Positions 1-64,000 of a stretch of 64,000 nucleotides of DNA are shown piece after piece; the first letter of the stretch is position 1, and every line of letters starts with the position of its first letter. Source of the DNA: Actinomycetota bacterium (GTDB lineage Bacteria > Actinomycetota > Actinomycetes > Streptosporangiales > Streptosporangiaceae); the NCBI GenBank assembly GCA_027313705.1, contig DAHVDE010000041.1, positions 62,001 through 126,000 on the forward strand, read 5' to 3'. The translations under genes and the position numbers were made by a program. The notes below the pieces were generated by a model that was not told the DNA's origin, ran no database searches, and was given only the letters and a program-made list of their open reading frames with translations.

Positions 1-273
1 GAGGCGGTAACGGCCAGGGATGTCATGCAGGGCCGCGTCGTTGACAGAAGCGCAGATCACGGCGGGGAACGCGGACTTGGCGAACGCGGGCAGGTAGCCG
101 AGGAACGGCGAGGTGGCCCGCGCCGCCGCCAGCACATCCCTTGCGGTCTCGTCCAATTCGGCCAGCGAGACACCCGGCAGGGCCCGCGCCCGGACGGCGG
201 CCAGAATACTGGCCGTGACCTGCCCGGCCGCGTGCATGGCGTCGATCTCGCCTGGCGTCTTGTATACGACCAC
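1..273 (-). CDS. map: Methionine aminopeptidase, type I (N-terminal part, runs off the left edge)
   Basis: The first 91 residues of a type I methionine aminopeptidase, which removes the initiator Met from nascent cytosolic proteins. The reading opens VVVYKTPGEIDAMHAAG and reaches the family motif VICASVNDAALHDIP. The metal-binding Asp/His/Glu residues lie further downstream, outside the window. I chose the GTG at 273 because a GGGAGG ribosome site sits 5 nt before it. It is divergent from the small XRE regulator at 324, and the two share a short AT-rich intergenic region. The identity rests on the conserved N-terminal motif only. Confidence 0.85.
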   Translation of the reverse strand, partial: MVVYKTPGEIDAMHAAGQVTASILAAVRARALPGVSLAELDETARDVLAAARATSPFLGYLPAFAKSAFPAVICASVNDAALHDIPGRYRL

Positions 274-301
274 ACCGGCCTCCCGTGGTATCGGGATAAC
301 T

Positions 302-320
302 ATACCGGTATTACTATAAT
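302..320 (+). promoter_or_regulatory. Promoter and possible operator between map and the XRE gene
   Basis: A perfect 10-bp palindrome ATACCGGTAT lies at 302-311, and a consensus -10 hexamer TATAAT at 315-320. The next gene's ATG is at 324, so a transcript started by this hexamer would begin at about 326-327, at or just inside the start codon. This implies a leaderless or near-leaderless message, or a slightly later true start. The palindrome is a plausible binding site for the small regulator itself; that is inference. Confidence 0.5.
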
Positions 321-323
321 GGC

Positions 324-593
324 ATGGTCCGGCCACCATTGAGCCCGCAGGAGCGTGCCCGCGGTGAACGACTCGGCCTGCTCTTGCGGGACGCGCGCGG
401 GTCAAGGAGCATGACGGAGATCGCCGCAGCTTCTGGCATACCGGTCGAGACGCTGCGCAAGATCGAGACCGGGCGGATCGCCACCCCCGCCTTCTTCACC
501 GTCGCCGCCCTGGCTGCGGCGGTCGGGCTCTCCCTGCAGGAAATCGTCGCCTGCTGCGCCGGCCCGCAAGCTGGTCAGGCACTCAGTGCCTGA
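324..593 (+). CDS. Small XRE-family helix-turn-helix protein
   Basis: An 89-residue protein consisting almost wholly of a Cro/C1-type HTH domain. The segment SMTEIAAASGIPVETLRKIE (about residues 29-48) carries the two HTH helices, followed by the family pattern 'KIETGRIATPAFFTVAALA'. There is no effector domain. Family members are DNA-binding repressors or activators. It is divergent from map and could autoregulate through the palindrome at 302-311 (inference). No ribosome site is visible, consistent with a leaderless start. Confidence 0.8.
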   Translation: MVRPPLSPQERARGERLGLLLRDARGSRSMTEIAAASGIPVETLRKIETGRIATPAFFTVAALAAAVGLSLQEIVACCAGPQAGQALSA

Positions 594-639
594 CCGCCCG
601 CGGGCCTGATCGCGAAGGTGCCTGCTGGCTGACCGGAAG

Positions 640-1908
640 TCAGTTAATGTTCCATTTCTCGTTATTCCACTGGAGCAACTGCTGCTGGTCAACCGAGCCG
701 CTCAGGGCGAACTCGCCGACCGCCCAGCAGTCCTTGGCCGTCTGGCAGCGGACGTCATACAGGATGCTCAGGTCCTCGCTCTTGTGCCCGGCCGGGTCGG
801 GAATGCTGACCGATGACCACTTCTTGCCCGTCCAGTGCAGCGCCTCGTTAGAAATGCCGGTACCCACGGCGTAAAGCCCGCTGTTACCGACCGCCCAGCA
901 GTTACTGGCCCCGGTGCAACTGATGCTCGACAACTCGTTGCCGTAGGAGCCTTTAGCGTGGTCAGGATTCGGCACGCCGACTTGCGACCACGTCCGGCCA
1001 TTCCACTTGAGCACCTCGTTGAACAGGTGCGTAGTGTTGTGGTCGTTACCTTCCGTGCCGACCGCCAGGCAGTTGCGCGCCGCTGTGCAGGTGACGGAAC
1101 TCAACTCGTTAACCGCATTAGCCTTGCGCCCGCCAGGGTCAGGCACGGCCACCGCAGACCACTTCGTGCCGTTCCACGACAAGACCTCGTTGAGGGTCTT
1201 GCCGCCGGCGGCACTGCTGCCGTAACCGCCGACCGCCAGGCAGTTCTTGGCAGAGAGGCAATAGACGCCGTTGAGCAGGTTCGTGTCCTGGTGCCTGGTC
1301 CCGCCTGGGTTGGGCACCTTGACCTTCGACCAGGTACGCCCGTTCCAGTGCGTGATCAGGCCGTACTCTACCGACGAATTGCCTGCACCCGTGCTGTACA
1401 GTCCGACGGCCCAGCAGTCTTTCGCCGACAGGCAGGTGACGCTGGTCAGCTGATTAAAGTCGTTGTTTCCCTTACCGGCCGGATCCGGCGTACTGACCGC
1501 GGTCCAGCCACCGCCAGTCCAGTGCAGCGCCTCGGTGAGGTACGCCGCGCCGCTCGCGTAATACCCCACGGCCCAGCAGTCGGCAACCGCGACGCAGGTG
1601 ACGCCGTACAACTGGCTGTAGTCGCCTTTTTGCGTTCCGCCCGGGCTCGGCACGGCCGCGCTCGTCCACTTCTTGCCGTTCCAGCGCAGCGTCTCGTTCA
1701 CCGAAGCGCGGCTAGCTGAGGTCGTATAGCCCACGGCCCAGCAGTTGTTCACCGACGTGCAGGTCACGCCGCCGAGCGCGGACATTGTCACCGAGGCAGC
1801 CGCCGCGCCGCCCGCCGACGCTCCCGCTAGCGCCATGGCCGCGCCGAGCCCAAGCGCGGTGAACCTGGCCGCGCGAAGCCGCCGGAACCGCTGACGAGCA
1901 CTCTTCAT
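640..1908 (-). CDS. Secreted protein with seven Cys-containing ~55-residue repeats (propeller-like)
   Basis: A 422-residue exported protein. The start is the ATG at 1908, preceded by GGGGTGGCGG; longer upstream readings lack signal-peptide features. Residues ~1-40 form a signal peptide (Arg-rich, then ALGLGAAMALAGASAGGAAA). The rest is seven copies of a ~55-residue repeat, each with a C-x5-C-W/L-AVG core, a W(N/T)G..W strand and a 'P(D/N)P' turn. Seven repeats with two Cys each suggest a seven-bladed beta-propeller with one disulfide per blade. Similar repeat proteins are common in actinomycetes, but I know of no assigned function. The gene stands alone. Confidence 0.7.
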   Translation of the reverse strand: MKSARQRFRRLRAARFTALGLGAAMALAGASAGGAAAASVTMSALGGVTCTSVNNCWAVGYTTSASRASVNETLRWNGKKWTSAAVPSPGGTQKGDYSQLYGVTCVAVADCWAVGYYASGAAYLTEALHWTGGGWTAVSTPDPAGKGNNDFNQLTSVTCLSAKDCWAVGLYSTGAGNSSVEYGLITHWNGRTWSKVKVPNPGGTRHQDTNLLNGVYCLSAKNCLAVGGYGSSAAGGKTLNEVLSWNGTKWSAVAVPDPGGRKANAVNELSSVTCTAARNCLAVGTEGNDHNTTHLFNEVLKWNGRTWSQVGVPNPDHAKGSYGNELSSISCTGASNCWAVGNSGLYAVGTGISNEALHWTGKKWSSVSIPDPAGHKSEDLSILYDVRCQTAKDCWAVGEFALSGSVDQQQLLQWNNEKWNIN

Positions 1909-2097
1909 CGAGCCGCCACCCCTTCTGCCGTTTGCGCCGACGTGTTCACGCCAATCGCCCAGCGGTCCGTAGCGGACTCGCGCAAATAGTCTACCTTGGC
2001 AGAAAACGGCACGCCAAGGGGTGGATCGGCACGGCAAAATGGTCAGAGTCCGGCCGGGGTCACAGGACGCGGCCGGCTGCCGGGCGGCCTGCCCCGA

Positions 2098-2360
2098 TCA
2101 GCGCGTACCGTGAGCGTGCTGCGGGACGAAATGAGCAATAATCCGTTCTGCGTAGTATGGCTCCCATGGCTCGCCAACATCGCGGGGCGTGTACTCCTTG
2201 TCCAGCATGACCAGCAGGTACACCAGCTCGCTGCGGACCGGTTTGACGCCCAGCACTCCCGGCAGCTCTGACAGGTTGATCAGCCAGTCCGCGTACCACG
2301 ATGATGGGTCTCTGCCGCCTCGTGCAGCAATCTGGTGATCTTCTCCACGGAATCGGTCAT
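2098..2360 (-). pseudogene. Frameshifted small conserved actinobacterial protein
   Basis: Two pieces of one small protein lie in different frames. The start piece (ATG at 2360, ribosome site AAAGGAACGGAG) reads MTDSVEKITRLLHEAAETHH. The end piece, in another frame, reads SSWYADWLINLSELPGVLG... and finishes ...YYAERIIAHF plus a short tail. Intact homologues, as I recall them, join these two blocks through about 15 more residues, so a small deletion with a frameshift has removed the junction. Function unknown. Confidence 0.55.
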
Positions 2361-2612
2361 CTCCGTTCCTTTCTCCTGGCGGTCGATGTACTTCAAGAAA
2401 ACCGGCCGCCGCGGGCCGGCGCGCAAGACACCTCATGCCCGCTGGCCCGCTGGTCCATGGAGCACTTGACCAGGAGCGGAAGCGGCCTTGACGCTCTGCG
2501 GCGCCTGGCTGGCCAAGGCCGCCTGGTAGCCTTCGCCGCGACCGACAGCGTGACGCGGTCATGGTCAGCCGCACGATCCAGCCGTCCGCACCAGCTGACA
2601 TAGGGATGACAA

Positions 2613-3476
2613 GTGACCAGCACCGGCAGCGGAGACGAGACAGATGGCGGCGAGCCGCTGACCGGCGATGGCGTCACCCCTGGCATCGTCAGGATCGGCG
2701 GTACCGTCAGGCGCCCGGTCAGGCCCTTCACCCGCACAGTCCAGGCCTACCTCGCTCACCTGCACCGGGCCGGCTTCACCGCCGCGCCCGTCCCGCTCGG
2801 CACCGACGACCAGGGAAGGGAAGTCCTGTCCTTCGTTGCCGGTGACGTCCCGCGCGAGCCGCTTCCCGCCGAAACCGCCGGGGACGACGTCCTCGTCGCA
2901 CTGGCCAGGCTCATCCGCGAACTGCACGCCGCATCCGCCGGATGGGCACCGCCTCCTGACGCGGTCTGGGGTGGTATCCCCGGCACCGAGACCTCGGCGC
3001 TTCCCCCCGTCGACGGGGAACCGGAGTTGGTCAGCCACCGAGACTACTGCCCGGGCAACGTAGTCTTCAGAGACGGACTGCCCGCCGCGCTCATCGACTT
3101 CGACCTGGCCAAGCCGACTACCCGGCTCTACGACATCGCCAATGCCTTGTGGTGGTGGGCGCCGATGCGCGACCCGCGCGACCGCGCGCCAGCTTTCACC
3201 GGCCTCGACATCCCGCACCGGGCTGCCGTCTTCGCCGATGCCTACGGCATGACCGCGCGGCAGCGCCAGGATCTGGTCCCCCTCATGACCCAGATAGCCC
3301 ACCGCTACCATCGCACCGCCCGCGCCGCCGCCGACACCGACCCGGTCTTCCTGCGGCTATGGGAGCAAGGGGCCAAAGACCAACTGCCCCGCGCCGAGGC
3401 ATGGCTCAGGCAGGCAAGCCCCGCCATCGCCGAACGGCTCACCGAGCACACCAGCCGCCGTACCAGCCGCCCCTGA
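2613..3476 (+). CDS. Aminoglycoside phosphotransferase-family kinase
   Basis: A 287-residue cytosolic APH/choline-kinase-like protein. The catalytic loop is SHRDYCPGNVVF (about residues 141-152) with the Brenner-type H-x-D; the metal-binding motif IDFDLA follows (~residues 161-166), with DFD in place of the usual DW/DFG. A WWWAP segment follows. The GTG start at 2613 has an AGGG ribosome site. Family members phosphorylate small hydroxylated substrates; the substrate cannot be told from the sequence. It stands alone, so antibiotic resistance should not be assumed. Confidence 0.75.
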   Translation: MTSTGSGDETDGGEPLTGDGVTPGIVRIGGTVRRPVRPFTRTVQAYLAHLHRAGFTAAPVPLGTDDQGREVLSFVAGDVPREPLPAETAGDDVLVALARLIRELHAASAGWAPPPDAVWGGIPGTETSALPPVDGEPELVSHRDYCPGNVVFRDGLPAALIDFDLAKPTTRLYDIANALWWWAPMRDPRDRAPAFTGLDIPHRAAVFADAYGMTARQRQDLVPLMTQIAHRYHRTARAAADTDPVFLRLWEQGAKDQLPRAEAWLRQASPAIAERLTEHTSRRTSRP

Positions 3477-3661
3477 GCGAGGCATTCAGAGATTGCACAT
3501 CCATGAAGACAGCGCCAGGTTTCTGGCGGCTGGCGAGAAGGACAATGCTCCGTTACGTGCGTTCTTGACGCAGCGCGTGCTGCTCACGTATGAGTCCGGT
3601 TCCGCGTCGGCTGTCGCTGCCAGCATCGGTTGCGACGCGATGATCCCGGCACCATCATCTT

Positions 3662-4200
3662 GTGATGAATGATCTGCACCTTGAAATATGCGGCTCAGGC
3701 GAGCCTGCCTTATTCGTTCACGGCTCGGGGAGCTGGGGCGCGGACACCTTCGGCCTGCAGCGCACCCTGGCGGACGAGTTCCAGATCATCCTTGTCCGCG
3801 CACCTGGTCGGGCACTCCTCAGGCGGGACCGTCGCGCTCCTGGCCGCGGCGCTGGCACCGCACGCGGTACGCTCTTTGACCGTCGTCGAGCCAGCAGTCT
3901 GGGGCATCGCTCACCCGGAAAGCTCGCCGCCCGGGTTCGCCGCCGCTGACCGCGATGCGTGGACGCGCGGCCCAAGCATGTCAGCGCCGCAGTTCCTCAC
4001 CGCGCTCACAGCCCTGTACACCGGCGACAGCGAGGCAGTCGAACTCACTGCCGCCACGACCGCGGGGTTCACCGTCGCGGACTGGGCAGCAGCCAATACC
4101 TGGCGGCACGAGACATGGCCTGGCGATGCTCCCCTCGACCTGCCGGCACTCGCAGCCGCCGGCTTCCCTGCCACCGTAACCATCGTCCGGTACGACCCGG
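3662..4200 (+). pseudogene. Alpha/beta-hydrolase remnant (internal deletion and frameshift)
   Basis: The N-terminal block (from ATG 3662) reads LEICGSGEPALFVHGSGSW, the oxyanion-hole strand of an alpha/beta hydrolase, up to LADEFQIILV. The reading then continues in a different frame with HLVGHSSGGTVALLAAALA, the nucleophile elbow G-H-S-S-G, and runs through VEPAVWGIAHPESSPPG to about 4200. The ~50 residues that normally separate these blocks are missing and the frame changes. The 3' part runs into the direct repeat that flanks the VapBC module, so the original C-terminus is also lost. Confidence 0.65.
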
Positions 4201-4458
4201 CAGCCCAGCCAGCCGCGGCCCAGTTCGCCGCCACCGGGCACCTGCACGCCCTTCAGGCCGAACGCCGCGCCCTCGCCACGCGAGTCAACGCCGGCCTGGA
4301 AGTCCTCGCCCGCTCCATGCATAACCCGATGGCCGGGAAACCGACACGTTCAACAAGTTGCTCCGCCAGACCTGGCGAGCCGCACCGAGCCCGCCGACCA
4401 ACCCGAACCAAGCATGGACACCCCGCGCGAGCCATCTGGCAACCACGACAACCGATGA
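4158..4458. repeat. Direct repeat, copy 1 (left flank of VapBC module)
   Basis: About 300 bp nearly identical to 5191-5483. The match begins near GGCTTCCCTGCCA and ends at ACGACAACCGATGA. In one frame it reads ...FAATGHLHALQAERRALAT..., which I do not recognise. The two copies bracket the toxin-antitoxin pair at 4544-5184. Confidence 0.8.
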
Positions 4459-4514
4459 TCCCGCCGGGCATCCTCCCGGCATGGGCAATGCCGCCGCTGA
4501 CGATGCGGCGGTCG

Positions 4515-4547
4515 CCATGGGATCACGATGGTATCGTGATCCCATGG
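4515..4547 (+). promoter_or_regulatory. Perfect 15-bp inverted repeat over the vapB start codon
   Basis: Left arm CCATGGGATCACGAT (4515-4529), spacer GGT, right arm ATCGTGATCCCATGG (4533-4547). The right arm contains the ATG at 4544. A TAnnnT -10 element (TATCGT, 4532-4537) would place +1 at 4544, the A of the start codon. This looks like an autoregulatory operator-promoter of a toxin-antitoxin operon with a leaderless transcript. The palindrome is seen directly; the regulatory role is inferred from how AbrB-fold antitoxins behave. Confidence 0.7.
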
Positions 4548-4780
4548 AAGCTGTCATCGATCAGGCGGGCCGTGTCGTGCTGCCCAAGCCTATCCGCGAC
4601 GCACTCGGCCTGCTCCCCGGCACGAGAGTCGACATCACGGCCTACGGTGCCGGCGCGCAAGTGATTCCGGCCGGACGGACGGCCCGGCTGGTCGAGGAGG
4701 ACGGAGTGCTTGTCGCGGCGGGCGAGACTCCTGTTGATGACGACGTGGTCTTCGCTCTCATCGACGCGGGACGCAAGTGA
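4544..4780 (+). CDS. vapB: VapB-type antitoxin, AbrB/SpoVT fold
   Basis: A 78-residue protein that opens with a swapped-hairpin AbrB domain: [20 protein letters not shown] followed by '[10 protein letters not shown]' (~residues 2-32). The acidic C-terminal tail ([18 protein letters not shown]) would wrap the toxin. I chose ATG 4544 because homology begins there and the operator palindrome overlaps it; the frame stays open upstream into the repeat. It overlaps vapC by 4 nt (GTGA). Such proteins neutralise the PIN toxin and repress their own operon. Confidence 0.85.
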
Positions 4781-5184
4781 CGATCGCCGTAGACACCAGT
4801 GTCGCCGTTCCCCTGCTCGTCCGCTCCCACCACGACCACCCGGCTGTTACGCGCTGGTGGAACGGCCAGGAGATCGCGCTCAGCGGCCATGCGCTCGCCG
4901 AGACCTATTCGGTTTTGACCAGACTGCCGGGCGATGCCCGGCTGGCACCGGCCGACGCCGCCCGCTTGCTCAACGCCCGATTCACTGCGCCGCTCGCCCT
5001 GACCAGCCGCAGTTCCCGCGCGCTTCCGGACACCCTGTGCCGCCTGGGTATCGCAGGCGGCGCCGTTTATGACGCCCTGGTGGCACTCGCCGCGCAGGAG
5101 CATGATCTTCCGCTGGCGACCAGAGACACCCGAGCACGCGGTACCTACGACGCCGTGGGCGTCAAGGTCATCACCGTAACCTGA
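4777..5184 (+). CDS. vapC: VapC-type PIN-domain toxin
   Basis: A 135-residue PIN-domain ribonuclease. The acidic residues expected for Mg2+-dependent RNA cleavage are present: Asp6 in VDTSVAVPL, Glu42 in [10 protein letters not shown], Asp99 in [11 protein letters not shown] and Asp117 in LATRDTRA. The GTG start overlaps the vapB stop, so translation is coupled. VapC toxins usually cut tRNA or rRNA; the target here is unknown. The full catalytic set suggests an active toxin. The pair lies between two ~0.3 kb direct repeats, as expected for a horizontally acquired module. Confidence 0.88.
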
Positions 5185-5190
5185 CGAGCC

Positions 5191-5483
5191 GTCGGCTTCC
5201 CTGCCATCGTCGCGATCGGCCGGCACGACCCGGAAGCCCCAGCCCAGTTCGCCGCCACCGGGCACCTGCACGCCCTTCAGGCCGAACGCCGCGCCCTCGC
5301 CACGCCGCTCAGCGCCGGCCTGGAAGTCCTCGCCCGCTCCATGCATAACCCGATAGCCGGGAAACCGACACGTTCAACAAGTTGCTCCGCCAGACCTGGC
5401 GAGCCGCACCGACCCCTGCCGACCAACCCGAACCAAGCATGAACACCCCGCGCGAGCCATCTGGCAACCACGACAACCGATGA
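5191..5483. repeat. Direct repeat, copy 2 (right flank of VapBC module)
   Basis: Nearly identical to 4158-4458, with a few substitutions and small indels, ending at CGACAACCGATGA. It fills the space between vapC and tRNA-Asn. I see no complete gene in it. It probably arose when a segment was duplicated or when the module inserted. Confidence 0.8.
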
Positions 5484-5499
5484 CCAGCCAAGTACTGAG

Positions 5500-5572
5500 C
5501 TCCCGCGATAGGACTCGAACCTATAACCTGCCGGTTAACAGCCGGACGCTCTGCCAATTGAGCTACGCGGGA
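5500..5572 (-). tRNA. tRNA-Asn (GTT)
   Basis: A 73-nt cloverleaf: acceptor arms TCCCGCG/CGCGGGA, discriminator G, D-arm GCTC/GAGC, anticodon loop CTGTTAA (GTT) and T-arm with GGTTCGAGTCC. The top pair of the anticodon stem (27-43) is a T/C mismatch. CCA is not encoded. Confidence 0.95.
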
Positions 5573-5772
5573 CTGCCACGGCTTTCGCCGCGGCCACAAG
5601 GTTAGCGCACTCACGCGACCGCGCGCGCCAGTCCTGGGGTCATCATGATCGCATGCGCATAACAATCGCGTCGCCGGGCATTACAGGCGGGAGTTAGATG
5701 CCGGGTCACACCTGGGCGGACTACAGGGGAGTACCGCCGTGGCGCGGCGCGAAGAGCTGGAAAGAGGCACAG

Positions 5773-6141
5773 ATGCGCTGGTATCGGATCACCTTCGTCG
5801 GCGGCCTGGCCATTGGCTACGTGCTCGGCGCACAGGCGGGCAGGGAGCGCTACGAGCAACTCAAGCAACTCGCCAAGAAGGCAGCGGAGAGCCCGGCCAT
5901 GCAACAGACCGCCGGCGCCCTGCAAGCCCAGGCCACCGCGACCGCCAAGTCCGCGAAGGAGATGGCCGCCAACGGCGTGCGCCAGAGCGCGTCGAAGCTG
6001 GGTGGCAAGCGGCCGGGCAGCTCGGCGGCTTCGGTGCCAGGCAACGGAAGCAAGGGGCCGGCGCGGCAGCCGGCGGAAGGCGATGGTGCCCGCCCTTTCG
6101 TCCCGGCAAGCGCTAGCTTCGGCGAACACGACCTAATCTAG
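5773..6141 (+). CDS. Small membrane-anchored protein, YtxH-like
   Basis: A 122-residue protein. The ATG at 5773 is preceded by AAAGAGG and starts the recognisable part: MRWYRITFVGGLAIGYVLGAQAG, one N-terminal membrane or amphipathic segment with a GYVLGxxAGRERYEQ junction. An Ala/Lys-rich, probably coiled-coil region follows (~residues 25-80), then a low-complexity tail. YtxH-type proteins are small envelope proteins of unclear role. It has no operon partner; tRNA-Asn is upstream on the other strand and rpoD is convergent downstream. Confidence 0.55.
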   Translation: MRWYRITFVGGLAIGYVLGAQAGRERYEQLKQLAKKAAESPAMQQTAGALQAQATATAKSAKEMAANGVRQSASKLGGKRPGSSAASVPGNGSKGPARQPAEGDGARPFVPASASFGEHDLI

Positions 6142-6160
6142 GCCCCCGCCCGCAGACCTT

Positions 6161-6220
6161 AACCCCCACGATGCCACCACGTGGGCGCCATAGCACCTAC
6201 ATCGTCACAACGTGGGGGCG
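6161..6220. repeat. REP-like intergenic palindrome, copy A
   Basis: An imperfect ~56-bp dyad: CCCCCACGATGCCACCACG at the left, a GCCATAGCAC centre and CGTCACAACGTGGGGG at the right. Closely related elements are at 27783-27876 and 47508-47564, all between genes. It lies between convergent genes here, so it could also act in termination. Confidence 0.6.
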
Positions 6221-6224
6221 CCCT

Positions 6225-6314
6225 CACGGGCGGGGCACCGGCCACGGGGCGGGGCGGCACCGGCCACGGGCGGGGCACCGGCCACGGGCGGGGCGCACCG
6301 GCCACGGGCGGGGG
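6225..6314. repeat. GC-rich tandem repeat downstream of rpoD
   Basis: About four to five imperfect copies of an ~18-21 bp unit (core CGGGCGGGGCACCGGCCA) that run up to the rpoD stop codon. Low-complexity DNA that may vary in copy number between strains. Confidence 0.75.
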
Positions 6315-7487
6315 TTAGGTTGCCAGGTATTCGCGGAGCATCTGGGCGCGGCCTGGGTGGCGCAGCTTGATCAGCGTCTTGGACTCGATCTGCCTGATAC
6401 GTTCCCTGGTCACCCCAAAGTCGCGGCCGACCTCTTCGAGCGTCCGCGGATGCCCGTCTATCAGGCCGAACCGCAGCTGGATCACGCGCTGCTCACGCGG
6501 CGACAACGTGTCGAGCACCTGCTCGAGCTGGTCCTGGAGCATCATGAAGGCCGCCGCCTCGACGGGTACTACCGCGTCGGCGTCCTCGATGAAGTCGCCG
6601 AGGTCGGAATCTTCTTCCCCGATCGGGGCCTGGAGCGAGACGGGCTCTTGCGCAATCCGCTGGATTTCCGCCACCCGCTCGGCCGGCATCCCCATCTCCA
6701 GCGCCACCTCTTCGGGCGTGGGCTCGCGCCCCAGGTCCTGATGCAACTGCCGCTGCACCCGCGCCATCTTGTTGATCGTCTCGACCATGTGCACGGGGAT
6801 CCTGATGGTCCTGGCCTGGTCGGCGATGGCCCTGGTGATGGCCTGCCTGATCCACCAGGTCGCGTAGGTGGAGAATTTGTAGCCCTTGGTGTAGTCGAAC
6901 TTCTCGACCGCCCTGATCAGGCCCAGGTTGCCTTCCTGGATCAGGTCAAGGAACACCATGCCGCGGCCGATGTAGCGCTTGGCGATGGACACGACGAGGC
7001 GCAGGTTGGCCTCGATCAGCCGCTGCCTGGCGCGCCCTCCCTCCTCGGCGATGACGCCGAGTTCGTACTCACTCGCCTCCCACGCACTGGCCTGGCTGCC
7101 AGGGGCGGCTAGCACCTCCTGGGCGAACAATCCCGCTTCGATGGCCTTGGCCAGTTCGACTTCGTCGCGGGCGGTGAGCAGCGGTACCTTGCCGATCTCG
7201 CGCAGGTAGATGCGGACCAGGTCGCTAGTGCCGCTGCGGCGGGCGCGGTCAGATCCGGCGGCAGTCCTTGGCCCGTCAGGGTCTGAGTCCTCCGAGCCGG
7301 ACTCGGTGACCTCGACACCGTCCTCGGCGAGCACGCGCAGGATGTCGTCGATGGCATCGGGCAGCAACTCTGATCTTTCGAAGGCCGCGTTGAGCTCGGG
7401 CAGGGTCACTGTCCCGTTCTCTCTGGCACGCAAGATGAGATCGGTAACCTGATCCGCCGTGGGAGCAAGGGCTGAAGTCATGCACAA
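6315..7487 (-). CDS. rpoD: Primary-type RNA polymerase sigma factor (SigA/HrdB, RpoD)
   Basis: A 390-residue sigma-70 protein. Region 1.2 is [19 protein letters not shown]; regions 2.1-2.4 run from [19 protein letters not shown] to [18 protein letters not shown] (about residues 155-225); region 3 contains [13 protein letters not shown]; region 4 ends [19 protein letters not shown]. It directs RNA polymerase to housekeeping promoters. Region 1.1 is short, as in many actinobacterial HrdB-like factors. dnaG lies just upstream on the same strand, the classic macromolecular-synthesis arrangement. The start is uncertain: ATG 7487 or 7481, neither with a clear ribosome site. Confidence 0.92.
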
Positions 7488-7590
7488 CAGTCTGCGGCAG
7501 TTACGCTCCGTCGCGAGATTAGAAAATTGTCACCTTGGAGGTAGTTTGAACGTGCCTCTGACCAGGTAGGACCCGATTTCGCTGGTAACT

Positions 7591-9489
7591 TTAGGTCTCG
7601 CCGCCGCGTTCAAGCAGTAGTTTCCGCCGCTGCTCGAGCGCGACCAGGTCGCCGAAGAGGTGGTTGTAGTCGTGCTCCTCGGTCACCGGGTTCATCCGCT
7701 GGAGCCTGGTCTTGACGACGGCTATCCGGCGGGACACGGCTATGGCTTCGAGCTTGCCGAGCAGTTCGCCGGCGAACCTGGCGTCCGGTTCGGCGGCCTC
7801 TCCTGGCGCCTCGACCGGCTCGACGGCCAGCCTGGTCAGGAACATCCTGGCCGTGTCGTGCGGCGCGGCGGCAAGCAGCGCCTCGACCCACTCACGTGGC
7901 TGGCCGGCGGCGGCGACGCCACCGCACTCAGCGACCAGTTCGCGCACCGCGCGGTGCGGCGCCGCCATGAAGGCATCGGCGCCGAGCCCGTCGAAGACCG
8001 GGCCGAGCAGCGCGGGTCTTTGCAGCGCCAGCTTGAGCACTTGCCGCTCCAGGCTGGTGACCGGGTCGGCCGGGTCGTAGGCCGTTGCCTGCGCTGGGCG
8101 CTGCGCAGGCAACGGGCGGGAGCCTGCCTGGCCTTTGCGAGCCTGCGCCGCCCCGCCCGGAATGTGCGCGCCGATCCGGTTCAGCACCAGGTCCTCGTCC
8201 ATCAGGCCGAGCCAGCGGTCCACCTTGACCGCGTAGACCTTCCGCAAGGCGACGTCCTTGATACCCGCCACGATCTTCGCGGCCGCGTCGAGCGCGGCGA
8301 TCCTGCCCTCGGCGGAGTCGACGTCGTAGTCGCTGATCGCGCTGCGGACCGCGAACTCATACAGCGGGACCCGGCTCGCTACCATCTCGCGTACCGCCGC
8401 GTCGCCTTCCTTCACCCGCAGGTCACACGGGTCCATGCCGTCTGGCTGCACGGCGATGAATGTCTGCGTCTTGAACCGCTCCTCCATTCCGAAGGCACGC
8501 AAAGCCGCCCGGCGTCCCGCCGCGTCGCCGTCGAAGGTGAAAATCACTTCTCCCCAGAGCTGGCGGTCGTCCATGATCAGGCGCCGCAAGATCTGGATGT
8601 GCCCCTCGCCGAAGGAAGTTCCGCTGGTAGCCACGGCCGTGGTGAGACCGGCCAGGTGGCACGCCATCACGTCGGTGTATCCCTCGACGACGACCACCTG
8701 CCTGCGCTGGGCGATGTCGCGCTTGGCAAGGTCGGCGCCGTAAAGCACCGAACTCTTCTTGAAGATCGGGGTTTCCGGTGTGTTCAGGTACTTCGGCCCG
8801 TTGTCCTCTGCGGCGAGCTTGCGTGCGCCGAACGCGATCACATCGCCGGAAAGATCCCTGATCGGCCAGATCAGCCGTCCCCTGAACTTGTCGACGATGC
8901 CGTGCCTGCCTGGCCCGGCGAGCCCGCCTGAGAGCAGATCTTCCTCGGTGAACCCGCGCCCGCGCAGGTGCCTGGTGGTCACTTCCCAGTCGTCAGGCGC
9001 GTAGCCGACGCCAAAGCGCTGGGCGTCGGCCAGGGCGAAGCCGCGGGCGCTGAGGAAGTCACGACCGGACCGACCGGCTGGGGTGAGCAGCTGCTCGGCG
9101 TAGAACTGGGCCGCCACCCGGTGCGCCTCGATCAGCCTGCGGCGCCTGGACTGCTCCTGGCCAGGGACATGACCGCCCTGTTCGTACCGCAGTTCGAGGC
9201 CGGCCCGCGCGGCGAGCCGCTCGACCGCCTCGGTGAAGTCCAGGCTGTCGATCTTGCGCACGAACGAGATGACGTCGCCGCCCTCGGTGCACGAGAAGCA
9301 GTACCAAAGGCCCCGCGCCGGGGTGACGTTGAAGGACGGGGTCTTTTCCTCGTGGAACGGGCACAGTCCCTTGAGCGAGCCGCCGCCGGCGTTGCGCAGC
9401 TGCAAGTACTCGCCGACAACCTCCGCTATCGGCGAGCGGTTGCGCACGAGCTGCAGGTCCTCGTCGCGGATCCGGCCTGGCACACGCAC
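7591..9489 (-). CDS. dnaG: DNA primase
   Basis: A 632-residue primase that makes RNA primers at the replication fork. Near residue 40 there is a CHC2-type zinc-binding domain (LCPFHEEKTPSFNV ... WYCFSCTEGGD). The catalytic core follows with the TOPRIM motif VVVEGYTDVMACH and the FTFDGDAAGRRAALRA acidic motif. The Ala-rich C-terminal third would bind DnaB. Length is normal. It lies about 100 bp upstream of rpoD on the same strand. Confidence 0.95.
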   Translation of the reverse strand: MRVPGRIRDEDLQLVRNRSPIAEVVGEYLQLRNAGGGSLKGLCPFHEEKTPSFNVTPARGLWYCFSCTEGGDVISFVRKIDSLDFTEAVERLAARAGLELRYEQGGHVPGQEQSRRRRLIEAHRVAAQFYAEQLLTPAGRSGRDFLSARGFALADAQRFGVGYAPDDWEVTTRHLRGRGFTEEDLLSGGLAGPGRHGIVDKFRGRLIWPIRDLSGDVIAFGARKLAAEDNGPKYLNTPETPIFKKSSVLYGADLAKRDIAQRRQVVVVEGYTDVMACHLAGLTTAVATSGTSFGEGHIQILRRLIMDDRQLWGEVIFTFDGDAAGRRAALRAFGMEERFKTQTFIAVQPDGMDPCDLRVKEGDAAVREMVASRVPLYEFAVRSAISDYDVDSAEGRIAALDAAAKIVAGIKDVALRKVYAVKVDRWLGLMDEDLVLNRIGAHIPGGAAQARKGQAGSRPLPAQRPAQATAYDPADPVTSLERQVLKLALQRPALLGPVFDGLGADAFMAAPHRAVRELVAECGGVAAAGQPREWVEALLAAAPHDTARMFLTRLAVEPVEAPGEAAEPDARFAGELLGKLEAIAVSRRIAVVKTRLQRMNPVTEEHDYNHLFGDLVALEQRRKLLLERGGET

Positions 9490-9572
9490 CTCCCGCTCCA
9501 GCTAGCCTGAACAGCCCAGGTCTGCGGCGAGTCTAGTCCGAGGCAAGGCCGGCCACCGCTGGTAATCTCGCG

Positions 9573-10292
9573 GTGGTGTCCGGCTTTCTTGTGCTCTGGG
9601 ACGTCGACTTCACCCTTGTGAATACTCGCGGCGTCGGCCTTCATCTCTACCAGCTCGCGTTCCTTGACGTGTACGGCAGGAAACTGCCGCCGCAGAGCCA
9701 GCAGGCGGACATGGCTGGCCGTACCGATCGCGCGATCGCGCTCGACGTGCTTGCCCTGGCCGGAATCGACGACCCGCCGGGGCACGTCGTCAGGTTCGAG
9801 GCGGCGCTCGCCCGCCTGGCACCGTCCGTCGCCGAGATGGTTCACGCCAAAGGCCGTGTTATGCCAGGGGCCACCGCGGCGCTCGGAGCGCTCACGGGCT
9901 GGTCGGTCAGGCAGTCGGTCCTCACCGGCAACGTCAGGGCGATGGCCGCAGTGAAGCTGGCGCCGTTCGGGCTGCTCGAGTACCTGGACCTGGATGTGGG
10001 CGCCTACGGCGACGAGAGCGCGGTACGCGCGCATCTGGTGCACCTTGCCAGGGACCGGGCAGCGGGCGCGTACCTGCAGACCTTTCACGGCGAGGCGACC
10101 GTACTGGTCGGCGACACCCCGCTCGATATCGAGGCCGCCCGTGCTGCAGGCGCCCGCGGCGTGGGCGTAGCCACCGGCCGTTTCACGGTCGGTCAGCTAG
10201 CCGCCGCGGGCGCCCATGCCGTGCTTCCCGACCTGACAGACACCACCAGGGTCGTGCAGGCCGTCCTAGGTCACCAGCCGCGGCCCGCGTAG
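9573..10292 (+). CDS. HAD-superfamily phosphatase-like hydrolase
   Basis: A 239-residue haloacid-dehalogenase-type hydrolase. Motif I is [10 protein letters not shown] (D-x-D-x-T) at residues ~9-18, an alpha-helical cap follows, motif II is SVLTGNV, and the C-terminal motif is [20 protein letters not shown]. Substrate unknown. Two GTG codons in a row (9573, 9576) could start it and no ribosome site is visible. Its 3' end overlaps the convergent pdxS by 22 bp. Confidence 0.8.
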
Positions 10293-11221
10293 CGCTCGGC
10301 AGGCGCCAGCGTGTCCAGGTTGATGCCGACCATAGGCTCGCCAAGACCGCGCGAGACCTTGGCGATCAGGTCGGCGTCGTCGTAGAACGTGGTCGCCTTG
10401 ACGATCGCGGCGGCCCTGGCCGCCGGGTCGCCCGACTTGAAGATGCCAGAACCGACGAATACACCGTCCGCGCCGAGTTGCATCATCATCGCCGCGTCTG
10501 CCGGGCTGGCGATGCCACCTGCGGTGAAGAGGACGACCGGCAGCTTTCCCGCCGCCGCGACCTCCGCTACCAGGTCGTAAGGTGCCCCGAGCCCTTTGGC
10601 GGCCGAATAAAGCTCTTCTGCGGGCAAGGTGGCAAGGCGGCCGATCTCGGCGCGGATGTTCCGCATGTGCCTGGTTGCCTCGACCACGTTGCCAGTGCCC
10701 GCCTCGCCCTTGGACCTGACCATCGCGGCGCCCTCGGTGATCCGCCGCAGCGCTTCGCCCAGGTTCGTGGCACCGCACACGAACGGGACCGTGAAGGCCC
10801 ACTTGTCGACGTGATGAGCCTCGTCCGCCGGGGTGAGCACCTCTGATTCGTCGATGTAGTCGACGCCAATCGCCTGAAGCACCTGAGCTTCGACGAAATG
10901 CCCGATCCGGCACTTGGCCATCACCGGGATCGATACCGCCGCGATGATGCTGTCGATCATGTCGGGGTCGCTCATCCTGGCCACGCCGCCCTGCGCCCTG
11001 ATGTCGGCGGGCACCCGTTCGAGCGCCATCACCGCGACCGCGCCAGCGTCCTGCGCGATCTTGGCCTGCTCAGCGGTGACGACGTCCATGATCACGCCGC
11101 CCTTGAGCATGTCGGCCATGCCGCGCTTGACCCGCTGGGTACCGGTCGCTGGCACCGCTGCCGCGCTGCTTGCGAGGCCGTCGGGATTGCTTGTACTACC
11201 GGAGACGCCATGGACTGACAC
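10271..11221 (-). CDS. pdxS: Pyridoxal 5'-phosphate synthase, synthase subunit PdxS
   Basis: A 316-residue (beta/alpha)8 enzyme that makes PLP from ribose 5-phosphate, glyceraldehyde 3-phosphate and ammonia supplied by PdxT. Typical blocks: [57 protein letters not shown] (second lysine) and [19 protein letters not shown]. The GTG start at 11221 follows AAGGAAAG. No pdxT is in view; in the mycobacterial order it would lie nearby but is absent from this stretch. Confidence 0.95.
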
Positions 11222-11281
11222 GGGACTTTCCTTACCTAGTGAGGTGCTGTCTCTCTCTATGTTAGGTTCTTGAAGCGCCGT

Positions 11282-11854
11282 TCAGCTCGCCAGGTGCGGC
11301 ATATCGGTTCCCTGCTCGTCCATCTCGCTTGGCGTCAGCGTGTCGTCGATCTCGAAGAACTCGGGCATCGGGGCCGTTCCGGCCAGCCTGAGCACCCGCG
11401 CGAGCCAGCGCCGCCTGGCCGCGATCGTCCGCGCTACCGCCGTGTTGTAGAACTTCCTGGCCAAGAAGACCTGGTGGGCGGTCGACTCGAGTTCCCCGAA
11501 CAGTTCTTCCGCGCCGTCCAGATGCCTGGCCTCGGGAAACGAGCGGAAGTCTGGCTGGTTGAGTACCCGGCGCAAGGTGCGGGTCAGCTCGCTTTCCGCC
11601 AGTTCCCGCCCGGTTTGCGTTGACCTCGCGCAGTGCGCGTGGTCGGCGAGCACCAGGCTGGAAGCCGGATCGAGCAAGCCGGAGGACGCCAGCTCCAGCG
11701 CGACGGAACTGCGCCGCACCAGGGCCGCGTCGAGCGAGGCGCGCGCCGTCTCCAGCCTGGTGTGCAGCCGGTCAAGCCTGCCCGCCCGCCAGGACACGTA
11801 AACGCCAGTCATCGCGACCACGACCAGGACAATTACGCTGACCAGCGCCGTCAT
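11282..11854 (-). CDS. Membrane-anchored protein of the PIM operon (LemA-like)
   Basis: A 190-residue protein with one N-terminal membrane segment (MTALVSVIVLVVVAMTGVYV), then a helical domain (LDRLHTRLETARASLDAALVRR...) and an acidic C-terminus. The helical layout resembles LemA-like proteins, but the match is weak. I chose ATG 11854 because it overlaps the pimA stop (TGATG), implying translational coupling. This position in mycobacteria holds an unrelated Nudix-type protein, so a role in PI-mannoside metabolism is only suggested by context. Confidence 0.6.
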   Translation of the reverse strand: MTALVSVIVLVVVAMTGVYVSWRAGRLDRLHTRLETARASLDAALVRRSSVALELASSGLLDPASSLVLADHAHCARSTQTGRELAESELTRTLRRVLNQPDFRSFPEARHLDGAEELFGELESTAHQVFLARKFYNTAVARTIAARRRWLARVLRLAGTAPMPEFFEIDDTLTPSEMDEQGTDMPHLAS

Positions 11855-12975
11855 CACGCATTCACCTGGCCCGCACATGGAAGCACGGCCGCGTAGACCT
11901 TCAGCACGTCGCGCGCGATCTTCGGCCAGTCGTAATCACGTACCGCGGCCGAGGCGGCCGACGACAGGAAGGCCCGCTTCTGCGGGTCGTCGAACAGGCG
12001 GCCGATCGCGGCGGCCAGGTCGTCAGGGTTTCCGTTGTCGAACAACTCGCCGGCCTTGCCGCCGCGCAAGACCCGGCGGAACGCGTCCAGGTCACTCGCC
12101 ACGATCGGCGCTCCGGCCGCCATCGCCTCGGCGAGCACGATCCCGAAGCTCTCGCCGCCCGTGTTCGGCGCGCAGAAAACGTCAACCGAGTGGTAGACCT
12201 GCACCTTGACCGACTCGGTGACCTGGCCGAGCAGCACCACCCGGTCGCGCAGCGCGGGCGTCACCCGGCTCGCGACGTCGACGACATCGCCAGGGCCCGC
12301 GATGAGCAGGCGCGAGCCAGGCCGGTTCGCCCCTACCGTCTCGAAGGCCCGCAGCAGGACGGAAAGTCCCTTGCGCGGCTCGTCCATCCGGCCGAGGAAC
12401 CCGATCGCGCCACCCTCGCCCGGCCAGCCGGGCAGCGGCTCGGCCTTCTCGTAGCGGCTGATGGCAACGCCGTTGGGGATCAGGACGGCGTCACCGCCGA
12501 GATGGCGCACCAGGGTGCTGCGTGCCGCCTCTGACACCGCGATCCAGCCGTTGATCTTCTCAAGGGCCGACCGCAGCATGGGCTCGGCGGCGTGCAGCAC
12601 ACGGGAGCGCAGCGTCGCGCCGTGCACGGTCGCCACGATCGGGATGTCGGCGACCCAGCAGGCGAGCAGCGAAAGGCTCGGCGCGGTGGGCTCGTGCACG
12701 TGGAGCAGGTCGAAGTTGCCTTCCTTGACCCAGCGCCTTACCCGGCTGGCCGACAGCGGCCCGAAGGCGAGCCTGGCCACCGAGCCGTTGTAAGGGACGG
12801 CGATCGCGTGCCCGGCCGACACCACGTATCCGGGCAAGGCGTGGTCCTCGTCGGCAGGCGAGATCACGGAGACCTCGTGGCCAAGGTCGATCAGGGCCTC
12901 GGCGAGGTCCCTGATGTGCTCCTGCACGCCGCCAGGAACGTCCCAGGAGTACGGGCAGACCAGGCCGACTCTCAC
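11854..12975 (-). CDS. pimA: Phosphatidyl-myo-inositol mannosyltransferase
   Basis: A 373-residue GT-B glycosyltransferase of family GT4. Landmarks: the N-terminal GGVQEHIRDLAEAL loop that binds phosphatidylinositol, HVHEPTAPSLSLLACW, VATVHGATLRS, and the C-terminal GDP-mannose site GGESFGIVLAEAMAAGAPIVA. It transfers the first mannose to phosphatidylinositol at the inner leaflet. It overlaps the acyltransferase upstream by 4 nt and the membrane protein downstream. The same gene order occurs in mycobacteria, which supports the assignment. Confidence 0.9.
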   Translation of the reverse strand: MRVGLVCPYSWDVPGGVQEHIRDLAEALIDLGHEVSVISPADEDHALPGYVVSAGHAIAVPYNGSVARLAFGPLSASRVRRWVKEGNFDLLHVHEPTAPSLSLLACWVADIPIVATVHGATLRSRVLHAAEPMLRSALEKINGWIAVSEAARSTLVRHLGGDAVLIPNGVAISRYEKAEPLPGWPGEGGAIGFLGRMDEPRKGLSVLLRAFETVGANRPGSRLLIAGPGDVVDVASRVTPALRDRVVLLGQVTESVKVQVYHSVDVFCAPNTGGESFGIVLAEAMAAGAPIVASDLDAFRRVLRGGKAGELFDNGNPDDLAAAIGRLFDDPQKRAFLSSAASAAVRDYDWPKIARDVLKVYAAVLPCAGQVNA

Positions 12976-13949
12976 GGGACGCCCGTGCCGTTCTTCTGCG
13001 CCGCCCGCTGCCTGGCCGCCACCCTGGCACGGGCTGTGGCGAGCCGCTGCGGGTCAAGGTCGCTGACGAACACTCGCTGCAGCATGTGCCAGTCGGCCGG
13101 ATGCTCCCTGATGCCCTCCTCGAACCGGCGTGCGACCTCCTGCGTCATCGCGGCAGCCTTCTGCCACCGGTCGCCGCCGTCGGGCACCGCAATTTCCGGA
13201 TAGATATGGACGCCCCAGCCATCACCGTCGAACCAGATCGTCGCGGGCATCAAGGCGGCACCTGTCTGGATGGCCAGCGCCGCCGAACCGCCCATCATCA
13301 GTGCTCTTTCCCCGAAGAAGTCGACTTCAACGCCGCCGCCAGCGACGTCGCGATCAGAAGGCAGCGCGACGAGCTTGCCGTCCCGCAGCCGCCTTGCCAG
13401 CATCCCGAACGGGCTCGCGCCGCCAGAGGCAGGCAGCACTTCCATGCCAAGGCCCTCGCGGAAGGCGAAGAACCGCCGGTAGACCGACTCAGGCTCGAGT
13501 CTTTCCATGACCGTCGTGAAGGACTTGGCGCCGCGATTGATCACCCACACGGCGGCCTGATCCCAGTTTCCCATGTGCGGCAGCGGCACCACCACACCGC
13601 GACCCGCGGCCACGTGCCCGAGCATCTCCTCCACGTGGCCGGTCTCGCGCATGCCAGCGCAGATCCGGTCGACGGACATCACGGGAAGCCTGAATACCTC
13701 GAGCCAGTAACGCGCATAGGAGCGCATGGCCTGCCTGGACAGGGCACGCAACTCCTTGCCCGTGGCGTCTGGGCCGATGACACGGCGCAGGTTGCCCTCG
13801 AGCACTCGCACGCTTGCGCCTTGCCTGCGCCAGGCGATGTCGGCGAAGAAGCGGAACACCTCTGCCGCTACCGGTTCCGGCACCCGGCAAAGCGCCGACC
13901 AGCCAAGCGCGTACGCGACGCCGGTGAGCCTGGCTTTCATACCCGGCAC
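12972..13949 (-). CDS. patA: PI-mannoside acyltransferase (HtrB/LpxL superfamily)
   Basis: A 325-residue membrane-associated acyltransferase. The H(x4)D motif is PLPHMGNWDQAAVWV, followed by glycine- and arginine-rich VALPSDRDVAGGGVEVDFFG. It acylates phosphatidylinositol mannosides, as PatA does in mycobacteria. The GTG at 13949 is preceded by GGAGGT, 4 nt away. It overlaps pimA by 4 nt and follows pgsA with a 15-bp gap, so the three form an operon. Confidence 0.87.
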   Translation of the reverse strand: MPGMKARLTGVAYALGWSALCRVPEPVAAEVFRFFADIAWRRQGASVRVLEGNLRRVIGPDATGKELRALSRQAMRSYARYWLEVFRLPVMSVDRICAGMRETGHVEEMLGHVAAGRGVVVPLPHMGNWDQAAVWVINRGAKSFTTVMERLEPESVYRRFFAFREGLGMEVLPASGGASPFGMLARRLRDGKLVALPSDRDVAGGGVEVDFFGERALMMGGSAALAIQTGAALMPATIWFDGDGWGVHIYPEIAVPDGGDRWQKAAAMTQEVARRFEEGIREHPADWHMLQRVFVSDLDPQRLATARARVAARQRAAQKNGTGVP

Positions 13950-13964
13950 GGGTACCTCCGAAGC

Positions 13965-14573
13965 TTAAGTTCCAGCCGGCTGGGTGGCCTTGCGCACCGC
14001 ATATACCCGCTGGCCGAACGTAATCGCACTGAGCACGGCGAGCACCCACAGCCCGATCGCGAGGACATACGGTACGCCAAGTCCGGCGAGTCCGATGGCA
14101 ACGAGGCCGATTAGCAGCCGTTCTGTCCGTTCCGCGATGCCGACGTCGCACTTGACGTCCAGTCCTTCGGCCCGCGCCTTGGCGTAGGACACCAGGAGCC
14201 CGGCCACCAGGCAGAACAGTGCCACGAGGGCGAGCAGCTTGTCGTGCCCGCCGGTCGCCAGCCAGATCGCTATGCCGCCGAACACGCAGGCGTCACCGAT
14301 TCTGTCGAACGTCGAGTCGAGGAAGGCTCCGAATTTGCCTGATGTGCCCTTGATCCTGGCCAGTGCGCCGTCCAGCATGTCGGTGAGCACGAACCCGGTG
14401 CACACCATGCAGCCGGCGAAAAGATGCCCGGTCGGGAACAGAGCAAGCGCGCCTGCGGCCATGCCGACGGCCCCGAGCACCGTCAGCATGTTCGGGGTAA
14501 TCGGTGTTCTCGCGAGCGCCTTGCCGACCGGCGTCAGCAGGCGGCCAAGGCCAGGCCTTAGTGCTTTCAGCAT
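13965..14573 (-). CDS. pgsA: Phosphatidylinositol (phosphate) synthase, CDP-alcohol phosphotransferase
   Basis: A 202-residue membrane enzyme with the CDP-alcohol phosphotransferase signature DMLDGALARIKGTSGKFGAF...D...D and about six membrane helices. It condenses CDP-diacylglycerol with inositol phosphate to form the phosphatidylinositol used by PimA. It is the first gene of the pgsA-patA-pimA group. A divergent intergenic region of 176 bp separates it from EF-G2. Confidence 0.9.
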   Translation of the reverse strand: MLKALRPGLGRLLTPVGKALARTPITPNMLTVLGAVGMAAGALALFPTGHLFAGCMVCTGFVLTDMLDGALARIKGTSGKFGAFLDSTFDRIGDACVFGGIAIWLATGGHDKLLALVALFCLVAGLLVSYAKARAEGLDVKCDVGIAERTERLLIGLVAIGLAGLGVPYVLAIGLWVLAVLSAITFGQRVYAVRKATQPAGT

Positions 14574-14749
14574 GTCCGTTTGATCTTACTGGCGGTCAAT
14601 CGATCCCTTTCACCACCGTGCCGCAAGAGCGCGGGCAGGTAATCAGGCGACTGATTCTCTCCTAGTTCTCCGCGGGGGCTTGTGGTGGCCCCGCCGTGGG
14701 TAAAGGCTGGCACAAGCATCAGCCAACGTGAACGCAAGGAGGCGGTGGT

Positions 14750-16897
14750 ATGGCGGACAAGGCAACAGCGGGAGCCGCTGGCAGGGCACCAGCGGCCGAC
14801 CAGCCGGAAAGCGTGCGAAATGTCGTGCTGGTCGGCCATTCCGGAGCTGGGAAGACAACTCTGGTCGAGGCGCTGCTCGCGGCAACCGGCACGATTGCGC
14901 GGCCGGGCCGGGTCGAAGAAGGCAGCACAGTAAGCGATTTCGACGAAGTCGAGATCAGGCAGCAGCGGTCGGTCAATCTCACCCTGGCGCCGTTCACCCA
15001 CGCCGGCATCAAGGTCAACCTGCTCGACACGCCAGGGTACGCCGACTTCACGGGCGACCTGCGGGCCGGGCTCAGGGCCGCGGACGCGGCCCTGTTCACT
15101 GTCTCCGCGGCCGAAGGCGTCGACGGCCTCACCTCGATGCTCTGGGACGAGTGCGCGGCCTCCGGCACGCCGCGGGCGGTCGTCATCACCAAGCTCGATC
15201 ACCAGCGCGGTAACTTCGACGAGGCGCTCGACGCCTGCCGCACCGCGTTCGGCACTTCTGTCGCACCACTCTACCTGCCGGCCGGCGACGGTCATGGCAC
15301 CGTAAATGGCCTGCTCGGCCTGCTTTCCGAACGGTACTTCGAGTACTCGGGCGGCCAGCGATCAGAACGCGAGGCCGACGCGGGTGATCTTGACCGGCTG
15401 GCCGAGGCCAGGGGCGAGCTGATCGAGTCGATCATCGAGGAGAGCGAAGACGAGAGCCTGATGGACAGGTACCTGTCCGGCGAGGTGATCGATCAGAAGG
15501 TACTGATCGATGACCTGGAAAAGGCCGTCGCCCGCGGCAGCTTCTACCCGGTGATCCCGGTGGCCGCCCAGCAGGGCGTCGGACTTCAGGAACTACTTGA
15601 GCTGATGACCCAGGGTTTCCCCGCCCCGGCCGAGCACCCGATCCCTGTCGTGACCACTCCTGATGGCAAGCTGGTCAGCGGGATCGCCGCGGATCAGAAC
15701 GGACCGCTGCTCGCCGAGGTCGTCAAGACCACCTCTGACCCCTACGTCGGCCGGATCAGCCTGGTACGGGTGTTCTCAGGCACGCTGCGGCCAGACGTGA
15801 CCGTGCACGTGTCCGGGCACGGCCGATCGGCTAGCGGGCACCCCGATCACGACCAGGACGAGCGAATCGGCGCGCTGACATCTCCGCTCGGCAAGACCCA
15901 GCGCACCATCTCGGCGTGCGTGGCAGGCGACATCTGCGCGGTGGCCAAGCTCCCCAGCGCGGAGACCGGCGACACCCTGTCCGAGAAGGAGCGGCCGCTG
16001 CTGATGGAGTCCTGGACGATGCCCGAGCCGCTGCTGCCGGTCGCGATCGTCGCGAAGTCGAAGGCGGACGAGGACAAGATGTCGCAGGCTCTCTCCAGGC
16101 TGGTCGCCGAGGACTCGACCCTGCGGCTGGAGAACAACGCCGAGACGCACCAACTCGTGCTCTGGTGCATGGGCGAGGCGCACTCTGACCTGCTGCTCGA
16201 CCGGCTGTCAAGCAGGTACGGGGTGGCTGTGGAGACGACGCCGCTGCGAGTGCCGCTGCGGGAGACCGTCGCAGGCAAGGCTCAGGGCCTCGGGCGCAAC
16301 GTGAAGCAGACCGGTGGCCACGGCGAGTACGCGATCTGCCACATCGAACTCGAGCCACTGCCCTCTGGCAGCGGCCTTGAGTTCGTCGACAAGATCGTCG
16401 GCGGCGTGGTTCCCCGCCAGTTCATCCCGTCCGTGGAGAAGGGCGTTCGCGCCCAGATGGATCAAGGAGTCATCGCCGGGTACCCGATGGTGGACATCAA
16501 GGTCACGCTCTTCGACGGGAAGCATCACCCGGTCGACTCCTCGGACATGGCTTTCCAGAAAGCCGGCCGCGCCGCCCTGCGCGACGCCGCTGAGAAGGCC
16601 ACGCCGCAGCTACTCGAGCCGGTCGACGAGGTCTCGGTGCTGATCGCTGACGACTACGTGGGCGCGGTGATGTCGGACCTGTCGTCGCGGCGTGGCCGCG
16701 TGCTCGGCACGGAACCCGTGCCTGGCGGGCGGACCTTGGTCAAGGCCGAGATCCCCGAGCTCGAGCTGGTCAGGTACGCGATCGACCTCAGGTCGATCTC
16801 GCAGGGCACCGGCTCGTTCTCGCGTTCCTACCTGCGCTACGAGCCGCTGCCCTCCCACCTGGCCGACAAGGTTGCCAGCGAGGCCAAGCACGACTAG
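14750..16897 (+). CDS. fusA2: Elongation factor G-like GTPase (EF-G2)
   Basis: A 715-residue translational GTPase. The G motifs are GHSGAGKTTL (P-loop, ~residues 29-38), DTPGYADF (G3) and ITKLDHQRG (G4, TKLD instead of NKxD). Domains II-V follow, including GHGEYAICHIELEPL in domain IV. Paralogues of this kind (EF-G2 in mycobacteria) accompany a canonical EF-G and may not catalyse ordinary translocation; their role is unsettled. ATG 14750 has AAGGAGG 8 nt upstream. It interrupts the otherwise mycobacterium-like order between pgsA and the HIT gene. Confidence 0.88.
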   Translation: MADKATAGAAGRAPAADQPESVRNVVLVGHSGAGKTTLVEALLAATGTIARPGRVEEGSTVSDFDEVEIRQQRSVNLTLAPFTHAGIKVNLLDTPGYADFTGDLRAGLRAADAALFTVSAAEGVDGLTSMLWDECAASGTPRAVVITKLDHQRGNFDEALDACRTAFGTSVAPLYLPAGDGHGTVNGLLGLLSERYFEYSGGQRSEREADAGDLDRLAEARGELIESIIEESEDESLMDRYLSGEVIDQKVLIDDLEKAVARGSFYPVIPVAAQQGVGLQELLELMTQGFPAPAEHPIPVVTTPDGKLVSGIAADQNGPLLAEVVKTTSDPYVGRISLVRVFSGTLRPDVTVHVSGHGRSASGHPDHDQDERIGALTSPLGKTQRTISACVAGDICAVAKLPSAETGDTLSEKERPLLMESWTMPEPLLPVAIVAKSKADEDKMSQALSRLVAEDSTLRLENNAETHQLVLWCMGEAHSDLLLDRLSSRYGVAVETTPLRVPLRETVAGKAQGLGRNVKQTGGHGEYAICHIELEPLPSGSGLEFVDKIVGGVVPRQFIPSVEKGVRAQMDQGVIAGYPMVDIKVTLFDGKHHPVDSSDMAFQKAGRAALRDAAEKATPQLLEPVDEVSVLIADDYVGAVMSDLSSRRGRVLGTEPVPGGRTLVKAEIPELELVRYAIDLRSISQGTGSFSRSYLRYEPLPSHLADKVASEAKHD

Positions 16898-16923
16898 CAG
16901 GTAGCCGCGCCGCCCCGGCGCCG

Positions 16924-16974
16924 AGGCAAACCCGTACCGGGTCGGGTCTGACTCACGACCCTGTGCGGGTTGCC
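16924..16974. terminator. Bidirectional hairpin between EF-G2 and the HIT gene
   Basis: An inverted repeat (AGGCAAACCCG ... CGGGTTGCCT) with an inner pair (GGGTCGGGTC/GACCC). It lies between two convergent stop codons. No T-run follows, as is common in high-GC actinobacteria. Confidence 0.6.
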
Positions 16975-16987
16975 TCACTGGCGGTGC

Positions 16988-17551
16988 TCAGGCCGGCCAG
17001 GACTTCGCGAGCATGTCGCGGGTGTCGGCGAGCAGCTGAGGCAAGACCTTGGTGTGACCGATGACCGGCATGAAGTTGGCGTCTCCGCCCCATCTCGGCA
17101 CGACATGCTGATGCAGGTGCGCGGCAATTCCGGCGCCGGCGACACCGCCCATGTTCATGCCGATGTTGAACCCCTGGGCACCGGACACCGCCCGGAGTAC
17201 TGCCATCGCCGTCTTGGTAAAGCCGGCGAGTTCTGCCGTCTCCGCCTCGTCGACGTCGGTGTAGTCGGCGACGTGCCGGTTCGGGCAGATCAGCAGGTGC
17301 CCGCTGTTGTACGGGTACAGGTTGAGCACGGCGTAGACGAGCTTGCCCCTGGCCACGATGAGGGCGTCGGCATCAGGGAGTGCCTGGATGTGGCAGAACG
17401 GGCAGGCGTCGTCGGCATCGCTGCCTGGTTGCTTGTTCTCGCCCTTGATGTACGCGAGCCGATGCGGCATCCAAAGTCGCTGAAACCGGTCAGGCGCGCC
17501 CGCGCCCGACTGGCGCACGAACTCTGGCTGATTAGTTCCGCTCTGCACCAT
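16988..17551 (-). CDS. HIT-domain AP4A phosphorylase/hydrolase-like protein
   Basis: A 187-residue histidine-triad protein. The triad motif is HLHQHVVPRW (~residues 143-152). An N-terminal CPFCHI motif and YPYNSGHLLICPNRHV are typical of the family. The mycobacterial orthologue in the same position (between thrS and pgsA) is an AP4A phosphorylase, so a dinucleoside polyphosphate substrate is likely here too. Downstream of thrS with a 61-bp gap. Confidence 0.85.
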   Translation of the reverse strand: MVQSGTNQPEFVRQSGAGAPDRFQRLWMPHRLAYIKGENKQPGSDADDACPFCHIQALPDADALIVARGKLVYAVLNLYPYNSGHLLICPNRHVADYTDVDEAETAELAGFTKTAMAVLRAVSGAQGFNIGMNMGGVAGAGIAAHLHQHVVPRWGGDANFMPVIGHTKVLPQLLADTRDMLAKSWPA

Positions 17552-17612
17552 GGATGCAGCATAGGTTGGCTGGCCGGGTGACGGTCAGCCACCCGGCCAG
17601 CCAACCTCGAGA

Positions 17613-19640
17613 TCAGACCTGAATGCGCTGCTCGATGGCCGCGGCGATCTCGTCGATGGCCTGGCCGATCGGCACGCCGTTGCGCTGCTGGCCGTCGCGG
17701 TACCTGAACGACACAGCTCCGGCGGCAACGTCGTCGTCACCGGCCAGCAGCATGAAGGGCACCTTCTGCTGCTGGGCGGTCCTGATCTTCTTCTGCATCC
17801 GGTCGGCACCGGTGTCGACCTGTACCCGGATGCCGCGCTTCCGCATAAGGGCGGCCACATCCTCCAGGTAAGGCACGTGGTGATCCGCGATCGGGATGCC
17901 CGTCACCTGGATCGGCGCCAGCCAGGGCGGGAACGCCCCGGCGTAGTGCTCGACGAGGATGCCGAAGAACCGTTCGATAGACCCGAACAGCGCACGGTGG
18001 ATCATCTGCGGCCGCTGCCTGGTCCCGTCGGCGGCCGTGTACTCGATGCCGAACCGGCCAGGCTCCTGGAAGTCAACCTGCAGAGTGGAAAGCTGCCAGC
18101 GCCGCCCGATCGCGTCCTTGACGTGCACGTCGATCTTGGGTGCGTAAAACGCGCCTTCGCCCTCGGCGATGACGTAAGGCAGTCCCGACTGATCGAGCGC
18201 GTGCTTGAGCGCCGCCTGCGCCGCGTCCCACTCGGCGATCTCTCCTACGTACTTCTCCGGCCTGGTAGAGAGCTCAGCCTCGAACTCGGTGAGCCCGTAG
18301 TCGCGCAGCAACCCGATCACGAAGTCGAGCAGGCTCGCCAGTTCGTCGGCAAGCTGGTCGGGACGGCAGAAGATGTGCGAGTCATCCTGAGTGAAGCCCC
18401 TGGCCCTGGTCAGTCCGTGCACCACCCCTGACTTCTCGTACCGGTACACGGTGCCGAACTCGAACAGCCGCAGCGGCAGTTCACGGTACGAGCGGCCACG
18501 CGATGCGTAGATCAGGATGTGCATCGGGCAGTTCATCGGCTTCGGGTAGTACTTCGCGCCCTCCATCTCCATGGGCGGGTACATGCCATCTGCGTACCAG
18601 TCGAGGTGCCCTGAGGTCTCGAACAGGGCCGACTTGGTGATGTGCGGGGTGGTGACGAACTCATAGCCCGCCTCTTCGTGCCGGCGGCGCGAGTAATCCT
18701 CCATCACCCGCCTGATGGTCCCCCCCTTGGGGTGGAACACCGGCAGGCCACTGCCGATCTCGACGGGGAAGGAGAAGAGGTCGAGTTCGGCGCCGAGCTT
18801 GCGATGGTCGCGCTTCTCCGCCTCGGCGAGCAGGTGCAGGTACTCGTCCTGCTGTTCACGTGACGGCCATGCGGTCCCGTAAATCCGCTGAAGCTGCGGG
18901 TTCTTCTCGCTGCCCCGCCAGTAAGCACCACCTGAGCGCATCAGCTTGAAGGCGGCCAGGTACTTGGTACTCGGCACGTGCGGGCCACGGCAGAGATCTC
19001 GCCACTTGAGTTCGCCCGACGCGGCGTCCAGATTGTCGTAGATGGTCAGCTCCCCGCCGCCAACCTCGACCATCTCCTCGACGCTCACCTCGGAAGGCGG
19101 CGCCCCGCCGGCCGCCGGCCCGGCGGGACCGCTGCCCTTCAGGCCGATCAGTTCGAGCTTGTATGGCTCGCCGGCCAGTTCCGCTCTGGCCTGCTCGTCG
19201 GTGACGACCCGGCGGCTGAACCGCTGGCCTTGCCTGACGATCTGCCGCATGCGCTGCTCAAGAGCCTTGAGGTCATCAGGACTGAACGCCTGCGCCACGT
19301 CGAAGTCGTAGTAGAAGCCGTTCTCGACGGGCGGACCGATGCCGAGCCTTGCCTCGGGATGAAGGTCCTGCACCGCCTGGGCCAGGACATGCGCGGTGGA
19401 GTGACGCATGATGGCCAGGCCCTCTGGAGACCTGATGCCGATCGGTGCGACCGCGTCGCCGTCGGCAAGCCGCCAGGCCAGGTCGCGCGCGCTGCCGTTG
19501 ACCCGCGCCGCGATGACCTCGCCGTCCGCCTCGGGAGCCTCCGCCGGCCAGAGTGCCTCAACCGCTTCTCCGGCCGTCGTGCCAGCTTCCACCACATGCT
19601 CGCGTCCGGCGAGAGTGATGTGAAGCTTGCTGGCAAGCAC
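17613..19640 (-). CDS. thrS: Threonyl-tRNA synthetase
   Basis: A 675-residue class II synthetase: N-terminal TGS-type domain (~residues 1-70), editing domain with [13 protein letters not shown] (HxxxH), catalytic core with motif 2 ([19 protein letters not shown]) and motif 3 ([17 protein letters not shown]), zinc ligand Cys in PMNCPMHI, and an anticodon-binding C-terminus. GTG start at 19640 with AAGGAG upstream. A Gly/Ala/Pro-rich insert ([14 protein letters not shown]) sits in the editing region. Confidence 0.95.
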
Positions 19641-19794
19641 GGCTGACTCCTTGGCTTTTGGTGGTTGCTTGACTTCGGTTCTTTGATGCTAACGGTCAGC
19701 TCACGGCGACCGCATCTGAGTTCTGACGCCGACGAGGCGCCTGCCAGGACCTTAAGCCCCGGTCAGGCGCCTCGTGAGCACGCCTGGCCGGCGG

Positions 19795-22005
19795 TTACGT
19801 TGGCGTTACCGTTACCAGCGTTCCGTAGGTGAGGTAAGGCCAGATCGCCTTGGCCTCGCTGTAGGGCAGTTCGACACAGCCGAGGCTCTGCTGCGAGCCG
19901 TAGCTGTATCGCGGGAAGTAGTGCACGGCTTCACCGTCGTGGAAGTAAGCGACCCAGTAAACCTGGTCCGCGTACTTAGTGCCATTCGGGTTGGTCCCGC
20001 GCATGATCTGGCTCTGGTACCTGATGTACACCGGATCGGTCCTGACCGCCGTCGGCGAGGCGGGGATGCCGGTGTTCGCCAGGTGATGGAAGATCTCGGT
20101 GCCGTTGTGCCAGACCGTCAGGGTCTCTGGGTAGTGCTGGTTGGCGATCGCGTACGTGTAACCGTTCTTGTTCGTGTCGCCATTGGCCAGCGCCCAGAAC
20201 ATGGCCTTCCAGAGCCGGTGCCCGATCGCACCGGTCACGATCAGGCCCGCCTGGTTTTCCGTGATCATGTCCTCCATCAGACCGTGATCGGCCTGGAAAG
20301 CTGCTACGGCGCCAAGCAGAACCTCGCTTGGACCGTTAGGCGTCCACAGGCTTGCGAGCGTGGCCGGGTACCCGGACTGCAGGCTGTAGGTGCCCGAGGG
20401 CGGCGCATAGGCGGCGTAGTACTGCGCGTTCGCATTGGCAAGCGGTGGCGGGCTGCCCGAAGATGGCGTCCACGTCGCCGGCAGGTATCCGAGCTGGGTC
20501 AGGTCCTGCTCAAGCCGCACGATGCTGAACTTGCCCGTGGTGAACGTGTCGGAAACGGAGGCGGCCAGCTTGCCGCCCGCCGTCGAGACCACGCCCGTGC
20601 TGCCACCAGGAATCGAGATCTTGACCTTGGTGTTCTGCCAGAACCCCGCAGTCGGTACGAACGTGGCCGTGCTGCCCTTGATGGTCCAGTTGCCCTTGAT
20701 CTTCGGCTTGAGAGTGGGCAACGGCGAGTTCGGGCTCAGTGGCTTAGCGAACACGACCTTGATCGCGGCGCCGCCGTTCACGCCGGTCGCGCCGTCGGCC
20801 GGGGTCACGGAAGAGACCAGTTCCGGTCCCTTAGGAACGGTCTCCTTCCTGGCGACCGTCGTCTTGCCGGTACTGCGACTAGCGCTCGCGGTCGAGGCGT
20901 GACCGAAGTAATAGAAGCCCGCGCCTCCGAGCAGCACCGCCAGAACCGCGGCCGCAGCGACCAATGGCAGAGCGCGTCTCCCCTTCCGCCGCCCGCCGAG
21001 GTCGCCAGGATCAGACCCGCTCCGGCCACCAGACCCGCCGGACCCGCCGGACCCGCCAGACGACGCAGACCCGCCAGACGACGCAGACCCGCCGAACCCG
21101 CCAGACGACGCAGACCCGCCGAACCCGCCAGACGACGCGGACCCGCCGAACCCGCCAGACGACGCAGACCCGCCGGACGACGCAGACCCGCCGAACCCGC
21201 CGCTCGCGGCCGAGGCTACGCCAACCGATGCGGCCGCCCAGCCCGCTCCGGCGCCCGGCGAAGTCCTCGCCCTGGAGGTTCTCGCGCCGACAGGGAAGCC
21301 ATCCCCGGCCCGCTCGTCACCGCGCGCGGGCGCGCTTGACGCCTGCCAACGGCCCGACCTGGCCCACTCGTCCACGTCCCCCCCGTCAGCGAAAGCCGCG
21401 GCAGAGGCGGCGAGACCAGCGGACCCGCCAGACCGCGTGGTCGCGTAAGAGGAATAGTCAGAGCCGGCCGATTGCTCGGCAGGTGACGGTGCACGATGAA
21501 CCGCCTCCTGACCTAGCGCTGCGGCTGTCAGGGCGCTGAGCGGCCTGGTCGCCTGAATCGACGCCTCAGGCTCACTCACCGGGCCAGCCGGTGCCTTGAG
21601 CTTGAACACCGAGCCAGAAGGACTCATCGGGTCAGGTGTCCAGGCCGACCCGGAACTCGCAGCTGCCTCGCGAGCGTCGGCCGCCCGCGCCGGTTCATCC
21701 GGCCAGTACGAGCCTGAAGGACTCTTCGAGCCTGACGGACTCATCGAGCTGACGGGTCCAGGTGCCGCAGGCCAGCCAGCCGCGCTCGCAGGTCCGCCCA
21801 GACCGCCGCCCACGTCATCCGACGTGCGCATACCCGGTGATCCGTGCTTCCCAGACGGGCTAAGCGGCGCTCGGAATGCGGCATCGCCTGCACCCGCCGC
21901 GCTGAGACCAGCCGTGCCAGCACCCGATGAGTCAGCATCTCCACTTATTTTGGCGTCCTCGGCGTCCGGGCCGGGTCGCTTGCTGTGTGCCCCGATCTGT
22001 ACCAC
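19795..22005 (-). CDS. L,D-transpeptidase with long low-complexity cytoplasmic N-terminus
   Basis: A type II membrane protein of about 736 residues. Order: a long Ser/Gly/Pro-rich N-terminal region with GGSASSGGFGG repeats, a membrane helix (LPLVAAAAVLAVLLGGAGFYYF), an Ig-like domain (VSSVTPADGATGVNGG), a linker with a peptidoglycan-binding-like stretch, and a C-terminal YkuD domain with HYFPRY and catalytic SLGCVELP. It would make 3-3 peptidoglycan cross-links. The start is uncertain; I use GTG 22005 after GGGAAAGAG. A paralogue lies directly upstream on the same strand. Confidence 0.82.
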   Translation of the reverse strand: MVQIGAHSKRPGPDAEDAKISGDADSSGAGTAGLSAAGAGDAAFRAPLSPSGKHGSPGMRTSDDVGGGLGGPASAAGWPAAPGPVSSMSPSGSKSPSGSYWPDEPARAADAREAAASSGSAWTPDPMSPSGSVFKLKAPAGPVSEPEASIQATRPLSALTAAALGQEAVHRAPSPAEQSAGSDYSSYATTRSGGSAGLAASAAAFADGGDVDEWARSGRWQASSAPARGDERAGDGFPVGARTSRARTSPGAGAGWAAASVGVASAASGGFGGSASSGGSASSGGFGGSASSGGFGGSASSGGFGGSASSGGSASSGGSGGSGGSGGRSGSDPGDLGGRRKGRRALPLVAAAAVLAVLLGGAGFYYFGHASTASASRSTGKTTVARKETVPKGPELVSSVTPADGATGVNGGAAIKVVFAKPLSPNSPLPTLKPKIKGNWTIKGSTATFVPTAGFWQNTKVKISIPGGSTGVVSTAGGKLAASVSDTFTTGKFSIVRLEQDLTQLGYLPATWTPSSGSPPPLANANAQYYAAYAPPSGTYSLQSGYPATLASLWTPNGPSEVLLGAVAAFQADHGLMEDMITENQAGLIVTGAIGHRLWKAMFWALANGDTNKNGYTYAIANQHYPETLTVWHNGTEIFHHLANTGIPASPTAVRTDPVYIRYQSQIMRGTNPNGTKYADQVYWVAYFHDGEAVHYFPRYSYGSQQSLGCVELPYSEAKAIWPYLTYGTLVTVTPT
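21018..21205. repeat. Tandem repeat inside the transpeptidase gene
   Basis: A ~30-bp unit (core GACGCAGACCCGCCGAACCC) in repeated full and half copies. On the minus strand it encodes SASSGGFGG modules in the cytoplasmic tail. It stays in frame, which suggests copy-number variation is tolerated. Confidence 0.8.
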
Positions 22006-22192
22006 CTCTTTCCCATCGCCGAGTCTAAGTAACGCTCGGGACCATCGGCGGCCAGATCCGGTGAAGAAACGAGTACAAATGTCGGCTCGATAGCTGTTGA
22101 GCGGGCTCATCCACCGCCCGGTCACCTCTGTTCGCATACGCCGAGCGGCCGGGCCCCTCCCCAAAGGCCCGGCCGCCGGCTCGCTGGTTATC

Positions 22193-23497
22193 TCAGCTGG
22201 TGACCGTCACCAGGCTCCCGTACGTGAGGTAGGGCCACGCCTGCTCGGCACTCGTATAAGGGAGCTCGACGCACCCGAGGCTCTGCGGGTATCCGTAGTA
22301 GCCGCGCGGGAAGTAGTGGACCGCGTCCCCGCCGTTGAAGTACGCCACGAAGCTGACCGGATCCGCGTAGTGACTGCCATCGGGGTTCGTTCCCTGCATG
22401 ATCTGGAACCGGTAGCGCAGGTACACGGGGAAGGTGCCCGACACCGTTGGGTCGATCGGTATGCCGGTATTAGTTAGACTATGAAGTACTTTATGGCCAT
22501 TGTGCCAAATTGTCAGAGTTTCCGGCAGTGACTTATTCGCAACGGCGTACGTATAACCGACCTTGTTGCGGTCGGAACTCGCCGCGGCCAAGAACAGCTC
22601 GCGCCAGAATTTCTTGCTGATGATCCCGTTGACCGTGAGGCCATGCTGGGCCTGGAACGCCATCACGGCACCTTGCAGCACGACGTTGGCATGCCCGGCG
22701 ACCCACTGCGCGCGCAAGCTTGCCGGGTAGCCTGGCTTCCAGGTGAACGATCCGCTCGGCGGACTATACGCCAGTTGCTCCTGTCCCGCGACCCCGCCGT
22801 AAGACGGCTCGCCCGACATCCGGCCGCTCCCGTTCGCCGTCCAGGTCATCGGCAGGTAGCCGAGCTGGCCGAGGACTTGATCCAGCCTGAGCTCAGAGTA
22901 AGAACCGGTCTTGAATCTGACCGTCGTGTTCCCCGCGACCAGCCCTCCGACCGTGCTGTGCAAGCCGGTCAGTCCGGCCGGGATGTGGAGCGTATAGCGC
23001 GTCGAAGGATCGAGCGGAGCACTCGGGGTGAAGGTCAGTTCCTGCCCGGCCGTCTGCCACTGGCCGGCCACCGCGGGCGTGAAGCTCGGCACGACCGAGG
23101 TTGGCGCGAGCTTGGCGGAGAAGACGATCTGCACCGTCGCAGCGCCACTTACCCGGTCAGACTTGGCGACCGGAGTGACAGAGACGATGTGCAGCTTGGG
23201 CGCCGAGGGATCGGGGACGGACTGAGAGCCCGCCTCCTTGACGGTCCTCGGGCCATGATGAGTGCCTGAGTTGGCGAGAACCGTCAGCCCGGCGACACCG
23301 GCGGCGACCGCGACGCCGAGTACCACCGAGGTGGTCAGGCCCGCCCGCGCCGCTGCACCCGCCCGCCCGCTCTTGGTCTTGTTTTGCACAATCTCGGCGG
23401 CCGTCTCGGCTAGCGGCCCGCCGCTTTCCTGTCCGCAGTTGCCGTCATCGGCCTGTCGCGGCGTTTCGTTGTCCCGACCGGGCTCCCGCTCTGTCAC
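22193..23497 (-). CDS. L,D-transpeptidase (paralogue of the neighbouring gene)
   Basis: A 434-residue type II membrane protein: short charged N-terminus, membrane helix (TTSVVLGVAVAAGVAGLTVLA), Ig-like domain (VSVTPVAKSDRVSGAATVQI), a linker ending near AVMAFQAQHGLTVNG (peptidoglycan-binding-like), and a YkuD domain with HYFPRGYYGYPQ and catalytic SLGCVELP. I prefer the GTG at 23497, which follows GGGGGAGAGG, over an upstream ATG. Same fold order as the downstream gene but without the repeat-rich tail. The two look like a tandem duplication. Confidence 0.85.
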   Translation of the reverse strand: MTEREPGRDNETPRQADDGNCGQESGGPLAETAAEIVQNKTKSGRAGAAARAGLTTSVVLGVAVAAGVAGLTVLANSGTHHGPRTVKEAGSQSVPDPSAPKLHIVSVTPVAKSDRVSGAATVQIVFSAKLAPTSVVPSFTPAVAGQWQTAGQELTFTPSAPLDPSTRYTLHIPAGLTGLHSTVGGLVAGNTTVRFKTGSYSELRLDQVLGQLGYLPMTWTANGSGRMSGEPSYGGVAGQEQLAYSPPSGSFTWKPGYPASLRAQWVAGHANVVLQGAVMAFQAQHGLTVNGIISKKFWRELFLAAASSDRNKVGYTYAVANKSLPETLTIWHNGHKVLHSLTNTGIPIDPTVSGTFPVYLRYRFQIMQGTNPDGSHYADPVSFVAYFNGGDAVHYFPRGYYGYPQSLGCVELPYTSAEQAWPYLTYGSLVTVTS

Positions 23498-24183
23498 GCC
23501 TCTCCCCCGTTCATGCCACCGGCCAGTCAAGCTCTCACCGAGCAGACCGTATCGCCGTAACTACTCTGTGTCATCGATAGTTACCCGACGAGCCTTTACG
23601 AATATCTATGGCCGGCGCAAACCGTTGATCAGCTAGGCCGGCACGCTGCCCAGCCCGCTGCTCGGGCGCGGCCACTTCGGCCGCCGCGGCGGCCGCGACG
23701 CCCGGCGACCGCGCGGGCTACATATGTCGTGCCGATAAGTCGTTGACGAGGAAAAGGCGATAGCCACCATGACCGACTTTGCAGACCGAGGCGATCAGGC
23801 ACACCAGCCACCAGGGCGACAGCCAGCGCGGTCTCGAGTGCTTCGGCCAGCGCGATAGCGGCGCAGACCTTGGCCATGCCAGCCGCCGCTACAGCGGCCA
23901 GTGCGGGATCGCGGCCCGTGACCGGCCGCCAGGACGACGGCATCGCCTGCGCGAGCGCGAGGTCATGCGGTGCCGTCGGCTACGACGCCACGACTGACGG
24001 CCAGCCGCCTGCTAGGCCAAGTGGAACGCAAGAAGTCTCCCCCAAGACCCCACCTCGCCAAGACCCGACCCCGGCCCAGCCCCAGGTCTTCCGCGGGGGC
24101 TCCGGGGGTTCGTACCCCCGGGCTAAACACTCCGGCCCCCAGCGCAGATGACCGCAGGTCATCAAGCATGCGAGGCCGGCACG
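23498..24183. other. Intergenic stretch without a supported gene
   Basis: I see no convincing coding sequence in these 686 bases. Open frames exist on both strands but lack ribosome sites and recognisable protein patterns. A strong hairpin (CCGGGGGTTCGTACCCCCGG, near 24104-24123) precedes tRNA-Val on the opposite side. Confidence 0.5.
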
Positions 24184-24255
24184 TGGGCGATACTGGGATC
24201 GAACCAGTGACCTCCTCGGTGTGAACGAGGCGCTCTCCCGCTGAGCCAATCGCCC
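24184..24255 (-). tRNA. tRNA-Val (CAC)
   Basis: A 72-nt cloverleaf: acceptor GGGCGAT/ATCGCCC, discriminator A, D-arm GCTC/GAGC, anticodon stem CCTCG/CGAGG around loop TTCACAC (CAC), T-arm with GGTTCGATCCC. CCA not encoded. Confidence 0.95.
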
Positions 24256-24661
24256 GTGCCCGAAGGCTATGTACCACCTGACGGCGCCTTCACAGGCTAG
24301 CGCATCCAGGCCCTCCTCTGTACCGGAGATTGCTCGCCTGGGCGGCGTGCACGTCGCAGCGCCTGGGCCACGCGAAGGTTATACCTAAGCTTTGCTACAC
24401 ACAGGGTGAGACGAACGTCACACTGCGTAAGGGCAGGTCACAGGAACAGTCTGCAGGTCTTTCCGCGTTCAGAGTCAAGAAGCGTTTGACCAGGTCACAG
24501 GTCTTTTGATGATCAGTGACCGAGGTTACGAGCGGTCGGGATCGCGGAATCTACCCCCGCAAGGCAATAACTCCGCGAAACCAATGCCATCAATGCGATG
24601 GCAATCGCACCAATTACGCATGACGGTATTCCGTGATGCATAAGGCAAAGGTCAGAACCCC
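24256..24661. other. Long leader/promoter region upstream of the SsgB-like gene
   Basis: About 400 non-coding bases, less GC-rich than the flanks, between tRNA-Val (minus) and the SsgB-like gene (plus). It contains short runs such as CAATGCCATCAATGCGATGGCAATCGC with a local dyad (TGCCATC/GATGGCA). It presumably carries the developmental gene's promoter; I cannot pick a single -10 with confidence. Confidence 0.4.
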
Positions 24662-25096
24662 ATGATGAACAGCGTTACGGTCTCCGCTGAGCTGGGCCTC
24701 AGCCTAGTGGTTCCCGAGCACGGAGCCGTTCCTCTCGTGGCCAGCCTCGACTACAGCGCCGACGATCCTTACGCCATCAAGATGGCGTTCCACGTCGGCG
24801 CGGACGAACCGGTCGAGTGGATCTTCGGCAGGGAATTGCTCGCCCGTGGCCTGCAGGCACCGGCCGGAGAAGGCGACGTCCAGGTGTGGCCAGGCGGCTC
24901 GCCGGACGGCTACTCCGCTGGACACGAGGTCTTGAACATTGCCCTCTCCTCCCCCTTCGGAGAGGCGCACTTCGAGGCACCGCTCAGCGAGGTCGCCGAG
25001 TTCCTCAAGAGCACGTGCGAGATCGTGCCGACCGGTGCGGAGAGCGACTTCATCGACGTCGATGGCGAGCTGGACGAACTGCTCTGGCAGGCCTGA
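24662..25096 (+). CDS. SsgA/SsgB-family sporulation and cell-division regulator
   Basis: A 144-residue SALP-family protein over its full length. Diagnostic pieces: LSLVVPEHGAVPLVASLDYS, DDPYAIKMAFHVGADEPVEW, RELLARGLQAPAGEGDVQVW and a C-terminal FIDVDGELDELL. In Streptomyces SsgB helps place FtsZ rings at sporulation septa. Its presence argues for a morphologically complex actinomycete. Two ATGs (24662, 24665) could start it; AAAGGTC lies about 8 nt upstream. Confidence 0.88.
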   Translation: MMNSVTVSAELGLSLVVPEHGAVPLVASLDYSADDPYAIKMAFHVGADEPVEWIFGRELLARGLQAPAGEGDVQVWPGGSPDGYSAGHEVLNIALSSPFGEAHFEAPLSEVAEFLKSTCEIVPTGAESDFIDVDGELDELLWQA

Positions 25097-25126
25097 GCCA
25101 GGCTCTGGCCTGGTGCTTGCTGGCCG

Positions 25127-25954
25127 TCAGGGATCGATGTTTTCCGCCGCGCGAAGCGTGAAGGTCGCCGCGGCCTTTCTGGTAACCGGGCCAGGCGCGG
25201 CCGGCAGCGGATTGCCGTTGACGTTCCTGATCGGCTGCACGTCCCTGGTCGTGCCGGACAGGAAAGCTTCGTCGGCTTCAGCGAGCGAGTCGAGCGGCAG
25301 GTCGGCCTCTTCCGCGCCTGACCACTCGATGACCAGTGCCCTGGTGACCCCGGCCAGGCAGCCAGCGGACAGGGGCGGAGTCAGCAGGCGACCGCCCTTG
25401 ACCACGAAGACGTTAGTTCCCGTGCCCTCGCAGAGCTGGCCGACCGTGTTGCCGAAGATCGCCTCACTGCCGCCGCGCTCGCTCGCGTAGGCGAGTGCGC
25501 GTACGTTCTCGCCGTAGGACGTCGTCTTGAGCCCGGACAGCGCACCGCGCTCGTTCCTTGGCCAGGGCACAGTCACCACGTCGACTGCGGCGGCAGGGAA
25601 AGGCTGAGCGGCCATCGCCACGATCGCCGTGGCTGGTGATCCTGGGTTGCGCTCGGAGCCGAGCGGCGCCATTCCGGCCGTGAAGGTAACCCGCATCCGC
25701 GCCAGCGGCGGTGGCTCAGCCGCGCCGACGACCTCAAGCGCGCCCGTCCTGATGGCCTCAAGGTCGGGCTCGGGCAGGCCAAGGCCGAGTGCCGACCGGC
25801 GCAGGCGCTGCAGGTGCCTGGTCATCGCGAACGGGACGCCCGCGGCCACCTTGATCGTCTCGAATACTCCGTCACCGACGACCAGGCCATGGTCAAAGAC
25901 AGAGACTCTGGCATCGTCGTCGGGGAGCAACTCCCCGTTTATCCATACCGTCAC
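25127..25954 (-). CDS. Class IV PLP aminotransferase (aminodeoxychorismate lyase-like)
   Basis: A 275-residue fold-type IV PLP enzyme. The PLP lysine is in LKTTSYGENVRAL, preceded by VSVFDHGLVVGDGVFET and followed by CEGTGTNVFVV and LSGTTRDVQPI. Family members include aminodeoxychorismate lyase (PabC, folate pathway), branched-chain and D-amino acid aminotransferases. The size and the FDHGLVVGDGVFE block favour the PabC/BCAT-like group, but motifs alone do not separate them. No folate genes are adjacent. Confidence 0.8.
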   Translation of the reverse strand: MTVWINGELLPDDDARVSVFDHGLVVGDGVFETIKVAAGVPFAMTRHLQRLRRSALGLGLPEPDLEAIRTGALEVVGAAEPPPLARMRVTFTAGMAPLGSERNPGSPATAIVAMAAQPFPAAAVDVVTVPWPRNERGALSGLKTTSYGENVRALAYASERGGSEAIFGNTVGQLCEGTGTNVFVVKGGRLLTPPLSAGCLAGVTRALVIEWSGAEEADLPLDSLAEADEAFLSGTTRDVQPIRNVNGNPLPAAPGPVTRKAAATFTLRAAENIDP

Positions 25955-26030
25955 GAACCCAGACGCTAGCCGGTCGGCCGCCGGTGCGCGAGTTCAATGC
26001 CGCTATTTGCCTGGCGAGGCCGGCTCGTGC

Positions 26031-27569
26031 TTATCTAAGGTCACCGCACGAATTGCCGGCCGTCGCGCAGATGTCGGGAATCAGCCGCTCGACCGCCATG
26101 ATCTGCTCGCTTACTTCCCTGTCCACCATCATCGCCGGGACGTGTGCCCTGACCAGATCATGCACGGCGGCGACGGCCTGCGCGGGCGCGGCGATATCGG
26201 CCCGCAGGCCGATGCCCTGCACCGCGCACAGCATCTCGACCGCGAGGCAAGTGCGCACGTTCGTCACTACTTCGCGTAGCTTGCGTACCGCTGTCCACCC
26301 CATGGACACGTGGTCTTCTTGCTTGCCCGAGGTTGGAATTGTGTCCACGCTGGCCGGGTGGGCGAGGACTTTGTTCTCGCTGACCAGCGAAGCGGCCGTG
26401 TACTGCGCCAGCATGTAGCCGGAGTTGGTGCCCGCGGCAGGCGCGAGGAACGGGGGCAGGCCGCGCGAGAACGCCGGGTCGAGCATGCGGTCCACCCGGC
26501 GCTCGCTGATGCTGGCCAGTTCCGAGATCGCCATGGCCAGCATGTCGGCCGCGAACGCGAGCGGCTCACCATGAAAGTTACCTGTGGTCATGACCTCGCC
26601 GTCAGGCACGATGACCGGATTATCGACAATCGCGCCGAGTTCGGTGTCGATGATGTTCCTGGCGAACGTCAGCACGTCCCGCACGGCCCCGTGCACCTGG
26701 GGCGCGCACCTCAGGCAGTAGGCGTCTTGCACGGCATGGGCGCTGTGCCGGTGGCTGGCCATGAGTGCCGAACCGGCCAGCAACGCCCGCAGGTTGGCGG
26801 CGCTGGCTAGCTGGCCAGGATGGGGCCTGATCACCTGGACCCGCTCGTCGTAGGGCCGACTCGTGCACAGCAACGCTTCCACCGACAGCGCGCACGCTAT
26901 GTCTGCGGCCTTGACAAGCAATTCTGTGTCGCGGACCGAGAACGCGAGCAGCGCCTGCATCGGCTCGGTCCCGTTCACCAGCGACAGCCCTTCCTTCGGC
27001 GCTAGCACCAGCGGCTCGATTCCGTGCTCGGCCAGGACCTCGCCGGCCGGCCGGCCGCTCTTCGGGTCGCCGGGGGCGCGCAGGCGGCCTTCGCCGATGA
27101 GTGGCTGTGCCAGGTGGGCAAGCTGGGCGAGATCGCCGGACGCACCTACCGATCCCTTGCCGGGGATAACCGGCAGAAGATTGCTGTTGAGCAATTCGAT
27201 GAGGCGCCTCGGCAGGTCGGCACGGACCCCTGAGTAACCGGCCGCCAGGGTCCTTGCCCTCAGCAGGAGCAGCGCGCGGACGGTCTCGTCGCCAAGCGGC
27301 TCACCCGTGGCTGCCGCATGCGACATCACGATCGCGCGCTGAAGCGTGGCGAGATCTTCGACCCCGACGCGCGTGTCGGCCAGGGCGCCGAACCCGGTAT
27401 TTACGCCGTACACCGCGTCCTGGCCGCCGATCGCGGCATTCACGACGCTGAGGCTGGCCGCCATCCTGGCAGGGACATCAGGCCCAAGCTCGGCCCTCGC
27501 CGCGCCGATAGCCACATCTACGACATCTTCTACGGTCAGCGGGTCACCGTTGACGATCACTGTGCGCAT
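26031..27569 (-). CDS. hutH: Histidine ammonia-lyase
   Basis: A 512-residue ammonia-lyase that converts histidine to urocanate. The Ala-Ser-Gly triplet that forms the MIO cofactor is in GSVGASGDLAQLAHL. Other family blocks are YGVNTGFGALAD, LVNGTEPMQALLAF and QEDHVSMGWTAVRKL. I chose ATG 27569 because homology (MRTVIVNGDPLTVED) starts there. No other hut genes are in the window, as is usual for scattered actinomycete hut genes. Confidence 0.92.
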   Translation of the reverse strand: MRTVIVNGDPLTVEDVVDVAIGAARAELGPDVPARMAASLSVVNAAIGGQDAVYGVNTGFGALADTRVGVEDLATLQRAIVMSHAAATGEPLGDETVRALLLLRARTLAAGYSGVRADLPRRLIELLNSNLLPVIPGKGSVGASGDLAQLAHLAQPLIGEGRLRAPGDPKSGRPAGEVLAEHGIEPLVLAPKEGLSLVNGTEPMQALLAFSVRDTELLVKAADIACALSVEALLCTSRPYDERVQVIRPHPGQLASAANLRALLAGSALMASHRHSAHAVQDAYCLRCAPQVHGAVRDVLTFARNIIDTELGAIVDNPVIVPDGEVMTTGNFHGEPLAFAADMLAMAISELASISERRVDRMLDPAFSRGLPPFLAPAAGTNSGYMLAQYTAASLVSENKVLAHPASVDTIPTSGKQEDHVSMGWTAVRKLREVVTNVRTCLAVEMLCAVQGIGLRADIAAPAQAVAAVHDLVRAHVPAMMVDREVSEQIMAVERLIPDICATAGNSCGDLR

Positions 27570-27649
27570 GTCAGACAGCCTGCCCACCTACGCACCAGAA
27601 GACAAATCGGGAGCCGCCCCAGGTTGGCTCTGGCGCACGCGCCAGTCTC

Positions 27650-27782
27650 GCAGGCGCCCAGCCCTCGCCGCGCCCAGCCCCCAGCCCCGCACGCAGCCCC
27701 GCCGCAGGCACCCAGCCCCCAGCCCCGCACCCAGCCCCGCCGCAGGCGCCCAGCCCCAGCCCCGCCGCAGGCGCCCAGCCCC
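27650..27782. repeat. C-rich imperfect tandem repeat upstream of hutH
   Basis: Repeated CCCAGCCCCCAGCCCCGC and GCCCCGCCGCAGGCGCCCAG modules, about 35-40 bp per unit, on a strongly C-biased strand. It runs directly into the REP-like palindromes at 27783-27876. No gene supported. Confidence 0.7.
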
Positions 27783-27876
27783 CACGGCGCCACAACGTGG
27801 GGGTTTCCCGCCGTGCCCAACCCCCACGATGTCGCAACGTGGGTGCTATAGCACCTGCAATGTGACATCGTGGGGC
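27783..27876. repeat. REP-like intergenic palindromes, copy B (two units)
   Basis: A short unit (CACGGCGCCACAACGTGGGG) is followed by a full ~55-bp dyad from 27821: CCCCCACGATGTCGCAACG, a perfect TGCTATAGCA centre (27843-27852) and a right arm ending in ACATCGTGGGG. The full unit matches copy A at 6161-6220 closely. Confidence 0.7.
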
Positions 27877-27996
27877 CTTCGGAACTGGGGACTCGGGGGC
27901 CGGTGTCCGTTTTGGGGGGTGTGCGGGTCGGCTGGTAAGTCCGGCGAGCAAGTGGGGCGGTGCGATACGCTTAGGAACGTTGATCGCAGGGTCGAA

Positions 27997-28025
27997 TTGG
28001 CGAGCGGGCGAAGATCGGCTACAGT
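27997..28025 (+). promoter_or_regulatory. Promoter of the tRNA Gly-Cys-Val cluster
   Basis: -35 TTGGCG (27997-28002), 17-bp spacer, -10 TACAGT (28020-28025), predicted start about 28032. A good match to the housekeeping sigma-factor consensus, 67 bp upstream of the first tRNA. Confidence 0.65.
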
Positions 28026-28091
28026 TCTGTTCGCACGCCGAGCGGTTCGGTCCGGCGGCAAAGTAGCAGTCACTCGGCGACGAGTGATCAT

Positions 28092-28164
28092 GCGGACGTG
28101 GCTCAGCTGGTAGAGCATCACCTTGCCAAGGTGAGGGTCGCGGGTTCGAATCCCGTCGTCCGCT
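28092..28164 (+). tRNA. tRNA-Gly (GCC)
   Basis: Acceptor GCGGACG/CGTCCGC, discriminator T, anticodon stem TCACC/GGTGA around TTGCCAA (GCC), T-arm GGTTCGAATCC. First of three clustered tRNAs. CCA not encoded. Confidence 0.96.
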
Positions 28165-28282
28165 CGGAGGTGCCGGACGCCGTCCCGTGTGGGTTTGCGA
28201 GCAGATTTTAGAAGTCTCGTTCGCAGACACAGACAAGTCCGCGCGGCTCTGTGCACCGGGGGCCGACTGTGTGGCGGCCGGT

Positions 28283-28354
28283 GGCGGAATGGCCGAGTGG
28301 CTTAGGCAAGGGCCTGCAAAGCCCTGTACGCGGGTTCGATTCCCGCTTCCGCCT
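28283..28354 (+). tRNA. tRNA-Cys (GCA)
   Basis: Acceptor GGCGGAA/TTCCGCC, discriminator T, anticodon loop CTGCAAA (GCA) on an AGGGC/GCCCT stem, T-arm GGTTCGATTCC. It lies 3 nt upstream of tRNA-Val(GAC). Confidence 0.95.
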
Positions 28355-28357
28355 CGC

Positions 28358-28429
28358 GGGCGGTTAGCTCAGCGGGAGAGCGCTTCCCTGACACGGAAGA
28401 GGTCACTGGTTCAATCCCAGTACCGCCCA
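28358..28429 (+). tRNA. tRNA-Val (GAC)
   Basis: Acceptor GGGCGGT/ACCGCCC, discriminator A, anticodon loop CTGACAC (GAC) on CTTCC/GGAAG, T-arm GGTTCAATCCC. A degraded integrase gene starts 75 bp beyond its 3' end, so this tRNA is the likely attachment site of the island to the right. Confidence 0.95.
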
Positions 28430-28447
28430 CCAGAACTACCAGCAAAA

Positions 28448-28489
28448 GACGGCGCTTCACCTGCGTAAACGCGGTGAGGCGCCGTCTTT
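28448..28489. terminator. Strong hairpin terminator after the tRNA cluster
   Basis: Stem GACGGCGCTTCACC / GGTGAGGCGCCGTC with one bulge, flanked by AAAA on the left and TTT on the right. It can serve both the tRNA cluster and the convergent integrase fragment. Confidence 0.85.
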
Positions 28490-28503
28490 CGCTGTCCGGC
28501 TGT

Positions 28504-28890
28504 CTACGGCTGATTGCTGCTGACGGCGGCTGGCCGTGCCCAATACGTGCCCAAGTTCAGCCAGGCTCGTCGCCGCGCGGAGCTGGCGCGACGGGCGGCG
28601 GGGGTGTCGCCGGATTCCCGTAGCGCGTCTTCGATGCGGCGCTTGGCCATCTGGTCCTGGCCGTCGATGCACTTGGCGTAGACCCGCAGCACGGCGAGGC
28701 TGTGCCCGGCCCACTCGGCGACCTGGGCGGGCGGCACTCCCCCGCCAAGCCAGGTGGACACGCACGCATGGCGCAGGTCGTAGACCCGCCGCGCTAGCGG
28801 AAGCGCTCGCGGCCTAAAGCTCGACCTTCGAAGGGGCCACGGGAACGCTCCTTCGTCACGAAACGCATCCAGGATCTCACCACGAGCCAC
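28504..28890 (-). pseudogene. Tyrosine-recombinase (phage integrase) C-terminal fragment
   Basis: The segment YDLRHACVSTWLGGGVPPAQ...VAEWAGHS carries the RHxxxS and GH boxes of a tyrosine recombinase, followed by VLRVYAKCIDGQ with the catalytic Tyr. The N-terminal DNA-binding part and the first catalytic Arg are missing; sequence before it reads as unrelated. The position next to tRNA-Val(GAC), with the 3' end facing the tRNA, is typical of integrative elements. Presumed inactive. Confidence 0.75.
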
Positions 28891-28969
28891 AACGTGCGGT
28901 CAGAACTCACAAACAACGACTTCACCAAAACAGGCCTGCGGTCACTCCTGACGAACATGTGCGGTCACA

Positions 28970-29527
28970 TCACACGAACAAAACCACTTCGGGGATCCCG
29001 GCCGCCTGGCAGCGGGCCGGGTCGGCGGTCCAGGACTTCGGCAGGTAAAGCTCGCGGTCGATGAGCGCGTGCCCGGCCCGCGCGGCGTAGGTCAGGAACA
29101 CCGCGACCTGGCAGTTCTCGATCCTCCCGGCCGTGCCGGAGTACTGCCGCCGGATGCCGGCGGAGGCCGTGCCCTTCTTAAGGTCGCCTGTCTCGCCGAC
29201 GACCAGGACCGCGCCCGGATCACCCAGATGCTCCAAGACGTAATCGCGCAGGCCGTCGCGGACGCCGTCGGCGTCCCAGCTCGCGGCGGCCAGGAAATGC
29301 CGCATCCCGCCAGGGGCGGCGTCCCCGGCATGCTCGGCGATCGTCCAGCAGTTCTTCCCCGGCAACCCTGCCAGCAGCCCCAGCACGAACGCCCGCGCCC
29401 GCCGCCGCGGCTCCACCCGCGCGAACCAGCCCGCGATCCGGGCCATCACCTCGTCAAGCCCCGCCGCCCGCCGGGCCGGGTCTACGCTGTGGCGAGCGGC
29501 CACCGCAAGATCGTTGTCAGTCGTCAC
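28970..29527 (-). pseudogene. IS701-family transposase, truncated N-terminal part
   Basis: A 185-residue product that matches the start of IS701-type transposases: MARIAGWFARVEPRRRA, GLLAGLPGKNCWTIAEHAGD and ETGDLKKGTASAGIRRQY up to ELYLPKSWTADPARC. The expected catalytic Asp before ETG is replaced by Gly (VVGETGDL), and the C-terminal half with the remaining acidic residues is gone. Not functional. Confidence 0.8.
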
Positions 29528-29619
29528 AAACCGGCATGATCAGGCGGTGGCCGTCCCACGTCCAGCACCGCCACGCCGCAAGATCACGAAGTCGGGCTGC
29601 CGTACTAGGAGGGCGCGCT

Positions 29620-30207
29620 ATGCGGGCTGACCACTTCGAGAGATCACTTGAGATGCTCGATCGCGGCGAGGCTCCTCGTTCCGGCGAAGATGCCGACGAT
29701 ATCGTGCGGGCGCTATCTTCGGAGTACGCATACGTATTTCCGGGTGACCAGCATCTGGCCATGATCGCCGACCTAGGACCCGTGATCGAGATAGGTGCGG
29801 GCACTGGTTATTGGGCACATCGACTGCGCTCCGCTGGCGTAGATATTGTCGCATTCGACCAGGCGCCTCCTGGCGGAGAAAACATCAATAGATATCATTC
29901 ACCTACGCCACTCTGGACTCACGTCGAACTAGGTGATCAGACCGTGTTGCCTGCTTACCCGGACCGTGCTCTCTTTCTGTGCTGGCCGCCGTTGTACTCG
30001 TCACTAGGTAATTCCCTGGCCTATTACCACGGGACCACGGTCGCATACATCGGTGACGGAGGTTATTGCACCGCGAGGCTGGATCTCCTGCACGAAACAT
30101 TCACCATGACTGCCGCGGTGCCGGTCAGGGCGCTCGATCCCCACCCCGGGTTCACTCCCATGCTCACTATATGGAAACGAACGCTGGCGTCCGGTGAGCC
30201 AGCGTGA
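29620..30207 (+). CDS. Class I SAM-dependent methyltransferase-like protein
   Basis: A 195-residue protein starting at ATG 29620 with AGGAGGG 7 nt upstream. Motif I is PVIEIGAGTGYWAHRLRSAG (~residues 53-72), motif II VDIVAFDQ, and motif IV is LFLCWPPLYSS, reminiscent of (N/D)PPY-type methyltransferases. Substrate unknown. It lies intact among transposase remnants, so it is probably cargo of the decayed island. Its base composition is lower in GC than the neighbours. Confidence 0.65.
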   Translation: MRADHFERSLEMLDRGEAPRSGEDADDIVRALSSEYAYVFPGDQHLAMIADLGPVIEIGAGTGYWAHRLRSAGVDIVAFDQAPPGGENINRYHSPTPLWTHVELGDQTVLPAYPDRALFLCWPPLYSSLGNSLAYYHGTTVAYIGDGGYCTARLDLLHETFTMTAAVPVRALDPHPGFTPMLTIWKRTLASGEPA

Positions 30208-30334
30208 ACCTGATACTCGATGATTGGTGCAGCGCTGGTCCTGCGAATCCCGGAATACTTCATCTGATCGCTGAGCGGGTGCACGGGTTCCAAGATCATG
30301 TGGGTGTCTAAGCCCATGACCGCTTCGGAACGCC

Positions 30335-30958
30335 GTGCCTGCGCTGTCTTTGTCCCTGATCGATGCTGTCCCGGAGCAGGTTTGCCTGCCGCACCCGGGT
30401 CTGGCGTCCTGCCTGGCCGGGTTCCTGATCCGCGCCGCCGGCGCGGGTGCGTCACTCGCTGCCGTCGTTGTTAATGGCCGCGATGACGGCGGTGCTGGCG
30501 GGCGCCCGGTCGTTCACGGCGGTCGGCGAGTGGGTTGCCGACGCCCCGCCAGAGGTGATGGCCGCGCCGGGTATCAGGCGCGATCCGCTGACCGGCCGGT
30601 TCGAGCCGCCGGATGAGGCGACGATCCGGCGGGTGCTGGAGGCCGGCAGATGGCGGACCACCACTATCTACGCCGTCACCAGCCTGAACGCCTCCCAAGG
30701 CCACCCCGGCCGAGCTGGCCGGAGTGGATCCGCGGCCACTGGGGCATCGAGGCGCTGCACTACATCCGCAACGTCACCTACGGCGAGGACTCTTCCCAGA
30801 CCAGGACCGGCAGCTGACCCCGCGCCATGGCCGCCCTGCGCAGCCTCGCGATCGGCGCCATGAAGACCGCCGGGCACTGCAACATCGCCGCCGCCAGCCG
30901 CCAGCACGCCCGCGACGCCACCCGCACCATCACCACGCTCGGACTCAGCCAGGCATGA
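30335..30958 (+). pseudogene. ISAs1-family transposase remnant
   Basis: Pieces in three frames: VPALSLSLIDAVPEQV from GTG 30335; MTAVLAGARSFTAVGEWVAD ... IRRDPLTGRFEPPDEATIRRVLE; then RWRTTTIYAVTSLNASQ and, in another frame, EWIRGHWGIEALHYIRNVTY up to a TGA at 30956-30958. The central catalytic region is deleted and at least two frameshifts are present. Confidence 0.75.
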
Positions 30959-31008
30959 CCAAAAAGGACATCACGCGACTATGCCGAGGCCCTGGGTGAT
31001 GCCCAGGC

Positions 31009-31740
31009 GTGTCGAAGGCGGCCGGGACGGTCCGCCAGCAGTGGCTCGCGGAGTTCTTCACCCGCAAGGCGCCGCCCCGCGACGTGGCCACCACGATCGC
31101 GCGGTTCGTCACCGGGCAGATCCTCACGATGCCCGAGCCGCTGCGCAGGAGCATGGGCGGTGTCCGGCAGACGCGGCTGTTCGAGCTGTTCGGCCAACCG
31201 GACCCGGACGCCGCCGCCAAGAACACGGTGCCGGGCCTGTGGATGCTCGCCCTAGTGCCGATTGCGGTCGCCTACGAGCTGGAGATGACCGGCGACGGCG
31301 ACCACCGCAACACCTGGCGCACCGACGGCACGTACAGCCCCTGCTCCCGAAAAGACGCCGGGACATGGCTGCGGTTCACCGCCGAACCCGGCTACCCGCT
31401 CAGCCCCATCGAGCAGGCCGTCGTCGATGAAATCCCCTGCCTCGGTGACTCCCCCGAAGCCGCCACGGACACCTACACCGGCATCCGCGGCGACGACGAG
31501 AAGGAGGGGGGCACGGATGCGGGCGACGACGCGGTCAGCCAGGAAGACCAGGAAGCGCCGGACCAGGAAGAGCCGGGACAGGCCGAAGGTGCCCGCACGC
31601 AGGGGCACGCCGAGGCCGGCACCGCACCGGCGGACGCCGGAGCGCCGGACGACGCCAAACCGCGGTCCGCAGCGGGCTCGCCTGATCAGGCCAGCACGGC
31701 GACTGCGGAGGCCTGTGATATCGAGACCAACCTAGAGTAG
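31009..31740 (+). CDS. Partition-protein-like fragment with disordered tail (5' truncated)
   Basis: A 243-residue product from GTG 31009. Residues ~8-60 (VRQQWLAEFFTRKAPPRDVA...) resemble, as I recall, the C-terminal part of ParB-like proteins from actinomycete integrative elements. Just upstream, in another frame, DYAEALGDAQA looks like its missing continuation, so the gene is probably 5' truncated and frameshifted. Residues ~150-243 are a disordered Asp/Glu/Ala/Pro-rich tail. Identity is tentative. Confidence 0.4.
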   Translation: MSKAAGTVRQQWLAEFFTRKAPPRDVATTIARFVTGQILTMPEPLRRSMGGVRQTRLFELFGQPDPDAAAKNTVPGLWMLALVPIAVAYELEMTGDGDHRNTWRTDGTYSPCSRKDAGTWLRFTAEPGYPLSPIEQAVVDEIPCLGDSPEAATDTYTGIRGDDEKEGGTDAGDDAVSQEDQEAPDQEEPGQAEGARTQGHAEAGTAPADAGAPDDAKPRSAAGSPDQASTATAEACDIETNLE

Positions 31741-31786
31741 ATGTATAGTAATGACTAAACTAAATATCTTAGGTAGAGGTGGAGGG

Positions 31787-31993
31787 ATGGCGAAGACTAG
31801 CGTAGAGATCGACATGGAAAAGCTCGACAAGGTGCGGGGAATCCTCGGAACTGAGTCCATCCGGGAGACCATCAGCGCCGCGTTTCGCGAAGTCATCCGC
31901 ATGGCAGCTGTTCACGACCTGGTAGCACTCGGCGAGTCGGGAGCGTTCAGCTTCCTCCTCGAGCCAGGTGCCGAGGAGCGCATGTGGGGATGA
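31787..31993 (+). CDS. vapB: VapB-type antitoxin (ribbon-helix-helix-like)
   Basis: A 68-residue protein: MAKTSVEIDMEKLDKVRGIL, a beta strand then helix typical of VapB antitoxins that pair with PIN toxins, followed by TESIRETISAAFREVIRM. The C-terminal part would bind the toxin. I chose ATG 31787 (AGGTGGAGG upstream). The upstream DNA is AT-rich (TATAGTAATGACTAAACTAA) and probably carries the promoter. It overlaps vapC by ATGA. Confidence 0.8.
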   Translation: MAKTSVEIDMEKLDKVRGILGTESIRETISAAFREVIRMAAVHDLVALGESGAFSFLLEPGAEERMWG

Positions 31994-32403
31994 CCCGCTA
32001 TCTCGCCGACAAGAGCGCGCTTGCCCGGCTCCACCTTCCTGCTGTCCGCGAGGTACTTGAGCCCCTCATGGTGCGGGCACTAGTAGGCATCTGCGGCGTA
32101 ACCGAACTGGAGATGCTGTATTCCGCCAGGAACATCCAGGAACGAGCCCGGATGAAAGAGCAACTCGAAGCGTCCCTGGACCGGATCGATATCCCCGAAG
32201 ACATCTGGGAGCGGGCCGCCGAGATCCAAGGGGCCCTGGCCGAGCAGGCCCAGCATCGCTCCGCCTCGATCCCCGACCTCATCGTCGCTGCGACCGCCCG
32301 CGCCAGCGGTCTAGAGATCATGCACTATGACCGGGACTTCGACACGATCGCCCGCTATACCGAGCAGCCGACCCGCTGGGTCGTCCCTCCCGGCACGGTC
32401 TAG
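31990..32403 (+). CDS. vapC: VapC-type PIN-domain toxin
   Basis: A 137-residue PIN-domain protein. The start MTRYLADKSALARLHLP carries the first Asp (with the K-S pattern seen in many actinobacterial VapCs), then CGVTELEMLYSARN (Glu), SIPDLIVAATA (Asp) and MHYDRDFDTIA (Asp). The catalytic set looks complete. ATG 31990 overlaps the antitoxin stop (ATGA). A predicted RNase that is neutralised by the upstream gene. It is unrelated in detail to the AbrB-linked pair at 4544. Confidence 0.88.
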   Translation: MTRYLADKSALARLHLPAVREVLEPLMVRALVGICGVTELEMLYSARNIQERARMKEQLEASLDRIDIPEDIWERAAEIQGALAEQAQHRSASIPDLIVAATARASGLEIMHYDRDFDTIARYTEQPTRWVVPPGTV

Positions 32404-32794
32404 ACACGCACGGCAGGACGCTTGAGCGTTTGCAGGTGGCGCCCCGCTGACAGTGCGGTGCCTGCGCCATGGGCTGATGATGATCTCGCGTGGCGGCCGC
32501 GAAACCTACGTCGCGCGTCGCTGAGCTGCACCGTGCGCGCTAGTTCGCAGATCTGCTGGCCGGCACCGGTCGCTGGGATTCACTCGCAGGGGGATCGCCT
32601 GGGATGGTGGTCAGCCCGGTGACAGCGAATTACCAGCTGATCGTGGAGGAGGAACACGACGCCATCGAATGGTTCCGCCTCGTGCAGCTCGCTGGTCTGC
32701 GATTCGCTGACCCGTCCTACCTTGGCTTGCGAATGGCCGCAGCCTAGCCGGTCAGGTCCCCGCTCTCCGGGGCTGGTGCCTGGTGCCAGGCCGC
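32404..32794. other. Non-coding stretch after the second VapBC
   Basis: No gene supported. Open frames are short, lack ribosome sites and read as compositional noise. It belongs to the decayed island. Confidence 0.45.
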
Positions 32795-33187
32795 GGCAAG
32801 TCACTGGTGTCCCTGGCCGGACTCGGTGAGATCGTCCAGGTCGATGGCGTCGAGAAGGCGGGCCAGGTCCCGGTTCGGTTGTCAGGTCCAGTGCCCGCAA
32901 GCCATCGTGGGGGTCTGCCTGTTGTGCAGGTCGGCGGTGCTGTCATTGACGATCCGGGCTGCCGTCGCGGTCTGCCAGTCGACATTGCTGAGTGCCTGGC
33001 GGTCGAACGTGACCGCCAGCAGGCATTCCGGCTGACGACGCCCGTACCCGTCGGGCTCGGATACCCGGACGACAGTGGTCCTGATCTCACTGAGCGCCGG
33101 GGCGACGGCGAGGGCTTCGCGTACCGTGGCCAGGACTCGCCCGCAGACGAGTTCGGTGCAATAGGAGATACGAAGGGTCTTGGTCAT
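32795..33187 (-). pseudogene. Frameshifted hypothetical protein
   Basis: The first ~95 residues are coherent: ISYCTELVCGRVLATVREAL, SEIRTTVVRVSEPDGYG, ECLLAVTFDRQALSNVDWQT, TAARIVNDSTADLHNRQ. The frame then breaks, and the C-terminal motif RDLARLLDAIDLDDLTESG appears in a second frame after an early stop (QPN...). I recognise the pattern as a conserved actinobacterial hypothetical but cannot assign a function. Confidence 0.5.
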
Positions 33188-33727
33188 CTTCTTGAAGGCC
33201 AGGTTTGCCGCTGCCGTCCGCTCTGGCCGCCTCCGCTGCCTGCTGGCGGGCCGTAATCTTGGCTTTCATCCGCAGTGCGCCAAGCCCGCTCAGTGCCTGC
33301 TGCTCGTGCTGGCGCGGATCGCGTTCTGATCAACGGGCGGCGGCTCGGGGGCGACTGGAGCGATCGAGGCAGGGAAGCCCTCCCTGTGCACCGGCATGAT
33401 CGCGTCGAGCGCGGCGGCTAGATCCGAGGCATGCTGGGACTTGGCGGCTTGCCTGAGCTGCCGTTCCCGTGCCGCCGCACAGGTCCGCGCCGACCCGCCC
33501 GGCTGCCTGCGATGCGTCCCGCCTGCCGAGTAATACAGCGTGACCGGACCGGCGCCGGTAGAGAAACCGGGACGGCCGGCACCGAGATGAACCCGCGCGG
33601 CGCGCGTTCGGCAATGGCAATGGCAGGCGTACCCGAGTCATGGCAGATTCGTACCTCACCATGGTTGGCGTCTGGCTATTCTCGCGCTAACCCTGACGAC
33701 CGCCGTCCATGGCCCGCTTCTTTCCCG
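33188..33727. other. Degenerate region, minus-strand coding debris
   Basis: On the minus strand I can read AKSQHASDLAAALDAIMPVH and MKAKITARQQAAEAAR in shifting frames, interrupted by stops. They look like pieces of one Ala/Gln-rich helical protein that once lay upstream of the pseudogene at 32795-33187. No intact gene. Confidence 0.45.
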
Positions 33728-35176
33728 CTAGGGCGCCGGCTCGGCGGGAAGGCTGGGCTCGGGATGAGGGCCGGGCTCGGGAGGAAGCAGGCTCTCAAGT
33801 ACCTCGTCGGCGACCGCGTCGTGGTAGACGATCGGTTCCGTGCCTGACAACTGCGCGAACCTCGGCGAGAGCAAGGCGAGGACCTTCTCTGGCGCGACCC
33901 ACGTGATGTCAGCCTTGGCCACTAGCTCTTCGTACGCCTCGATGGTGGCAAGGTCGGCCAGCGGTGCGTCGGCGGCGAAGATCACGACGGCGGGCCTGAC
34001 TATGCTGGTGCCTGCTCGCAGGAGGCCGGCAACGTCCCTGGTCATTGCCCGGTTGATGCCCGCGAGTACCCGGGACAGGTCGGTGCGCTCTTCCGTACGT
34101 TTCAGGCCACGTCGCGATATCTGCCCGGCTGGGCGCAGGTTGTCTCTTGTCACGTCTGCTGCGACTTGGGCCGCTCTGACCTGGTACGCGATCCGCGGCA
34201 CCGCAGCCAACTTGTCGTCAAGCGCGAGCAGCATGGATCGGCTGCGGCGCCAGCTTGCCTGCTCGCCGGTGACAGCGTTGCTGCTGAGGATCAGGTACAC
34301 GACGCCGGCCCGGCGCGACCTTGGTTCAGCCGGCGCACCCGCTTCCGCCTGGCCATCGGAGAGCGCCCGGCCGGCTCGCCATGGAAGGCGAGCGGCGACG
34401 TGGCGCCAGGGCAACGGCGCGGGTTCGCCCTTGGCGGTTCGTGACCCCCAGCCGGTCCCGCCAGCACGGCCGGCTCTCCCAGCCTCGGCGGGAAGCATCG
34501 CTACGGACGCAGCACGCGGCATCTCAGGCCCGGGCCTCTCCAAGCGATCGTCGGTCTGCGCCTGCTCCTCGTGCTCTTCTGGCCTGAGTTCGTCCAGTCT
34601 GGCTAGGCTGATGCCAGTCCGCTCCGCCGTCGCGAAATCACTCATCAGGTTTTCCGCGTAACGGTGAAGCTCGGCGACAAGCTCTGACTTTTTCCAGGAA
34701 CCATCGGCCGCGACCATGATCGGCAGCGCAGCCGCGAGGTCAGCCTTCCTGCAGGCCCGATCCCTGTCATCGAGGCTTGCGATCCCGAGCCAGTTCACCA
34801 GCAGCTGACCGACGATATCGTCGTTGCTGCAAGCGCGAAACAACTGCATGACCGCCGCCGCGGATCGATCGACTATCACGACTGCGAAGTAATTGCGGGC
34901 CGCGAAGCCGCCGTGACGTGTCAGTTCGCGGACCAAGCGGCCGACAGCTTGTGCGTGAGCGGCCGGCCGATCGGGATCGGCGCCTAGATCAGGCAGTGGC
35001 CCGAGATCCGCGAACTTCACGTCAAAGAAATCGCTCAACGCGGGCGAGGCGAGGACCTGCCTGCTGACCTGCGCCGTCACCTCGCTGACGAAGCCGGCCC
35101 GGTAAGAATAGCTGCCAACGACAAGCAGGCAGCCTTCCGAATCTGGCTCGAACCAGGCGTCTTGCGTGTCAGTCAT
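33728..35176 (-). CDS. Unknown protein, fifth gene of the TerY-P-type operon
   Basis: A 482-residue soluble protein. Residues ~1-180 form an alpha/beta domain (GCLLVVGSYSYRAGFVSEVT, NYFAVVIVDRSAAAVMQLF). A central linker (~200-300) is rich in Ala/Gly/Arg. The C-terminal ~180 residues form a second alpha/beta domain (AGVVYLILSSNAV, IVRPAVVIFAADAPLADLAT) with strand patterns like a vWA/Rossmann fold but no clear MIDAS. It ends in a Pro/Glu tail. Overlap with the DUF4407-like gene is ATGA. I do not recognise the family; context ties it to the kinase/phosphatase operon. Confidence 0.7.
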   Translation of the reverse strand: MTDTQDAWFEPDSEGCLLVVGSYSYRAGFVSEVTAQVSRQVLASPALSDFFDVKFADLGPLPDLGADPDRPAAHAQAVGRLVRELTRHGGFAARNYFAVVIVDRSAAAVMQLFRACSNDDIVGQLLVNWLGIASLDDRDRACRKADLAAALPIMVAADGSWKKSELVAELHRYAENLMSDFATAERTGISLARLDELRPEEHEEQAQTDDRLERPGPEMPRAASVAMLPAEAGRAGRAGGTGWGSRTAKGEPAPLPWRHVAARLPWRAGRALSDGQAEAGAPAEPRSRRAGVVYLILSSNAVTGEQASWRRSRSMLLALDDKLAAVPRIAYQVRAAQVAADVTRDNLRPAGQISRRGLKRTEERTDLSRVLAGINRAMTRDVAGLLRAGTSIVRPAVVIFAADAPLADLATIEAYEELVAKADITWVAPEKVLALLSPRFAQLSGTEPIVYHDAVADEVLESLLPPEPGPHPEPSLPAEPAP

Positions 35177-36795
35177 AGCTTCGTGCCGCTCGGCAGACCG
35201 GTCGCCCCGCCGACCGGTCCCTGGTGTGATGATCCGTTTCTCGTCGCGCCTGCAGGTCCGCCGAACGGTCCTCCCGCACCACCCTTGCCGCCGGGTCCAG
35301 GACTACCGCCAGGCCCTTGACTACCGCCAGGGCCTTGACTACCGCCAGGGCCGGCGCCACTACCTGCTGCGCCGCCCGCCAGCATGGCCTGAACGTCGTG
35401 GCTCCAGTTCTTGAGCGCGGCATCGAGAATGCCTTCCATTTCCTCTGCCACATGGCTGTTGGCCTGCTTGCCCAGGTCGACTTCGCGGCGGCGCATGTCG
35501 TTCTCCACCTCAACGTGTGCCTTTAGCTTGCCCATCTCGATCGACCGGTAGTCTTCCGCCTCGGTGATCCTTGCTTCAGATTCACCTTCTTCCAGGCGAC
35601 GCCGCTCTGCCCGCGCCAGGCTCAGATTGTCGGTTTTCTCGGCATCCCTGGAGATGAGCGCCTCTTCGTAGGGACTCGGCGGACCCAGATTCAGCAGGAA
35701 CTTCACCGTGACAGGAAGAATCTCGATCAAGAAGAACAGCGCGAGCACAGCGAGGCGCGCGGTATTGAGGCCAGCATTGCTGGCACTGGCAGCCGACAGC
35801 GCTTGCAATTGCGCAAGGATGCCGACGTCGTTGTTGTCTGCTGCGGTGCCAGCCGCGACGGTATTTTTGAGATACTTTTCTAGTTTGGCGTATTCGCTTT
35901 CCAGGCCAGGCAAGTTGGCCTGGGCCTGGGCCTGGTACTGGGCCAGGTCCTTAACCGCCGAACTGGTCGCGCTCCGCTGCGCCTTTTGCAGAGCGGTATT
36001 CGCGGAGGCCAGCTCGCGGTTGAGCATCTTGTAGTGTGCGAGCGCGTTGTTATACAACTGCTCCTTGGCCCCGGCTATGGGTCCCTGGCCAGGAGTACCT
36101 GAATTATGGTCGCAGTGCGGGCCGACACCGTAGAGTTCGCACTGCCACGCCTCGCGCGCACTGACCACGGCCCCTTGCGCCGCCTGCACTTCAGGCGTCA
36201 GCTTGCTGACCATGGCCTGTGCCTGCTGCAGCTGCGGGTTAGTCACCTGCACGGGCAACTGGCCAGCGAGGATGTGCTTGTCCGACTTGATCTCTCCCGC
36301 CAGAACCCTAGCTTCGCGGGCCTCGCTGCTGTTGTTCACCAGCCTGGCCTGCTGCACCGACTCGTGCTGCTGTATGTCAAACAACTCTCGCTTGATGTCG
36401 CTGGCAAAAATGCGGAGCACAAGCGGTGTTGAAATGACGGCCGCGAGCACCACGGCCATCAGGAACCGCGGCGCGAAGATCGCCAGCAGCCGCAACTTGT
36501 TTCTGATGGAGCCCATGCTGAGCACCAGGAAACGGTCGAGATTGAAGATTATGACACCCCAGATGCCGCCAAAAACTATCGCCCAGGCCAGCGGCTCGCG
36601 GAGTGTATCGTGCAGCGCGAAGGTCATCGAGATAACCGCAATACCTGCGGTTGTGAGTAGGACGCCGGTCATCTGAATGAATTTCGCCCGTTCCCGCGGG
36701 AACTCGAGCAGCAGTTCAGGGTCGCCGCCGCCAAGCCGAGCCATCAGGTTACCAGGACGGAACCAGTTACCTGGCCAGCTGTTACCGGAAAGCAT
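35173..36795 (-). CDS. DUF4407-like multi-pass membrane protein
   Basis: A 540-residue protein. Three membrane helices lie near the N-terminus (GVLLTTAGIAVISMTFAL, PLAWAIVFGGIWGVIIFNLD, FLMAVVLAAVISTPLVLRIF) and a fourth near residue ~345 (ARLAVLALFFLIEILPVTVKF). A long predicted coiled coil (~150-330, ending LESEYAKLEKYLKNTVA) lies between them. The RFLVLSMGSIRNK segment after helix 2 is characteristic of DUF4407 proteins. The C-terminus has a charged helix and a Gly/Pro tail with QGPGGS repeats. It probably senses or transmits a signal at the membrane for the linked kinase system. Confidence 0.75.
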   Translation of the reverse strand: MLSGNSWPGNWFRPGNLMARLGGGDPELLLEFPRERAKFIQMTGVLLTTAGIAVISMTFALHDTLREPLAWAIVFGGIWGVIIFNLDRFLVLSMGSIRNKLRLLAIFAPRFLMAVVLAAVISTPLVLRIFASDIKRELFDIQQHESVQQARLVNNSSEAREARVLAGEIKSDKHILAGQLPVQVTNPQLQQAQAMVSKLTPEVQAAQGAVVSAREAWQCELYGVGPHCDHNSGTPGQGPIAGAKEQLYNNALAHYKMLNRELASANTALQKAQRSATSSAVKDLAQYQAQAQANLPGLESEYAKLEKYLKNTVAAGTAADNNDVGILAQLQALSAASASNAGLNTARLAVLALFFLIEILPVTVKFLLNLGPPSPYEEALISRDAEKTDNLSLARAERRRLEEGESEARITEAEDYRSIEMGKLKAHVEVENDMRRREVDLGKQANSHVAEEMEGILDAALKNWSHDVQAMLAGGAAGSGAGPGGSQGPGGSQGPGGSPGPGGKGGAGGPFGGPAGATRNGSSHQGPVGGATGLPSGTKL

Positions 36796-36798
36796 CTT

Positions 36799-38238
36799 TC
36801 AAACCCCCAGTTTTGCCCGCCTGAGCACGGCTCCGTATCCGAAACCCGAGTTCAGGATCTGCGTCTTCAGCGCGTTCGATACCTCGGTCACCGCCGTGTC
36901 GAAGCGCGGCAGGGCTACTTTCCGCATCCCTTCAGGCAAGAGCTTTTCCACTAGTTCGAAGGCGGGAGGTGAGGGGATCGCCGGCAGTTCGACCGCGCCG
37001 ACCACGAGGTGCGGCCTTCCGGCGACCATTGCTGCTAGTGGTTCGAGCGAGAACGCGCCGAGCGCGGGAATCTTCGGCCTCGGCAGGCTGTCGATGCTGA
37101 CATTGAAGTCAGGCAACTCGTAAAGGACGAGGTCTCCGACGTCGCATTTCAGGTCCGCGTACCGGCCACGCAGTTCAACCGTAACCGGGCCTGACACGTC
37201 CGGCCTGAACCCGAAACCGTCAGGATGATCCGCCACTTTGACGGCTAGCCTGCTGTTGTTTCCGTGCACGATCGTGACTTCTGAGGCATTGTCGATGTCC
37301 CATCTGATTCTGGCGTCCTGGCCGCGCAGCAGCACGGCGTGTACCAGTTCGGCCATGCGGGCGTCGGGGACTTTGACCAGTGGCCTGACGGTGTCGTACA
37401 GGTATTCGTACAGGTCCTTGGCCGACGGGCGCTGACTGGGGAGGCGCGCGAGTGCCTTGCCTAGCAGGGCGATTCCTGCCGGGTCGAGAGCGCCTGCCAC
37501 GCGGCCTGGTGACCTTGACGTAGCGCCGCCTCGCCCTGGGACAAGGCCGCGCACTATAGCCAGGGCCAGCTTGTAGGTATCTGAGCTGCTGTCCTGCAAG
37601 GCTGACGTACCTATCGGGCACTCGGGCGGGTCCCAGAACGGAGTGGAGAACTGCTCGCGTTTCTGGTCCGACATGGGGGCCGCGCCATCGCAGTCGATCA
37701 GCTTCAGCCGCGGCGGGAAAAGCGCGAAGACGGCGTTCTTGAAACTGATGTCACCGAAGACCCAGCCGAGCTTGTGCAGCCGGCCGATCACGTAAACCAG
37801 CTGGGCAAGCACCATCAGACGTTCCGGGCGGTCGACGTCGCCAAGGTCGGCCCCGGCGGCGGCCAGTTGCGTGGCGGGGCTGATCAGCCAGGCCAGGTCT
37901 CTCGGCTTTTCCTTGCCTTCTACGTTGAGGAAGAAGTCCTTGTGGATGAGCGGCATCAGGAGACCACAGACCTGACCGCCGGTCTCGACCAGCGCGAGCG
38001 GCCACGTGCTGTAAAGGTCCAACTCGTCCCTGTCGGCCTGGAGCAGGTTGTCCCTGAATCCGACCGCTCTTCTCGCCGAGGCTGCCTGCTCGGCCTGGCT
38101 GGTGGTGAACTCCTTGAACGCCAGCGGCGGCAGACCAGGAGGCAGGCTGTGCTTCACGACTCGGTGTACCTGGCCGAAGCCGCCCTCAGCGAGGAACTCG
38201 AGCTCTAGCAGGTCATCACGGCTGAACTCAGTCGCCAT
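36799..38238 (-). CDS. Serine/threonine protein kinase-like protein of the TerY-P triad
   Basis: About 479 residues from ATG 38238 (GGAGGTGACC upstream). N-lobe: FLAEGGFGQVHRVVK (glycine-rich loop, ~residues 16-30) and LAFKEF with Lys42. C-lobe: GWVFGDISFKNAVF, where FGD replaces HRD but the catalytic Asp and Asn remain, and LIDCDGA in place of DFG. A C-terminal region of ~200 residues follows the kinase domain and contains a beta-rich segment (VTVELRGRYADLKCDVGDLV). It overlaps the PP2C gene by 11 bp and is 3 bp upstream of the DUF4407-like gene. Confidence 0.82.
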   Translation of the reverse strand: MATEFSRDDLLELEFLAEGGFGQVHRVVKHSLPPGLPPLAFKEFTTSQAEQAASARRAVGFRDNLLQADRDELDLYSTWPLALVETGGQVCGLLMPLIHKDFFLNVEGKEKPRDLAWLISPATQLAAAGADLGDVDRPERLMVLAQLVYVIGRLHKLGWVFGDISFKNAVFALFPPRLKLIDCDGAAPMSDQKREQFSTPFWDPPECPIGTSALQDSSSDTYKLALAIVRGLVPGRGGATSRSPGRVAGALDPAGIALLGKALARLPSQRPSAKDLYEYLYDTVRPLVKVPDARMAELVHAVLLRGQDARIRWDIDNASEVTIVHGNNSRLAVKVADHPDGFGFRPDVSGPVTVELRGRYADLKCDVGDLVLYELPDFNVSIDSLPRPKIPALGAFSLEPLAAMVAGRPHLVVGAVELPAIPSPPAFELVEKLLPEGMRKVALPRFDTAVTEVSNALKTQILNSGFGYGAVLRRAKLGV

Positions 38239-39079
38239 CGAGGTCACCTCCATCCGGCCAGATGCCGATGACCGTACGGTCGTCTATGTGCGTCTTCATA
38301 GCGAAGCCGACCTGCGCCGCGAAGGTGATCGGCTCAGGCGGCCGCTGCCACCAGGAGGCCAGCACGTCCTTGACCCGGTCGTTCCACCTGAGCGGGTTCG
38401 AGACACCGTCGGACATGACAAAGAACGCACCGCCGCCCAGGCGGAAGTCCGATTGGGAGCAGGCCCCGTCGGTCGAGGGCATCGGCCGCACGGCGCTCGA
38501 GTGGTAATAGCCCTCGGCTTCGTCTGACATGCCGCCGAGCAACGTCCACGTGCCGTCTACGTCAAGGTGCCAGAGCGTGGAGTCACCGATCCACGCTGCG
38601 GAACCAACCCACCCGCCCGCATCGAGGCTGAGGGATACCGCGACCGCCGTCGTCGCCATGCCATCCTCGATGAGATCAGCGTTCTCGCCGGCCTTTCGTT
38701 CGTCCGCCAGCTTGCGCAGCTGATCATTGGCGCTGGCGAAGGCTTCTGGCCAGGACACTCCGCTGGCACCGGCGCCGGCCAGGCACCGGCTGACGAGCGC
38801 CGCAGCCTCGTCAGATCTGCCGAACTCGCCTACGCCATCGCAGACCACCGCGATCAAGGCAACCTGATCGCGGTGGCCGAGCGCGAAGGCATCCTGGCGC
38901 GGCTTTCCCCTGCCGCGGTGCAGCAGTCCCCTGCTCGAGGCAGCCCTGATCACCATGCCAGACAAGGCCGCCGCGCTTAGTTCGACGTCGGCGGGTCCGC
39001 CGCAGTCACCCGGCAGGCCGTCGGGAAGTTCGAGCGCGGCACGGCCGGGGTTGCCGATGGAGTAGGGGACCTTGGTCAT
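38228..39079 (-). CDS. PP2C-family protein phosphatase of the TerY-P triad
   Basis: A 283-residue PPM/PP2C phosphatase. Metal-binding and core motifs: ALIAVVCDGVGEFGRSDEAA (~residues 73-92), AAWIGDSTLWHL, FFVMSDGVSNPLRW and the final DDRTVIGIW. It presumably reverses phosphorylation made by the adjacent kinase. It overlaps the vWA gene upstream (ATGA) and the kinase gene downstream. Confidence 0.85.
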   Translation of the reverse strand: MTKVPYSIGNPGRAALELPDGLPGDCGGPADVELSAAALSGMVIRAASSRGLLHRGRGKPRQDAFALGHRDQVALIAVVCDGVGEFGRSDEAAALVSRCLAGAGASGVSWPEAFASANDQLRKLADERKAGENADLIEDGMATTAVAVSLSLDAGGWVGSAAWIGDSTLWHLDVDGTWTLLGGMSDEAEGYYHSSAVRPMPSTDGACSQSDFRLGGGAFFVMSDGVSNPLRWNDRVKDVLASWWQRPPEPITFAAQVGFAMKTHIDDRTVIGIWPDGGDLDGD

Positions 39080-39825
39080 GAGATGTAGTCGGGATCGTAG
39101 GCGGAGTCTCCCTGGGTGATGCCTGAGCCAGGTGCCGGCGCCGTCTGGACCACGGCGGGCTGGTTAGAGCCTGCCGTGTGCCCGGCGGTGACGACGGTAT
39201 TCATGATGATGTCGAGGATTCCCTTGAGCGCCTCCTCGACCGACTTGTCCTTCACGTGGTAGTACTTGCCGCGGCCCTTCGGATAAGCAAGTTGGGCAAG
39301 AATCTGCTCGCTCGCGTCCCTGAAGCCGAACGGCACGAAAATCGGATGTGCCTTCAGCCCAGCTCCTGACTCCTTGTCGTAGGTCAGCGCGTCTGTATAG
39401 GACTTGTGCCAGTCATGATCATTCGGCTCGCCGTCGGTCAGGAAAAAGGCACATGGCCGGTACACTTTGTACTTCTGAGCCTTCAGGCTCGCGCTGTCCG
39501 AGGTGATGGCACTGGCCAGGCCGCGGAACGCGGCTCCGTAGTTGGTGCCACCCTCGACGCTGAGGGCCGGGACACTGGACTGGTGGCTCATCTGACCCAT
39601 CGGCAGCACGACCTTGGCAGTATCCGAGAAGGTCATGACACAGATCTGAGCGACTTCATCGACGATCGGCTCGCCCACGATGGCCTTCCTGAGCCGCTCG
39701 ACGCCGTCATTGAGCGCGCGCATGTCGTCGTACATCGAATAGGAGACGTCGCAGATGAGATAGAACGGCATGACCATCTGGCCCGGCTCTACGTCCGTTT
39801 GCTCGCGCACCTTATACTCGCCCAT
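39076..39825 (-). CDS. TerY-like vWA-domain protein
   Basis: A 249-residue von Willebrand factor A domain protein. The MIDAS motif D-x-S-x-S is CDVSYS (Asp26, Ser28, Ser30), with GGTNYGAAF and FFLTDGEPND completing the metal site. A Pro/Gly-rich C-terminal tail follows residue ~215. It is the first gene of the five-gene operon; a ribosome site (AAAGGA) precedes ATG 39825. TerY-like vWA proteins group with PP2C and kinase genes in tellurite-resistance and phage-defence contexts. Confidence 0.87.
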   Translation of the reverse strand: MGEYKVREQTDVEPGQMVMPFYLICDVSYSMYDDMRALNDGVERLRKAIVGEPIVDEVAQICVMTFSDTAKVVLPMGQMSHQSSVPALSVEGGTNYGAAFRGLASAITSDSASLKAQKYKVYRPCAFFLTDGEPNDHDWHKSYTDALTYDKESGAGLKAHPIFVPFGFRDASEQILAQLAYPKGRGKYYHVKDKSVEEALKGILDIIMNTVVTAGHTAGSNQPAVVQTAPAPGSGITQGDSAYDPDYIS

Positions 39826-40069
39826 ACCGGTCCTTTCTGCTGGAGCTGCCTAACGCCCGCTGATCCCACTTGGGCTTCGTTTCCTCCCGGTGGTTCACGC
39901 CTGATCCGCACGTTCCCCCGCTGGTCAGATACTGCACCGAAGTCACGATGCGGCAAGCTAAATATAGATTCCGAGTACCGGAAGGAGCAAATCAGACGAC
40001 ATGCCATCATTAATTTAAGATTGCCGCCAGGCTAGATAGAGGACACTTCCCGGATAAATTGACAAAAAG

Positions 40070-40884
40070 GTGACGGCGCTTTCATTTAGTCGACCGTTCC
40101 GCAGGTTAAAGCCCGCGCTCCACCTCGCGCGCCTGGCCAAACGCCGCTGGCCTGGCTGCGTCACTGTGCTCGGCCACGACTTCGCGACTCTCAATCACCA
40201 ACGGGTGCTAGCCGAGCACGGCGAATTCGATGTCATTGCGTGCGGCGAGGCTGAAGAATCCTTCGCGGAGCTTTGCCTGGCGGTACTTGACAACCGCTGG
40301 CCGACGCCAGTGCCTGGGCTGGCCCGTAGGGGCGAACCGCTGGACCTGACCTTCATGATCGACTTGCGGGCCGACTCGCTGGACCGCGATGTGCTCGCCC
40401 TCTTGCGCGCGGCCGGCCTGCGGCGGGTGTTCGTCGGGGTGGAGACTACAGGTCCGGAGCGGCTGGCCGCCTACAACAAGCGCTATACCAGGACCGCCGA
40501 TCGCCGCAGGTACATCCGCAGCCAGCTCGCGATGACTCGCGACCTTGGCATTGACGTAATACCTGGCATCATCACCTACCATGCCGAGAGCACCAAGTCC
40601 GAGCTGGCAGATGCGCTGGAGCTGATCGGATTCCTGCGACGTCGAGAGCGCGTTCTTCTTCCTCAACCGCCTGATCGCCTATCCCGGCACTCCGCTGTAC
40701 CACCATTACCGGCAGCGGGGCCTGCCTGCTCACCATCGACTGGCCGATGCTGCGCTGGGAGTTCGCTGACCCGGAAATCGGCGCCATCGAGCGCACGATG
40801 CTCGCGGCCGAAGCCGAGGGACGGCCGTTCGCCGGACTCAGGCAGATCTTCGCTTCGATGATCGGGGTTACGGTTACCGCGTGA
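40070..40884 (+). pseudogene. B12-binding radical SAM protein remnant
   Basis: N-terminal pieces of a cobalamin-binding domain (WPGCVTVLGHDFATLNHQ, FDVIACGEAEESFAELCL) are joined directly to the later barrel (MIDLRADSLDRDVLALLRAA, VFVGVETTGPERLAAYNK). The segment with the CxxxCxxC iron-sulfur motif has been deleted. After IGFLRR the frame shifts (VESAFFFLNRLIAYPGTPLY) and shifts again (DWPMLRWEFADPEIGAIER). Inactive. Confidence 0.7.
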
Positions 40885-40888
40885 GCCG

Positions 40889-41260
40889 TCAGACCAGGCT
40901 CCATCTCGGCCCGTCCGGGGTGTCGGCGACCGCGACGCCGATCGCCGCCAGCTCATCGCGGAGCCGGTCCGCCTCGGCCCAGTCACGGGCCGTCCGTGCC
41001 TGCTCGCGGACCTGGACCATCGCCTCCACCGCCGCCTCATCGATGTCTCCAGGTGCCAGCCCGGCACGCCCGGCCCCCACGGCGAACCCCAGCGCATGAT
41101 CCGGCGCTGGCCCGCCGGATCGGCACGCCCGATCGCGAAGTCCCCCGGCGACCGCTTCTCATCGGCGCTGACCCGCTTGCCCGCCTGCTGGCCCTGCGGC
41201 GGGATCAGAGCCAGCCGCCCGTAGCCAGGTGATGTGGTCGTATCGAAGTACAGGACGCAG
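40889..41260 (-). pseudogene. Cysteinyl-tRNA synthetase remnant
   Basis: Disordered pieces of a CysS-type protein: YFDTTTSPGYGRLA, SADEKRSPGDFA and MRWGSPWGPGVPGWHLE (core region), then directly VREQARTARDWAEADRLRDE...GPRWSLV, the C-terminal anticodon-side end. Most of the catalytic domain between them is absent and the frames do not join. A functional copy is expected elsewhere. Confidence 0.65.
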
Positions 41261-41611
41261 CTCGCGCGCCTGGCACCAGCCCAGCGCCAGCACGCCAAGG
41301 GTGATCGCAGTCAGCTCGATGAAGTGCTCCGCGCTCACCTCCAGCCACTCATACTGAGGACATCACGGCGCAGCAAATCCGGCATGACCGCCAGCTATCC
41401 GCTCCCCTGCGCAAGATCCCCGAGTTAACCTTAAGCGCTGCGCGTCGAGACCGTCTGATGCGGCGCTTCCGCGCCCGCGATCGCCACCGGGCTGACAGCG
41501 GCCAGTGTCATGAGGGCAGGGCGACTTCGCGGCCGATAGCGCGCACGGTAGGCTGCGCCAACAGCCATGATTTCAGCGTATCTCCGGAAAAGCCAGTGAA
41601 CGAGGCGCACA

Positions 41612-41704
41612 GTGGCAGGCAACTCTACCCACACGCCGTTCGATACGAGCGTGGCGCACATAGCCACGGTCTACAACTACTGGCTTGGCGGGTACTTCCA
41701 CTAA
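41612..41704 (+). pseudogene. N-terminal stub of a DUF574-type SAM methyltransferase
   Basis: Thirty residues from GTG 41612: ...PFDTSVAHIATVYNYWLGGYFH then TAA. The VYNYWLGG motif is the hallmark of S-adenosyl methyltransferases common in actinomycetes (usually followed by a K-D/N-N/H segment). The rest of the gene is missing. Confidence 0.6.
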
Positions 41705-41751
41705 ACAGAGCAGCCTATCCGACCTGGCGTCGTCTACTCACCAACCCGCGG

Positions 41752-42708
41752 TTACAGGTGCAAGGCGCTCAGGATCTCACGCGCCAGCGACGGGTCGGCA
41801 GCAGCGATGAATTTCTGTCGCTCATCCATAGCGCCGCGTATATCTGCCAGCGAGCCGAGCCCATAGTCGAGCGGGATCGGCGTACCGCTCAGATCAATTA
41901 CTATGCCGCCTGCGGCGTGAAGCACATAGTGGCCTGGCGACAGGTCCCAGATAGCGAAGCCCTTGGCGATCTCAAGCATCGCATCGGAGAATCCGGCTGC
42001 GACGTGGCACAGGCCGACAGAACCGAAGTCGACGCCAATGCGGCCTTTAGCCTTGCCGTCTTCTGAGGTCACGCTGAGTGCTTCCAGGAATTTCTCCTGG
42101 CGTGCTAGAGACTGGAATCTCTCACGCGGTCGCATGAGGTAGTTGGTGACGAGTGCCTGCGAGAGAATACGGTGAGGGTGTCGACGGAAGATTCTTCCAG
42201 TCGAGTCCGGCGTAACGATGTAGGCCCGGTCGGCACCGTCGTCGCCACGTGCCGCTATATATAGCTGAATATAATGGAAGATATCTCCGACGACTGCGGC
42301 GATCGGGCGTGCTAGCCGTCGTGAATATGCAAGTACGTGCGTATACCCGCAAAGTCCGCGTACTGCCAGTTCGCTGGTATCAAGCGGGTCGACGAGAATG
42401 ATGAGATCGGGCTCCGGGTTACTTCCGACTATTTCAGGATCTGCTTCCTCTGAAGCGTATATGAATGATGGGACGTGTCTGCCGATAAGTTCCTTGTAGC
42501 GCTGGTGCATCCAGAGGTCGTACTCAGACAGGAAGTTGTCCTCGTGCCGCAAGTTCTCATTCTCGCCAGGCTGGCCTGATAGTGCCGCGCCGATCAGGCG
42601 CGGTCTTAGCTCGGTCATCGCGTCCCTGACGATTGCCGCGAGACTCTTGGCTAGGTCAGGGAGCACGATGTCCGTGCTCCTCGGAGAGCATTCGTCCGCC
42701 GACGTCAT
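41752..42708 (-). CDS. Inositol monophosphatase-superfamily protein (divergent)
   Basis: A 318-residue protein. FIYASEEADPE (~residues 83-93) corresponds to the Glu metal ligand motif, DLIILVDPLDTSELAVRG to DPxDG(T/S), with T in place of G, and FAIWDLSPGHYVLHAAGG to the third metal motif WDxAxG. Family members hydrolyse sugar-, inositol- or adenosine-phosphates. The altered second motif suggests an unusual substrate. It overlaps the XRE-PRTase-like gene by 4 nt (ATGA), so the two are co-translated and probably act together. Its GC content is lower than that of the core genome. Confidence 0.72.
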   Translation of the reverse strand: MTSADECSPRSTDIVLPDLAKSLAAIVRDAMTELRPRLIGAALSGQPGENENLRHEDNFLSEYDLWMHQRYKELIGRHVPSFIYASEEADPEIVGSNPEPDLIILVDPLDTSELAVRGLCGYTHVLAYSRRLARPIAAVVGDIFHYIQLYIAARGDDGADRAYIVTPDSTGRIFRRHPHRILSQALVTNYLMRPRERFQSLARQEKFLEALSVTSEDGKAKGRIGVDFGSVGLCHVAAGFSDAMLEIAKGFAIWDLSPGHYVLHAAGGIVIDLSGTPIPLDYGLGSLADIRGAMDERQKFIAAADPSLAREILSALHL

Positions 42709-43838
42709 CTCAGTTCCAGCGGAGGCTCAATACCAGGGGCGCTCATCGTGGCCGCCATGAATATGGCGGAGAAGCCAGCCTTGCGCATGATCTGGGCACC
42801 GGTCAAGTCATCGAAGTCAGCCACCTTGAGGTCTGTTGCTTTCGTCATGGCTCCGAACACCGCGAAATAGAGATCTGCATCGGCATACCGCGACTTAAGT
42901 TGATGAGTTATGTAACCTACTACGCCTGCGTGCTTTACTTCGAAATCACAGATAACTATCGTCGCAGACTGCTTTACCGCCGGGAAGTATGCCTGATCGT
43001 CAAGATCGATCCCATCTTGCGTTTTATTACACCGAAGGTAGCCAATCGGACACCGCGAAAATCGGTCCGATGCCAGGAAGGTCGCCATCACCAGGCCGGC
43101 TTCGTTGATTCCGAAGCAGACATCAACATCCAGTCGCCGCCCCAGGTTCCTGACCTGGCGAGCAAGTCTTTCTATGCCGAATCCGAATGTTTGCCAGTTC
43201 AAGTCCAGCAACTGTCCCGCACGGGGGTTAGGCAGCGTGAATACGCTTACGTCCGAGTTTCCGAACTCGGCCGTAGGGACCGAGAGCATGAATTCTTCAC
43301 CAATCTGACTCAGACTGCGGGGGATCGAGTCACTTTGGTACAACTGGCTTAGAGCTTGTGAATGGTCCGTGCCGGAGTTAATCGTTTGTGCATAACCAGC
43401 GACATTTCTCAGTGAAATCTGATCTTCGACAGGGAGCCTTTCGTAAGCGTCGGCAACTAGATCTCCGGGCGGGATTGCCTCGTCAGCAATGGCAAGCGGA
43501 CCACGACCGTATGCCATGGAGAGCACCACGAGGCTAGAGAACGAAGGCGGCGAACCTTGGCCACGACCGCGCGCCCAGGTCTCCCAGGCGTTAATGGATG
43601 TTCCCCCTAGGCAAGTCTGATGCCCGGTTACCTCGTTGTAGCGCAGAGCCGCCTGGTCTTGCGAGAGCCCTGCAGCATATCGGTACGCTTGGAGGCTTGG
43701 GACATCCCTGTGCATGTGCATGAGTTCTGTGGCAGCGGCTCTCACCGAGCCGGTCTCGGCCCACAGCGCGCGGCCGAGACCCGCAAGCTCTCGACCGCGT
43801 GCCTGAGGACTGATGCCATTTTTCGAACTGATCGTCAT
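42705..43838 (-). CDS. XRE-type HTH fused to a phosphoribosyltransferase-like domain
   Basis: A 377-residue two-domain protein. Residues ~48-120 form an HTH domain (LQAYRYAAGLSQDQAALRYN ... WETWARG). The C-terminal ~170 residues look like a PRTase fold: LDVDVCFGINEAGLVMATFL, then ATIVICDFEVKHAGVVGYIT in the place of the PRPP loop, which lacks the normal DD...G-T pattern, and ADLYFAVFGAM. It may bind a nucleotide or PRPP as ligand rather than catalyse. Coupled by ATGA overlap to the phosphatase-like gene downstream; no known system name fits. Confidence 0.65.
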   Translation of the reverse strand: MTISSKNGISPQARGRELAGLGRALWAETGSVRAAATELMHMHRDVPSLQAYRYAAGLSQDQAALRYNEVTGHQTCLGGTSINAWETWARGRGQGSPPSFSSLVVLSMAYGRGPLAIADEAIPPGDLVADAYERLPVEDQISLRNVAGYAQTINSGTDHSQALSQLYQSDSIPRSLSQIGEEFMLSVPTAEFGNSDVSVFTLPNPRAGQLLDLNWQTFGFGIERLARQVRNLGRRLDVDVCFGINEAGLVMATFLASDRFSRCPIGYLRCNKTQDGIDLDDQAYFPAVKQSATIVICDFEVKHAGVVGYITHQLKSRYADADLYFAVFGAMTKATDLKVADFDDLTGAQIMRKAGFSAIFMAATMSAPGIEPPLELR

Positions 43839-43991
43839 GACAATCTCCGGCTGAGTCTCAGCGCCTTGCCTCGCCTGAGGACTGGCTAGCCGCCAGCTTA
43901 CCCATTGCTATGGGCAACAGCACGCGCCACCGAAGTGTGCGCAGGTCAAGGCACCCCATAAACCCGGCTGTATCCGCTCCGACCAGCAGGT

Positions 43992-44228
43992 GTGAAGATC
44001 ATCGTCAATGCGTCACCCTTGTATCTGGACGAAGGTCCCGAATCCAGCGAATTAATATGTCACTTTGACGACTTACGCCGAACGATTCTCCCCACCTGCG
44101 CACGGAAAGGCCACATCATGACCGCTCTCACCCTTCCGGACACCTCCCATGCCAAAGCCGGCCGGCGTTCTCGTTCCTGTGGCTGGAGATCACCGGCCCG
44201 GTGCGGCCTGGCCTGCCAGCACTGCTAG
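43992..44228 (+). pseudogene. Fragment resembling a radical SAM peptide-maturase N-terminus
   Basis: From GTG 43992 the frame reads MKIIVNASPLYLDEGPESSE..., with an internal MTALTLPDTSHAKAGRRSR. In a neighbouring frame FLWLEITG follows, then back in frame RCGLACQHC before TAG. Together this resembles LEITGRCxLxCxHCY of radical SAM/SPASM maturases, with a one-base deletion and a one-base insertion. Everything after the CxxxCxxC is lost. Whether the first 40 residues were a separate peptide is unclear. Confidence 0.4.
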
Positions 44229-44298
44229 CCGCATTGCGATGCAGGTTCACGACTGGTCCGCTGGACCGCCGATCAATGGGTGGGGAGGAACACGAACC

Positions 44299-45000
44299 AT
44301 GGAGGAGGAAAGGATAGTGGCCGATGGTGGAAGCGGCACGCACGCCGGCGCCGCTCCGGGTGACATGATGCCCGGCGTGCTGATGGGCTTGGTCGCAGAA
44401 GGTCTGAGGGCGGCTGGGTTTACGGTGCATCTTCCTGCGCGGGAAGATGAGAGGCGTATTTCTGCCGATCGATGGGGCGGCCGCTGCGATCTGCTAGTGG
44501 GCGATTCCGGGCTTGTCGAGTGGGAATGCCTCCCATGGGCCAGCGGTGCGCCAGATCCTAAGCTGACAGCCGGTATCGCTGCCTTCCTGCTCACCGGGAA
44601 GGACGAGGACTACCCGTGCCAGGTCAGCGCCGGCGACACGGGCACCATGCCTTTCCGGGGCGTCATCGGAAACGAGCTGCGTGTCAGGGGCTTCGATGTC
44701 CGCCTCGAAGTCTACCAGGACGACGCCCGTTTCGAGGTCTTCGCTGACATACTGGCGGCCAGTCCCGTGCATCACCTGGGCGCAACCGTGCGCATCAGCG
44801 ATAACGGGGCAATCGCCTGGGAGCGCGACTACTGCCATGAAGCACCCCCGATTGCGCGCTCACCGGAATACTTTCCTGCGCTCGCGAATCCTGCCGAACT
44901 TGCCGATTCCATCGTAACTACAATCGCGCACGCCATCGCGCTGGCGGCGGGCAAATCTGCCGGCTTGCGCGCCGGGCTGAACGGCGGGTGCGATGAGTGA
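44299..45000 (+). CDS. Hypothetical protein with two similar halves
   Basis: A 233-residue soluble protein. Start: ATG 44299 with GGGGAGGAA upstream; a GTG at 44317 after GGAGGAGGAAAGG is also possible. It seems to hold two related alpha/beta units: VAEGLRAAGFTVHLPARED...RWGGRCDLLVGDSGLVEWE and GNELRVRGFDVRLEVYQD...HHLGATVRISDNGAIAWE. I do not recognise the family. It is flanked by remnants on both sides but is itself open. Confidence 0.5.
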   Translation: MEEERIVADGGSGTHAGAAPGDMMPGVLMGLVAEGLRAAGFTVHLPAREDERRISADRWGGRCDLLVGDSGLVEWECLPWASGAPDPKLTAGIAAFLLTGKDEDYPCQVSAGDTGTMPFRGVIGNELRVRGFDVRLEVYQDDARFEVFADILAASPVHHLGATVRISDNGAIAWERDYCHEAPPIARSPEYFPALANPAELADSIVTTIAHAIALAAGKSAGLRAGLNGGCDE

Positions 45001-45156
45001 GGCTGATCACGGGTAGCTATTCACGTGATCGGTGGGCTGAGTCCGGCCTGAGTCCGGCTGCGTGACGTGATTTTCCGGGTCGGCTGGGCGTGTTGTGTTG
45101 ACTACGGCCCGTCGGCTGTGGTGTCTGTGTGCCTGTGCCCGATGTGCCCGATGTGC

Positions 45157-45360
45157 CCGATCCTCCGCTTCGCCACCCGCCCTGACCTCGACATCTTCAT
45201 GAACAACCAAGCCGAGCGGACCATCCGGCCGGTCAAGGTCCAGCAGCGCGGCTCCGGCGGCGCATGGCGCACCCTCCAGGGCCTGGCCGACTTCGCGATC
45301 GTCGAGTCCTACCTGTCCACCGCCGGCTTCTCCAGGGGTCGCGGATGGTACCTGCGGCTT
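45157..45360 (+). pseudogene. IS66-family transposase C-terminal fragment
   Basis: One frame reads FATRPDLDIFMNNQAERTIR, then VKVQQRGSGGAWRTLQGLA and AIVESYLSTAGFSRGRG. This is the terminal DDE block of IS66-type transposases (the final Glu in NNQAER). The rest of the transposase is absent. Confidence 0.8.
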
Positions 45361-45814
45361 CGAGTGCGGACAGTCCCCCGTCTGGGCCCTGAGCACGCCG
45401 GCCGCGCCACCGATCTTGAAAGGTCATTCGCCCGTCACCCGCGATTTACCGCTGCACCGACCGGAGCCGGCGACACTAGCTCAGTTGTCCCTTGTCACGT
45501 CTGCCGCGACTTAGGCCGCTCTGAGCTGAACGCCAGCTAACCGCCTACCTTATGCCAGCTATCTTTGCTGTCTGGCCAAGGTCATGGCTGCCGATAGTCC
45601 ATCAGCGAGTTGCTCTTCCTTCCGCGCCACATATCTTTCCCGGCCACGAGGTATCGGTAACAAGCTGTCAGTTAATTGACATAAGGTCGATTAAATGACG
45701 TTCGCGGCGAGACATTGACTTTAGTTCCATTTACCAGGTAAGGATAGGAACGCAGATCACGCGGTGACCGCTGCGCCCGGCCTGCCGGGTCAGCTAAAAG
45801 AGTTGGTGGCAGAA
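45361..45814. other. Non-coding stretch before the lipoprotein gene
   Basis: No gene seen. Bases 45483-45525 resemble part of the fifth gene of the TerY-P operon (near 34141-34185), with the shared core CTTGTCACGTCTG, so this is a short duplicated scrap. The last ~150 bases are more AT-rich and probably contain the lipoprotein promoter. Confidence 0.45.
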
Positions 45815-46282
45815 ATGACGAGGAAAAGCTACGGCGCGCGGTTGAGCACGCTGCTGACGGCATTGGCGGTGGGGGCCAGCCTGGCGCTGGCCGGCTGCGG
45901 TGGGGGCGGTACCTCGTCTGGCGGCTCGGGCGGCACCTCGGGAGGCATCGCGGCGGGTGCGAGTGACAGCGCTCCGTGCACCACCTTCTCGGCCGACTAC
46001 AAGAAATTCCTGGCCGGGTACGTTCCTCCGGAGAGCCAGACGGGAACCAGTGAGACGCCGCTGTTGGCGCTTTCCGACGCGGTCGACAAGATCACTGCCT
46101 CCGGCCAGTTGCAACAAGATCTCGCCCAACTGGGGATAGACGCTGGTCTCATTGCGACAGGCGAGACCCAGGGCGGCTATACCACGCCTCCCTCGGCCTT
46201 TGGCTCCGACCTTCAGGCAGTCGGCAAGGACTGCGGCACGACCTTCACCAACCCGCCAGCCTCGCTGGTCCGCGAGGGGTAA
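45815..46282 (+). CDS. Small lipoprotein of unknown function
   Basis: A 155-residue lipoprotein. The signal sequence MTRKSYGARLSTLLTALAVGAS ends in lipobox LALAGC (Cys ~28), followed by a Gly/Ser linker. The mature domain (~100 residues, one Cys pair: PCTTFSADYKKFL and GKDCGTTF) is probably extracytoplasmic. GTG 45806 is an alternative start. No informative neighbours; convergent with the aldo/keto reductase. Confidence 0.7.
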   Translation: MTRKSYGARLSTLLTALAVGASLALAGCGGGGTSSGGSGGTSGGIAAGASDSAPCTTFSADYKKFLAGYVPPESQTGTSETPLLALSDAVDKITASGQLQQDLAQLGIDAGLIATGETQGGYTTPPSAFGSDLQAVGKDCGTTFTNPPASLVREG

Positions 46283-46306
46283 CGCGGTCCGCTCAGGTTC
46301 GCTCGA

Positions 46307-47224
46307 TCACTCAGCCATATGCAAGCCGTCCAGCACCTCCATCGTGGCCGGGTCGAGTCGCACGCCGACAGTGGCGATGTTGTCTTCCAGGTGGCTGAGG
46401 CTAGAGGTCCCCGGAATCAGCAGCGTTCCAGAGTCATGGGCTAGCAGCCAGGCCAGGCCAACCTGGGCGGGCGTAGCGCCGAGTTCCGCCGCCGCCTTGA
46501 CGACGGCGGGATGCTCACTCACCTTGGGCATGCCGGGGAACGCCGAGCCGAGCGGGAAGTAAGGCACCCAGGCAACGCCGTGGTTCCGGCACAGGTCAAG
46601 GAGCGGCTCACCCGAGCGGTCAAGCAGGCTGTAGGCGTTCTGCACGCAGGCGAGGTCCGCGGGCAGCGCCGCCCTTAGCTGCTCCATGGTGACGTTGCTG
46701 ACTCCGATGCCGCCAATCTTGCCTTCATCACGCAGCGCGGTCATCTCGGCAAGCTGGCTGTCCAGGTCGGCCTTCTCGCTGTCAGGCAGCGGGGTACCTG
46801 ATGGCATCTCGTCAACCAAGCGCAGGTTGACGACGTCGATCCGTTCGACGCCGAGGCTCGCAAGGTTGGCCTCGACTCCGGCGCGAAGCTGCTCGGGCCG
46901 CTGGGCGGGCATGAAGGCGCCGTTAGAGTCGCGGATCGCACCGACCTTGCTGACCAGCGCAAGGTTTTCCGGGTATGGGTGGAGCGCGGTGCGGATCAGT
47001 TCGTTGGCCACGCCGTCACCGTAGAAATGCGCGGTGTCGATGTGATTGACGCCGAGTTCTACGGCCCGGCGAAGCACGGCAAGCGCGGTGTCCCTGTCCT
47101 TTGGCGGTCCCCACACTCCCGGCCCTGGAAGCTGCATGGCGCCGAAGCCGATGCGCGCCACTTCACGCCCGGCAAGCTTCGCCGTCCCGCCAGGTATGGC
47201 CATCTCGCTGTTTCGGTCAGGCAT
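46307..47224 (-). CDS. Aldo/keto reductase-like oxidoreductase
   Basis: A 305-residue (beta/alpha)8 AKR protein. Visible catalytic pieces: VNHIDTAHFYGDGVANEL (Asp and Tyr), VSKVGAIRD (Lys) and the NADPH-binding end LLIPGTSSLSHLEDN. The usual catalytic His (in VDLYQLH) is replaced: IDVVNLRLVDEMP has Arg there, as in some AKR subgroups. ATG 47224 follows AGGAGG. Two CGGAGG/CCTCCG operators lie in its promoter, so expression is probably controlled by a dimeric repressor or activator. Substrate unknown. Confidence 0.85.
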   Translation of the reverse strand: MPDRNSEMAIPGGTAKLAGREVARIGFGAMQLPGPGVWGPPKDRDTALAVLRRAVELGVNHIDTAHFYGDGVANELIRTALHPYPENLALVSKVGAIRDSNGAFMPAQRPEQLRAGVEANLASLGVERIDVVNLRLVDEMPSGTPLPDSEKADLDSQLAEMTALRDEGKIGGIGVSNVTMEQLRAALPADLACVQNAYSLLDRSGEPLLDLCRNHGVAWVPYFPLGSAFPGMPKVSEHPAVVKAAAELGATPAQVGLAWLLAHDSGTLLIPGTSSLSHLEDNIATVGVRLDPATMEVLDGLHMAE

Positions 47225-47262
47225 GACGTAGACCTCCTGGTTTCATTAAGCTCAGCATCTAT

Positions 47263-47316
47263 ACGGAGGCATCCTCCGTTACCTCCGCAAGCCACTATAA
47301 CCGGAGGCTTCCTCCG
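47263..47316. promoter_or_regulatory. Two CGGAGG-N3-CCTCCG operators upstream of the aldo/keto reductase
   Basis: ACGGAGGcatCCTCCGT at 47263-47279 and CGGAGGcttCCTCCG at 47302-47316, centres 38 bp apart. A half site (ACCTCCG) is at 47281-47287. Between them, on the minus strand, TATAGT could be the -10. The paired identical dyads are typical of two dimers of one transcription factor. No regulator gene is next to it. Confidence 0.75.
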
Positions 47317-47507
47317 ATTCAACTTTCCCGCTGCCGACGGGATTCCGCCGACTCCCGTGCGAGCCAGCTCGGGTGCGAGCCAGCTTTCCAGCTCCGCCGG
47401 GCTATGGGAATGCCATTGGCCAGCGGTGTAGGTCCTGCTGGCCTGGCTCCGATGTCGTCATCGGCGGCTGGTCCCGGCAGTTCCTCGCCTCCCTCGTCCC
47501 CCGACCC

Positions 47508-47564
47508 AACCCCCACGACGCCACAACGTGCGCACTCTGACCCCCACGACGCCACAACGTGCGC
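47508..47564. repeat. REP-like repeat, copy C (two tandem half units)
   Basis: CCCCCACGACGCCACAACG occurs twice in tandem (from ~47510 and ~47541), each followed by TGCGCA. It matches the left arms of copies A and B but lacks their TGCTATAGCA centre. Intergenic. Confidence 0.65.
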
Positions 47565-47604
47565 ATCGCAACCTCAGGCCAAGCGCGCGCGAGGTCAGGT
47601 GTAC

Positions 47605-48810
47605 TTAAGCGGCTGGCCGCCGCCCGATGAGCACCGCCACGTCGGCGGCGGTCGCGGAGATGGCGACGGCACCAGAGTCGACCTTGACCGGGGTCAGCAC
47701 GGGACTGCGGCCGCCGTCGCCGATCTGGCCATGCGAACTGGCACCCCAGGCGTAGACGTCGCCAGCGGCGGAGATCGCGTAAGAAGTCGAACCCGAGCTC
47801 GCCAGCAGCTTGTAGGTCACGCCGGCCGGCGCGAAGATCCGCACCGGGGACGGCTCGTCACCTGAACCGCCGTCGCCTAGCTGGCCGTACTTGTCGTCGC
47901 CCCAGGCGAACAACTTGCCGTTGACGAGCTTGACGATGGTCTGGCCGTTGTTGGCCAGCGAGCCGCCCAAGGCAGCCACCCGCACCCGGCCAGGCAAGCT
48001 GACCTTGACCGGAACGTCGGAGGCGTGGCCAGCGACTCCGTCGCCGAGCTGGCCGCGGCTGTCAAGGCCCCAGTCGTAGTAGCTGCCGTTCTTGAGCAGA
48101 GCGCCGGTGTTGCCATAGGACGCTACTAGCGACCTGACCCGCGCGCCGCTCAGGTGCCTGACCCTGACCGGGGCATAGCTAGTCGCGAAGCTGCCGTCGC
48201 CAAGCTCACCGAAGACGTTGGTGCCGCACATGTACAACTTGCCGCCGGCGTCATAAATGGCGTGGTCGGACGCCCCTGCCACTGCCGTCACATGCGAGAA
48301 AGGCAGCCTGACCGGCCGCAGGTAGGCGGTCGCTGTGCCGCGGCACAGTTCTCCGCCGTAGTTGAAGCCCCAGCCCCAGACATGGCCGGTGGTGTCGATG
48401 GCCAGCGCCGTGTCGAACGGCATGACATTGGCCGGAATCGACTTGATCTTGACTCCGGCGGGGAAACGGACCCGTACCGGCTTAGTGAACGAGTCACGGA
48501 GGCGGCCGTCTCCGAGTTCGCCGTGCGATCCCTGGCCCCACGCGTACAGCGCGCCGTTGGCGAGCAGAGCGTAATCAGTGGAGTTGGAGGTTCCGATCCC
48601 GACGACGCGTCCAGGCACGGTTACCGCGACCGGACGCAGGCTGGTGTCACCGCCTCCTGGCCTGTGCTGGCCGAAGAAGGTCCCCCAGTGAGCCACGGTG
48701 CTAGTTATGACGTTGTGAGCTGAGGCGGGTCCGGCCGCAGCGGCCAGGAACACGCAGGTCACGGCGGCAGTGATCGCGGCCATAAGCGATCTGCGCATGG
48801 TCAAGGGCAT
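47605..48810 (-). CDS. Secreted RCC1-repeat (beta-propeller) protein
   Basis: About 401 residues from ATG 48810 (AGGAGA upstream). Signal peptide: MPLTMRRSLMAAITAAVTCVF... to AGPASA. The mature protein consists of about seven RCC1 repeats, each with the pattern ..LYAWGxGxxGELGDG / VWGWGFNYGGELC / FAWGDDKYGQLGDGG. This forms a seven-bladed propeller. Bacterial secreted RCC1 proteins are of unknown function, probably binding proteins. The promoter region lies towards the sHdr operon end. Confidence 0.82.
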   Translation of the reverse strand: MPLTMRRSLMAAITAAVTCVFLAAAAGPASAHNVITSTVAHWGTFFGQHRPGGGDTSLRPVAVTVPGRVVGIGTSNSTDYALLANGALYAWGQGSHGELGDGRLRDSFTKPVRVRFPAGVKIKSIPANVMPFDTALAIDTTGHVWGWGFNYGGELCRGTATAYLRPVRLPFSHVTAVAGASDHAIYDAGGKLYMCGTNVFGELGDGSFATSYAPVRVRHLSGARVRSLVASYGNTGALLKNGSYYDWGLDSRGQLGDGVAGHASDVPVKVSLPGRVRVAALGGSLANNGQTIVKLVNGKLFAWGDDKYGQLGDGGSGDEPSPVRIFAPAGVTYKLLASSGSTSYAISAAGDVYAWGASSHGQIGDGGRSPVLTPVKVDSGAVAISATAADVAVLIGRRPAA

Positions 48811-48983
48811 TCTTTCTCCTCGTTGCGAGCTGACCGCGGCGGGTGCCTCGTACCACCGGGCCGGCACTGATATGGCTATGACACAACGAACAAAGAATGC
48901 TGTAAATGCCACTCGTATGTCAATTACTGTAAATCGTTCTTAACAGCACTGGCCTTTCTGTTCCGCAGCGGATCCCTGGCCGC

Positions 48984-49508
48984 TCAGATGAAGAGCGTGA
49001 TGTCCGCCTTCGCCGCCATGTCGATGAAGCTGGCCGCGCCGAGCGTCGGCTGCAGGCCGTCGATGAAGTCTTCAGGGCTCAACCCGTACAGGTCCATGGT
49101 CATCTGGCACGGGTGCAGCCGCACCCCGCATTCAAGAGCCATCTCGAGCAGTTCGGTCGGACTGGCGACCTTGTACTGCTTGGCCAGTTTCCTGATCATC
49201 CAGGTGCCCATCCCGGCGAAGTGGATCTTGCCGAGCTTGAGGTGATCCGTGCCGCCGCGGTCGACGAAGGACTCGCCCTTTTGCATCCAGTTCTTGCCGG
49301 TGAAGCGCTTGTTGTTCTTCTGGAGCACCCGCAGGCCCCAGAACGTGAAGAACACGTCGACCTCCAGTCCCGAGGCCGCGCCGGTGGTGGCCAGGATCAG
49401 CGTTGGCCACACCTTGTCCAGGTCGTTGCTCCAGCAGATCATGGCCAGGCGCTTGACGCTCTCGTCGGCCATGGCCTGCTGGGCGGCGGAGATGTCGGTG
49501 GTCTGCAT
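48984..49508 (-). CDS. dsrE3A: DsrE3A-like sulfurtransferase, last gene of the sHdr operon
   Basis: A 174-residue DsrE/DsrF-superfamily protein. The core holds RLAMICWSNDLDKVWPTLIL (Cys25), LEVDVFFTFWGLRVL, and the C-terminal ALECGVRLHPCQMTMDLYG with Cys127 and Cys134, candidates for a persulfide carrier. DsrE3A proteins accompany sHdr genes and move sulfane sulfur, usually with TusA and rhodanese, none of which is seen here. A ribosome site (AGGAGAG) precedes ATG 49508; the gap to the LbpA-like gene upstream is 24 bp. Confidence 0.8.
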   Translation of the reverse strand: MQTTDISAAQQAMADESVKRLAMICWSNDLDKVWPTLILATTGAASGLEVDVFFTFWGLRVLQKNNKRFTGKNWMQKGESFVDRGGTDHLKLGKIHFAGMGTWMIRKLAKQYKVASPTELLEMALECGVRLHPCQMTMDLYGLSPEDFIDGLQPTLGAASFIDMAAKADITLFI

Positions 49509-49532
49509 GACGGTCTCTCCTTCTGTGATGGT

Positions 49533-49988
49533 TCAGTCGGCACAGCGAAAACAGCGGATTCCGCGCTCGTCGATGAGCTCGCGGTAGGCCGCGAAGGCGG
49601 TCTGCCCGTCGACGAGATGATGCTGCTCCCCGGCCAGGTCGGCGGGGCGCAGCCGGGCCAGCCAGCCCGCTCCGTACGGGTCACGGTTGGCCACGGCGAT
49701 GTCGGCGGCGAACGCCGCCTCGTTGACCTCGAGCAGTTCGCCGGTGAGCGGCGAAGGAAAGGGGCCGACCCACTTGGCGCTCTCGATGACCGCAAGCGAC
49801 TTGCCGCGAACGTAGCTGCGGCCGGTCCGCTTCCAGCTCACCTGGACCATCCGCCCGCCCATGGTCTGGGCGACATCGGTCATGCCAAGCTCGGCGACGC
49901 CGCCTGCCAGGCGGACCCACACGTTCAGCCCGACGTCGTAAAGCAGGTCATCAGGTACCACGCAGCCATACCAGTGCAGGTCGGCCAT
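49533..49988 (-). CDS. lbpA: Lipoate-binding protein, LbpA-like (GcvH fold), copy 1
   Basis: A 151-residue GcvH-like lipoyl protein. The lipoylation site is VIESAKWVGPFPSPLTGE with Lys72 between two strands; PLTGELLEVNEA and NRDPYGAGWLARLRP follow as in H proteins. No gcvT or gcvP is near, and it sits between a DsrE3A-like and a second LbpA-like gene, so it belongs to the sHdr system, where such proteins carry the sulfur substrate on lipoate. The C-terminus RCFRC adds two Cys not typical of GcvH. Confidence 0.82.
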   Translation of the reverse strand: MADLHWYGCVVPDDLLYDVGLNVWVRLAGGVAELGMTDVAQTMGGRMVQVSWKRTGRSYVRGKSLAVIESAKWVGPFPSPLTGELLEVNEAAFAADIAVANRDPYGAGWLARLRPADLAGEQHHLVDGQTAFAAYRELIDERGIRCFRCAD

Positions 49989-49994
49989 CAGGGG

Positions 49995-50432
49995 TCACCC
50001 GCCGCAGGCGATACCTTCCGAGTCGAGGAACGCACGGTATGCCTCGACGCCGTCGGGGCCGGTGGCGAGGTCGGCGACCTCGCCGTCCCAGTCGGTCGGC
50101 CGCAGCCTCGCCACCCAGCCGGCGCCGTAAGGGTCGGTGTTCATCAGGCCAGGTGACGTCTCGAGCGCGGCGTTGACCGCCACGATCTCGCCGGTGACCG
50201 GCGCGGGCACCGGTCCCACCCACTTGCCACTCTCGACGGTGGCGATGTTGCGGCCGCGGGCAATCGCCTTGCCCGGCTTCTTGAGCGTGACCGCGATGAT
50301 GGACTTCGCCAGGTTCTGCGCGACGTCCGTCATCCCGACCGTCACCAGGTCGCCTTCCCTGCGCGCCCACACATGCTTATCGATCACGTACAGCAGGTCC
50401 TCGGGAATATTGCAGTTGTTGACCAGGGTCAC
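49995..50432 (-). CDS. lbpA: Lipoate-binding protein, LbpA-like (GcvH fold), copy 2
   Basis: A 145-residue lipoyl protein from GTG 50432 (AGGAGA upstream; a longer frame is open but has no better start). Lipoylation site TVESGKWVGPVPAPVTGE, Lys70. Then NTDPYGAGWVARLRPTDWD. It is similar to the neighbouring copy 1 (49533-49988), 6 bp downstream, and looks like a tandem duplicate. Cys residues occur near both ends (NNCNIP, GIACGG). Confidence 0.82.
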   Translation of the reverse strand: MTLVNNCNIPEDLLYVIDKHVWARREGDLVTVGMTDVAQNLAKSIIAVTLKKPGKAIARGRNIATVESGKWVGPVPAPVTGEIVAVNAALETSPGLMNTDPYGAGWVARLRPTDWDGEVADLATGPDGVEAYRAFLDSEGIACGG

Positions 50433-50436
50433 CGCG

Positions 50437-50757
50437 TCAGTCTCCTGTCCCCTGATGTTCAGGCGCTTGTAGTTCAGGCTGGTCGCCTGCCAGCACCTCG
50501 TGCTCGGCCAGCAGGTGATGGACGAGCATGTCGAGTGCCACCATCGCGATCTGGCGGCCGAAGCCCTCGATGAACTCGCGATCCCTGGCCGCCTTGCGGA
50601 CCAGGTGCTCGTACCTGGCACCGCACAGCGGGCAGGTGATCTCGTAGAAGAACCGGTCGTTGCGCTCCACGGTGGCGACCTCGCCAGCGTGGAGCTCGCC
50701 GAGATGGGCGTGCAGCGCCCGCGGGCCTGCCTCGAGCTCGCACCACGGGCACCGCAC
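50437..50757 (-). CDS. Small Cys/His-rich (zinc-finger-like) protein of the sHdr operon
   Basis: A 106-residue protein: MRCPWCELEAGPRALHAHLG has two Cys and two His in a C2H2-like order, ITCPLCGARYEHLVRKAARD adds a Cys pair, and FGRQIAMVALDMLVHHLLAEH has further His. Probably a metal-binding structural protein or a small chaperone. I do not recognise the family. It lies between the EMO-like gene (12 bp) and LbpA copy 2 (4 bp), so co-expression is certain in principle. Confidence 0.6.
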   Translation of the reverse strand: MRCPWCELEAGPRALHAHLGELHAGEVATVERNDRFFYEITCPLCGARYEHLVRKAARDREFIEGFGRQIAMVALDMLVHHLLAEHEVLAGDQPELQAPEHQGTGD

Positions 50758-50769
50758 GCCTGCCTCCCC

Positions 50770-52755
50770 TCAGACCGTCTCGAGCGCTGCCACCTGGCGC
50801 CTGGCCAGGTCGACAAGCTGGACGAGGTCGATGACGGTGATCTTGTCCTCGTTGCCCGTCGTTTTCACCGCGTCGGTGTACATGACGAAGTCCTTCGGGC
50901 AGGCCACGACGAAATGATCGACGCCGAGCGCGACGGCCTCGCGGATCCTGTTCTCGCTCGGACGCTCGGTCTGGGCCGGCTCGGTCATCCAGATCCGGCC
51001 GCCGCCCGCACCGCAACAGAAGGTGTTCAGCCCGTTCCTCGGCATCTCCACCAGTTCGCAGCCCAGCTTGGCGAGTACCTGCCTGGGCGGATCGGTCAGC
51101 CGGTTGTGCCTGGCGAGATAGCAGGGGTCGTGGTAGGTGACCCGCAGGCTCAGCGGCTGTACGGCGATGGCGCCTTCGGTCAGCAGCCTGCCGAGCAGCT
51201 GAGAGTAATGCAGTACCGGCTTGTCGAGGCCGAACGCCGGGTACTCGTTGCGCAGCGTGTTGAACGTGTGCGGGTCGGTGGTGAAGATCTCCTCGAAGGT
51301 GGCGGCGCGCAGGGACTCCATGTTCTGCTCGGCCAGCATCTGGAACAGGCCTTCCTCGCCGATCCTGCGCACGTCGTTGCCGTCGTCGCGCTCGCCGTCG
51401 AAGAGCATCCCGAAATCGACGCCAGCCTCGCGCAGGATTCTGGCCAGGCTGCGGGAGAGCTCCTGGAGCCGCTCGTCGAACGAGGCGAAGTCGCCGACGA
51501 ACCACAGCGACCTCACGGGTTCTTTCCGCGCGTCCTTGACGGGGAAGTCGAGTCCCTTCGTCCACCGAGCGCGCATCCGGCCGGACTTGCCGAAGGTATT
51601 GCCCTGTGCGGCGTCATTCTGCAGCACTTGCTGCACGGCTGGCTCTAGCTCGCCGGAGTCGACAAGCTGCCTGCGCAGGTGCACGATCGTGTCGACGTGC
51701 TCGATGTCGACCGGGCACTGCTCGACGCAGGCACCGCAGGTCGTGCAGGACCACAGCACGTCCCTGCCGATGACCGCCGCGCCGTCGCCCGCCGCCGGGG
51801 AATGGCCGGCGGCGTCAAGCAGCCCGTCGCGCAGACCCATGATCAGCAGCTTGGGCGAGAGCGGCTGGCCGCTGTTCCACGCCGGGCAGGCGGACTGGCA
51901 CCGGCCGCACTCGGTACAGGTGAGTGTGTCCAGCCGCTGTTTCCAGGTCAGCAGCTCAAGCTGCGGCGTCCCCGCCTCGCTCACGGCGGGAAGCTCGCCC
52001 AGCGCGCCGAGCGCGCGCGGGCGCCTGGAGAACGCGACGTTCAGCGGCGCCATCACGATGTGCAGGTGCTTGGAGTAGGTGACGAAGACACCGAACCCCA
52101 TGATCACGGCCAGGTTCGCCAGCAGCAGCACCGTCTCGATCACGGAGTTCGCGCCGGTGCCCAGTGACCGCAGCGGCGCGGCGAGCGCATAGGAGGCGAA
52201 CGCCGCCCGGCCGTAGGGGAAGTCGCCGGTGTTGACCTGGGCCGCGCGGTAGCCGAGCAGCGTGATCATCACCAGCGCGATCATCCCGAGCGTGAGCCAC
52301 GCGGCCGTCGTGTGCGACCCGTAGAACCGCGACGCCTTGCCGCGCCGTCGCGGCGACTCGACCAGCCTCGTCACGGTGAAGACCGCCAGCCCGGCAAGCA
52401 CGATGACGGTGAAGAGGTCCTCGACGAGGCCGAGCAGCCAGAAGTGCCCGATCAGCGGGATCGCGAACTTCCTGCTGACGAAGGTGTCGCCGAGCGCCTC
52501 GATGATGGTGAACAGCAAGATCAGGAAACCCCAGAACACCAGGGCGTGCGGCGCTCCCGACCGCCAGCGCTTGAACAGCTTGCGCTGGCCGAGCACCTCG
52601 GCAAGCTCCGCGCTCACCCTGGCTGGCACGCCTGCCAGGCGGCCAGGAGCTGGCTGGCCTGCCCGGACCAGGCGAGCCAGCCAGCTCAGCCGCGCGCCTG
52701 CCAGCCCGAGCCCGGCGAGCATGATCAGCCCGCCGATCACCAGCCGCGGTGTCAC
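50770..52755 (-). CDS. emo: Membrane FeS oxidoreductase, EMO-like (Etf:menaquinone oxidoreductase)
   Basis: A 661-residue protein. The N-terminal ~230 residues hold about six membrane helices of the nitrate-reductase-gamma type with His residues for heme (SGAPHALVFWGFLILLF, LIGHFWLLGLVEDLFT). Then a ferredoxin-like pair: CTECGRCQSACPAW and CTTCGACVEQCPVD, and a C-terminal HdrD-like part with YHDPCYLARHN and FCCGAGGGRIWM. This is the architecture of EMO proteins that pass electrons from EtfAB to menaquinone. It overlaps etfA by ATGA, which strongly supports that role here. Confidence 0.85.
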   Translation of the reverse strand: MTPRLVIGGLIMLAGLGLAGARLSWLARLVRAGQPAPGRLAGVPARVSAELAEVLGQRKLFKRWRSGAPHALVFWGFLILLFTIIEALGDTFVSRKFAIPLIGHFWLLGLVEDLFTVIVLAGLAVFTVTRLVESPRRRGKASRFYGSHTTAAWLTLGMIALVMITLLGYRAAQVNTGDFPYGRAAFASYALAAPLRSLGTGANSVIETVLLLANLAVIMGFGVFVTYSKHLHIVMAPLNVAFSRRPRALGALGELPAVSEAGTPQLELLTWKQRLDTLTCTECGRCQSACPAWNSGQPLSPKLLIMGLRDGLLDAAGHSPAAGDGAAVIGRDVLWSCTTCGACVEQCPVDIEHVDTIVHLRRQLVDSGELEPAVQQVLQNDAAQGNTFGKSGRMRARWTKGLDFPVKDARKEPVRSLWFVGDFASFDERLQELSRSLARILREAGVDFGMLFDGERDDGNDVRRIGEEGLFQMLAEQNMESLRAATFEEIFTTDPHTFNTLRNEYPAFGLDKPVLHYSQLLGRLLTEGAIAVQPLSLRVTYHDPCYLARHNRLTDPPRQVLAKLGCELVEMPRNGLNTFCCGAGGGRIWMTEPAQTERPSENRIREAVALGVDHFVVACPKDFVMYTDAVKTTGNEDKITVIDLVQLVDLARRQVAALETV

Positions 52756-53714
52756 TGGCTCAGCTTCTCGGTGAGCGCAGGTACCAGGTCGAACAGGTCC
52801 ACCGTGGTCCCGTAGTGCGCGATGTCGAAGATCGGCGCGGTCGCGTCGGTGTTGCAGGCGATGATCAGCTCGGCGTCCCGCATGCCTTCCAGGTGCTCGG
52901 GCGCGCCAGAGATCCCGAACGCCAGGTAGGCCTTCGGCTTGACCTTCAGGCCTGACTTGCCGACCTGCCTGGATTTCGGCAGCCAGCCAGCATCCACCAC
53001 GGGCCGTGAGGCAGAAAGCGGCACGCCGAGCACGTCGCCGAGTTCTTGCACCAGCTCGACGTTGTCCTGCGACTCGATACCGCGGCCGACCGAGACGAGC
53101 AGTTCGGCGGTGGTGATGTCGACGTCGCCGCCCTGCGGCTCGCTGACGGCGGCGAGGCTCATCGCCAGGTCATCGAGCCCGGCGGGCGGCGCGATCTCGA
53201 CGACCTCGGGAGGGCCTTCGCCCCGGCCGGCCGCGGCAGGGAAGGCGCCGCCGGTCACGGTCGCCACCGCCCGCTCCCCTGGCAGCTCGAGTTCGGCGAG
53301 GATCTTGCCGCCCAGGATCTGCGCGGTCGCGACGATCGTGTCACCGGCCACCTCGATCGCGGCGACGTTCGGGGCAAGCGGCGCCTGCCAGTGCACCGAG
53401 ATGGCGGCGCCAAGGTCGAGCCCGGGCGTCGCCGACGACATCAGGACCAGCCGCGGCGAGCGCTGCGCGAGCACCGCGAGCAGGGCCAGCTCGCACGCCT
53501 GCGGCAGGTACTGCGCCAGGGCCTGATGCTCGACGCTGACGACCACGTCCGCGCCGCCGAGCTGGCCGGCCAGGTCGCGCGGTCCGAGCAGCGCCACTTC
53601 CGCCTGCCCGCCCATCGCCGCGGCCAGGCCGCGCGCCGCGCCGATCAGCTCATAGGTGCTCTCGGCGATCTGCTTCCCGTCGTGTTCCGCGAGCACAAGC
53701 ACGTTCCTGGTCAT
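52752..53714 (-). CDS. etfA: Electron transfer flavoprotein alpha subunit
   Basis: A 320-residue EtfA. N-terminal Rossmann-like domain (TRNVLVLAEHDGKQIAEST), C-terminal FAD-binding domain with SRPVVDAGWLPKSRQVGKSG, AYLAFGISGAPEHLEGM and IIACNTDATAPIF. It binds FAD and, with EtfB, accepts electrons from a dehydrogenase. GTG 53717 is an alternative start three bases upstream. It is sandwiched between etfB and the EMO-like gene. Confidence 0.92.
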   Translation of the reverse strand: MTRNVLVLAEHDGKQIAESTYELIGAARGLAAAMGGQAEVALLGPRDLAGQLGGADVVVSVEHQALAQYLPQACELALLAVLAQRSPRLVLMSSATPGLDLGAAISVHWQAPLAPNVAAIEVAGDTIVATAQILGGKILAELELPGERAVATVTGGAFPAAAGRGEGPPEVVEIAPPAGLDDLAMSLAAVSEPQGGDVDITTAELLVSVGRGIESQDNVELVQELGDVLGVPLSASRPVVDAGWLPKSRQVGKSGLKVKPKAYLAFGISGAPEHLEGMRDAELIIACNTDATAPIFDIAHYGTTVDLFDLVPALTEKLSQ

Positions 53715-53719
53715 CACAC

Positions 53720-54493
53720 TTATCCTTTCACCAGGCCGCGGTCACGGAGCAGGCCCGCGATCGCCTCGGCCACATCGTCGGCACTGCCGGTCAGCATCTG
53801 CGCGTGGCTGGTCTGCTCGGGCCGGTACATCCGGCGCACCGCCGGCGCCTGCCCGGCAGGCGCCGGCTCGGCGGCCACCTCGCGAACGCCGCCCGCCTGC
53901 ATGGCCTGCCTGATCCTGGTGATCGGCGCATAGCGCGGTGCCTGCCTCGCCGCCTGGATGCCGACCACGGCAGGGAGCCTGACCGCGAGCTCGTGCACCC
54001 GGCCGCCCGCGAACTCCTGCCGCACGGTGACCCCGTCTGCCGTGGCCACGACGCCGACCACGACGGAGACGTGCGGCTGGCGCAGGTAGGCGGCGAGCAT
54101 CGGCGGAAGCTGCCCGTCCAGGTCATCGCTGGCCTGGACTCCGGTGATCACCAGGTCGGCGGGCTCGGTCGCCAGGTAACCGGCAAGCAGGGCAGCCCGG
54201 TCGCTGGTCAGCACAGAATCGGCGGCGCCGCCTGTGAGCCGCACCGCGGCGTCCGCTCCCTTGGCGATCGCGGTGTAGAGCGCCTGGTCGATGTCGGGGT
54301 CGCTGGCCAGGCCGACGGCGACGACCTCGGCACCGCAGGCGTCCTTGACGAGCAGTGCTTCCTCTAGCGCCTGCGCATCCCACTCGCTGACCACGAACTT
54401 GAGGAACTCACGGTCGATGTCGGTCTCGTCGGAGGTGAGCTCGATCTCCTCCACGAGGTCGGGTACTGCCTTGATCGGCACAACTATTCGCAC
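53720..54493 (-). CDS. etfB: Electron transfer flavoprotein beta subunit
   Basis: A 257-residue EtfB starting at GTG 54493: RIVVPIKAVPDLVEEIELTS, then FVVSEWDAQALEEALLVKD, and ITGVQASDDLDGQLPPMLAA of the AMP/FAD-binding region. Forms a heterodimer with EtfA (5 bp downstream). In this operon the likely donor is the sHdr complex or dihydrolipoate on the LbpAs (inference). Confidence 0.92.
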   Translation of the reverse strand: MRIVVPIKAVPDLVEEIELTSDETDIDREFLKFVVSEWDAQALEEALLVKDACGAEVVAVGLASDPDIDQALYTAIAKGADAAVRLTGGAADSVLTSDRAALLAGYLATEPADLVITGVQASDDLDGQLPPMLAAYLRQPHVSVVVGVVATADGVTVRQEFAGGRVHELAVRLPAVVGIQAARQAPRYAPITRIRQAMQAGGVREVAAEPAPAGQAPAVRRMYRPEQTSHAQMLTGSADDVAEAIAGLLRDRGLVKG

Positions 54494-54507
54494 AGGCCCT
54501 GCCTTAT

Positions 54508-55578
54508 CTATCCGAGAACTTCGTCAAGCCGCAACTGCGCCTTGATCTGGTCAAGGTCAGTCGCGGCCGGGGGGAAGGGGTAGTCACGGAACGGCTCTGA
54601 CGGCCGGTAGGAACCGTAGGGCCTGGTGCAGCCTGGTTCGCCTTGCTCGCCAGGGCAGCCGTTGGTCATGAAGGCGACGCCCTGGCTCACCACCGCGTCG
54701 ACCGCGGACCTGCTGGCCCGCAGGTGGACCAGGCTGCCGTCGGCGTCGAAGTCGAACTGGCCGGCCTGGTAACCCTCGGTCTCGATCAAGTGCTTAGCGA
54801 GCTGGATCCGCCGCCAGCGCATCAGCGGCGACTTGGGGTGGCTGGCCATCCGCGAATCCGGCTCGGGATTGAAGCAGAAGAGATAGGAGAAGATCTGCTG
54901 GTCGCGCAGCCTGGTGAAGATCTCGATCAGGTCCTGGTCGGTCTCGCCGAGGCCCACCAGGGTGTGCACGTTGACCTTCCACGGGCCGAAGATCTCCCTG
55001 GAGTCGGTGACGACCTCCCAGTACTTCTCCCACTTCAGCCCGCCGGCCGGGACGTCGGTGCGGATGCTGCGGAACAACTGCTCGGTGACCGCGTCGAGGC
55101 CGATCCCGATCATGTCCACGCCGATCGCCTTGAAGGTCTCGAGCCGGTGCCTGTTCAAGGTCGGCGGCGCGACCAGGATGGAAAGCGGTGTCTTCACCCG
55201 GGCGGCGATCCGCTTGGTGATATCGCAGGTGTCGGCGTAGGCGTGGCCGTGCGTGACCATCGAGATGCACAGCCTGGTGAGCTTGTCCTCGTGCTCGGCC
55301 ATCCGGTCGACCAGTTCGCCGGTGCGCACTAGCGGCCATTCCACCCGGATGAACTGGTCGCCGTAGTCGGCCTGCCTGGTTCTGGCCAGGCCGCAGTAGC
55401 CGCAGTCGGACAGGCAGCCCTCGTCGTAGTTCAGTAGCAGGTTGATGCCGCCGAAGTCGAACTCCCGGCTGAAGCGTCCAGACTTCATCGCCAGCGCCAC
55501 CGCGCTGGCGTAGGAAATGCGGACGTAGTCTGGGCTGATCTTCGCGGGACTGCCGAGCACGGGGAGCAACGCGGTCAC
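54508..55578 (-). CDS. lipS1: LipS1-like radical SAM lipoyl synthase component
   Basis: A 356-residue radical SAM enzyme. The SAM-binding cluster motif is CLSDCGYC (Cys55, Cys59, Cys62). A C-terminal cysteine pair, MTNGCPGEQGEPGCTRPYG, would hold the auxiliary cluster. LipS1 and LipS2 together insert the two sulfurs into octanoyl groups in the lipoate assembly route associated with sHdr systems. Overlaps the ligase gene upstream by ATGA. Confidence 0.82.
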   Translation of the reverse strand: MTALLPVLGSPAKISPDYVRISYASAVALAMKSGRFSREFDFGGINLLLNYDEGCLSDCGYCGLARTRQADYGDQFIRVEWPLVRTGELVDRMAEHEDKLTRLCISMVTHGHAYADTCDITKRIAARVKTPLSILVAPPTLNRHRLETFKAIGVDMIGIGLDAVTEQLFRSIRTDVPAGGLKWEKYWEVVTDSREIFGPWKVNVHTLVGLGETDQDLIEIFTRLRDQQIFSYLFCFNPEPDSRMASHPKSPLMRWRRIQLAKHLIETEGYQAGQFDFDADGSLVHLRASRSAVDAVVSQGVAFMTNGCPGEQGEPGCTRPYGSYRPSEPFRDYPFPPAATDLDQIKAQLRLDEVLG

Positions 55579-56738
55579 TGGTGCCTCACTGTCGGTTCAG
55601 GGAAGTAGCAGGAGCCTTCAGAGCGCGCCGGGGCGGCGGCCAGTCGGTCAACGGCCTGGTGTCCGGCGTGCAGTACCGCCGCCACTAGCTGGTCGGCAGG
55701 CACGGCCAGGGCGCCGGCCGCGCCGGTGCGCGCCACGACGGCGGCGACCGATCGGTCGTCGAGCCGGTGCCAGCGCAGCGCCGCTTCCATGTCGGCAACG
55801 GCGGGCGGCAGGTCGTTGAAGTCACCGACGACGATGGCGTTCTTGACCAGGTCGCCGTGGGTGGTGAGGTAGATGCGGGCCAGGCCGGCCGGGGTCTTCA
55901 GCGCGGCCGAGCCGCTGCCGTCGAGCGCCGCGCTGCGATCGGCGAGCCAGGACATGCTCGCATAGCGAGCGGTGGCGAGTTCGCCTGCCGCCGTCAGTTC
56001 GGCAGCGCTCGGCTGCGCCGGCTCCAGGTCCGCGCCGAAGGTCTTGGCGAAGCCGGCCTCGATGACCGGGCGCAGGGCAGGGCCGTCCCACCGAACGCCG
56101 GTGAGCGCGGTCAGCGTGGTCACCCGCTCGGCTACGGCTGCCGCTGCCTTGTCCGCGAGCTTGGCCGCAGGGATCCGCAGCGCGCGGAGCATGAAATCGA
56201 TGTCAAGATCGGCAAGCACGCTGGCGTGGAAGAGCAGCGCCCCTGACTGGTCGAGATACAGGCCGAGACCCGCGATTTTCCTGCCATTAACCTCGAGGTC
56301 GTTCTTGCCCTTGAATACGGCGGTGATACCAAGTCCGGCCAGGCCGGTGATCAGCGCGGCAGCCAGGTCCTCGATGATCTCGCGCGGGCGCCTGCCTGAC
56401 GGGGCGGCGGCGGTCAGCGCCACGCCAAGCTGGCCGGCCCCCATGATGATCGCGCCGCCGCCGGTGGGCCTGCGGCTGACCTGCGTTCCTGTTTCGCGGC
56501 AGGCGTCCAGGTCGACCTCGGCTTCCAGGTTCTGATAGCGGCCGATCAGCGCGCAGTGGGTGCGGTAGGTATACAGCCTGAGCGTCGGGGCGGCCGGCTG
56601 CTCGCCGCGCGCATACCGCGCCATCAGCGCCTCGTCCACGGCCAGGCCGCCGGCCGCGGCGGCGCCGTCGTCGGCGATCAGCCGCCAGGGCACCGCTGCC
56701 TGGCCGGCCGGATTGAGCCAGCCGCCGGTGCCGCTCAC
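55575..56738 (-). CDS. Lipoate:protein ligase, sLpl(AB)-like
   Basis: A 387-residue ligase. Core motifs: QVSRRPTGGGAIIMGAGQLG (RRxxGGG, ~residues 87-106) and DLEVNGRKIAGLGLYLDQSG with the conserved Lys. The C-terminal third (LKTPAGLARIYLTTHGDLVK) corresponds to an LplB-like accessory domain, so A and B parts are fused. It would attach octanoate or lipoate to the LbpA proteins. It lies between LipS2-like and LipS1-like genes with 4-nt overlaps on both sides. Confidence 0.82.
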   Translation of the reverse strand: MSGTGGWLNPAGQAAVPWRLIADDGAAAAGGLAVDEALMARYARGEQPAAPTLRLYTYRTHCALIGRYQNLEAEVDLDACRETGTQVSRRPTGGGAIIMGAGQLGVALTAAAPSGRRPREIIEDLAAALITGLAGLGITAVFKGKNDLEVNGRKIAGLGLYLDQSGALLFHASVLADLDIDFMLRALRIPAAKLADKAAAAVAERVTTLTALTGVRWDGPALRPVIEAGFAKTFGADLEPAQPSAAELTAAGELATARYASMSWLADRSAALDGSGSAALKTPAGLARIYLTTHGDLVKNAIVVGDFNDLPPAVADMEAALRWHRLDDRSVAAVVARTGAAGALAVPADQLVAAVLHAGHQAVDRLAAAPARSEGSCYFPEPTVRHQ

Positions 56739-57736
56739 TGGCCCACCTCGACCTTCGCGTATCCCGCTTCGCCTTCGCCGGTCCAGGTCAGCGAGCAGCA
56801 GTACTCGAACAGGCGCGGGGTCAGGCCGCGGGCCTCGGCGTAGGCGATCGCGCCGTCCGCCGGATAGGCGATGCCGTTGAGCCCGAGGTCGATCGCCGCC
56901 TGGTCAAGCTCGGTCTTGGCGGCCCCGAGCGGCCGGGCGCAGCCCAGGTTGACCGGAGTGGCCGGGGCGGCCAGCCTGGCGTCCGCGAAGAAGCCGGCGA
57001 CCTGGTCGGTGGGTGGCGGCGGTATATGCGCCATGGGAGTGCCGGACAGCGGGGTCAGCACCACCAGGATGAGCGTGGACACCGGGTAGCGGGTCAGCAT
57101 CTCCAGCGCACGGTGCTCGCCGAGGAACTGGCCGTAGTGCAGCCCGAGCACGATGTGCGGGATGATCCGCAGGCCCTGCGCCGACAGCAGGGCCAGCGAG
57201 CGTTCCATGTCGGCGACGGTCAGGTCCAGGTGGTAGACGTCGCGGAGCGTCTCGTCGGCGCCGATGATGTCGAGCATCACGCCGTCTACGCCCGCCTGCG
57301 CCAAGCCGGCGGCCAGCCTCGGCGAGACGACGCCAGAGTGCACGATGACCTTCATGCCAAGCTCTGATTTGATCCGCGGCACGTGCCTCAGGTGCGGAAG
57401 CAGCGGCACCTCGCCTGTCCTGGTGGAGCCACCTGAGACCAGCAGCCCTTCGCTACCCTGGGCGCGGAGCCTGCTGGCGAGGTCGAACAGGTCCAGGCCG
57501 GCCCGCACCGAGATCATGCCGTCGAGCACCTTGGTCTGGCAGTGGTCGCAGGACAGCGCGCAGGCCGAGCCGGTGACCGACACCGGCAGGAAGCGGCGCG
57601 GGTTCTGCGGCGTCCACTCCGGTGTTTGCCACCGCTTGAGACCTGGCGCGTAGAAGTCCATCACGTCGGGGAAGTTCGCCCGCCGCACCGCCGATGGCGA
57701 GCCTGGGGCAGGCGCTGTCGTCAGGTCGGCACTCAC
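56735..57736 (-). CDS. lipS2: LipS2-like radical SAM lipoyl synthase component
   Basis: A 333-residue radical SAM protein. Cluster motif CALSCDHCQ (Cys59, Cys63, Cys66), then GLLVSGGSTRTGEVPLLP and IVLGLHYGQFLGEH. Cys residues late in the chain (LGCARPLGAAKTELDQAA and EYCCSLTW) may bind a second cluster. Partner of LipS1. Overlaps the LbpA-like gene upstream and the ligase downstream (ATGA). Confidence 0.82.
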   Translation of the reverse strand: MSADLTTAPAPGSPSAVRRANFPDVMDFYAPGLKRWQTPEWTPQNPRRFLPVSVTGSACALSCDHCQTKVLDGMISVRAGLDLFDLASRLRAQGSEGLLVSGGSTRTGEVPLLPHLRHVPRIKSELGMKVIVHSGVVSPRLAAGLAQAGVDGVMLDIIGADETLRDVYHLDLTVADMERSLALLSAQGLRIIPHIVLGLHYGQFLGEHRALEMLTRYPVSTLILVVLTPLSGTPMAHIPPPPTDQVAGFFADARLAAPATPVNLGCARPLGAAKTELDQAAIDLGLNGIAYPADGAIAYAEARGLTPRLFEYCCSLTWTGEGEAGYAKVEVGQ

Positions 57737-58194
57737 CGGGCGATCGCTCCCGACAGGCGATAGTCCGCGATCCTGGCGGCATACCAGTCGGTGATCGCTT
57801 GCGGATCGGTAAGCAGTTTCCCGAGATCGGCAGGGTCAGACAGGATGGCCTTGATCAGCCAGCCCGCGGTGAACGGCTCTCTTTCCACCAGGCCTGGATC
57901 GGCCGCCGCCGCCGCGTTGACAGCGCGGACAGTGCCAGACACCGGGCTGGTCAGCGGACCCACGAACTTCACCGCCTCAAGCTGGCCGAACGGCTGGCCG
58001 GCGATCAATACCTGGCCTGGCTCAGGCAGCGATAGCTGCGCGAGCGTGCCGCTCGTCTCGACGCCGAGCGGGTCCATCCCGATCGTGACGTGCAGGTCAC
58101 CTGTCGGCCTGACCCACATGTGGGTGGCCGGGGCGTAGGCACGGTCGAGCGCGATCGCGAAACCGCTGACCTCGCGGAGCGCGTCGTCGGTCAT
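57733..58194 (-). CDS. lbpA: Lipoate-binding protein, LbpA-like (GcvH fold), copy 3
   Basis: A 153-residue lipoyl protein from ATG 58194. Lipoylation site FGQLEAVKFVGPLTSPVSG, Lys76; then VSGTVRAVNAA and EREPFTAGWLIKAILSD. It is more divergent than copies 1 and 2 (no Cys pairs, LEAVKF instead of ESxKW) and sits in the lipoate-assembly part of the operon. It could serve as an assembly scaffold for the two radical SAM enzymes rather than as the sulfur carrier (inference). Confidence 0.82.
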   Translation of the reverse strand: MTDDALREVSGFAIALDRAYAPATHMWVRPTGDLHVTIGMDPLGVETSGTLAQLSLPEPGQVLIAGQPFGQLEAVKFVGPLTSPVSGTVRAVNAAAAADPGLVEREPFTAGWLIKAILSDPADLGKLLTDPQAITDWYAARIADYRLSGAIAR

Positions 58195-59207
58195 CACAAT
58201 CTCCCTTCTGCCCCGGCGAGCACCGCCGCGAGCAGGCGCCCGCTCTCGCCGAGCGTGCTGAGCGTCCCGGCGGCGCGGGCGACGGTCATTCCGGTGAGCG
58301 GACGCGCAGCCTCGTGCGGCTGGCCGCCGCGTGCCGTCAGCACCACCCGGTCCACGATGCCCTTGACCACGCTCGCGACGAGCCTGGCGCCGTCGGGTGC
58401 CTGGGCGGCGAGCGTCCAGATCCCGGCGCGCACCTTGACCAGCCGCCGCTGCGGGCCGGTGGTTGCCGTCCGGCGCGGGCCCGCCAGCCACTGCGCCGAG
58501 CTGAAGCGCAGGTCAAGCTCGGCGGTCCGCTCCCGCTCGGCGGCCGAGATCTCACCTGGCACGGCCCGCCGCCCGAGCGCGGCTGAGCAGGCCGCGGCCA
58601 GCGCCTGCATGAAAGCCTGCGGATCGCCTGGCGTCGCCGTGACATAGCGCCGCATCAGCCGCAGGGTCTCGGCCCGCTGGAGCGGATCGGGCATCGCGAG
58701 CACCCTGGTCGCCCGCTCGTGGTCGAACTCCTCGATCAGGTTGCCGCAGACGACGACGGCGTCCTCGATCTGCCCGGCGCCGTGGCCGCAGATCTTGCGG
58801 TCGCCCAGGCAGATCTCGCCGTCCTGGTCAAGCCCGGCGTCGACCCCAGCCGCACGGAAGGCGGCGACGGCCGGCTCGAGCATCCCGCGCAGCGCCGCCG
58901 CGCGGGACGGCGAGACCTCGTTGGCCGGGAGGCAGAGCTGGAAGAACAACTGCCTGTCGTCGAGGTAGACCGGGCCGCCGCCGACCATCCGCCGGTACAC
59001 GGGCAGCCCGCTGGCGCGGCAGTACTCCTGGTCGATCTCGGCAGCGTCACGCAGGTAACCAAGGCACGCGTAAGGAGCCGACGGCCGCGCAAACGACAGA
59101 GTAGGCGGCTGGCCCGCGCTGACCCCGTAGGCGACCGCGTGCCACAGGGTCTGCGAGCGCAGCGGCGTCACCCGCCCGAAGTCGATCACCCGCAGCATTT
59201 CGCTCAC
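58194..59207 (-). CDS. Second lipoate:protein ligase-like enzyme
   Basis: A 337-residue LplA-superfamily protein. PVYRRMVGGGPVYLDDRQLF (RRxxGGG) and GDRKICGHGAGQIEDAVVV carry the ligase motifs, with the conserved Lys in DRKICG. C-terminal domain ~100 residues. It is not a close copy of the sLpl(AB)-like gene at 55575. Its stop overlaps the LbpA-like copy 3 start (TGATG), so it may be dedicated to that protein. Confidence 0.78.
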   Translation of the reverse strand: MSEMLRVIDFGRVTPLRSQTLWHAVAYGVSAGQPPTLSFARPSAPYACLGYLRDAAEIDQEYCRASGLPVYRRMVGGGPVYLDDRQLFFQLCLPANEVSPSRAAALRGMLEPAVAAFRAAGVDAGLDQDGEICLGDRKICGHGAGQIEDAVVVCGNLIEEFDHERATRVLAMPDPLQRAETLRLMRRYVTATPGDPQAFMQALAAACSAALGRRAVPGEISAAERERTAELDLRFSSAQWLAGPRRTATTGPQRRLVKVRAGIWTLAAQAPDGARLVASVVKGIVDRVVLTARGGQPHEAARPLTGMTVARAAGTLSTLGESGRLLAAVLAGAEGRL

Positions 59208-60505
59208 GTGGCCAGGCCCATCGCCTCGTCGATCAGCTCGATGATGTCCTTCACGACGAGCTGATCGTTGCCGGTGGACTTGGCGGCGTCCTCGAACCTG
59301 CTGACCTCGTAAGGGCAGCAGACGACGAGCACGTTCGCGCCGGTCGCGGCGGCCTCCCTGACCCTGCGCTCCGACAGCCGCTCGGCGGCGTGGTTCTTCG
59401 CGAAGCCGTCAAGCCACATGCCGCCACCGCCGCCGCCGCAGCAGTAGCCGTTCTCGCGGCACCGGCCCATCTCGACCAGTTCCACGCCAGGGATGGCGTT
59501 GATCAGCGTGCGCGGCGCGTCGTACTCGCCGTTGTGCCTGCCGAGGTAACAAGGGTCGTGGAAGGTGACCCGCAGGTTCAGCTCCCTGGCCCAGGTGATC
59601 TGGCCGGCCAGCGGGGAAAGCAACTGGGTGTAGTGCAGGACGTCGAACTCGTGCCCGCGCTTGGGGTACTCCTTGACCAGCGCGTTGAAGGCGTGCGGGT
59701 CGGGGGTCACGATCCGCGCGAACTCGTACTTGGCCAGGGTCGCGGTCACGTCCTCCACCAGCGAGTCGAACAGGCCCTGCTCGCCGGCCAGGCGCTGGGA
59801 GTCGCCGACCGTCTTCTCCTCGTGGCCGAGGATGGCGAAGTCCACCCCGAGCGCGGTCGCGACCCGCGCGAACGCCTGCGCCGCCTGCTGACCGCGGGGG
59901 TGGTAGCTCCAGTAGTCCTCGACGTAGAAGAGCACGTCTACCGGCGACGGGTCACTTGGCAGCAGCCGGACGGGTACCCCGGCGCCCCTGGTCCACTGGG
60001 CGCGGCGGCGCGCGTTCTCGCCGAGCGCGTTGCCGTACCTGAACGTCTTCTCGAACACGTCCTGCAACTCAGAAGGTACCGGCGCTCCCTGGGTAAGCGC
60101 GGCTTCCCTGACGGCCGGCATGATCTGGATCATGTCGACTTCCTTGGGGCACACCCGCAGGCAGTTGCCGCAGGTGGTGCAGAGCCACAGGTCGTCATCG
60201 GTCAGCAGGTCGATGCCGGTCTGCACCTTGCGGTGCAGCTTGCGCGGGCCGTACTCGCCGACCAGGTCAACCGGGCACACCGGCACGCACTTGCCGCAGC
60301 CGTAACACCACTCGAGCGACTCACCGCCAGGCAGCGCCGAGATCGGCTCGAATCCGTCCGGGCCTGTCTCGGTCAGCACCCGAGGCTCGAACATCCGGTT
60401 CCACATCGCCGGCAGCTCGACCTCGCGGCCCGAGATCGGGGAAGCGACTGTCGCCGATTCCAGTTCGACGGCGCGCGGCGGGACCTTACGCCCTCCGATG
60501 GGCAT
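59204..60505 (-). CDS. HdrC2-HdrB2-like fusion (HdrD-type FeS protein)
   Basis: A 433-residue protein that joins an HdrC-like and an HdrB-like part. N-terminal [4Fe-4S] motifs: CYGCGKCVPVCP (Cys67, 70, 73, 77) and CTTCGNCLRVCP (Cys109, 112, 115, 119). The C-terminal half has VTFHDPCYLGRHNGEYDAP, ENGYCCGGGGGGMW and VVCCPYEVSRFED, a CCG-type domain. In described sHdr sets, C2 and B2 are separate genes after A and hyp; here one gene takes that position. It overlaps the hyp gene by 20 bp and the ligase gene by 4 nt. Confidence 0.82.
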   Translation of the reverse strand: MPIGGRKVPPRAVELESATVASPISGREVELPAMWNRMFEPRVLTETGPDGFEPISALPGGESLEWCYGCGKCVPVCPVDLVGEYGPRKLHRKVQTGIDLLTDDDLWLCTTCGNCLRVCPKEVDMIQIMPAVREAALTQGAPVPSELQDVFEKTFRYGNALGENARRRAQWTRGAGVPVRLLPSDPSPVDVLFYVEDYWSYHPRGQQAAQAFARVATALGVDFAILGHEEKTVGDSQRLAGEQGLFDSLVEDVTATLAKYEFARIVTPDPHAFNALVKEYPKRGHEFDVLHYTQLLSPLAGQITWARELNLRVTFHDPCYLGRHNGEYDAPRTLINAIPGVELVEMGRCRENGYCCGGGGGGMWLDGFAKNHAAERLSERRVREAAATGANVLVVCCPYEVSRFEDAAKSTGNDQLVVKDIIELIDEAMGLAT

Positions 60506-61265
60506 CGCTGGCCTCCAGGTAATAAATGCCGAGCAAGCGGCGCATGAGGTCGGGCAGCTTAGGCACGAGCTCGTTGAACTCCCGTGTCATTCGCATCCGA
60601 AGGACGGTGTACATGTAGACGCCGTAAACGGCGGCAAGAAAGATGTCGGTGCCGAAGAGACCAGGCGCCGCGTCGGTGAAGCCGGCCGCCTTCCCTGTCT
60701 CGTTCACGAAGGCGGTCGCCCGGCCGATGCTCAGGTAGACGTCGCCGACGCTGCCGCCGACGGCCATGCCCGCGGACAGCCCGGCGGAGAGCGACGGCAT
60801 GGTCTCGTCGGTGGTGACCAGGCCGAGCGAGCCCGTCTGAGTCTCCGGATCCCAGATCCACCTGGTCCACAGCCAGTACCTGTCCGGATAGGTGAAGTGG
60901 AGCAGTTCGGCTGGCAGGTCGAATCCCGGCGCAGGCGAGCCGGCGAGCACGGCGGCGAACCGGTCGAAGCGCGCCGCCAGGTCCTGGTCGTGGTCAAGCA
61001 GCCCCGTGATCGCGGCCGCCAGCCGCACGGGGCCGACGGCGGCCAGGATCGCCGCCGCCTTCCTGCGGGTCGTGAAGGTCAGCCGCAGCAGGGCCGTGAG
61101 CGCTGCCTCGTCGGGCGGCGCTCCCCCGGCCAGCAGGTCGCGCATCGCCGATGACTTGCGTTGCAGGCCATCGGCGATGGCCGCCAGGTCAGGCACCGTG
61201 ATCCGGTCAAGGATCTCGCGGCGGAACTCCTGGGCGCTGAGCGTGTCGACGACGGGGTCGGCCAT
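60486..61265 (-). CDS. Conserved unknown protein between HdrA and HdrC2B2 (sHdr 'hyp' position)
   Basis: A 259-residue soluble, mostly helical protein. Landmarks: LPAELLHFTYPDRYWLWTRW, with an aromatic cluster WLWTRWIWDPETQTGSLGLV, and a C-terminal VPKLPDLMRRLLGIYYLEAS. No Cys or clear cofactor motif is visible. sHdr clusters are known to include a hypothetical gene in this slot (C1-B1-A-hyp-C2-B2); position argues for the same protein, sequence identity I cannot test. A ribosome site (GGAG) is weak. Confidence 0.65.
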   Translation of the reverse strand: MADPVVDTLSAQEFRREILDRITVPDLAAIADGLQRKSSAMRDLLAGGAPPDEAALTALLRLTFTTRRKAAAILAAVGPVRLAAAITGLLDHDQDLAARFDRFAAVLAGSPAPGFDLPAELLHFTYPDRYWLWTRWIWDPETQTGSLGLVTTDETMPSLSAGLSAGMAVGGSVGDVYLSIGRATAFVNETGKAAGFTDAAPGLFGTDIFLAAVYGVYMYTVLRMRMTREFNELVPKLPDLMRRLLGIYYLEASDAHRRA

Positions 61266-61280
61266 GGCGGGTCGGCTCGG

Positions 61281-62345
61281 TCAGCCCGCCGCCGCAGCGG
61301 CGCGCGAGCGCAGGAAGGCGAATGCCTTCATGGCGGCGGCCGCCCCGGACGACACCGAGTCCTCGAGGTCCGCGGGACCGAGCGCGGCACCGCAGGCGAA
61401 CACCCCGTCCCTGCTGGTCGAGACCGTGTCAAGCGGGGAGCCTACCGCGTCGACGAAACCGTACTTGTTCTGGGCCGCGCCGCACATCACGGCCGTCTGC
61501 CTGGTCCCCGGCGATGCTTCCATGCCGACCGAGAGCACCACGAGGTCCATCTCAAGCTCCATCGGCCTGCCCATCGTGGTGTCCTCGCCGCGCACCAGCA
61601 GCCGGTCGCCCTTGCCGAGTACCTCGCTGATGATGCCCTTGACGTACTGGACGTGGTGCTTTTCCTGGGCCGGCCAGTAGATCTGGTTCTCCCAGTAGCC
61701 GTACATCCGCATGTCGATGTAGAAGATGTAGACCTTGGAGTCCGGCAGCAGTTGCCTGACCTCGATCGCCTCCTTGGACGCGACGCCGCAGCAGACCTTG
61801 GAGCAGTACTCGTTGCCGATGTGCCTGTCCCTGCTGCCCACGCACTGGATGAAGCAGACCCGCTGCGGCGGCTGGCCGTTCGACGGCCGCACCACCTGGT
61901 GGTCGGACAGCATGCCTTCCAGGTCGGACAGGGTGATCACGTCGGGGAACTCGTAGTACCCGTACATCTGGGTCTCGCGGCCAGGGTCGAAGTGCGAGAA
62001 CCCGGTGGCGATGATGATGGCGCCGCACTCGGCCCGCTGCTCGCCTTCCTGGCCGCGCAGCGTGAGGGTGAAGGCGCCTGGCTCGCCGTCCACGGCCGTC
62101 ATGACCGTGCCGGTGCGCACGTCCACGTCCTGGTGCGCCGTCACCGCCGCGATCATCGCCTCGATCTGCGGCCTGGCAGGCTCGCCGTGCGGGGTCAGGC
62201 CGGCGTACCGCTCGGCGATCGGCGTGCCGCCAAGGAAGTCACGCTGCTCGAGCAGCAGTACCTTGCCGCCGATCTCCGCCACGCCGTGCGCGGCGCGCAG
62301 GCCTGCCGGGCCGCCGCCGATCACGGCCACAGTGTCGAAGGACAT
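61281..62345 (-). CDS. shdrA: sHdrA-like flavoprotein
   Basis: A 354-residue HdrA-type flavoprotein. FAD-binding GGGPAGLRAAHGVAEIG at the N-terminus, and a cysteine block CFIQCVGSRDRHIGNEYC...VCC (Cys164, 168, 181, 185, 186) for a [4Fe-4S] cluster. It is short, as in sHdrA, lacking the extra ferredoxin modules of methanogen HdrA. It would take electrons from the substrate site of B/C subunits to FAD, possibly to NAD+ or Etf. It follows HdrB1 after 62 bp. Confidence 0.85.
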   Translation of the reverse strand: MSFDTVAVIGGGPAGLRAAHGVAEIGGKVLLLEQRDFLGGTPIAERYAGLTPHGEPARPQIEAMIAAVTAHQDVDVRTGTVMTAVDGEPGAFTLTLRGQEGEQRAECGAIIIATGFSHFDPGRETQMYGYYEFPDVITLSDLEGMLSDHQVVRPSNGQPPQRVCFIQCVGSRDRHIGNEYCSKVCCGVASKEAIEVRQLLPDSKVYIFYIDMRMYGYWENQIYWPAQEKHHVQYVKGIISEVLGKGDRLLVRGEDTTMGRPMELEMDLVVLSVGMEASPGTRQTAVMCGAAQNKYGFVDAVGSPLDTVSTSRDGVFACGAALGPADLEDSVSSGAAAAMKAFAFLRSRAAAAAG

Positions 62346-62407
62346 CCATCACCTCACGTGCTGAAGGCGGGCGCCGACCGAGCGGCGCCGCGCTGGCCTG
62401 GTAGTTC

Positions 62408-63601
62408 TCACGAATCGACGTCGTCCCAGTCGAGGTAGCGTTTCTCGCCGCTTTCCAGCCGCTTGATGTCGGCCTGGAACTCCGCCCACGCCTGCTCGTG
62501 GTCGATGCCCATCTTTTCCAGCAGCGGCCGGTAGTCGGCCGAGTGCCAGTGCAACTGGCAGACCTTGTAGGGGTGGGCACCCATCGCGAGCGCGGCGAAC
62601 TGCGCGTCGCTGAGGACGGCGACTCCGACGTTGCGGTCGTGGGCCTTGGCCGCGAACTGGCTCTTGTCCAAGGTGGTGACGCAGCCGGTGTCGTGCGTGA
62701 GCACGACGTCGGGGTCGGCCTCCTCCTTCATCACCTCGATCTTGCGCAGCGTGGCGAAGGACCTGGTGAAGTCGCGCTGCACCAGGATGTGCCTGAATCC
62801 GAAGCCGCAGCAGTCGAACCAGGTCGAGTAGCTGCGCACCTCGGCGCCGAGCGCCTGGGCGAGGCCGGTCACCACCGCGGTCCGCTGGCCGCCGTAGATC
62901 TCCGGGTCGTAAAGCGCGTCACCCTCGACGAGCTTGTAATAGTGGCAGGCGGGATGCACGGTGACGACGACGTTCGACACGTCGCGCACCTGCTTGGCGG
63001 CGATCTCGTGCCGCAGCGCGAAGAACCACTCGGAGTAATGGATGATCTCCTCGGGCAGTACGAGTTGCTTGCCGAGCCTGGCCATGATGCCGCGCACCTC
63101 GGCCCGCAGCTCAGGGTGCCTGATCAGTTCCTCCCTGACCTCCTTGTAGTGGCCGTAGGAGGTGCCGCAGTGAATGAGCGGAAAGTAGCCGGTCTGCTCT
63201 GCCGCGGCGAAGTTGCGCACAGCGACCGCCGCCTGGGCCGCGGCGTTGGACGTCGCGCTTGCGTAGTAGTTCCAGGCCGTGCACGAGGTCTGGTCCTGCG
63301 GGTCGTGGTAGTCGTAGCCGAGCTTGCGCATCACCCAGAAGATGGAGGTGGAATAGCCGGGGATGTGGCCGCACTGGCCGCAGGACTTGTGGTGCCACAG
63401 GTGCGACTTCTGGATCCGCTTCTCGCGGCCGTACTTGGTCGTCATCGCCATGGCCTCGCGGTCCATCTTCTGCACCACGAGCTCGCCCTGCGCCTCGAGC
63501 GCGAGCAGCTCGGCGCGCGGGTCCTCAAGGGCACGGCGGTCAGCGCCGCGCTCGAAGTGCTCTTTCTTCCGAAGCAGGGCCTCTACCGGAATCGTGGTCA
63601 T
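62408..63601 (-). CDS. shdrB1: sHdrB1-like catalytic FeS subunit
   Basis: A 397-residue HdrB-type protein. Cys sites: HHKSCGQCGHIPG (Cys74, Cys77), DQTSCTAW (Cys107), PLIHCGTSYG (Cys145), VVTVHPACHYYKL, STWFDCCGFGFRH and LTHDTGCVTTLDK. These match the CCG-domain pattern (CxnCCx..C) that binds a noncubane-type cluster in HdrB. In sHdr it handles the persulfide or disulfide on lipoate. ATGA overlap with HdrC1 upstream. Confidence 0.85.
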   Translation of the reverse strand: MTTIPVEALLRKKEHFERGADRRALEDPRAELLALEAQGELVVQKMDREAMAMTTKYGREKRIQKSHLWHHKSCGQCGHIPGYSTSIFWVMRKLGYDYHDPQDQTSCTAWNYYASATSNAAAQAAVAVRNFAAAEQTGYFPLIHCGTSYGHYKEVREELIRHPELRAEVRGIMARLGKQLVLPEEIIHYSEWFFALRHEIAAKQVRDVSNVVVTVHPACHYYKLVEGDALYDPEIYGGQRTAVVTGLAQALGAEVRSYSTWFDCCGFGFRHILVQRDFTRSFATLRKIEVMKEEADPDVVLTHDTGCVTTLDKSQFAAKAHDRNVGVAVLSDAQFAALAMGAHPYKVCQLHWHSADYRPLLEKMGIDHEQAWAEFQADIKRLESGEKRYLDWDDVDS

Positions 63602-64000
63602 GGCTCGATCCCTTCCTCTTCAAGGCGCTCCTCCATGACCTCCTGGAGGATGGCGTGCAAGCTGGGGTCGACGCCGGAGATCATGTCCAGGGCGCCGGTG
63701 TGCAGCCAGATCAGGTACAGCTCGATCAGGGTCGAGTCGGCGACCTTCCAGCCTGTGCTCGTGGTGTGCAGGGTCTCCGGCGGCAGTGCGCGCCGCCACA
63801 GGTCCAGGTTGGCCGAGACGTCGGCGGTCTCAGGTCCCCAGTCGGGGAACGCGTCCTGCTGCAGCATGTCCGGTGACACCTGGGTGCCGGTGGACATGAT
63901 CTTGTAGATGATCCGGGAGTAGCCGACCAGCGCTTCCTTGGCCGAGGCGAGGCCGTTGTTGATGGCCACCTCGCGCATGATCGTGATGATCCCGCCCGGG
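63598..64000 (-). CDS. shdrC1: sHdrC1-like ferredoxin subunit (C-terminal part, runs off the right edge)
   Basis: The last ~133 residues of an HdrC-type protein: GGIITIMREVAINNGLASAK, EALVGYSRIIYKIMSTG, VSPDMLQQDAFPDWG and a C-terminal acidic EVMEERLEEEGIEP. This is the helical tail that follows two [4Fe-4S] ferredoxin motifs in HdrC; those lie beyond 64000. It overlaps HdrB1 by ATGA. The operon promoter must be to the right of the window. Confidence 0.8.
   Translation of the reverse strand, partial: PGGIITIMREVAINNGLASAKEALVGYSRIIYKIMSTGTQVSPDMLQQDAFPDWGPETADVSANLDLWRRALPPETLHTTSTGWKVADSTLIELYLIWLHTGALDMISGVDPSLHAILQEVMEERLEEEGIEP

What the first reader, a model, noticed from the sequence alone, without database searches (positions are those of the whole stretch)
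48984..64000. A 17-gene, gapless actinobacterial sHdr operon
All genes from HdrC1 to DsrE3A run on the minus strand with mostly 4-nt overlaps or gaps under 65 bp. The set unites sHdr subunits (C1, B1, A, hyp, C2B2), lipoate-binding proteins, a complete lipoate-assembly toolkit, EtfAB with an EMO-like membrane protein, and a DsrE3A-like protein. Known sHdr systems oxidise sulfane sulfur carried on a lipoyl protein. A single operon with all modules in a high-GC actinomycete would imply lithotrophic or organosulfur-derived sulfur oxidation in a lineage better known for soil heterotrophy.
Basis: partly seen in the sequence, partly recalled or inferred. Interest (0 to 1): 0.9.

Follow-up and report, generated by a model that had tools for sequence, protein, structure and literature searches.

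The report
Actinobacterial sulfur-oxidation (type II sHdr) operon
An actinobacterium carries, in one run of 19 genes, a known kind of machine thought to oxidise sulfur atoms for energy, together with the tools that make its lipoic-acid arm; one of its three lipoic-acid carrier proteins looks more like an assembly bench than a working part.

Summary
Seventeen near-gapless minus-strand genes lie where stated; the window edge cuts HdrC1, and two more genes (DsrE-like, TusA) precede it: a 19-gene operon. This arrangement is already in print for Actinobacteria and Firmicutes (eLife 2018 'Group III'), and a 19-gene Thermomicrobium cluster has similar content, so the operon is a new member of a known kind. 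Cultured Gordonia, Amycolatopsis, Conexibacter and Ferrithrix carry relatives. Lithotrophy is not shown; no SoxZ was found.

One point I did not meet in the papers searched: the three lipoyl proteins are of two kinds. LbpA2 and LbpA3 carry the lysine and two cysteines of sHdr LbpAs. LbpA1, inside the lplI-lbpA1-lipS1-lplII-lipS2 block, keeps the lysine but lacks both cysteines (0 of 32 sequences have both), forms its own weakly supported clade, and occurs with LipS1 rather than with sHdr as such. I propose it is the scaffold on which lipoate is built before LbpA2/3 receive it; the transfer step is speculative. Peat Acidimicrobiia carry sHdr genes nested among actinomycete ones, suggesting transfer between classes.

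The parts
63598..64000 (-). sHdrC1 (cut by window edge; full gene 63598-64311 in window numbering)
   Evidence: Fer4 dicluster, HdrC models below cut-off; synteny
62408..63601 (-). sHdrB1, proposed catalytic subunit (CCG domain)
   Evidence: PF02754 43.6 bits over cut-off; 66-93% identical relatives in the 80 named loci kept
61281..62345 (-). sHdrA flavoprotein
   Evidence: 6tjr E 1.1e-85
60486..61265 (-). hyp (sHdrH): all-helical, no family model
   Evidence: no Pfam/NCBIfam match at E<=0.001; model pLDDT 90.3, no PDB fold match at E<=0.001
59204..60505 (-). sHdrB3 (fused C2-B2: Fer4 dicluster + CCG)
58194..59207 (-). LplI: divergent lipoate-ligase-fold protein with a further C-terminal domain
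   Evidence: PF21948 75.7 bits; K138 invariant; catalytic part nearest archaeal LplA 2c7i/3r07, Z 25.1
57733..58197 (-). LbpA1: GcvH-like lipoyl protein with the Lys but without cysteines
   Evidence: PF01597 82 bits; 0 of 32 sequences, window's included, have both Cys
56735..57736 (-). LipS1 radical-SAM lipoyl synthase
   Evidence: NF053742 216 bits, best family, below cut-off 230
55575..56738 (-). LplII: lipoate-protein ligase
   Evidence: PF21948 126.7 bits over cut-off; 2ars E 8.5e-21
54508..55578 (-). LipS2 radical-SAM lipoyl synthase
   Evidence: NF053743 201 bits, best family, below cut-off 270
53720..54493 (-). EtfB
   Evidence: PF01012 76.3 bits
52752..53717 (-). EtfA
   Evidence: PF00766 105 bits
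50770..52755 (-). EMO/EtfD-like membrane Fe-S protein (ETF to menaquinone)
   Evidence: PDB 9ojn E 4.6e-141; that code occurs once in the text of the mycobacterial EtfD paper
50437..50757 (-). 106-aa Cys/His-rich (zinc-finger-like) protein of unknown role
   Evidence: Cys and His positions conserved in 22 sequences, window's included; seen in 21 of 81 loci
49995..50432 (-). LbpA2 with Lys and N- and C-terminal Cys (start at GTG 50432 preferred over TTG 50462)
49533..49988 (-). LbpA3 with Lys and N- and C-terminal Cys
48984..49508 (-). DsrE3-like sulfurtransferase (C134 conserved)
   Evidence: PF13686 147 bits; C134 in at least 95% of 35 sequences

Best explanation
A type II sHdr sulfane-sulfur-oxidising operon with its own lipoate factory. 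Shown here: the gene set, the order, conserved lipoyl lysines and sulfur-carrier cysteines, and the split of the lipoyl proteins into two kinds. Inferred from the published H. denitrificans system: TusA and the DsrE proteins hand protein-bound sulfane sulfur to LbpA2/LbpA3 (lipoyl arm plus two cysteines); the sHdrC1B1A-hyp-B3 complex oxidises it to sulfite; electrons pass to EtfAB and through the EMO/EtfD-like protein to menaquinone and the respiratory chain. My own inference, not met in the papers I searched: LplII charges the cysteine-free LbpA1 with octanoate, LipS1/LipS2 insert two sulfurs there, and LplI loads the finished lipoyl group onto LbpA2/LbpA3. I guess that the host is a heterotroph using sulfur as an extra electron donor; nothing here tests that.
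For: Cluster meets the type II definition given in PMC11582611. HdrA nearest to sHdrA 6tjr. EMO-like protein nearest to 9ojn. TusA CPxP cysteine (72 sequences) and one DsrE cysteine in each of the two DsrE proteins (76 and 35 sequences) conserved. LbpA2 30 of 31 and LbpA3 22 of 22 carry both diagnostic Cys; LbpA1 0 of 32. LipS1 is in 32 of 81 loci: LplII in 31 of 32 and 0 of the other 49; LbpA1 in 31 of 32 and 3 of 49, all three at the very end of the stretch held, one with LipS1 as next gene. In two genomes the same five-gene block lies on a contig other than that of LbpA2/3. The T. roseum cluster of similar content rises 45-fold on average in persistence (PMC6776052, passages).
Against: No expression or growth data for this organism. 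NCBIfam cut-offs for HdrA/B/C, LipS1, LipS2 and DsrE2 are not reached. LbpA2 scores 125 bits on a GcvH subfamily model with cut-off 117. LbpA1 clade support is only 0.77. 15 of the 49 loci without LipS1 show no EtfB, most being short contigs, so their lack of the block says little. LplI's fold is nearer to ATP-dependent ligases (Z 25.1) than to 2p5i (Z 18.8), which does not favour an amidotransferase. The 'LplI' of most loci without the block (14 of 20) is only 30-41% identical to it and may be another enzyme. One LbpA1 (G319) keeps an N-terminal Cys, and the Rokubacteria LipS1 has beside it a lipoyl protein without Cys in the aligned part whose best match is LbpA2. One genome has LbpA1 but no LipS1 found, on a contig that ends there.
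Confidence: 0.75

Rival explanations
1. The operon oxidises thiols or other small disulfide-forming compounds for persistence, not inorganic sulfane sulfur for energy; the Hdr core makes disulfides and passes electrons to EtfAB.
For: Proposed for the T. roseum cluster of similar content, induced in persistence (passages read); no SoxZ in the genus (no control rang there, but the query found SoxZ in 2 of 34 genomes).
Against: TusA, DsrE and two-Cys LbpA point to protein-bound sulfane sulfur; HdrA is nearest to the sulfur-oxidising sHdrA.
Confidence: 0.15
2. All three lipoyl proteins are equal working parts of sHdr; LbpA1 merely lost its cysteines.
For: It is encoded in the same operon and keeps the lipoyl lysine.
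Against: It occurs with LipS1 rather than with sHdr as such: of 22 type II carriers searched, four gave an LbpA1-type protein among the fetched loci, three with LipS1 adjacent and one on a cut contig; 18 gave none and one search found no LipS1 in those 18.
Confidence: 0.3
3. A non-sulfur Hdr/Etf electron-transfer complex misread as sHdr.
For: A related CCG membrane protein serves fatty-acid oxidation through ETF in mycobacteria (EtfD, passages); no broad Hdr tree was built here.
Against: LipS1/S2, two-Cys LbpA, TusA and DsrE lie in the same operon; sHdrA match.
Confidence: 0.04

Closest known systems
Type II sHdr clusters (PMC11582611; 'Group III' of PMC6067878)
   Same: [quoted passage not shown] already reported from Actinobacteria and Firmicutes (passages)
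   Different: here a complete lipoate-assembly block sits between B3 and EtfB, and the third lipoyl protein is cysteine-free; whether the published figures show this was not seen (figures not held)
Thermomicrobium roseum trd_0160-0142 (PMC6776052)
   Same: 19 genes: hdrABC, etfAB, tusA, two dsrE, three lbpA (passages)
   Different: sequence not compared here; different phylum; the passages seen do not name lipoate-assembly genes
Sulfobacillus hdr gene cluster II (PMC4378227)
   Same: hdr genes with etfAB and a longer 'hdrC' with six membrane helices, which I take as the counterpart of the EMO-like protein (passages)
   Different: in the Bacillota loci fetched here LbpA2, an LplI-like gene, TusA and a DsrE lie between B3 and EtfB, and LipS1 was not found in the three such genomes searched
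Type I sHdr of Hyphomicrobium denitrificans
   Same: sHdrA (6tjr), LbpA, LipS1/S2, lipoate ligase
   Different: separate C2 and B2; EtfAB is not part of the type I definition; fed through Sox, whereas no SoxZ was found here
Bacillus LipM-GcvH-LipL lipoyl relay (as described in PMC10332631, passages)
   Same: proposed analogy: a GcvH-like protein receives the acyl group before the working proteins
   Different: here LipS1/S2 and ligase-fold enzymes; the transfer step is inferred only

Membership tests
Type II sHdr | shdrC1B1AHB3 and etfAB in a single syntenic cluster | tested here: met
   definition
Type II sHdr | SoxT transporter absent | not tested
   no YeeE/SoxT search was run
Type II sHdr | oxidises sulfane sulfur to sulfite | not testable with these tools
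   needs growth or enzyme assays
sHdr LbpA (LbpA2, LbpA3) | lipoyl lysine plus one N- and one C-terminal cysteine | tested here: met
   both window proteins; 30 of 31 and 22 of 22 sequences, window's included; feature
sHdr LbpA (LbpA1) | the same two cysteines | tested here: not met
   none in the window protein; 0 of 32 have both, 5 of 32 have any Cys
GcvH (glycine cleavage) | groups with GcvH in a tree | tested here: not met
   LbpA1 (0.77) and LbpA2+3 (0.79) separate from six GcvH-family proteins of the genus (0.99); but LbpA2 exceeds the NF002270 cut-off
LipS1/LipS2 | NCBIfam equivalog cut-offs | tested here: inconclusive
   best families, but 216 against 230 and 201 against 270 bits; CxxxCxxC read in both sequences (motif recalled)
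sHdrR repressor (ArsR genes upstream) | two conserved cysteines | tested here: not met
   one Cys each; feature
LipL amidotransferase (for LplI) | nearest fold to LipL | tested here: inconclusive
   2p5i Z 18.8 against 25.1 for archaeal LplA; that 2p5i is a LipL is recalled

The most novel reading that the evidence does not exclude
LipS1/LipS2 lipoate synthesis in type II sHdr bacteria runs on a dedicated, cysteine-free GcvH-like scaffold (LbpA1, paired with LplII), and a second ligase-fold enzyme (LplI) moves the finished lipoyl group to the two-cysteine LbpA2/LbpA3: a lipoyl-relay pathway that separates where the cofactor is built from where it works. (Lowered from 0.35 to 0.3 on recheck: LplI-like genes outside the block are mostly only 30-41% identical.)
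Probability: 0.3. Interest if true: 0.65.

Novelty: new member of a known kind. Interest (0 to 1): 0.45.

Why it matters
It adds complete actinobacterial examples, with relatives in cultured Gordonia, Amycolatopsis and Conexibacter, of a pathway worked out in an alphaproteobacterium, and an electron route through an EtfD-like protein. The split of the lipoyl proteins gives a simple, testable idea of how one of several lipoyl proteins is matured, close to the remark in PMC10332631 (passage) about unknown amidotransferases that may replace LipL.

Tried and rejected
The idea that the system is new to Actinobacteria was rejected after reading passages of PMC6067878. The idea that LplI is a plain LipL homolog was weakened by the fold comparison. 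Plasmid records gave only two remote HdrA matches, so no type I or non-sulfur reference set was obtained and no broad HdrA/B tree was built. The hyp model matched no PDB fold at E<=0.001; this does not show a new fold. A first RpoB tree used wrong reading frames and was replaced. An IQ-TREE run failed on thread count and then on time; FastTree was used instead. SQR, RuBisCO, LipA/LipB and SoxT were not searched; sulfite oxidation only through PF00174. A literature search with other words for the scaffold idea brought no paper that I read further.

Rows dropped before counts: L099 and L101 (duplicates of L020 and L028) from all locus counts; lipoyl proteins under 130 aa from the Cys counts; six of 44 LplI candidates (window included) from the fold alignment, so 38 used, and 41 of 74 for hyp, so 33 used. 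The concatenated tree used 37 hand-picked taxa (36 loci and the window); L030 was dropped for a missing gene. 80 of 216 confirmed relatives were kept. The RpoB search matched 27 of 28 genomes. In one search the matches not fetched as loci (30 were fetched) were not classified.
Full report
The observation. The window is bases 62001-126000 of contig C115 of a 5.3 Mb, 118-contig genome (98.9% complete, 4.3% contamination). The window cuts the first gene. Reading on in the contig shows full-length HdrC1, then a DsrE-like gene and TusA, so the operon has 19 genes: tusA-dsrE-C1-B1-A-hyp-B3-lplI-lbpA1-lipS1-lplII-lipS2-etfB-etfA-emo-znf-lbpA2-lbpA3-dsrE3. Co-transcription is inferred from spacing only. 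Two ArsR-type genes lie upstream; each has one cysteine, so neither meets the two-cysteine rule for sHdrR (PMC12423496, passages).

Identity. Pfam assigns CCG, Fer4, LplA-B_cat, GCV_H, radical SAM, ETF and DsrE domains to the expected genes; the LipS1 frame is just under the radical SAM cut-off (28.8 against 29.5). HdrA aligns over residues 6-350 of 354 with the H. denitrificans sHdrA structure 6tjr (E 1.1e-85, sharing CVGSRD...CSxxCC), ahead of methanogen HdrA (best 6.1e-55). The NCBIfam HdrA, HdrB and HdrC equivalogs are far below their cut-offs, as I would expect if these are not methanogen enzymes. The membrane protein matches 9ojn at E 4.6e-141; that code occurs once in the text of the mycobacterial EtfD paper (PMC13083937, passages), in which EtfD carries electrons from ETF to menaquinone. 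The cluster meets the published test for type II sHdr, shdrC1B1AHB3 and etfAB in one cluster (PMC11582611, passages). [quoted passage not shown] The operon is therefore a new member of a known kind.

Distribution. In the genus, 3 of 5 genomes (own included) carry HdrB1; the two misses are 77% and 81% complete. In the class, 2 of 296 sampled genomes (own included) match at E<=1e-50. In named genomes 216 relatives were confirmed and the best 80 kept: chiefly MAGs titled Actinomycetes, Acidimicrobiia or Acidimicrobiaceae, and Chloroflexi, with Bacillota, Rokubacteria and a few others, and the cultured Amycolatopsis acididurans, Gordonia rhizosphera, Ferrithrix thermotolerans, Aciditerrimonas ferrireducens, two Conexibacter and an Oscillochloris. 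Among 81 distinct loci (these 80 and one of the genus), C1-B1-A-hyp-B3 is found in order in 72 and the five-gene lipoate block in order in 26.

Transfer between classes. In an RpoB tree (27 of 28 genomes) two peat MAGs titled Acidimicrobiaceae (bog_808, bog_536) fall with Ferrithrix and Aciditerrimonas (support 1.0). In the C1+B1+A+B3 tree (37 hand-picked taxa) the same two, with fen_548 and bog_793, nest inside the clade of the window's genus and its near relatives (support 1.0), which itself lies within the actinomycete sHdr clade (support 1.0); the exact position inside is unresolved (0.25). This fits transfer from actinomycetes to Acidimicrobiia. Mis-binned contigs remain possible, and the percentage identities alone do not prove it: another Acidimicrobiia-type genome, YP2.bin33, also has sHdr (78%) more alike to the window's than its RpoB (68%).

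The rest of the genome. TusA gives two matches, one in the operon. Rhodanese domains give 7 matches and PF00174, the sulfite-oxidase-type fold, 2. SoxZ gives none in 5 genus genomes, where no control rang; a wider search found it in 2 of 34 genomes (a Rokubacterium and a Deltaproteobacterium), so the query works, and again not here. Sulfur input is thus likely not through Sox. SQR, carbon fixation and SoxT were not searched, so lithotrophy is unproven.

Two kinds of lipoyl protein. The eLife paper describes LbpAs by a lipoyl lysine and two strictly conserved cysteines, near the N and the C terminus, some archaeal ones excepted. Counting the window's proteins and those of the loci, LbpA2 has both in 30 of 31 and LbpA3 in 22 of 22; LbpA1 has the lysine in 32 of 32 and both cysteines in 0 of 32, with any cysteine in 5 of 32. 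The lysine context differs too, mostly EAxKFVG against ESxKWVG. A tree separates LbpA1 (0.77), GcvH-family proteins of the genus (0.99) and LbpA2+LbpA3 (0.79); LbpA2 as a set is not a clade of its own, LbpA3 arising within it, and one 'LbpA2' (L027) sits beside LbpA3. The window genome has two further GcvH-family genes elsewhere.

LbpA1 occurs with the lipoate block. Of 81 distinct loci, 32 hold LipS1; LplII is in 31 of these and in 0 of the 49 others; LbpA1 in 31 and in 3 of the 49; LplI in 32 and in 20 of the 49. Of the 49, 15 show no EtfB, most being short contigs. The three odd LbpA1 loci end within that gene; for L086 the next gene is LipS1, for L064 no LipS1 was found in its genome and its contig ends there, and L045 was not searched further. 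The single LipS1 locus without LbpA1 (L098) has a partial LbpA1-like match just beyond its edge (L176). A LipS1 search of 24 further carriers matched 5, one of them L098 itself; of the 23 with no LipS1 in the fetched locus 4 have it elsewhere and 19 showed none. Of those four, two hold the same five genes together on another contig, one (Rokubacteria) has beside LipS1 a lipoyl protein nearer to LbpA2 with no cysteine in the aligned part, and one is a short contig without a lipoyl gene. In 22 carriers searched with LbpA1, profile comparison of the 30 fetched loci found LbpA1-type proteins in four, three beside LipS1 and one on the cut contig; the other 18 gave only LbpA2, LbpA3 or GcvH types. 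One of the four, G319, retains an N-terminal cysteine.

Mechanism proposed. Sulfur oxidation: TusA/DsrE to LbpA2/3 to the sHdr complex, sulfite out, electrons to EtfAB, the EMO-like protein and menaquinone (inferred from published systems). Lipoate: LplII and LipS1/S2 build lipoate on LbpA1, and LplI loads LbpA2/3 (my inference). LplI-like genes also occur where no LipS1 was found (10 of the 20 loci lie in genomes in which one search found none), but these are only 30-41% identical to the window's and may be other enzymes; another five of the 20 end at or just after the gene. LplI keeps an invariant lysine (K138) and its catalytic part folds as an archaeal-type lipoate ligase (pLDDT 95, Z 25.1); the C-terminal domain was hardly tested by that comparison. 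It may be a ligase using free lipoate rather than an amidotransferase; this is the weakest part. A genome-neighbourhood remark in PMC9585515 (passages) already notes an H protein, a lipoate ligase and Hdr-like proteins near LipS1/S2 in bacteria, without this distinction in the passages seen. I saw the cysteine split in none of the eight papers of which I read passages (PMC6067878, PMC10332631, PMC11582611, PMC6776052, PMC4378227, PMC12423496, PMC13083937, PMC9585515); the other papers listed I saw as listings only, figures and supplements not at all, and one search found no paper.

Verdict.

Noticed in passing
window 60486-61265: The conserved hyp protein of the sHdr cluster is confidently predicted as all-helical (pLDDT 90) and matched no PDB fold at E<=0.001.
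   Followed up: partly
window 50437-50757: A 106-aa protein with conserved Cys and His positions lies between EMO and LbpA2; a relative was seen in 21 of 81 loci, many of the others ending earlier; role unknown.
   Followed up: partly
L010:7447-7773 and L010:7904-8269 (minus strand, just past the window end): Two ArsR-family regulators upstream of the operon, each with a single cysteine near the N terminus; possibly a different sensing mode from sHdrR.
   Followed up: partly
L023, L024, L026, L031: Peat MAGs titled Acidimicrobiaceae whose sHdr genes nest among actinomycete ones; RpoB was checked for two of them, L023 and L031.
   Followed up: partly
L034, L036, L047, L053, L059, L061: Loci (three of them Acidimicrobiia-type by RpoB) where B3 is followed directly by EtfB, without the lipoate block; two of the six genomes have LipS1 elsewhere, four showed none.
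   Followed up: partly
G000 contigs C41, C45, C104 (L012, L014, L013): Other CCG-domain proteins of the same genome, including an 803-aa frame; not analysed.
   Followed up: no
window 47605-48912: Secreted-looking protein with RCC1-like repeats directly downstream of the operon, same strand (read from the translation; family recalled).
   Followed up: no
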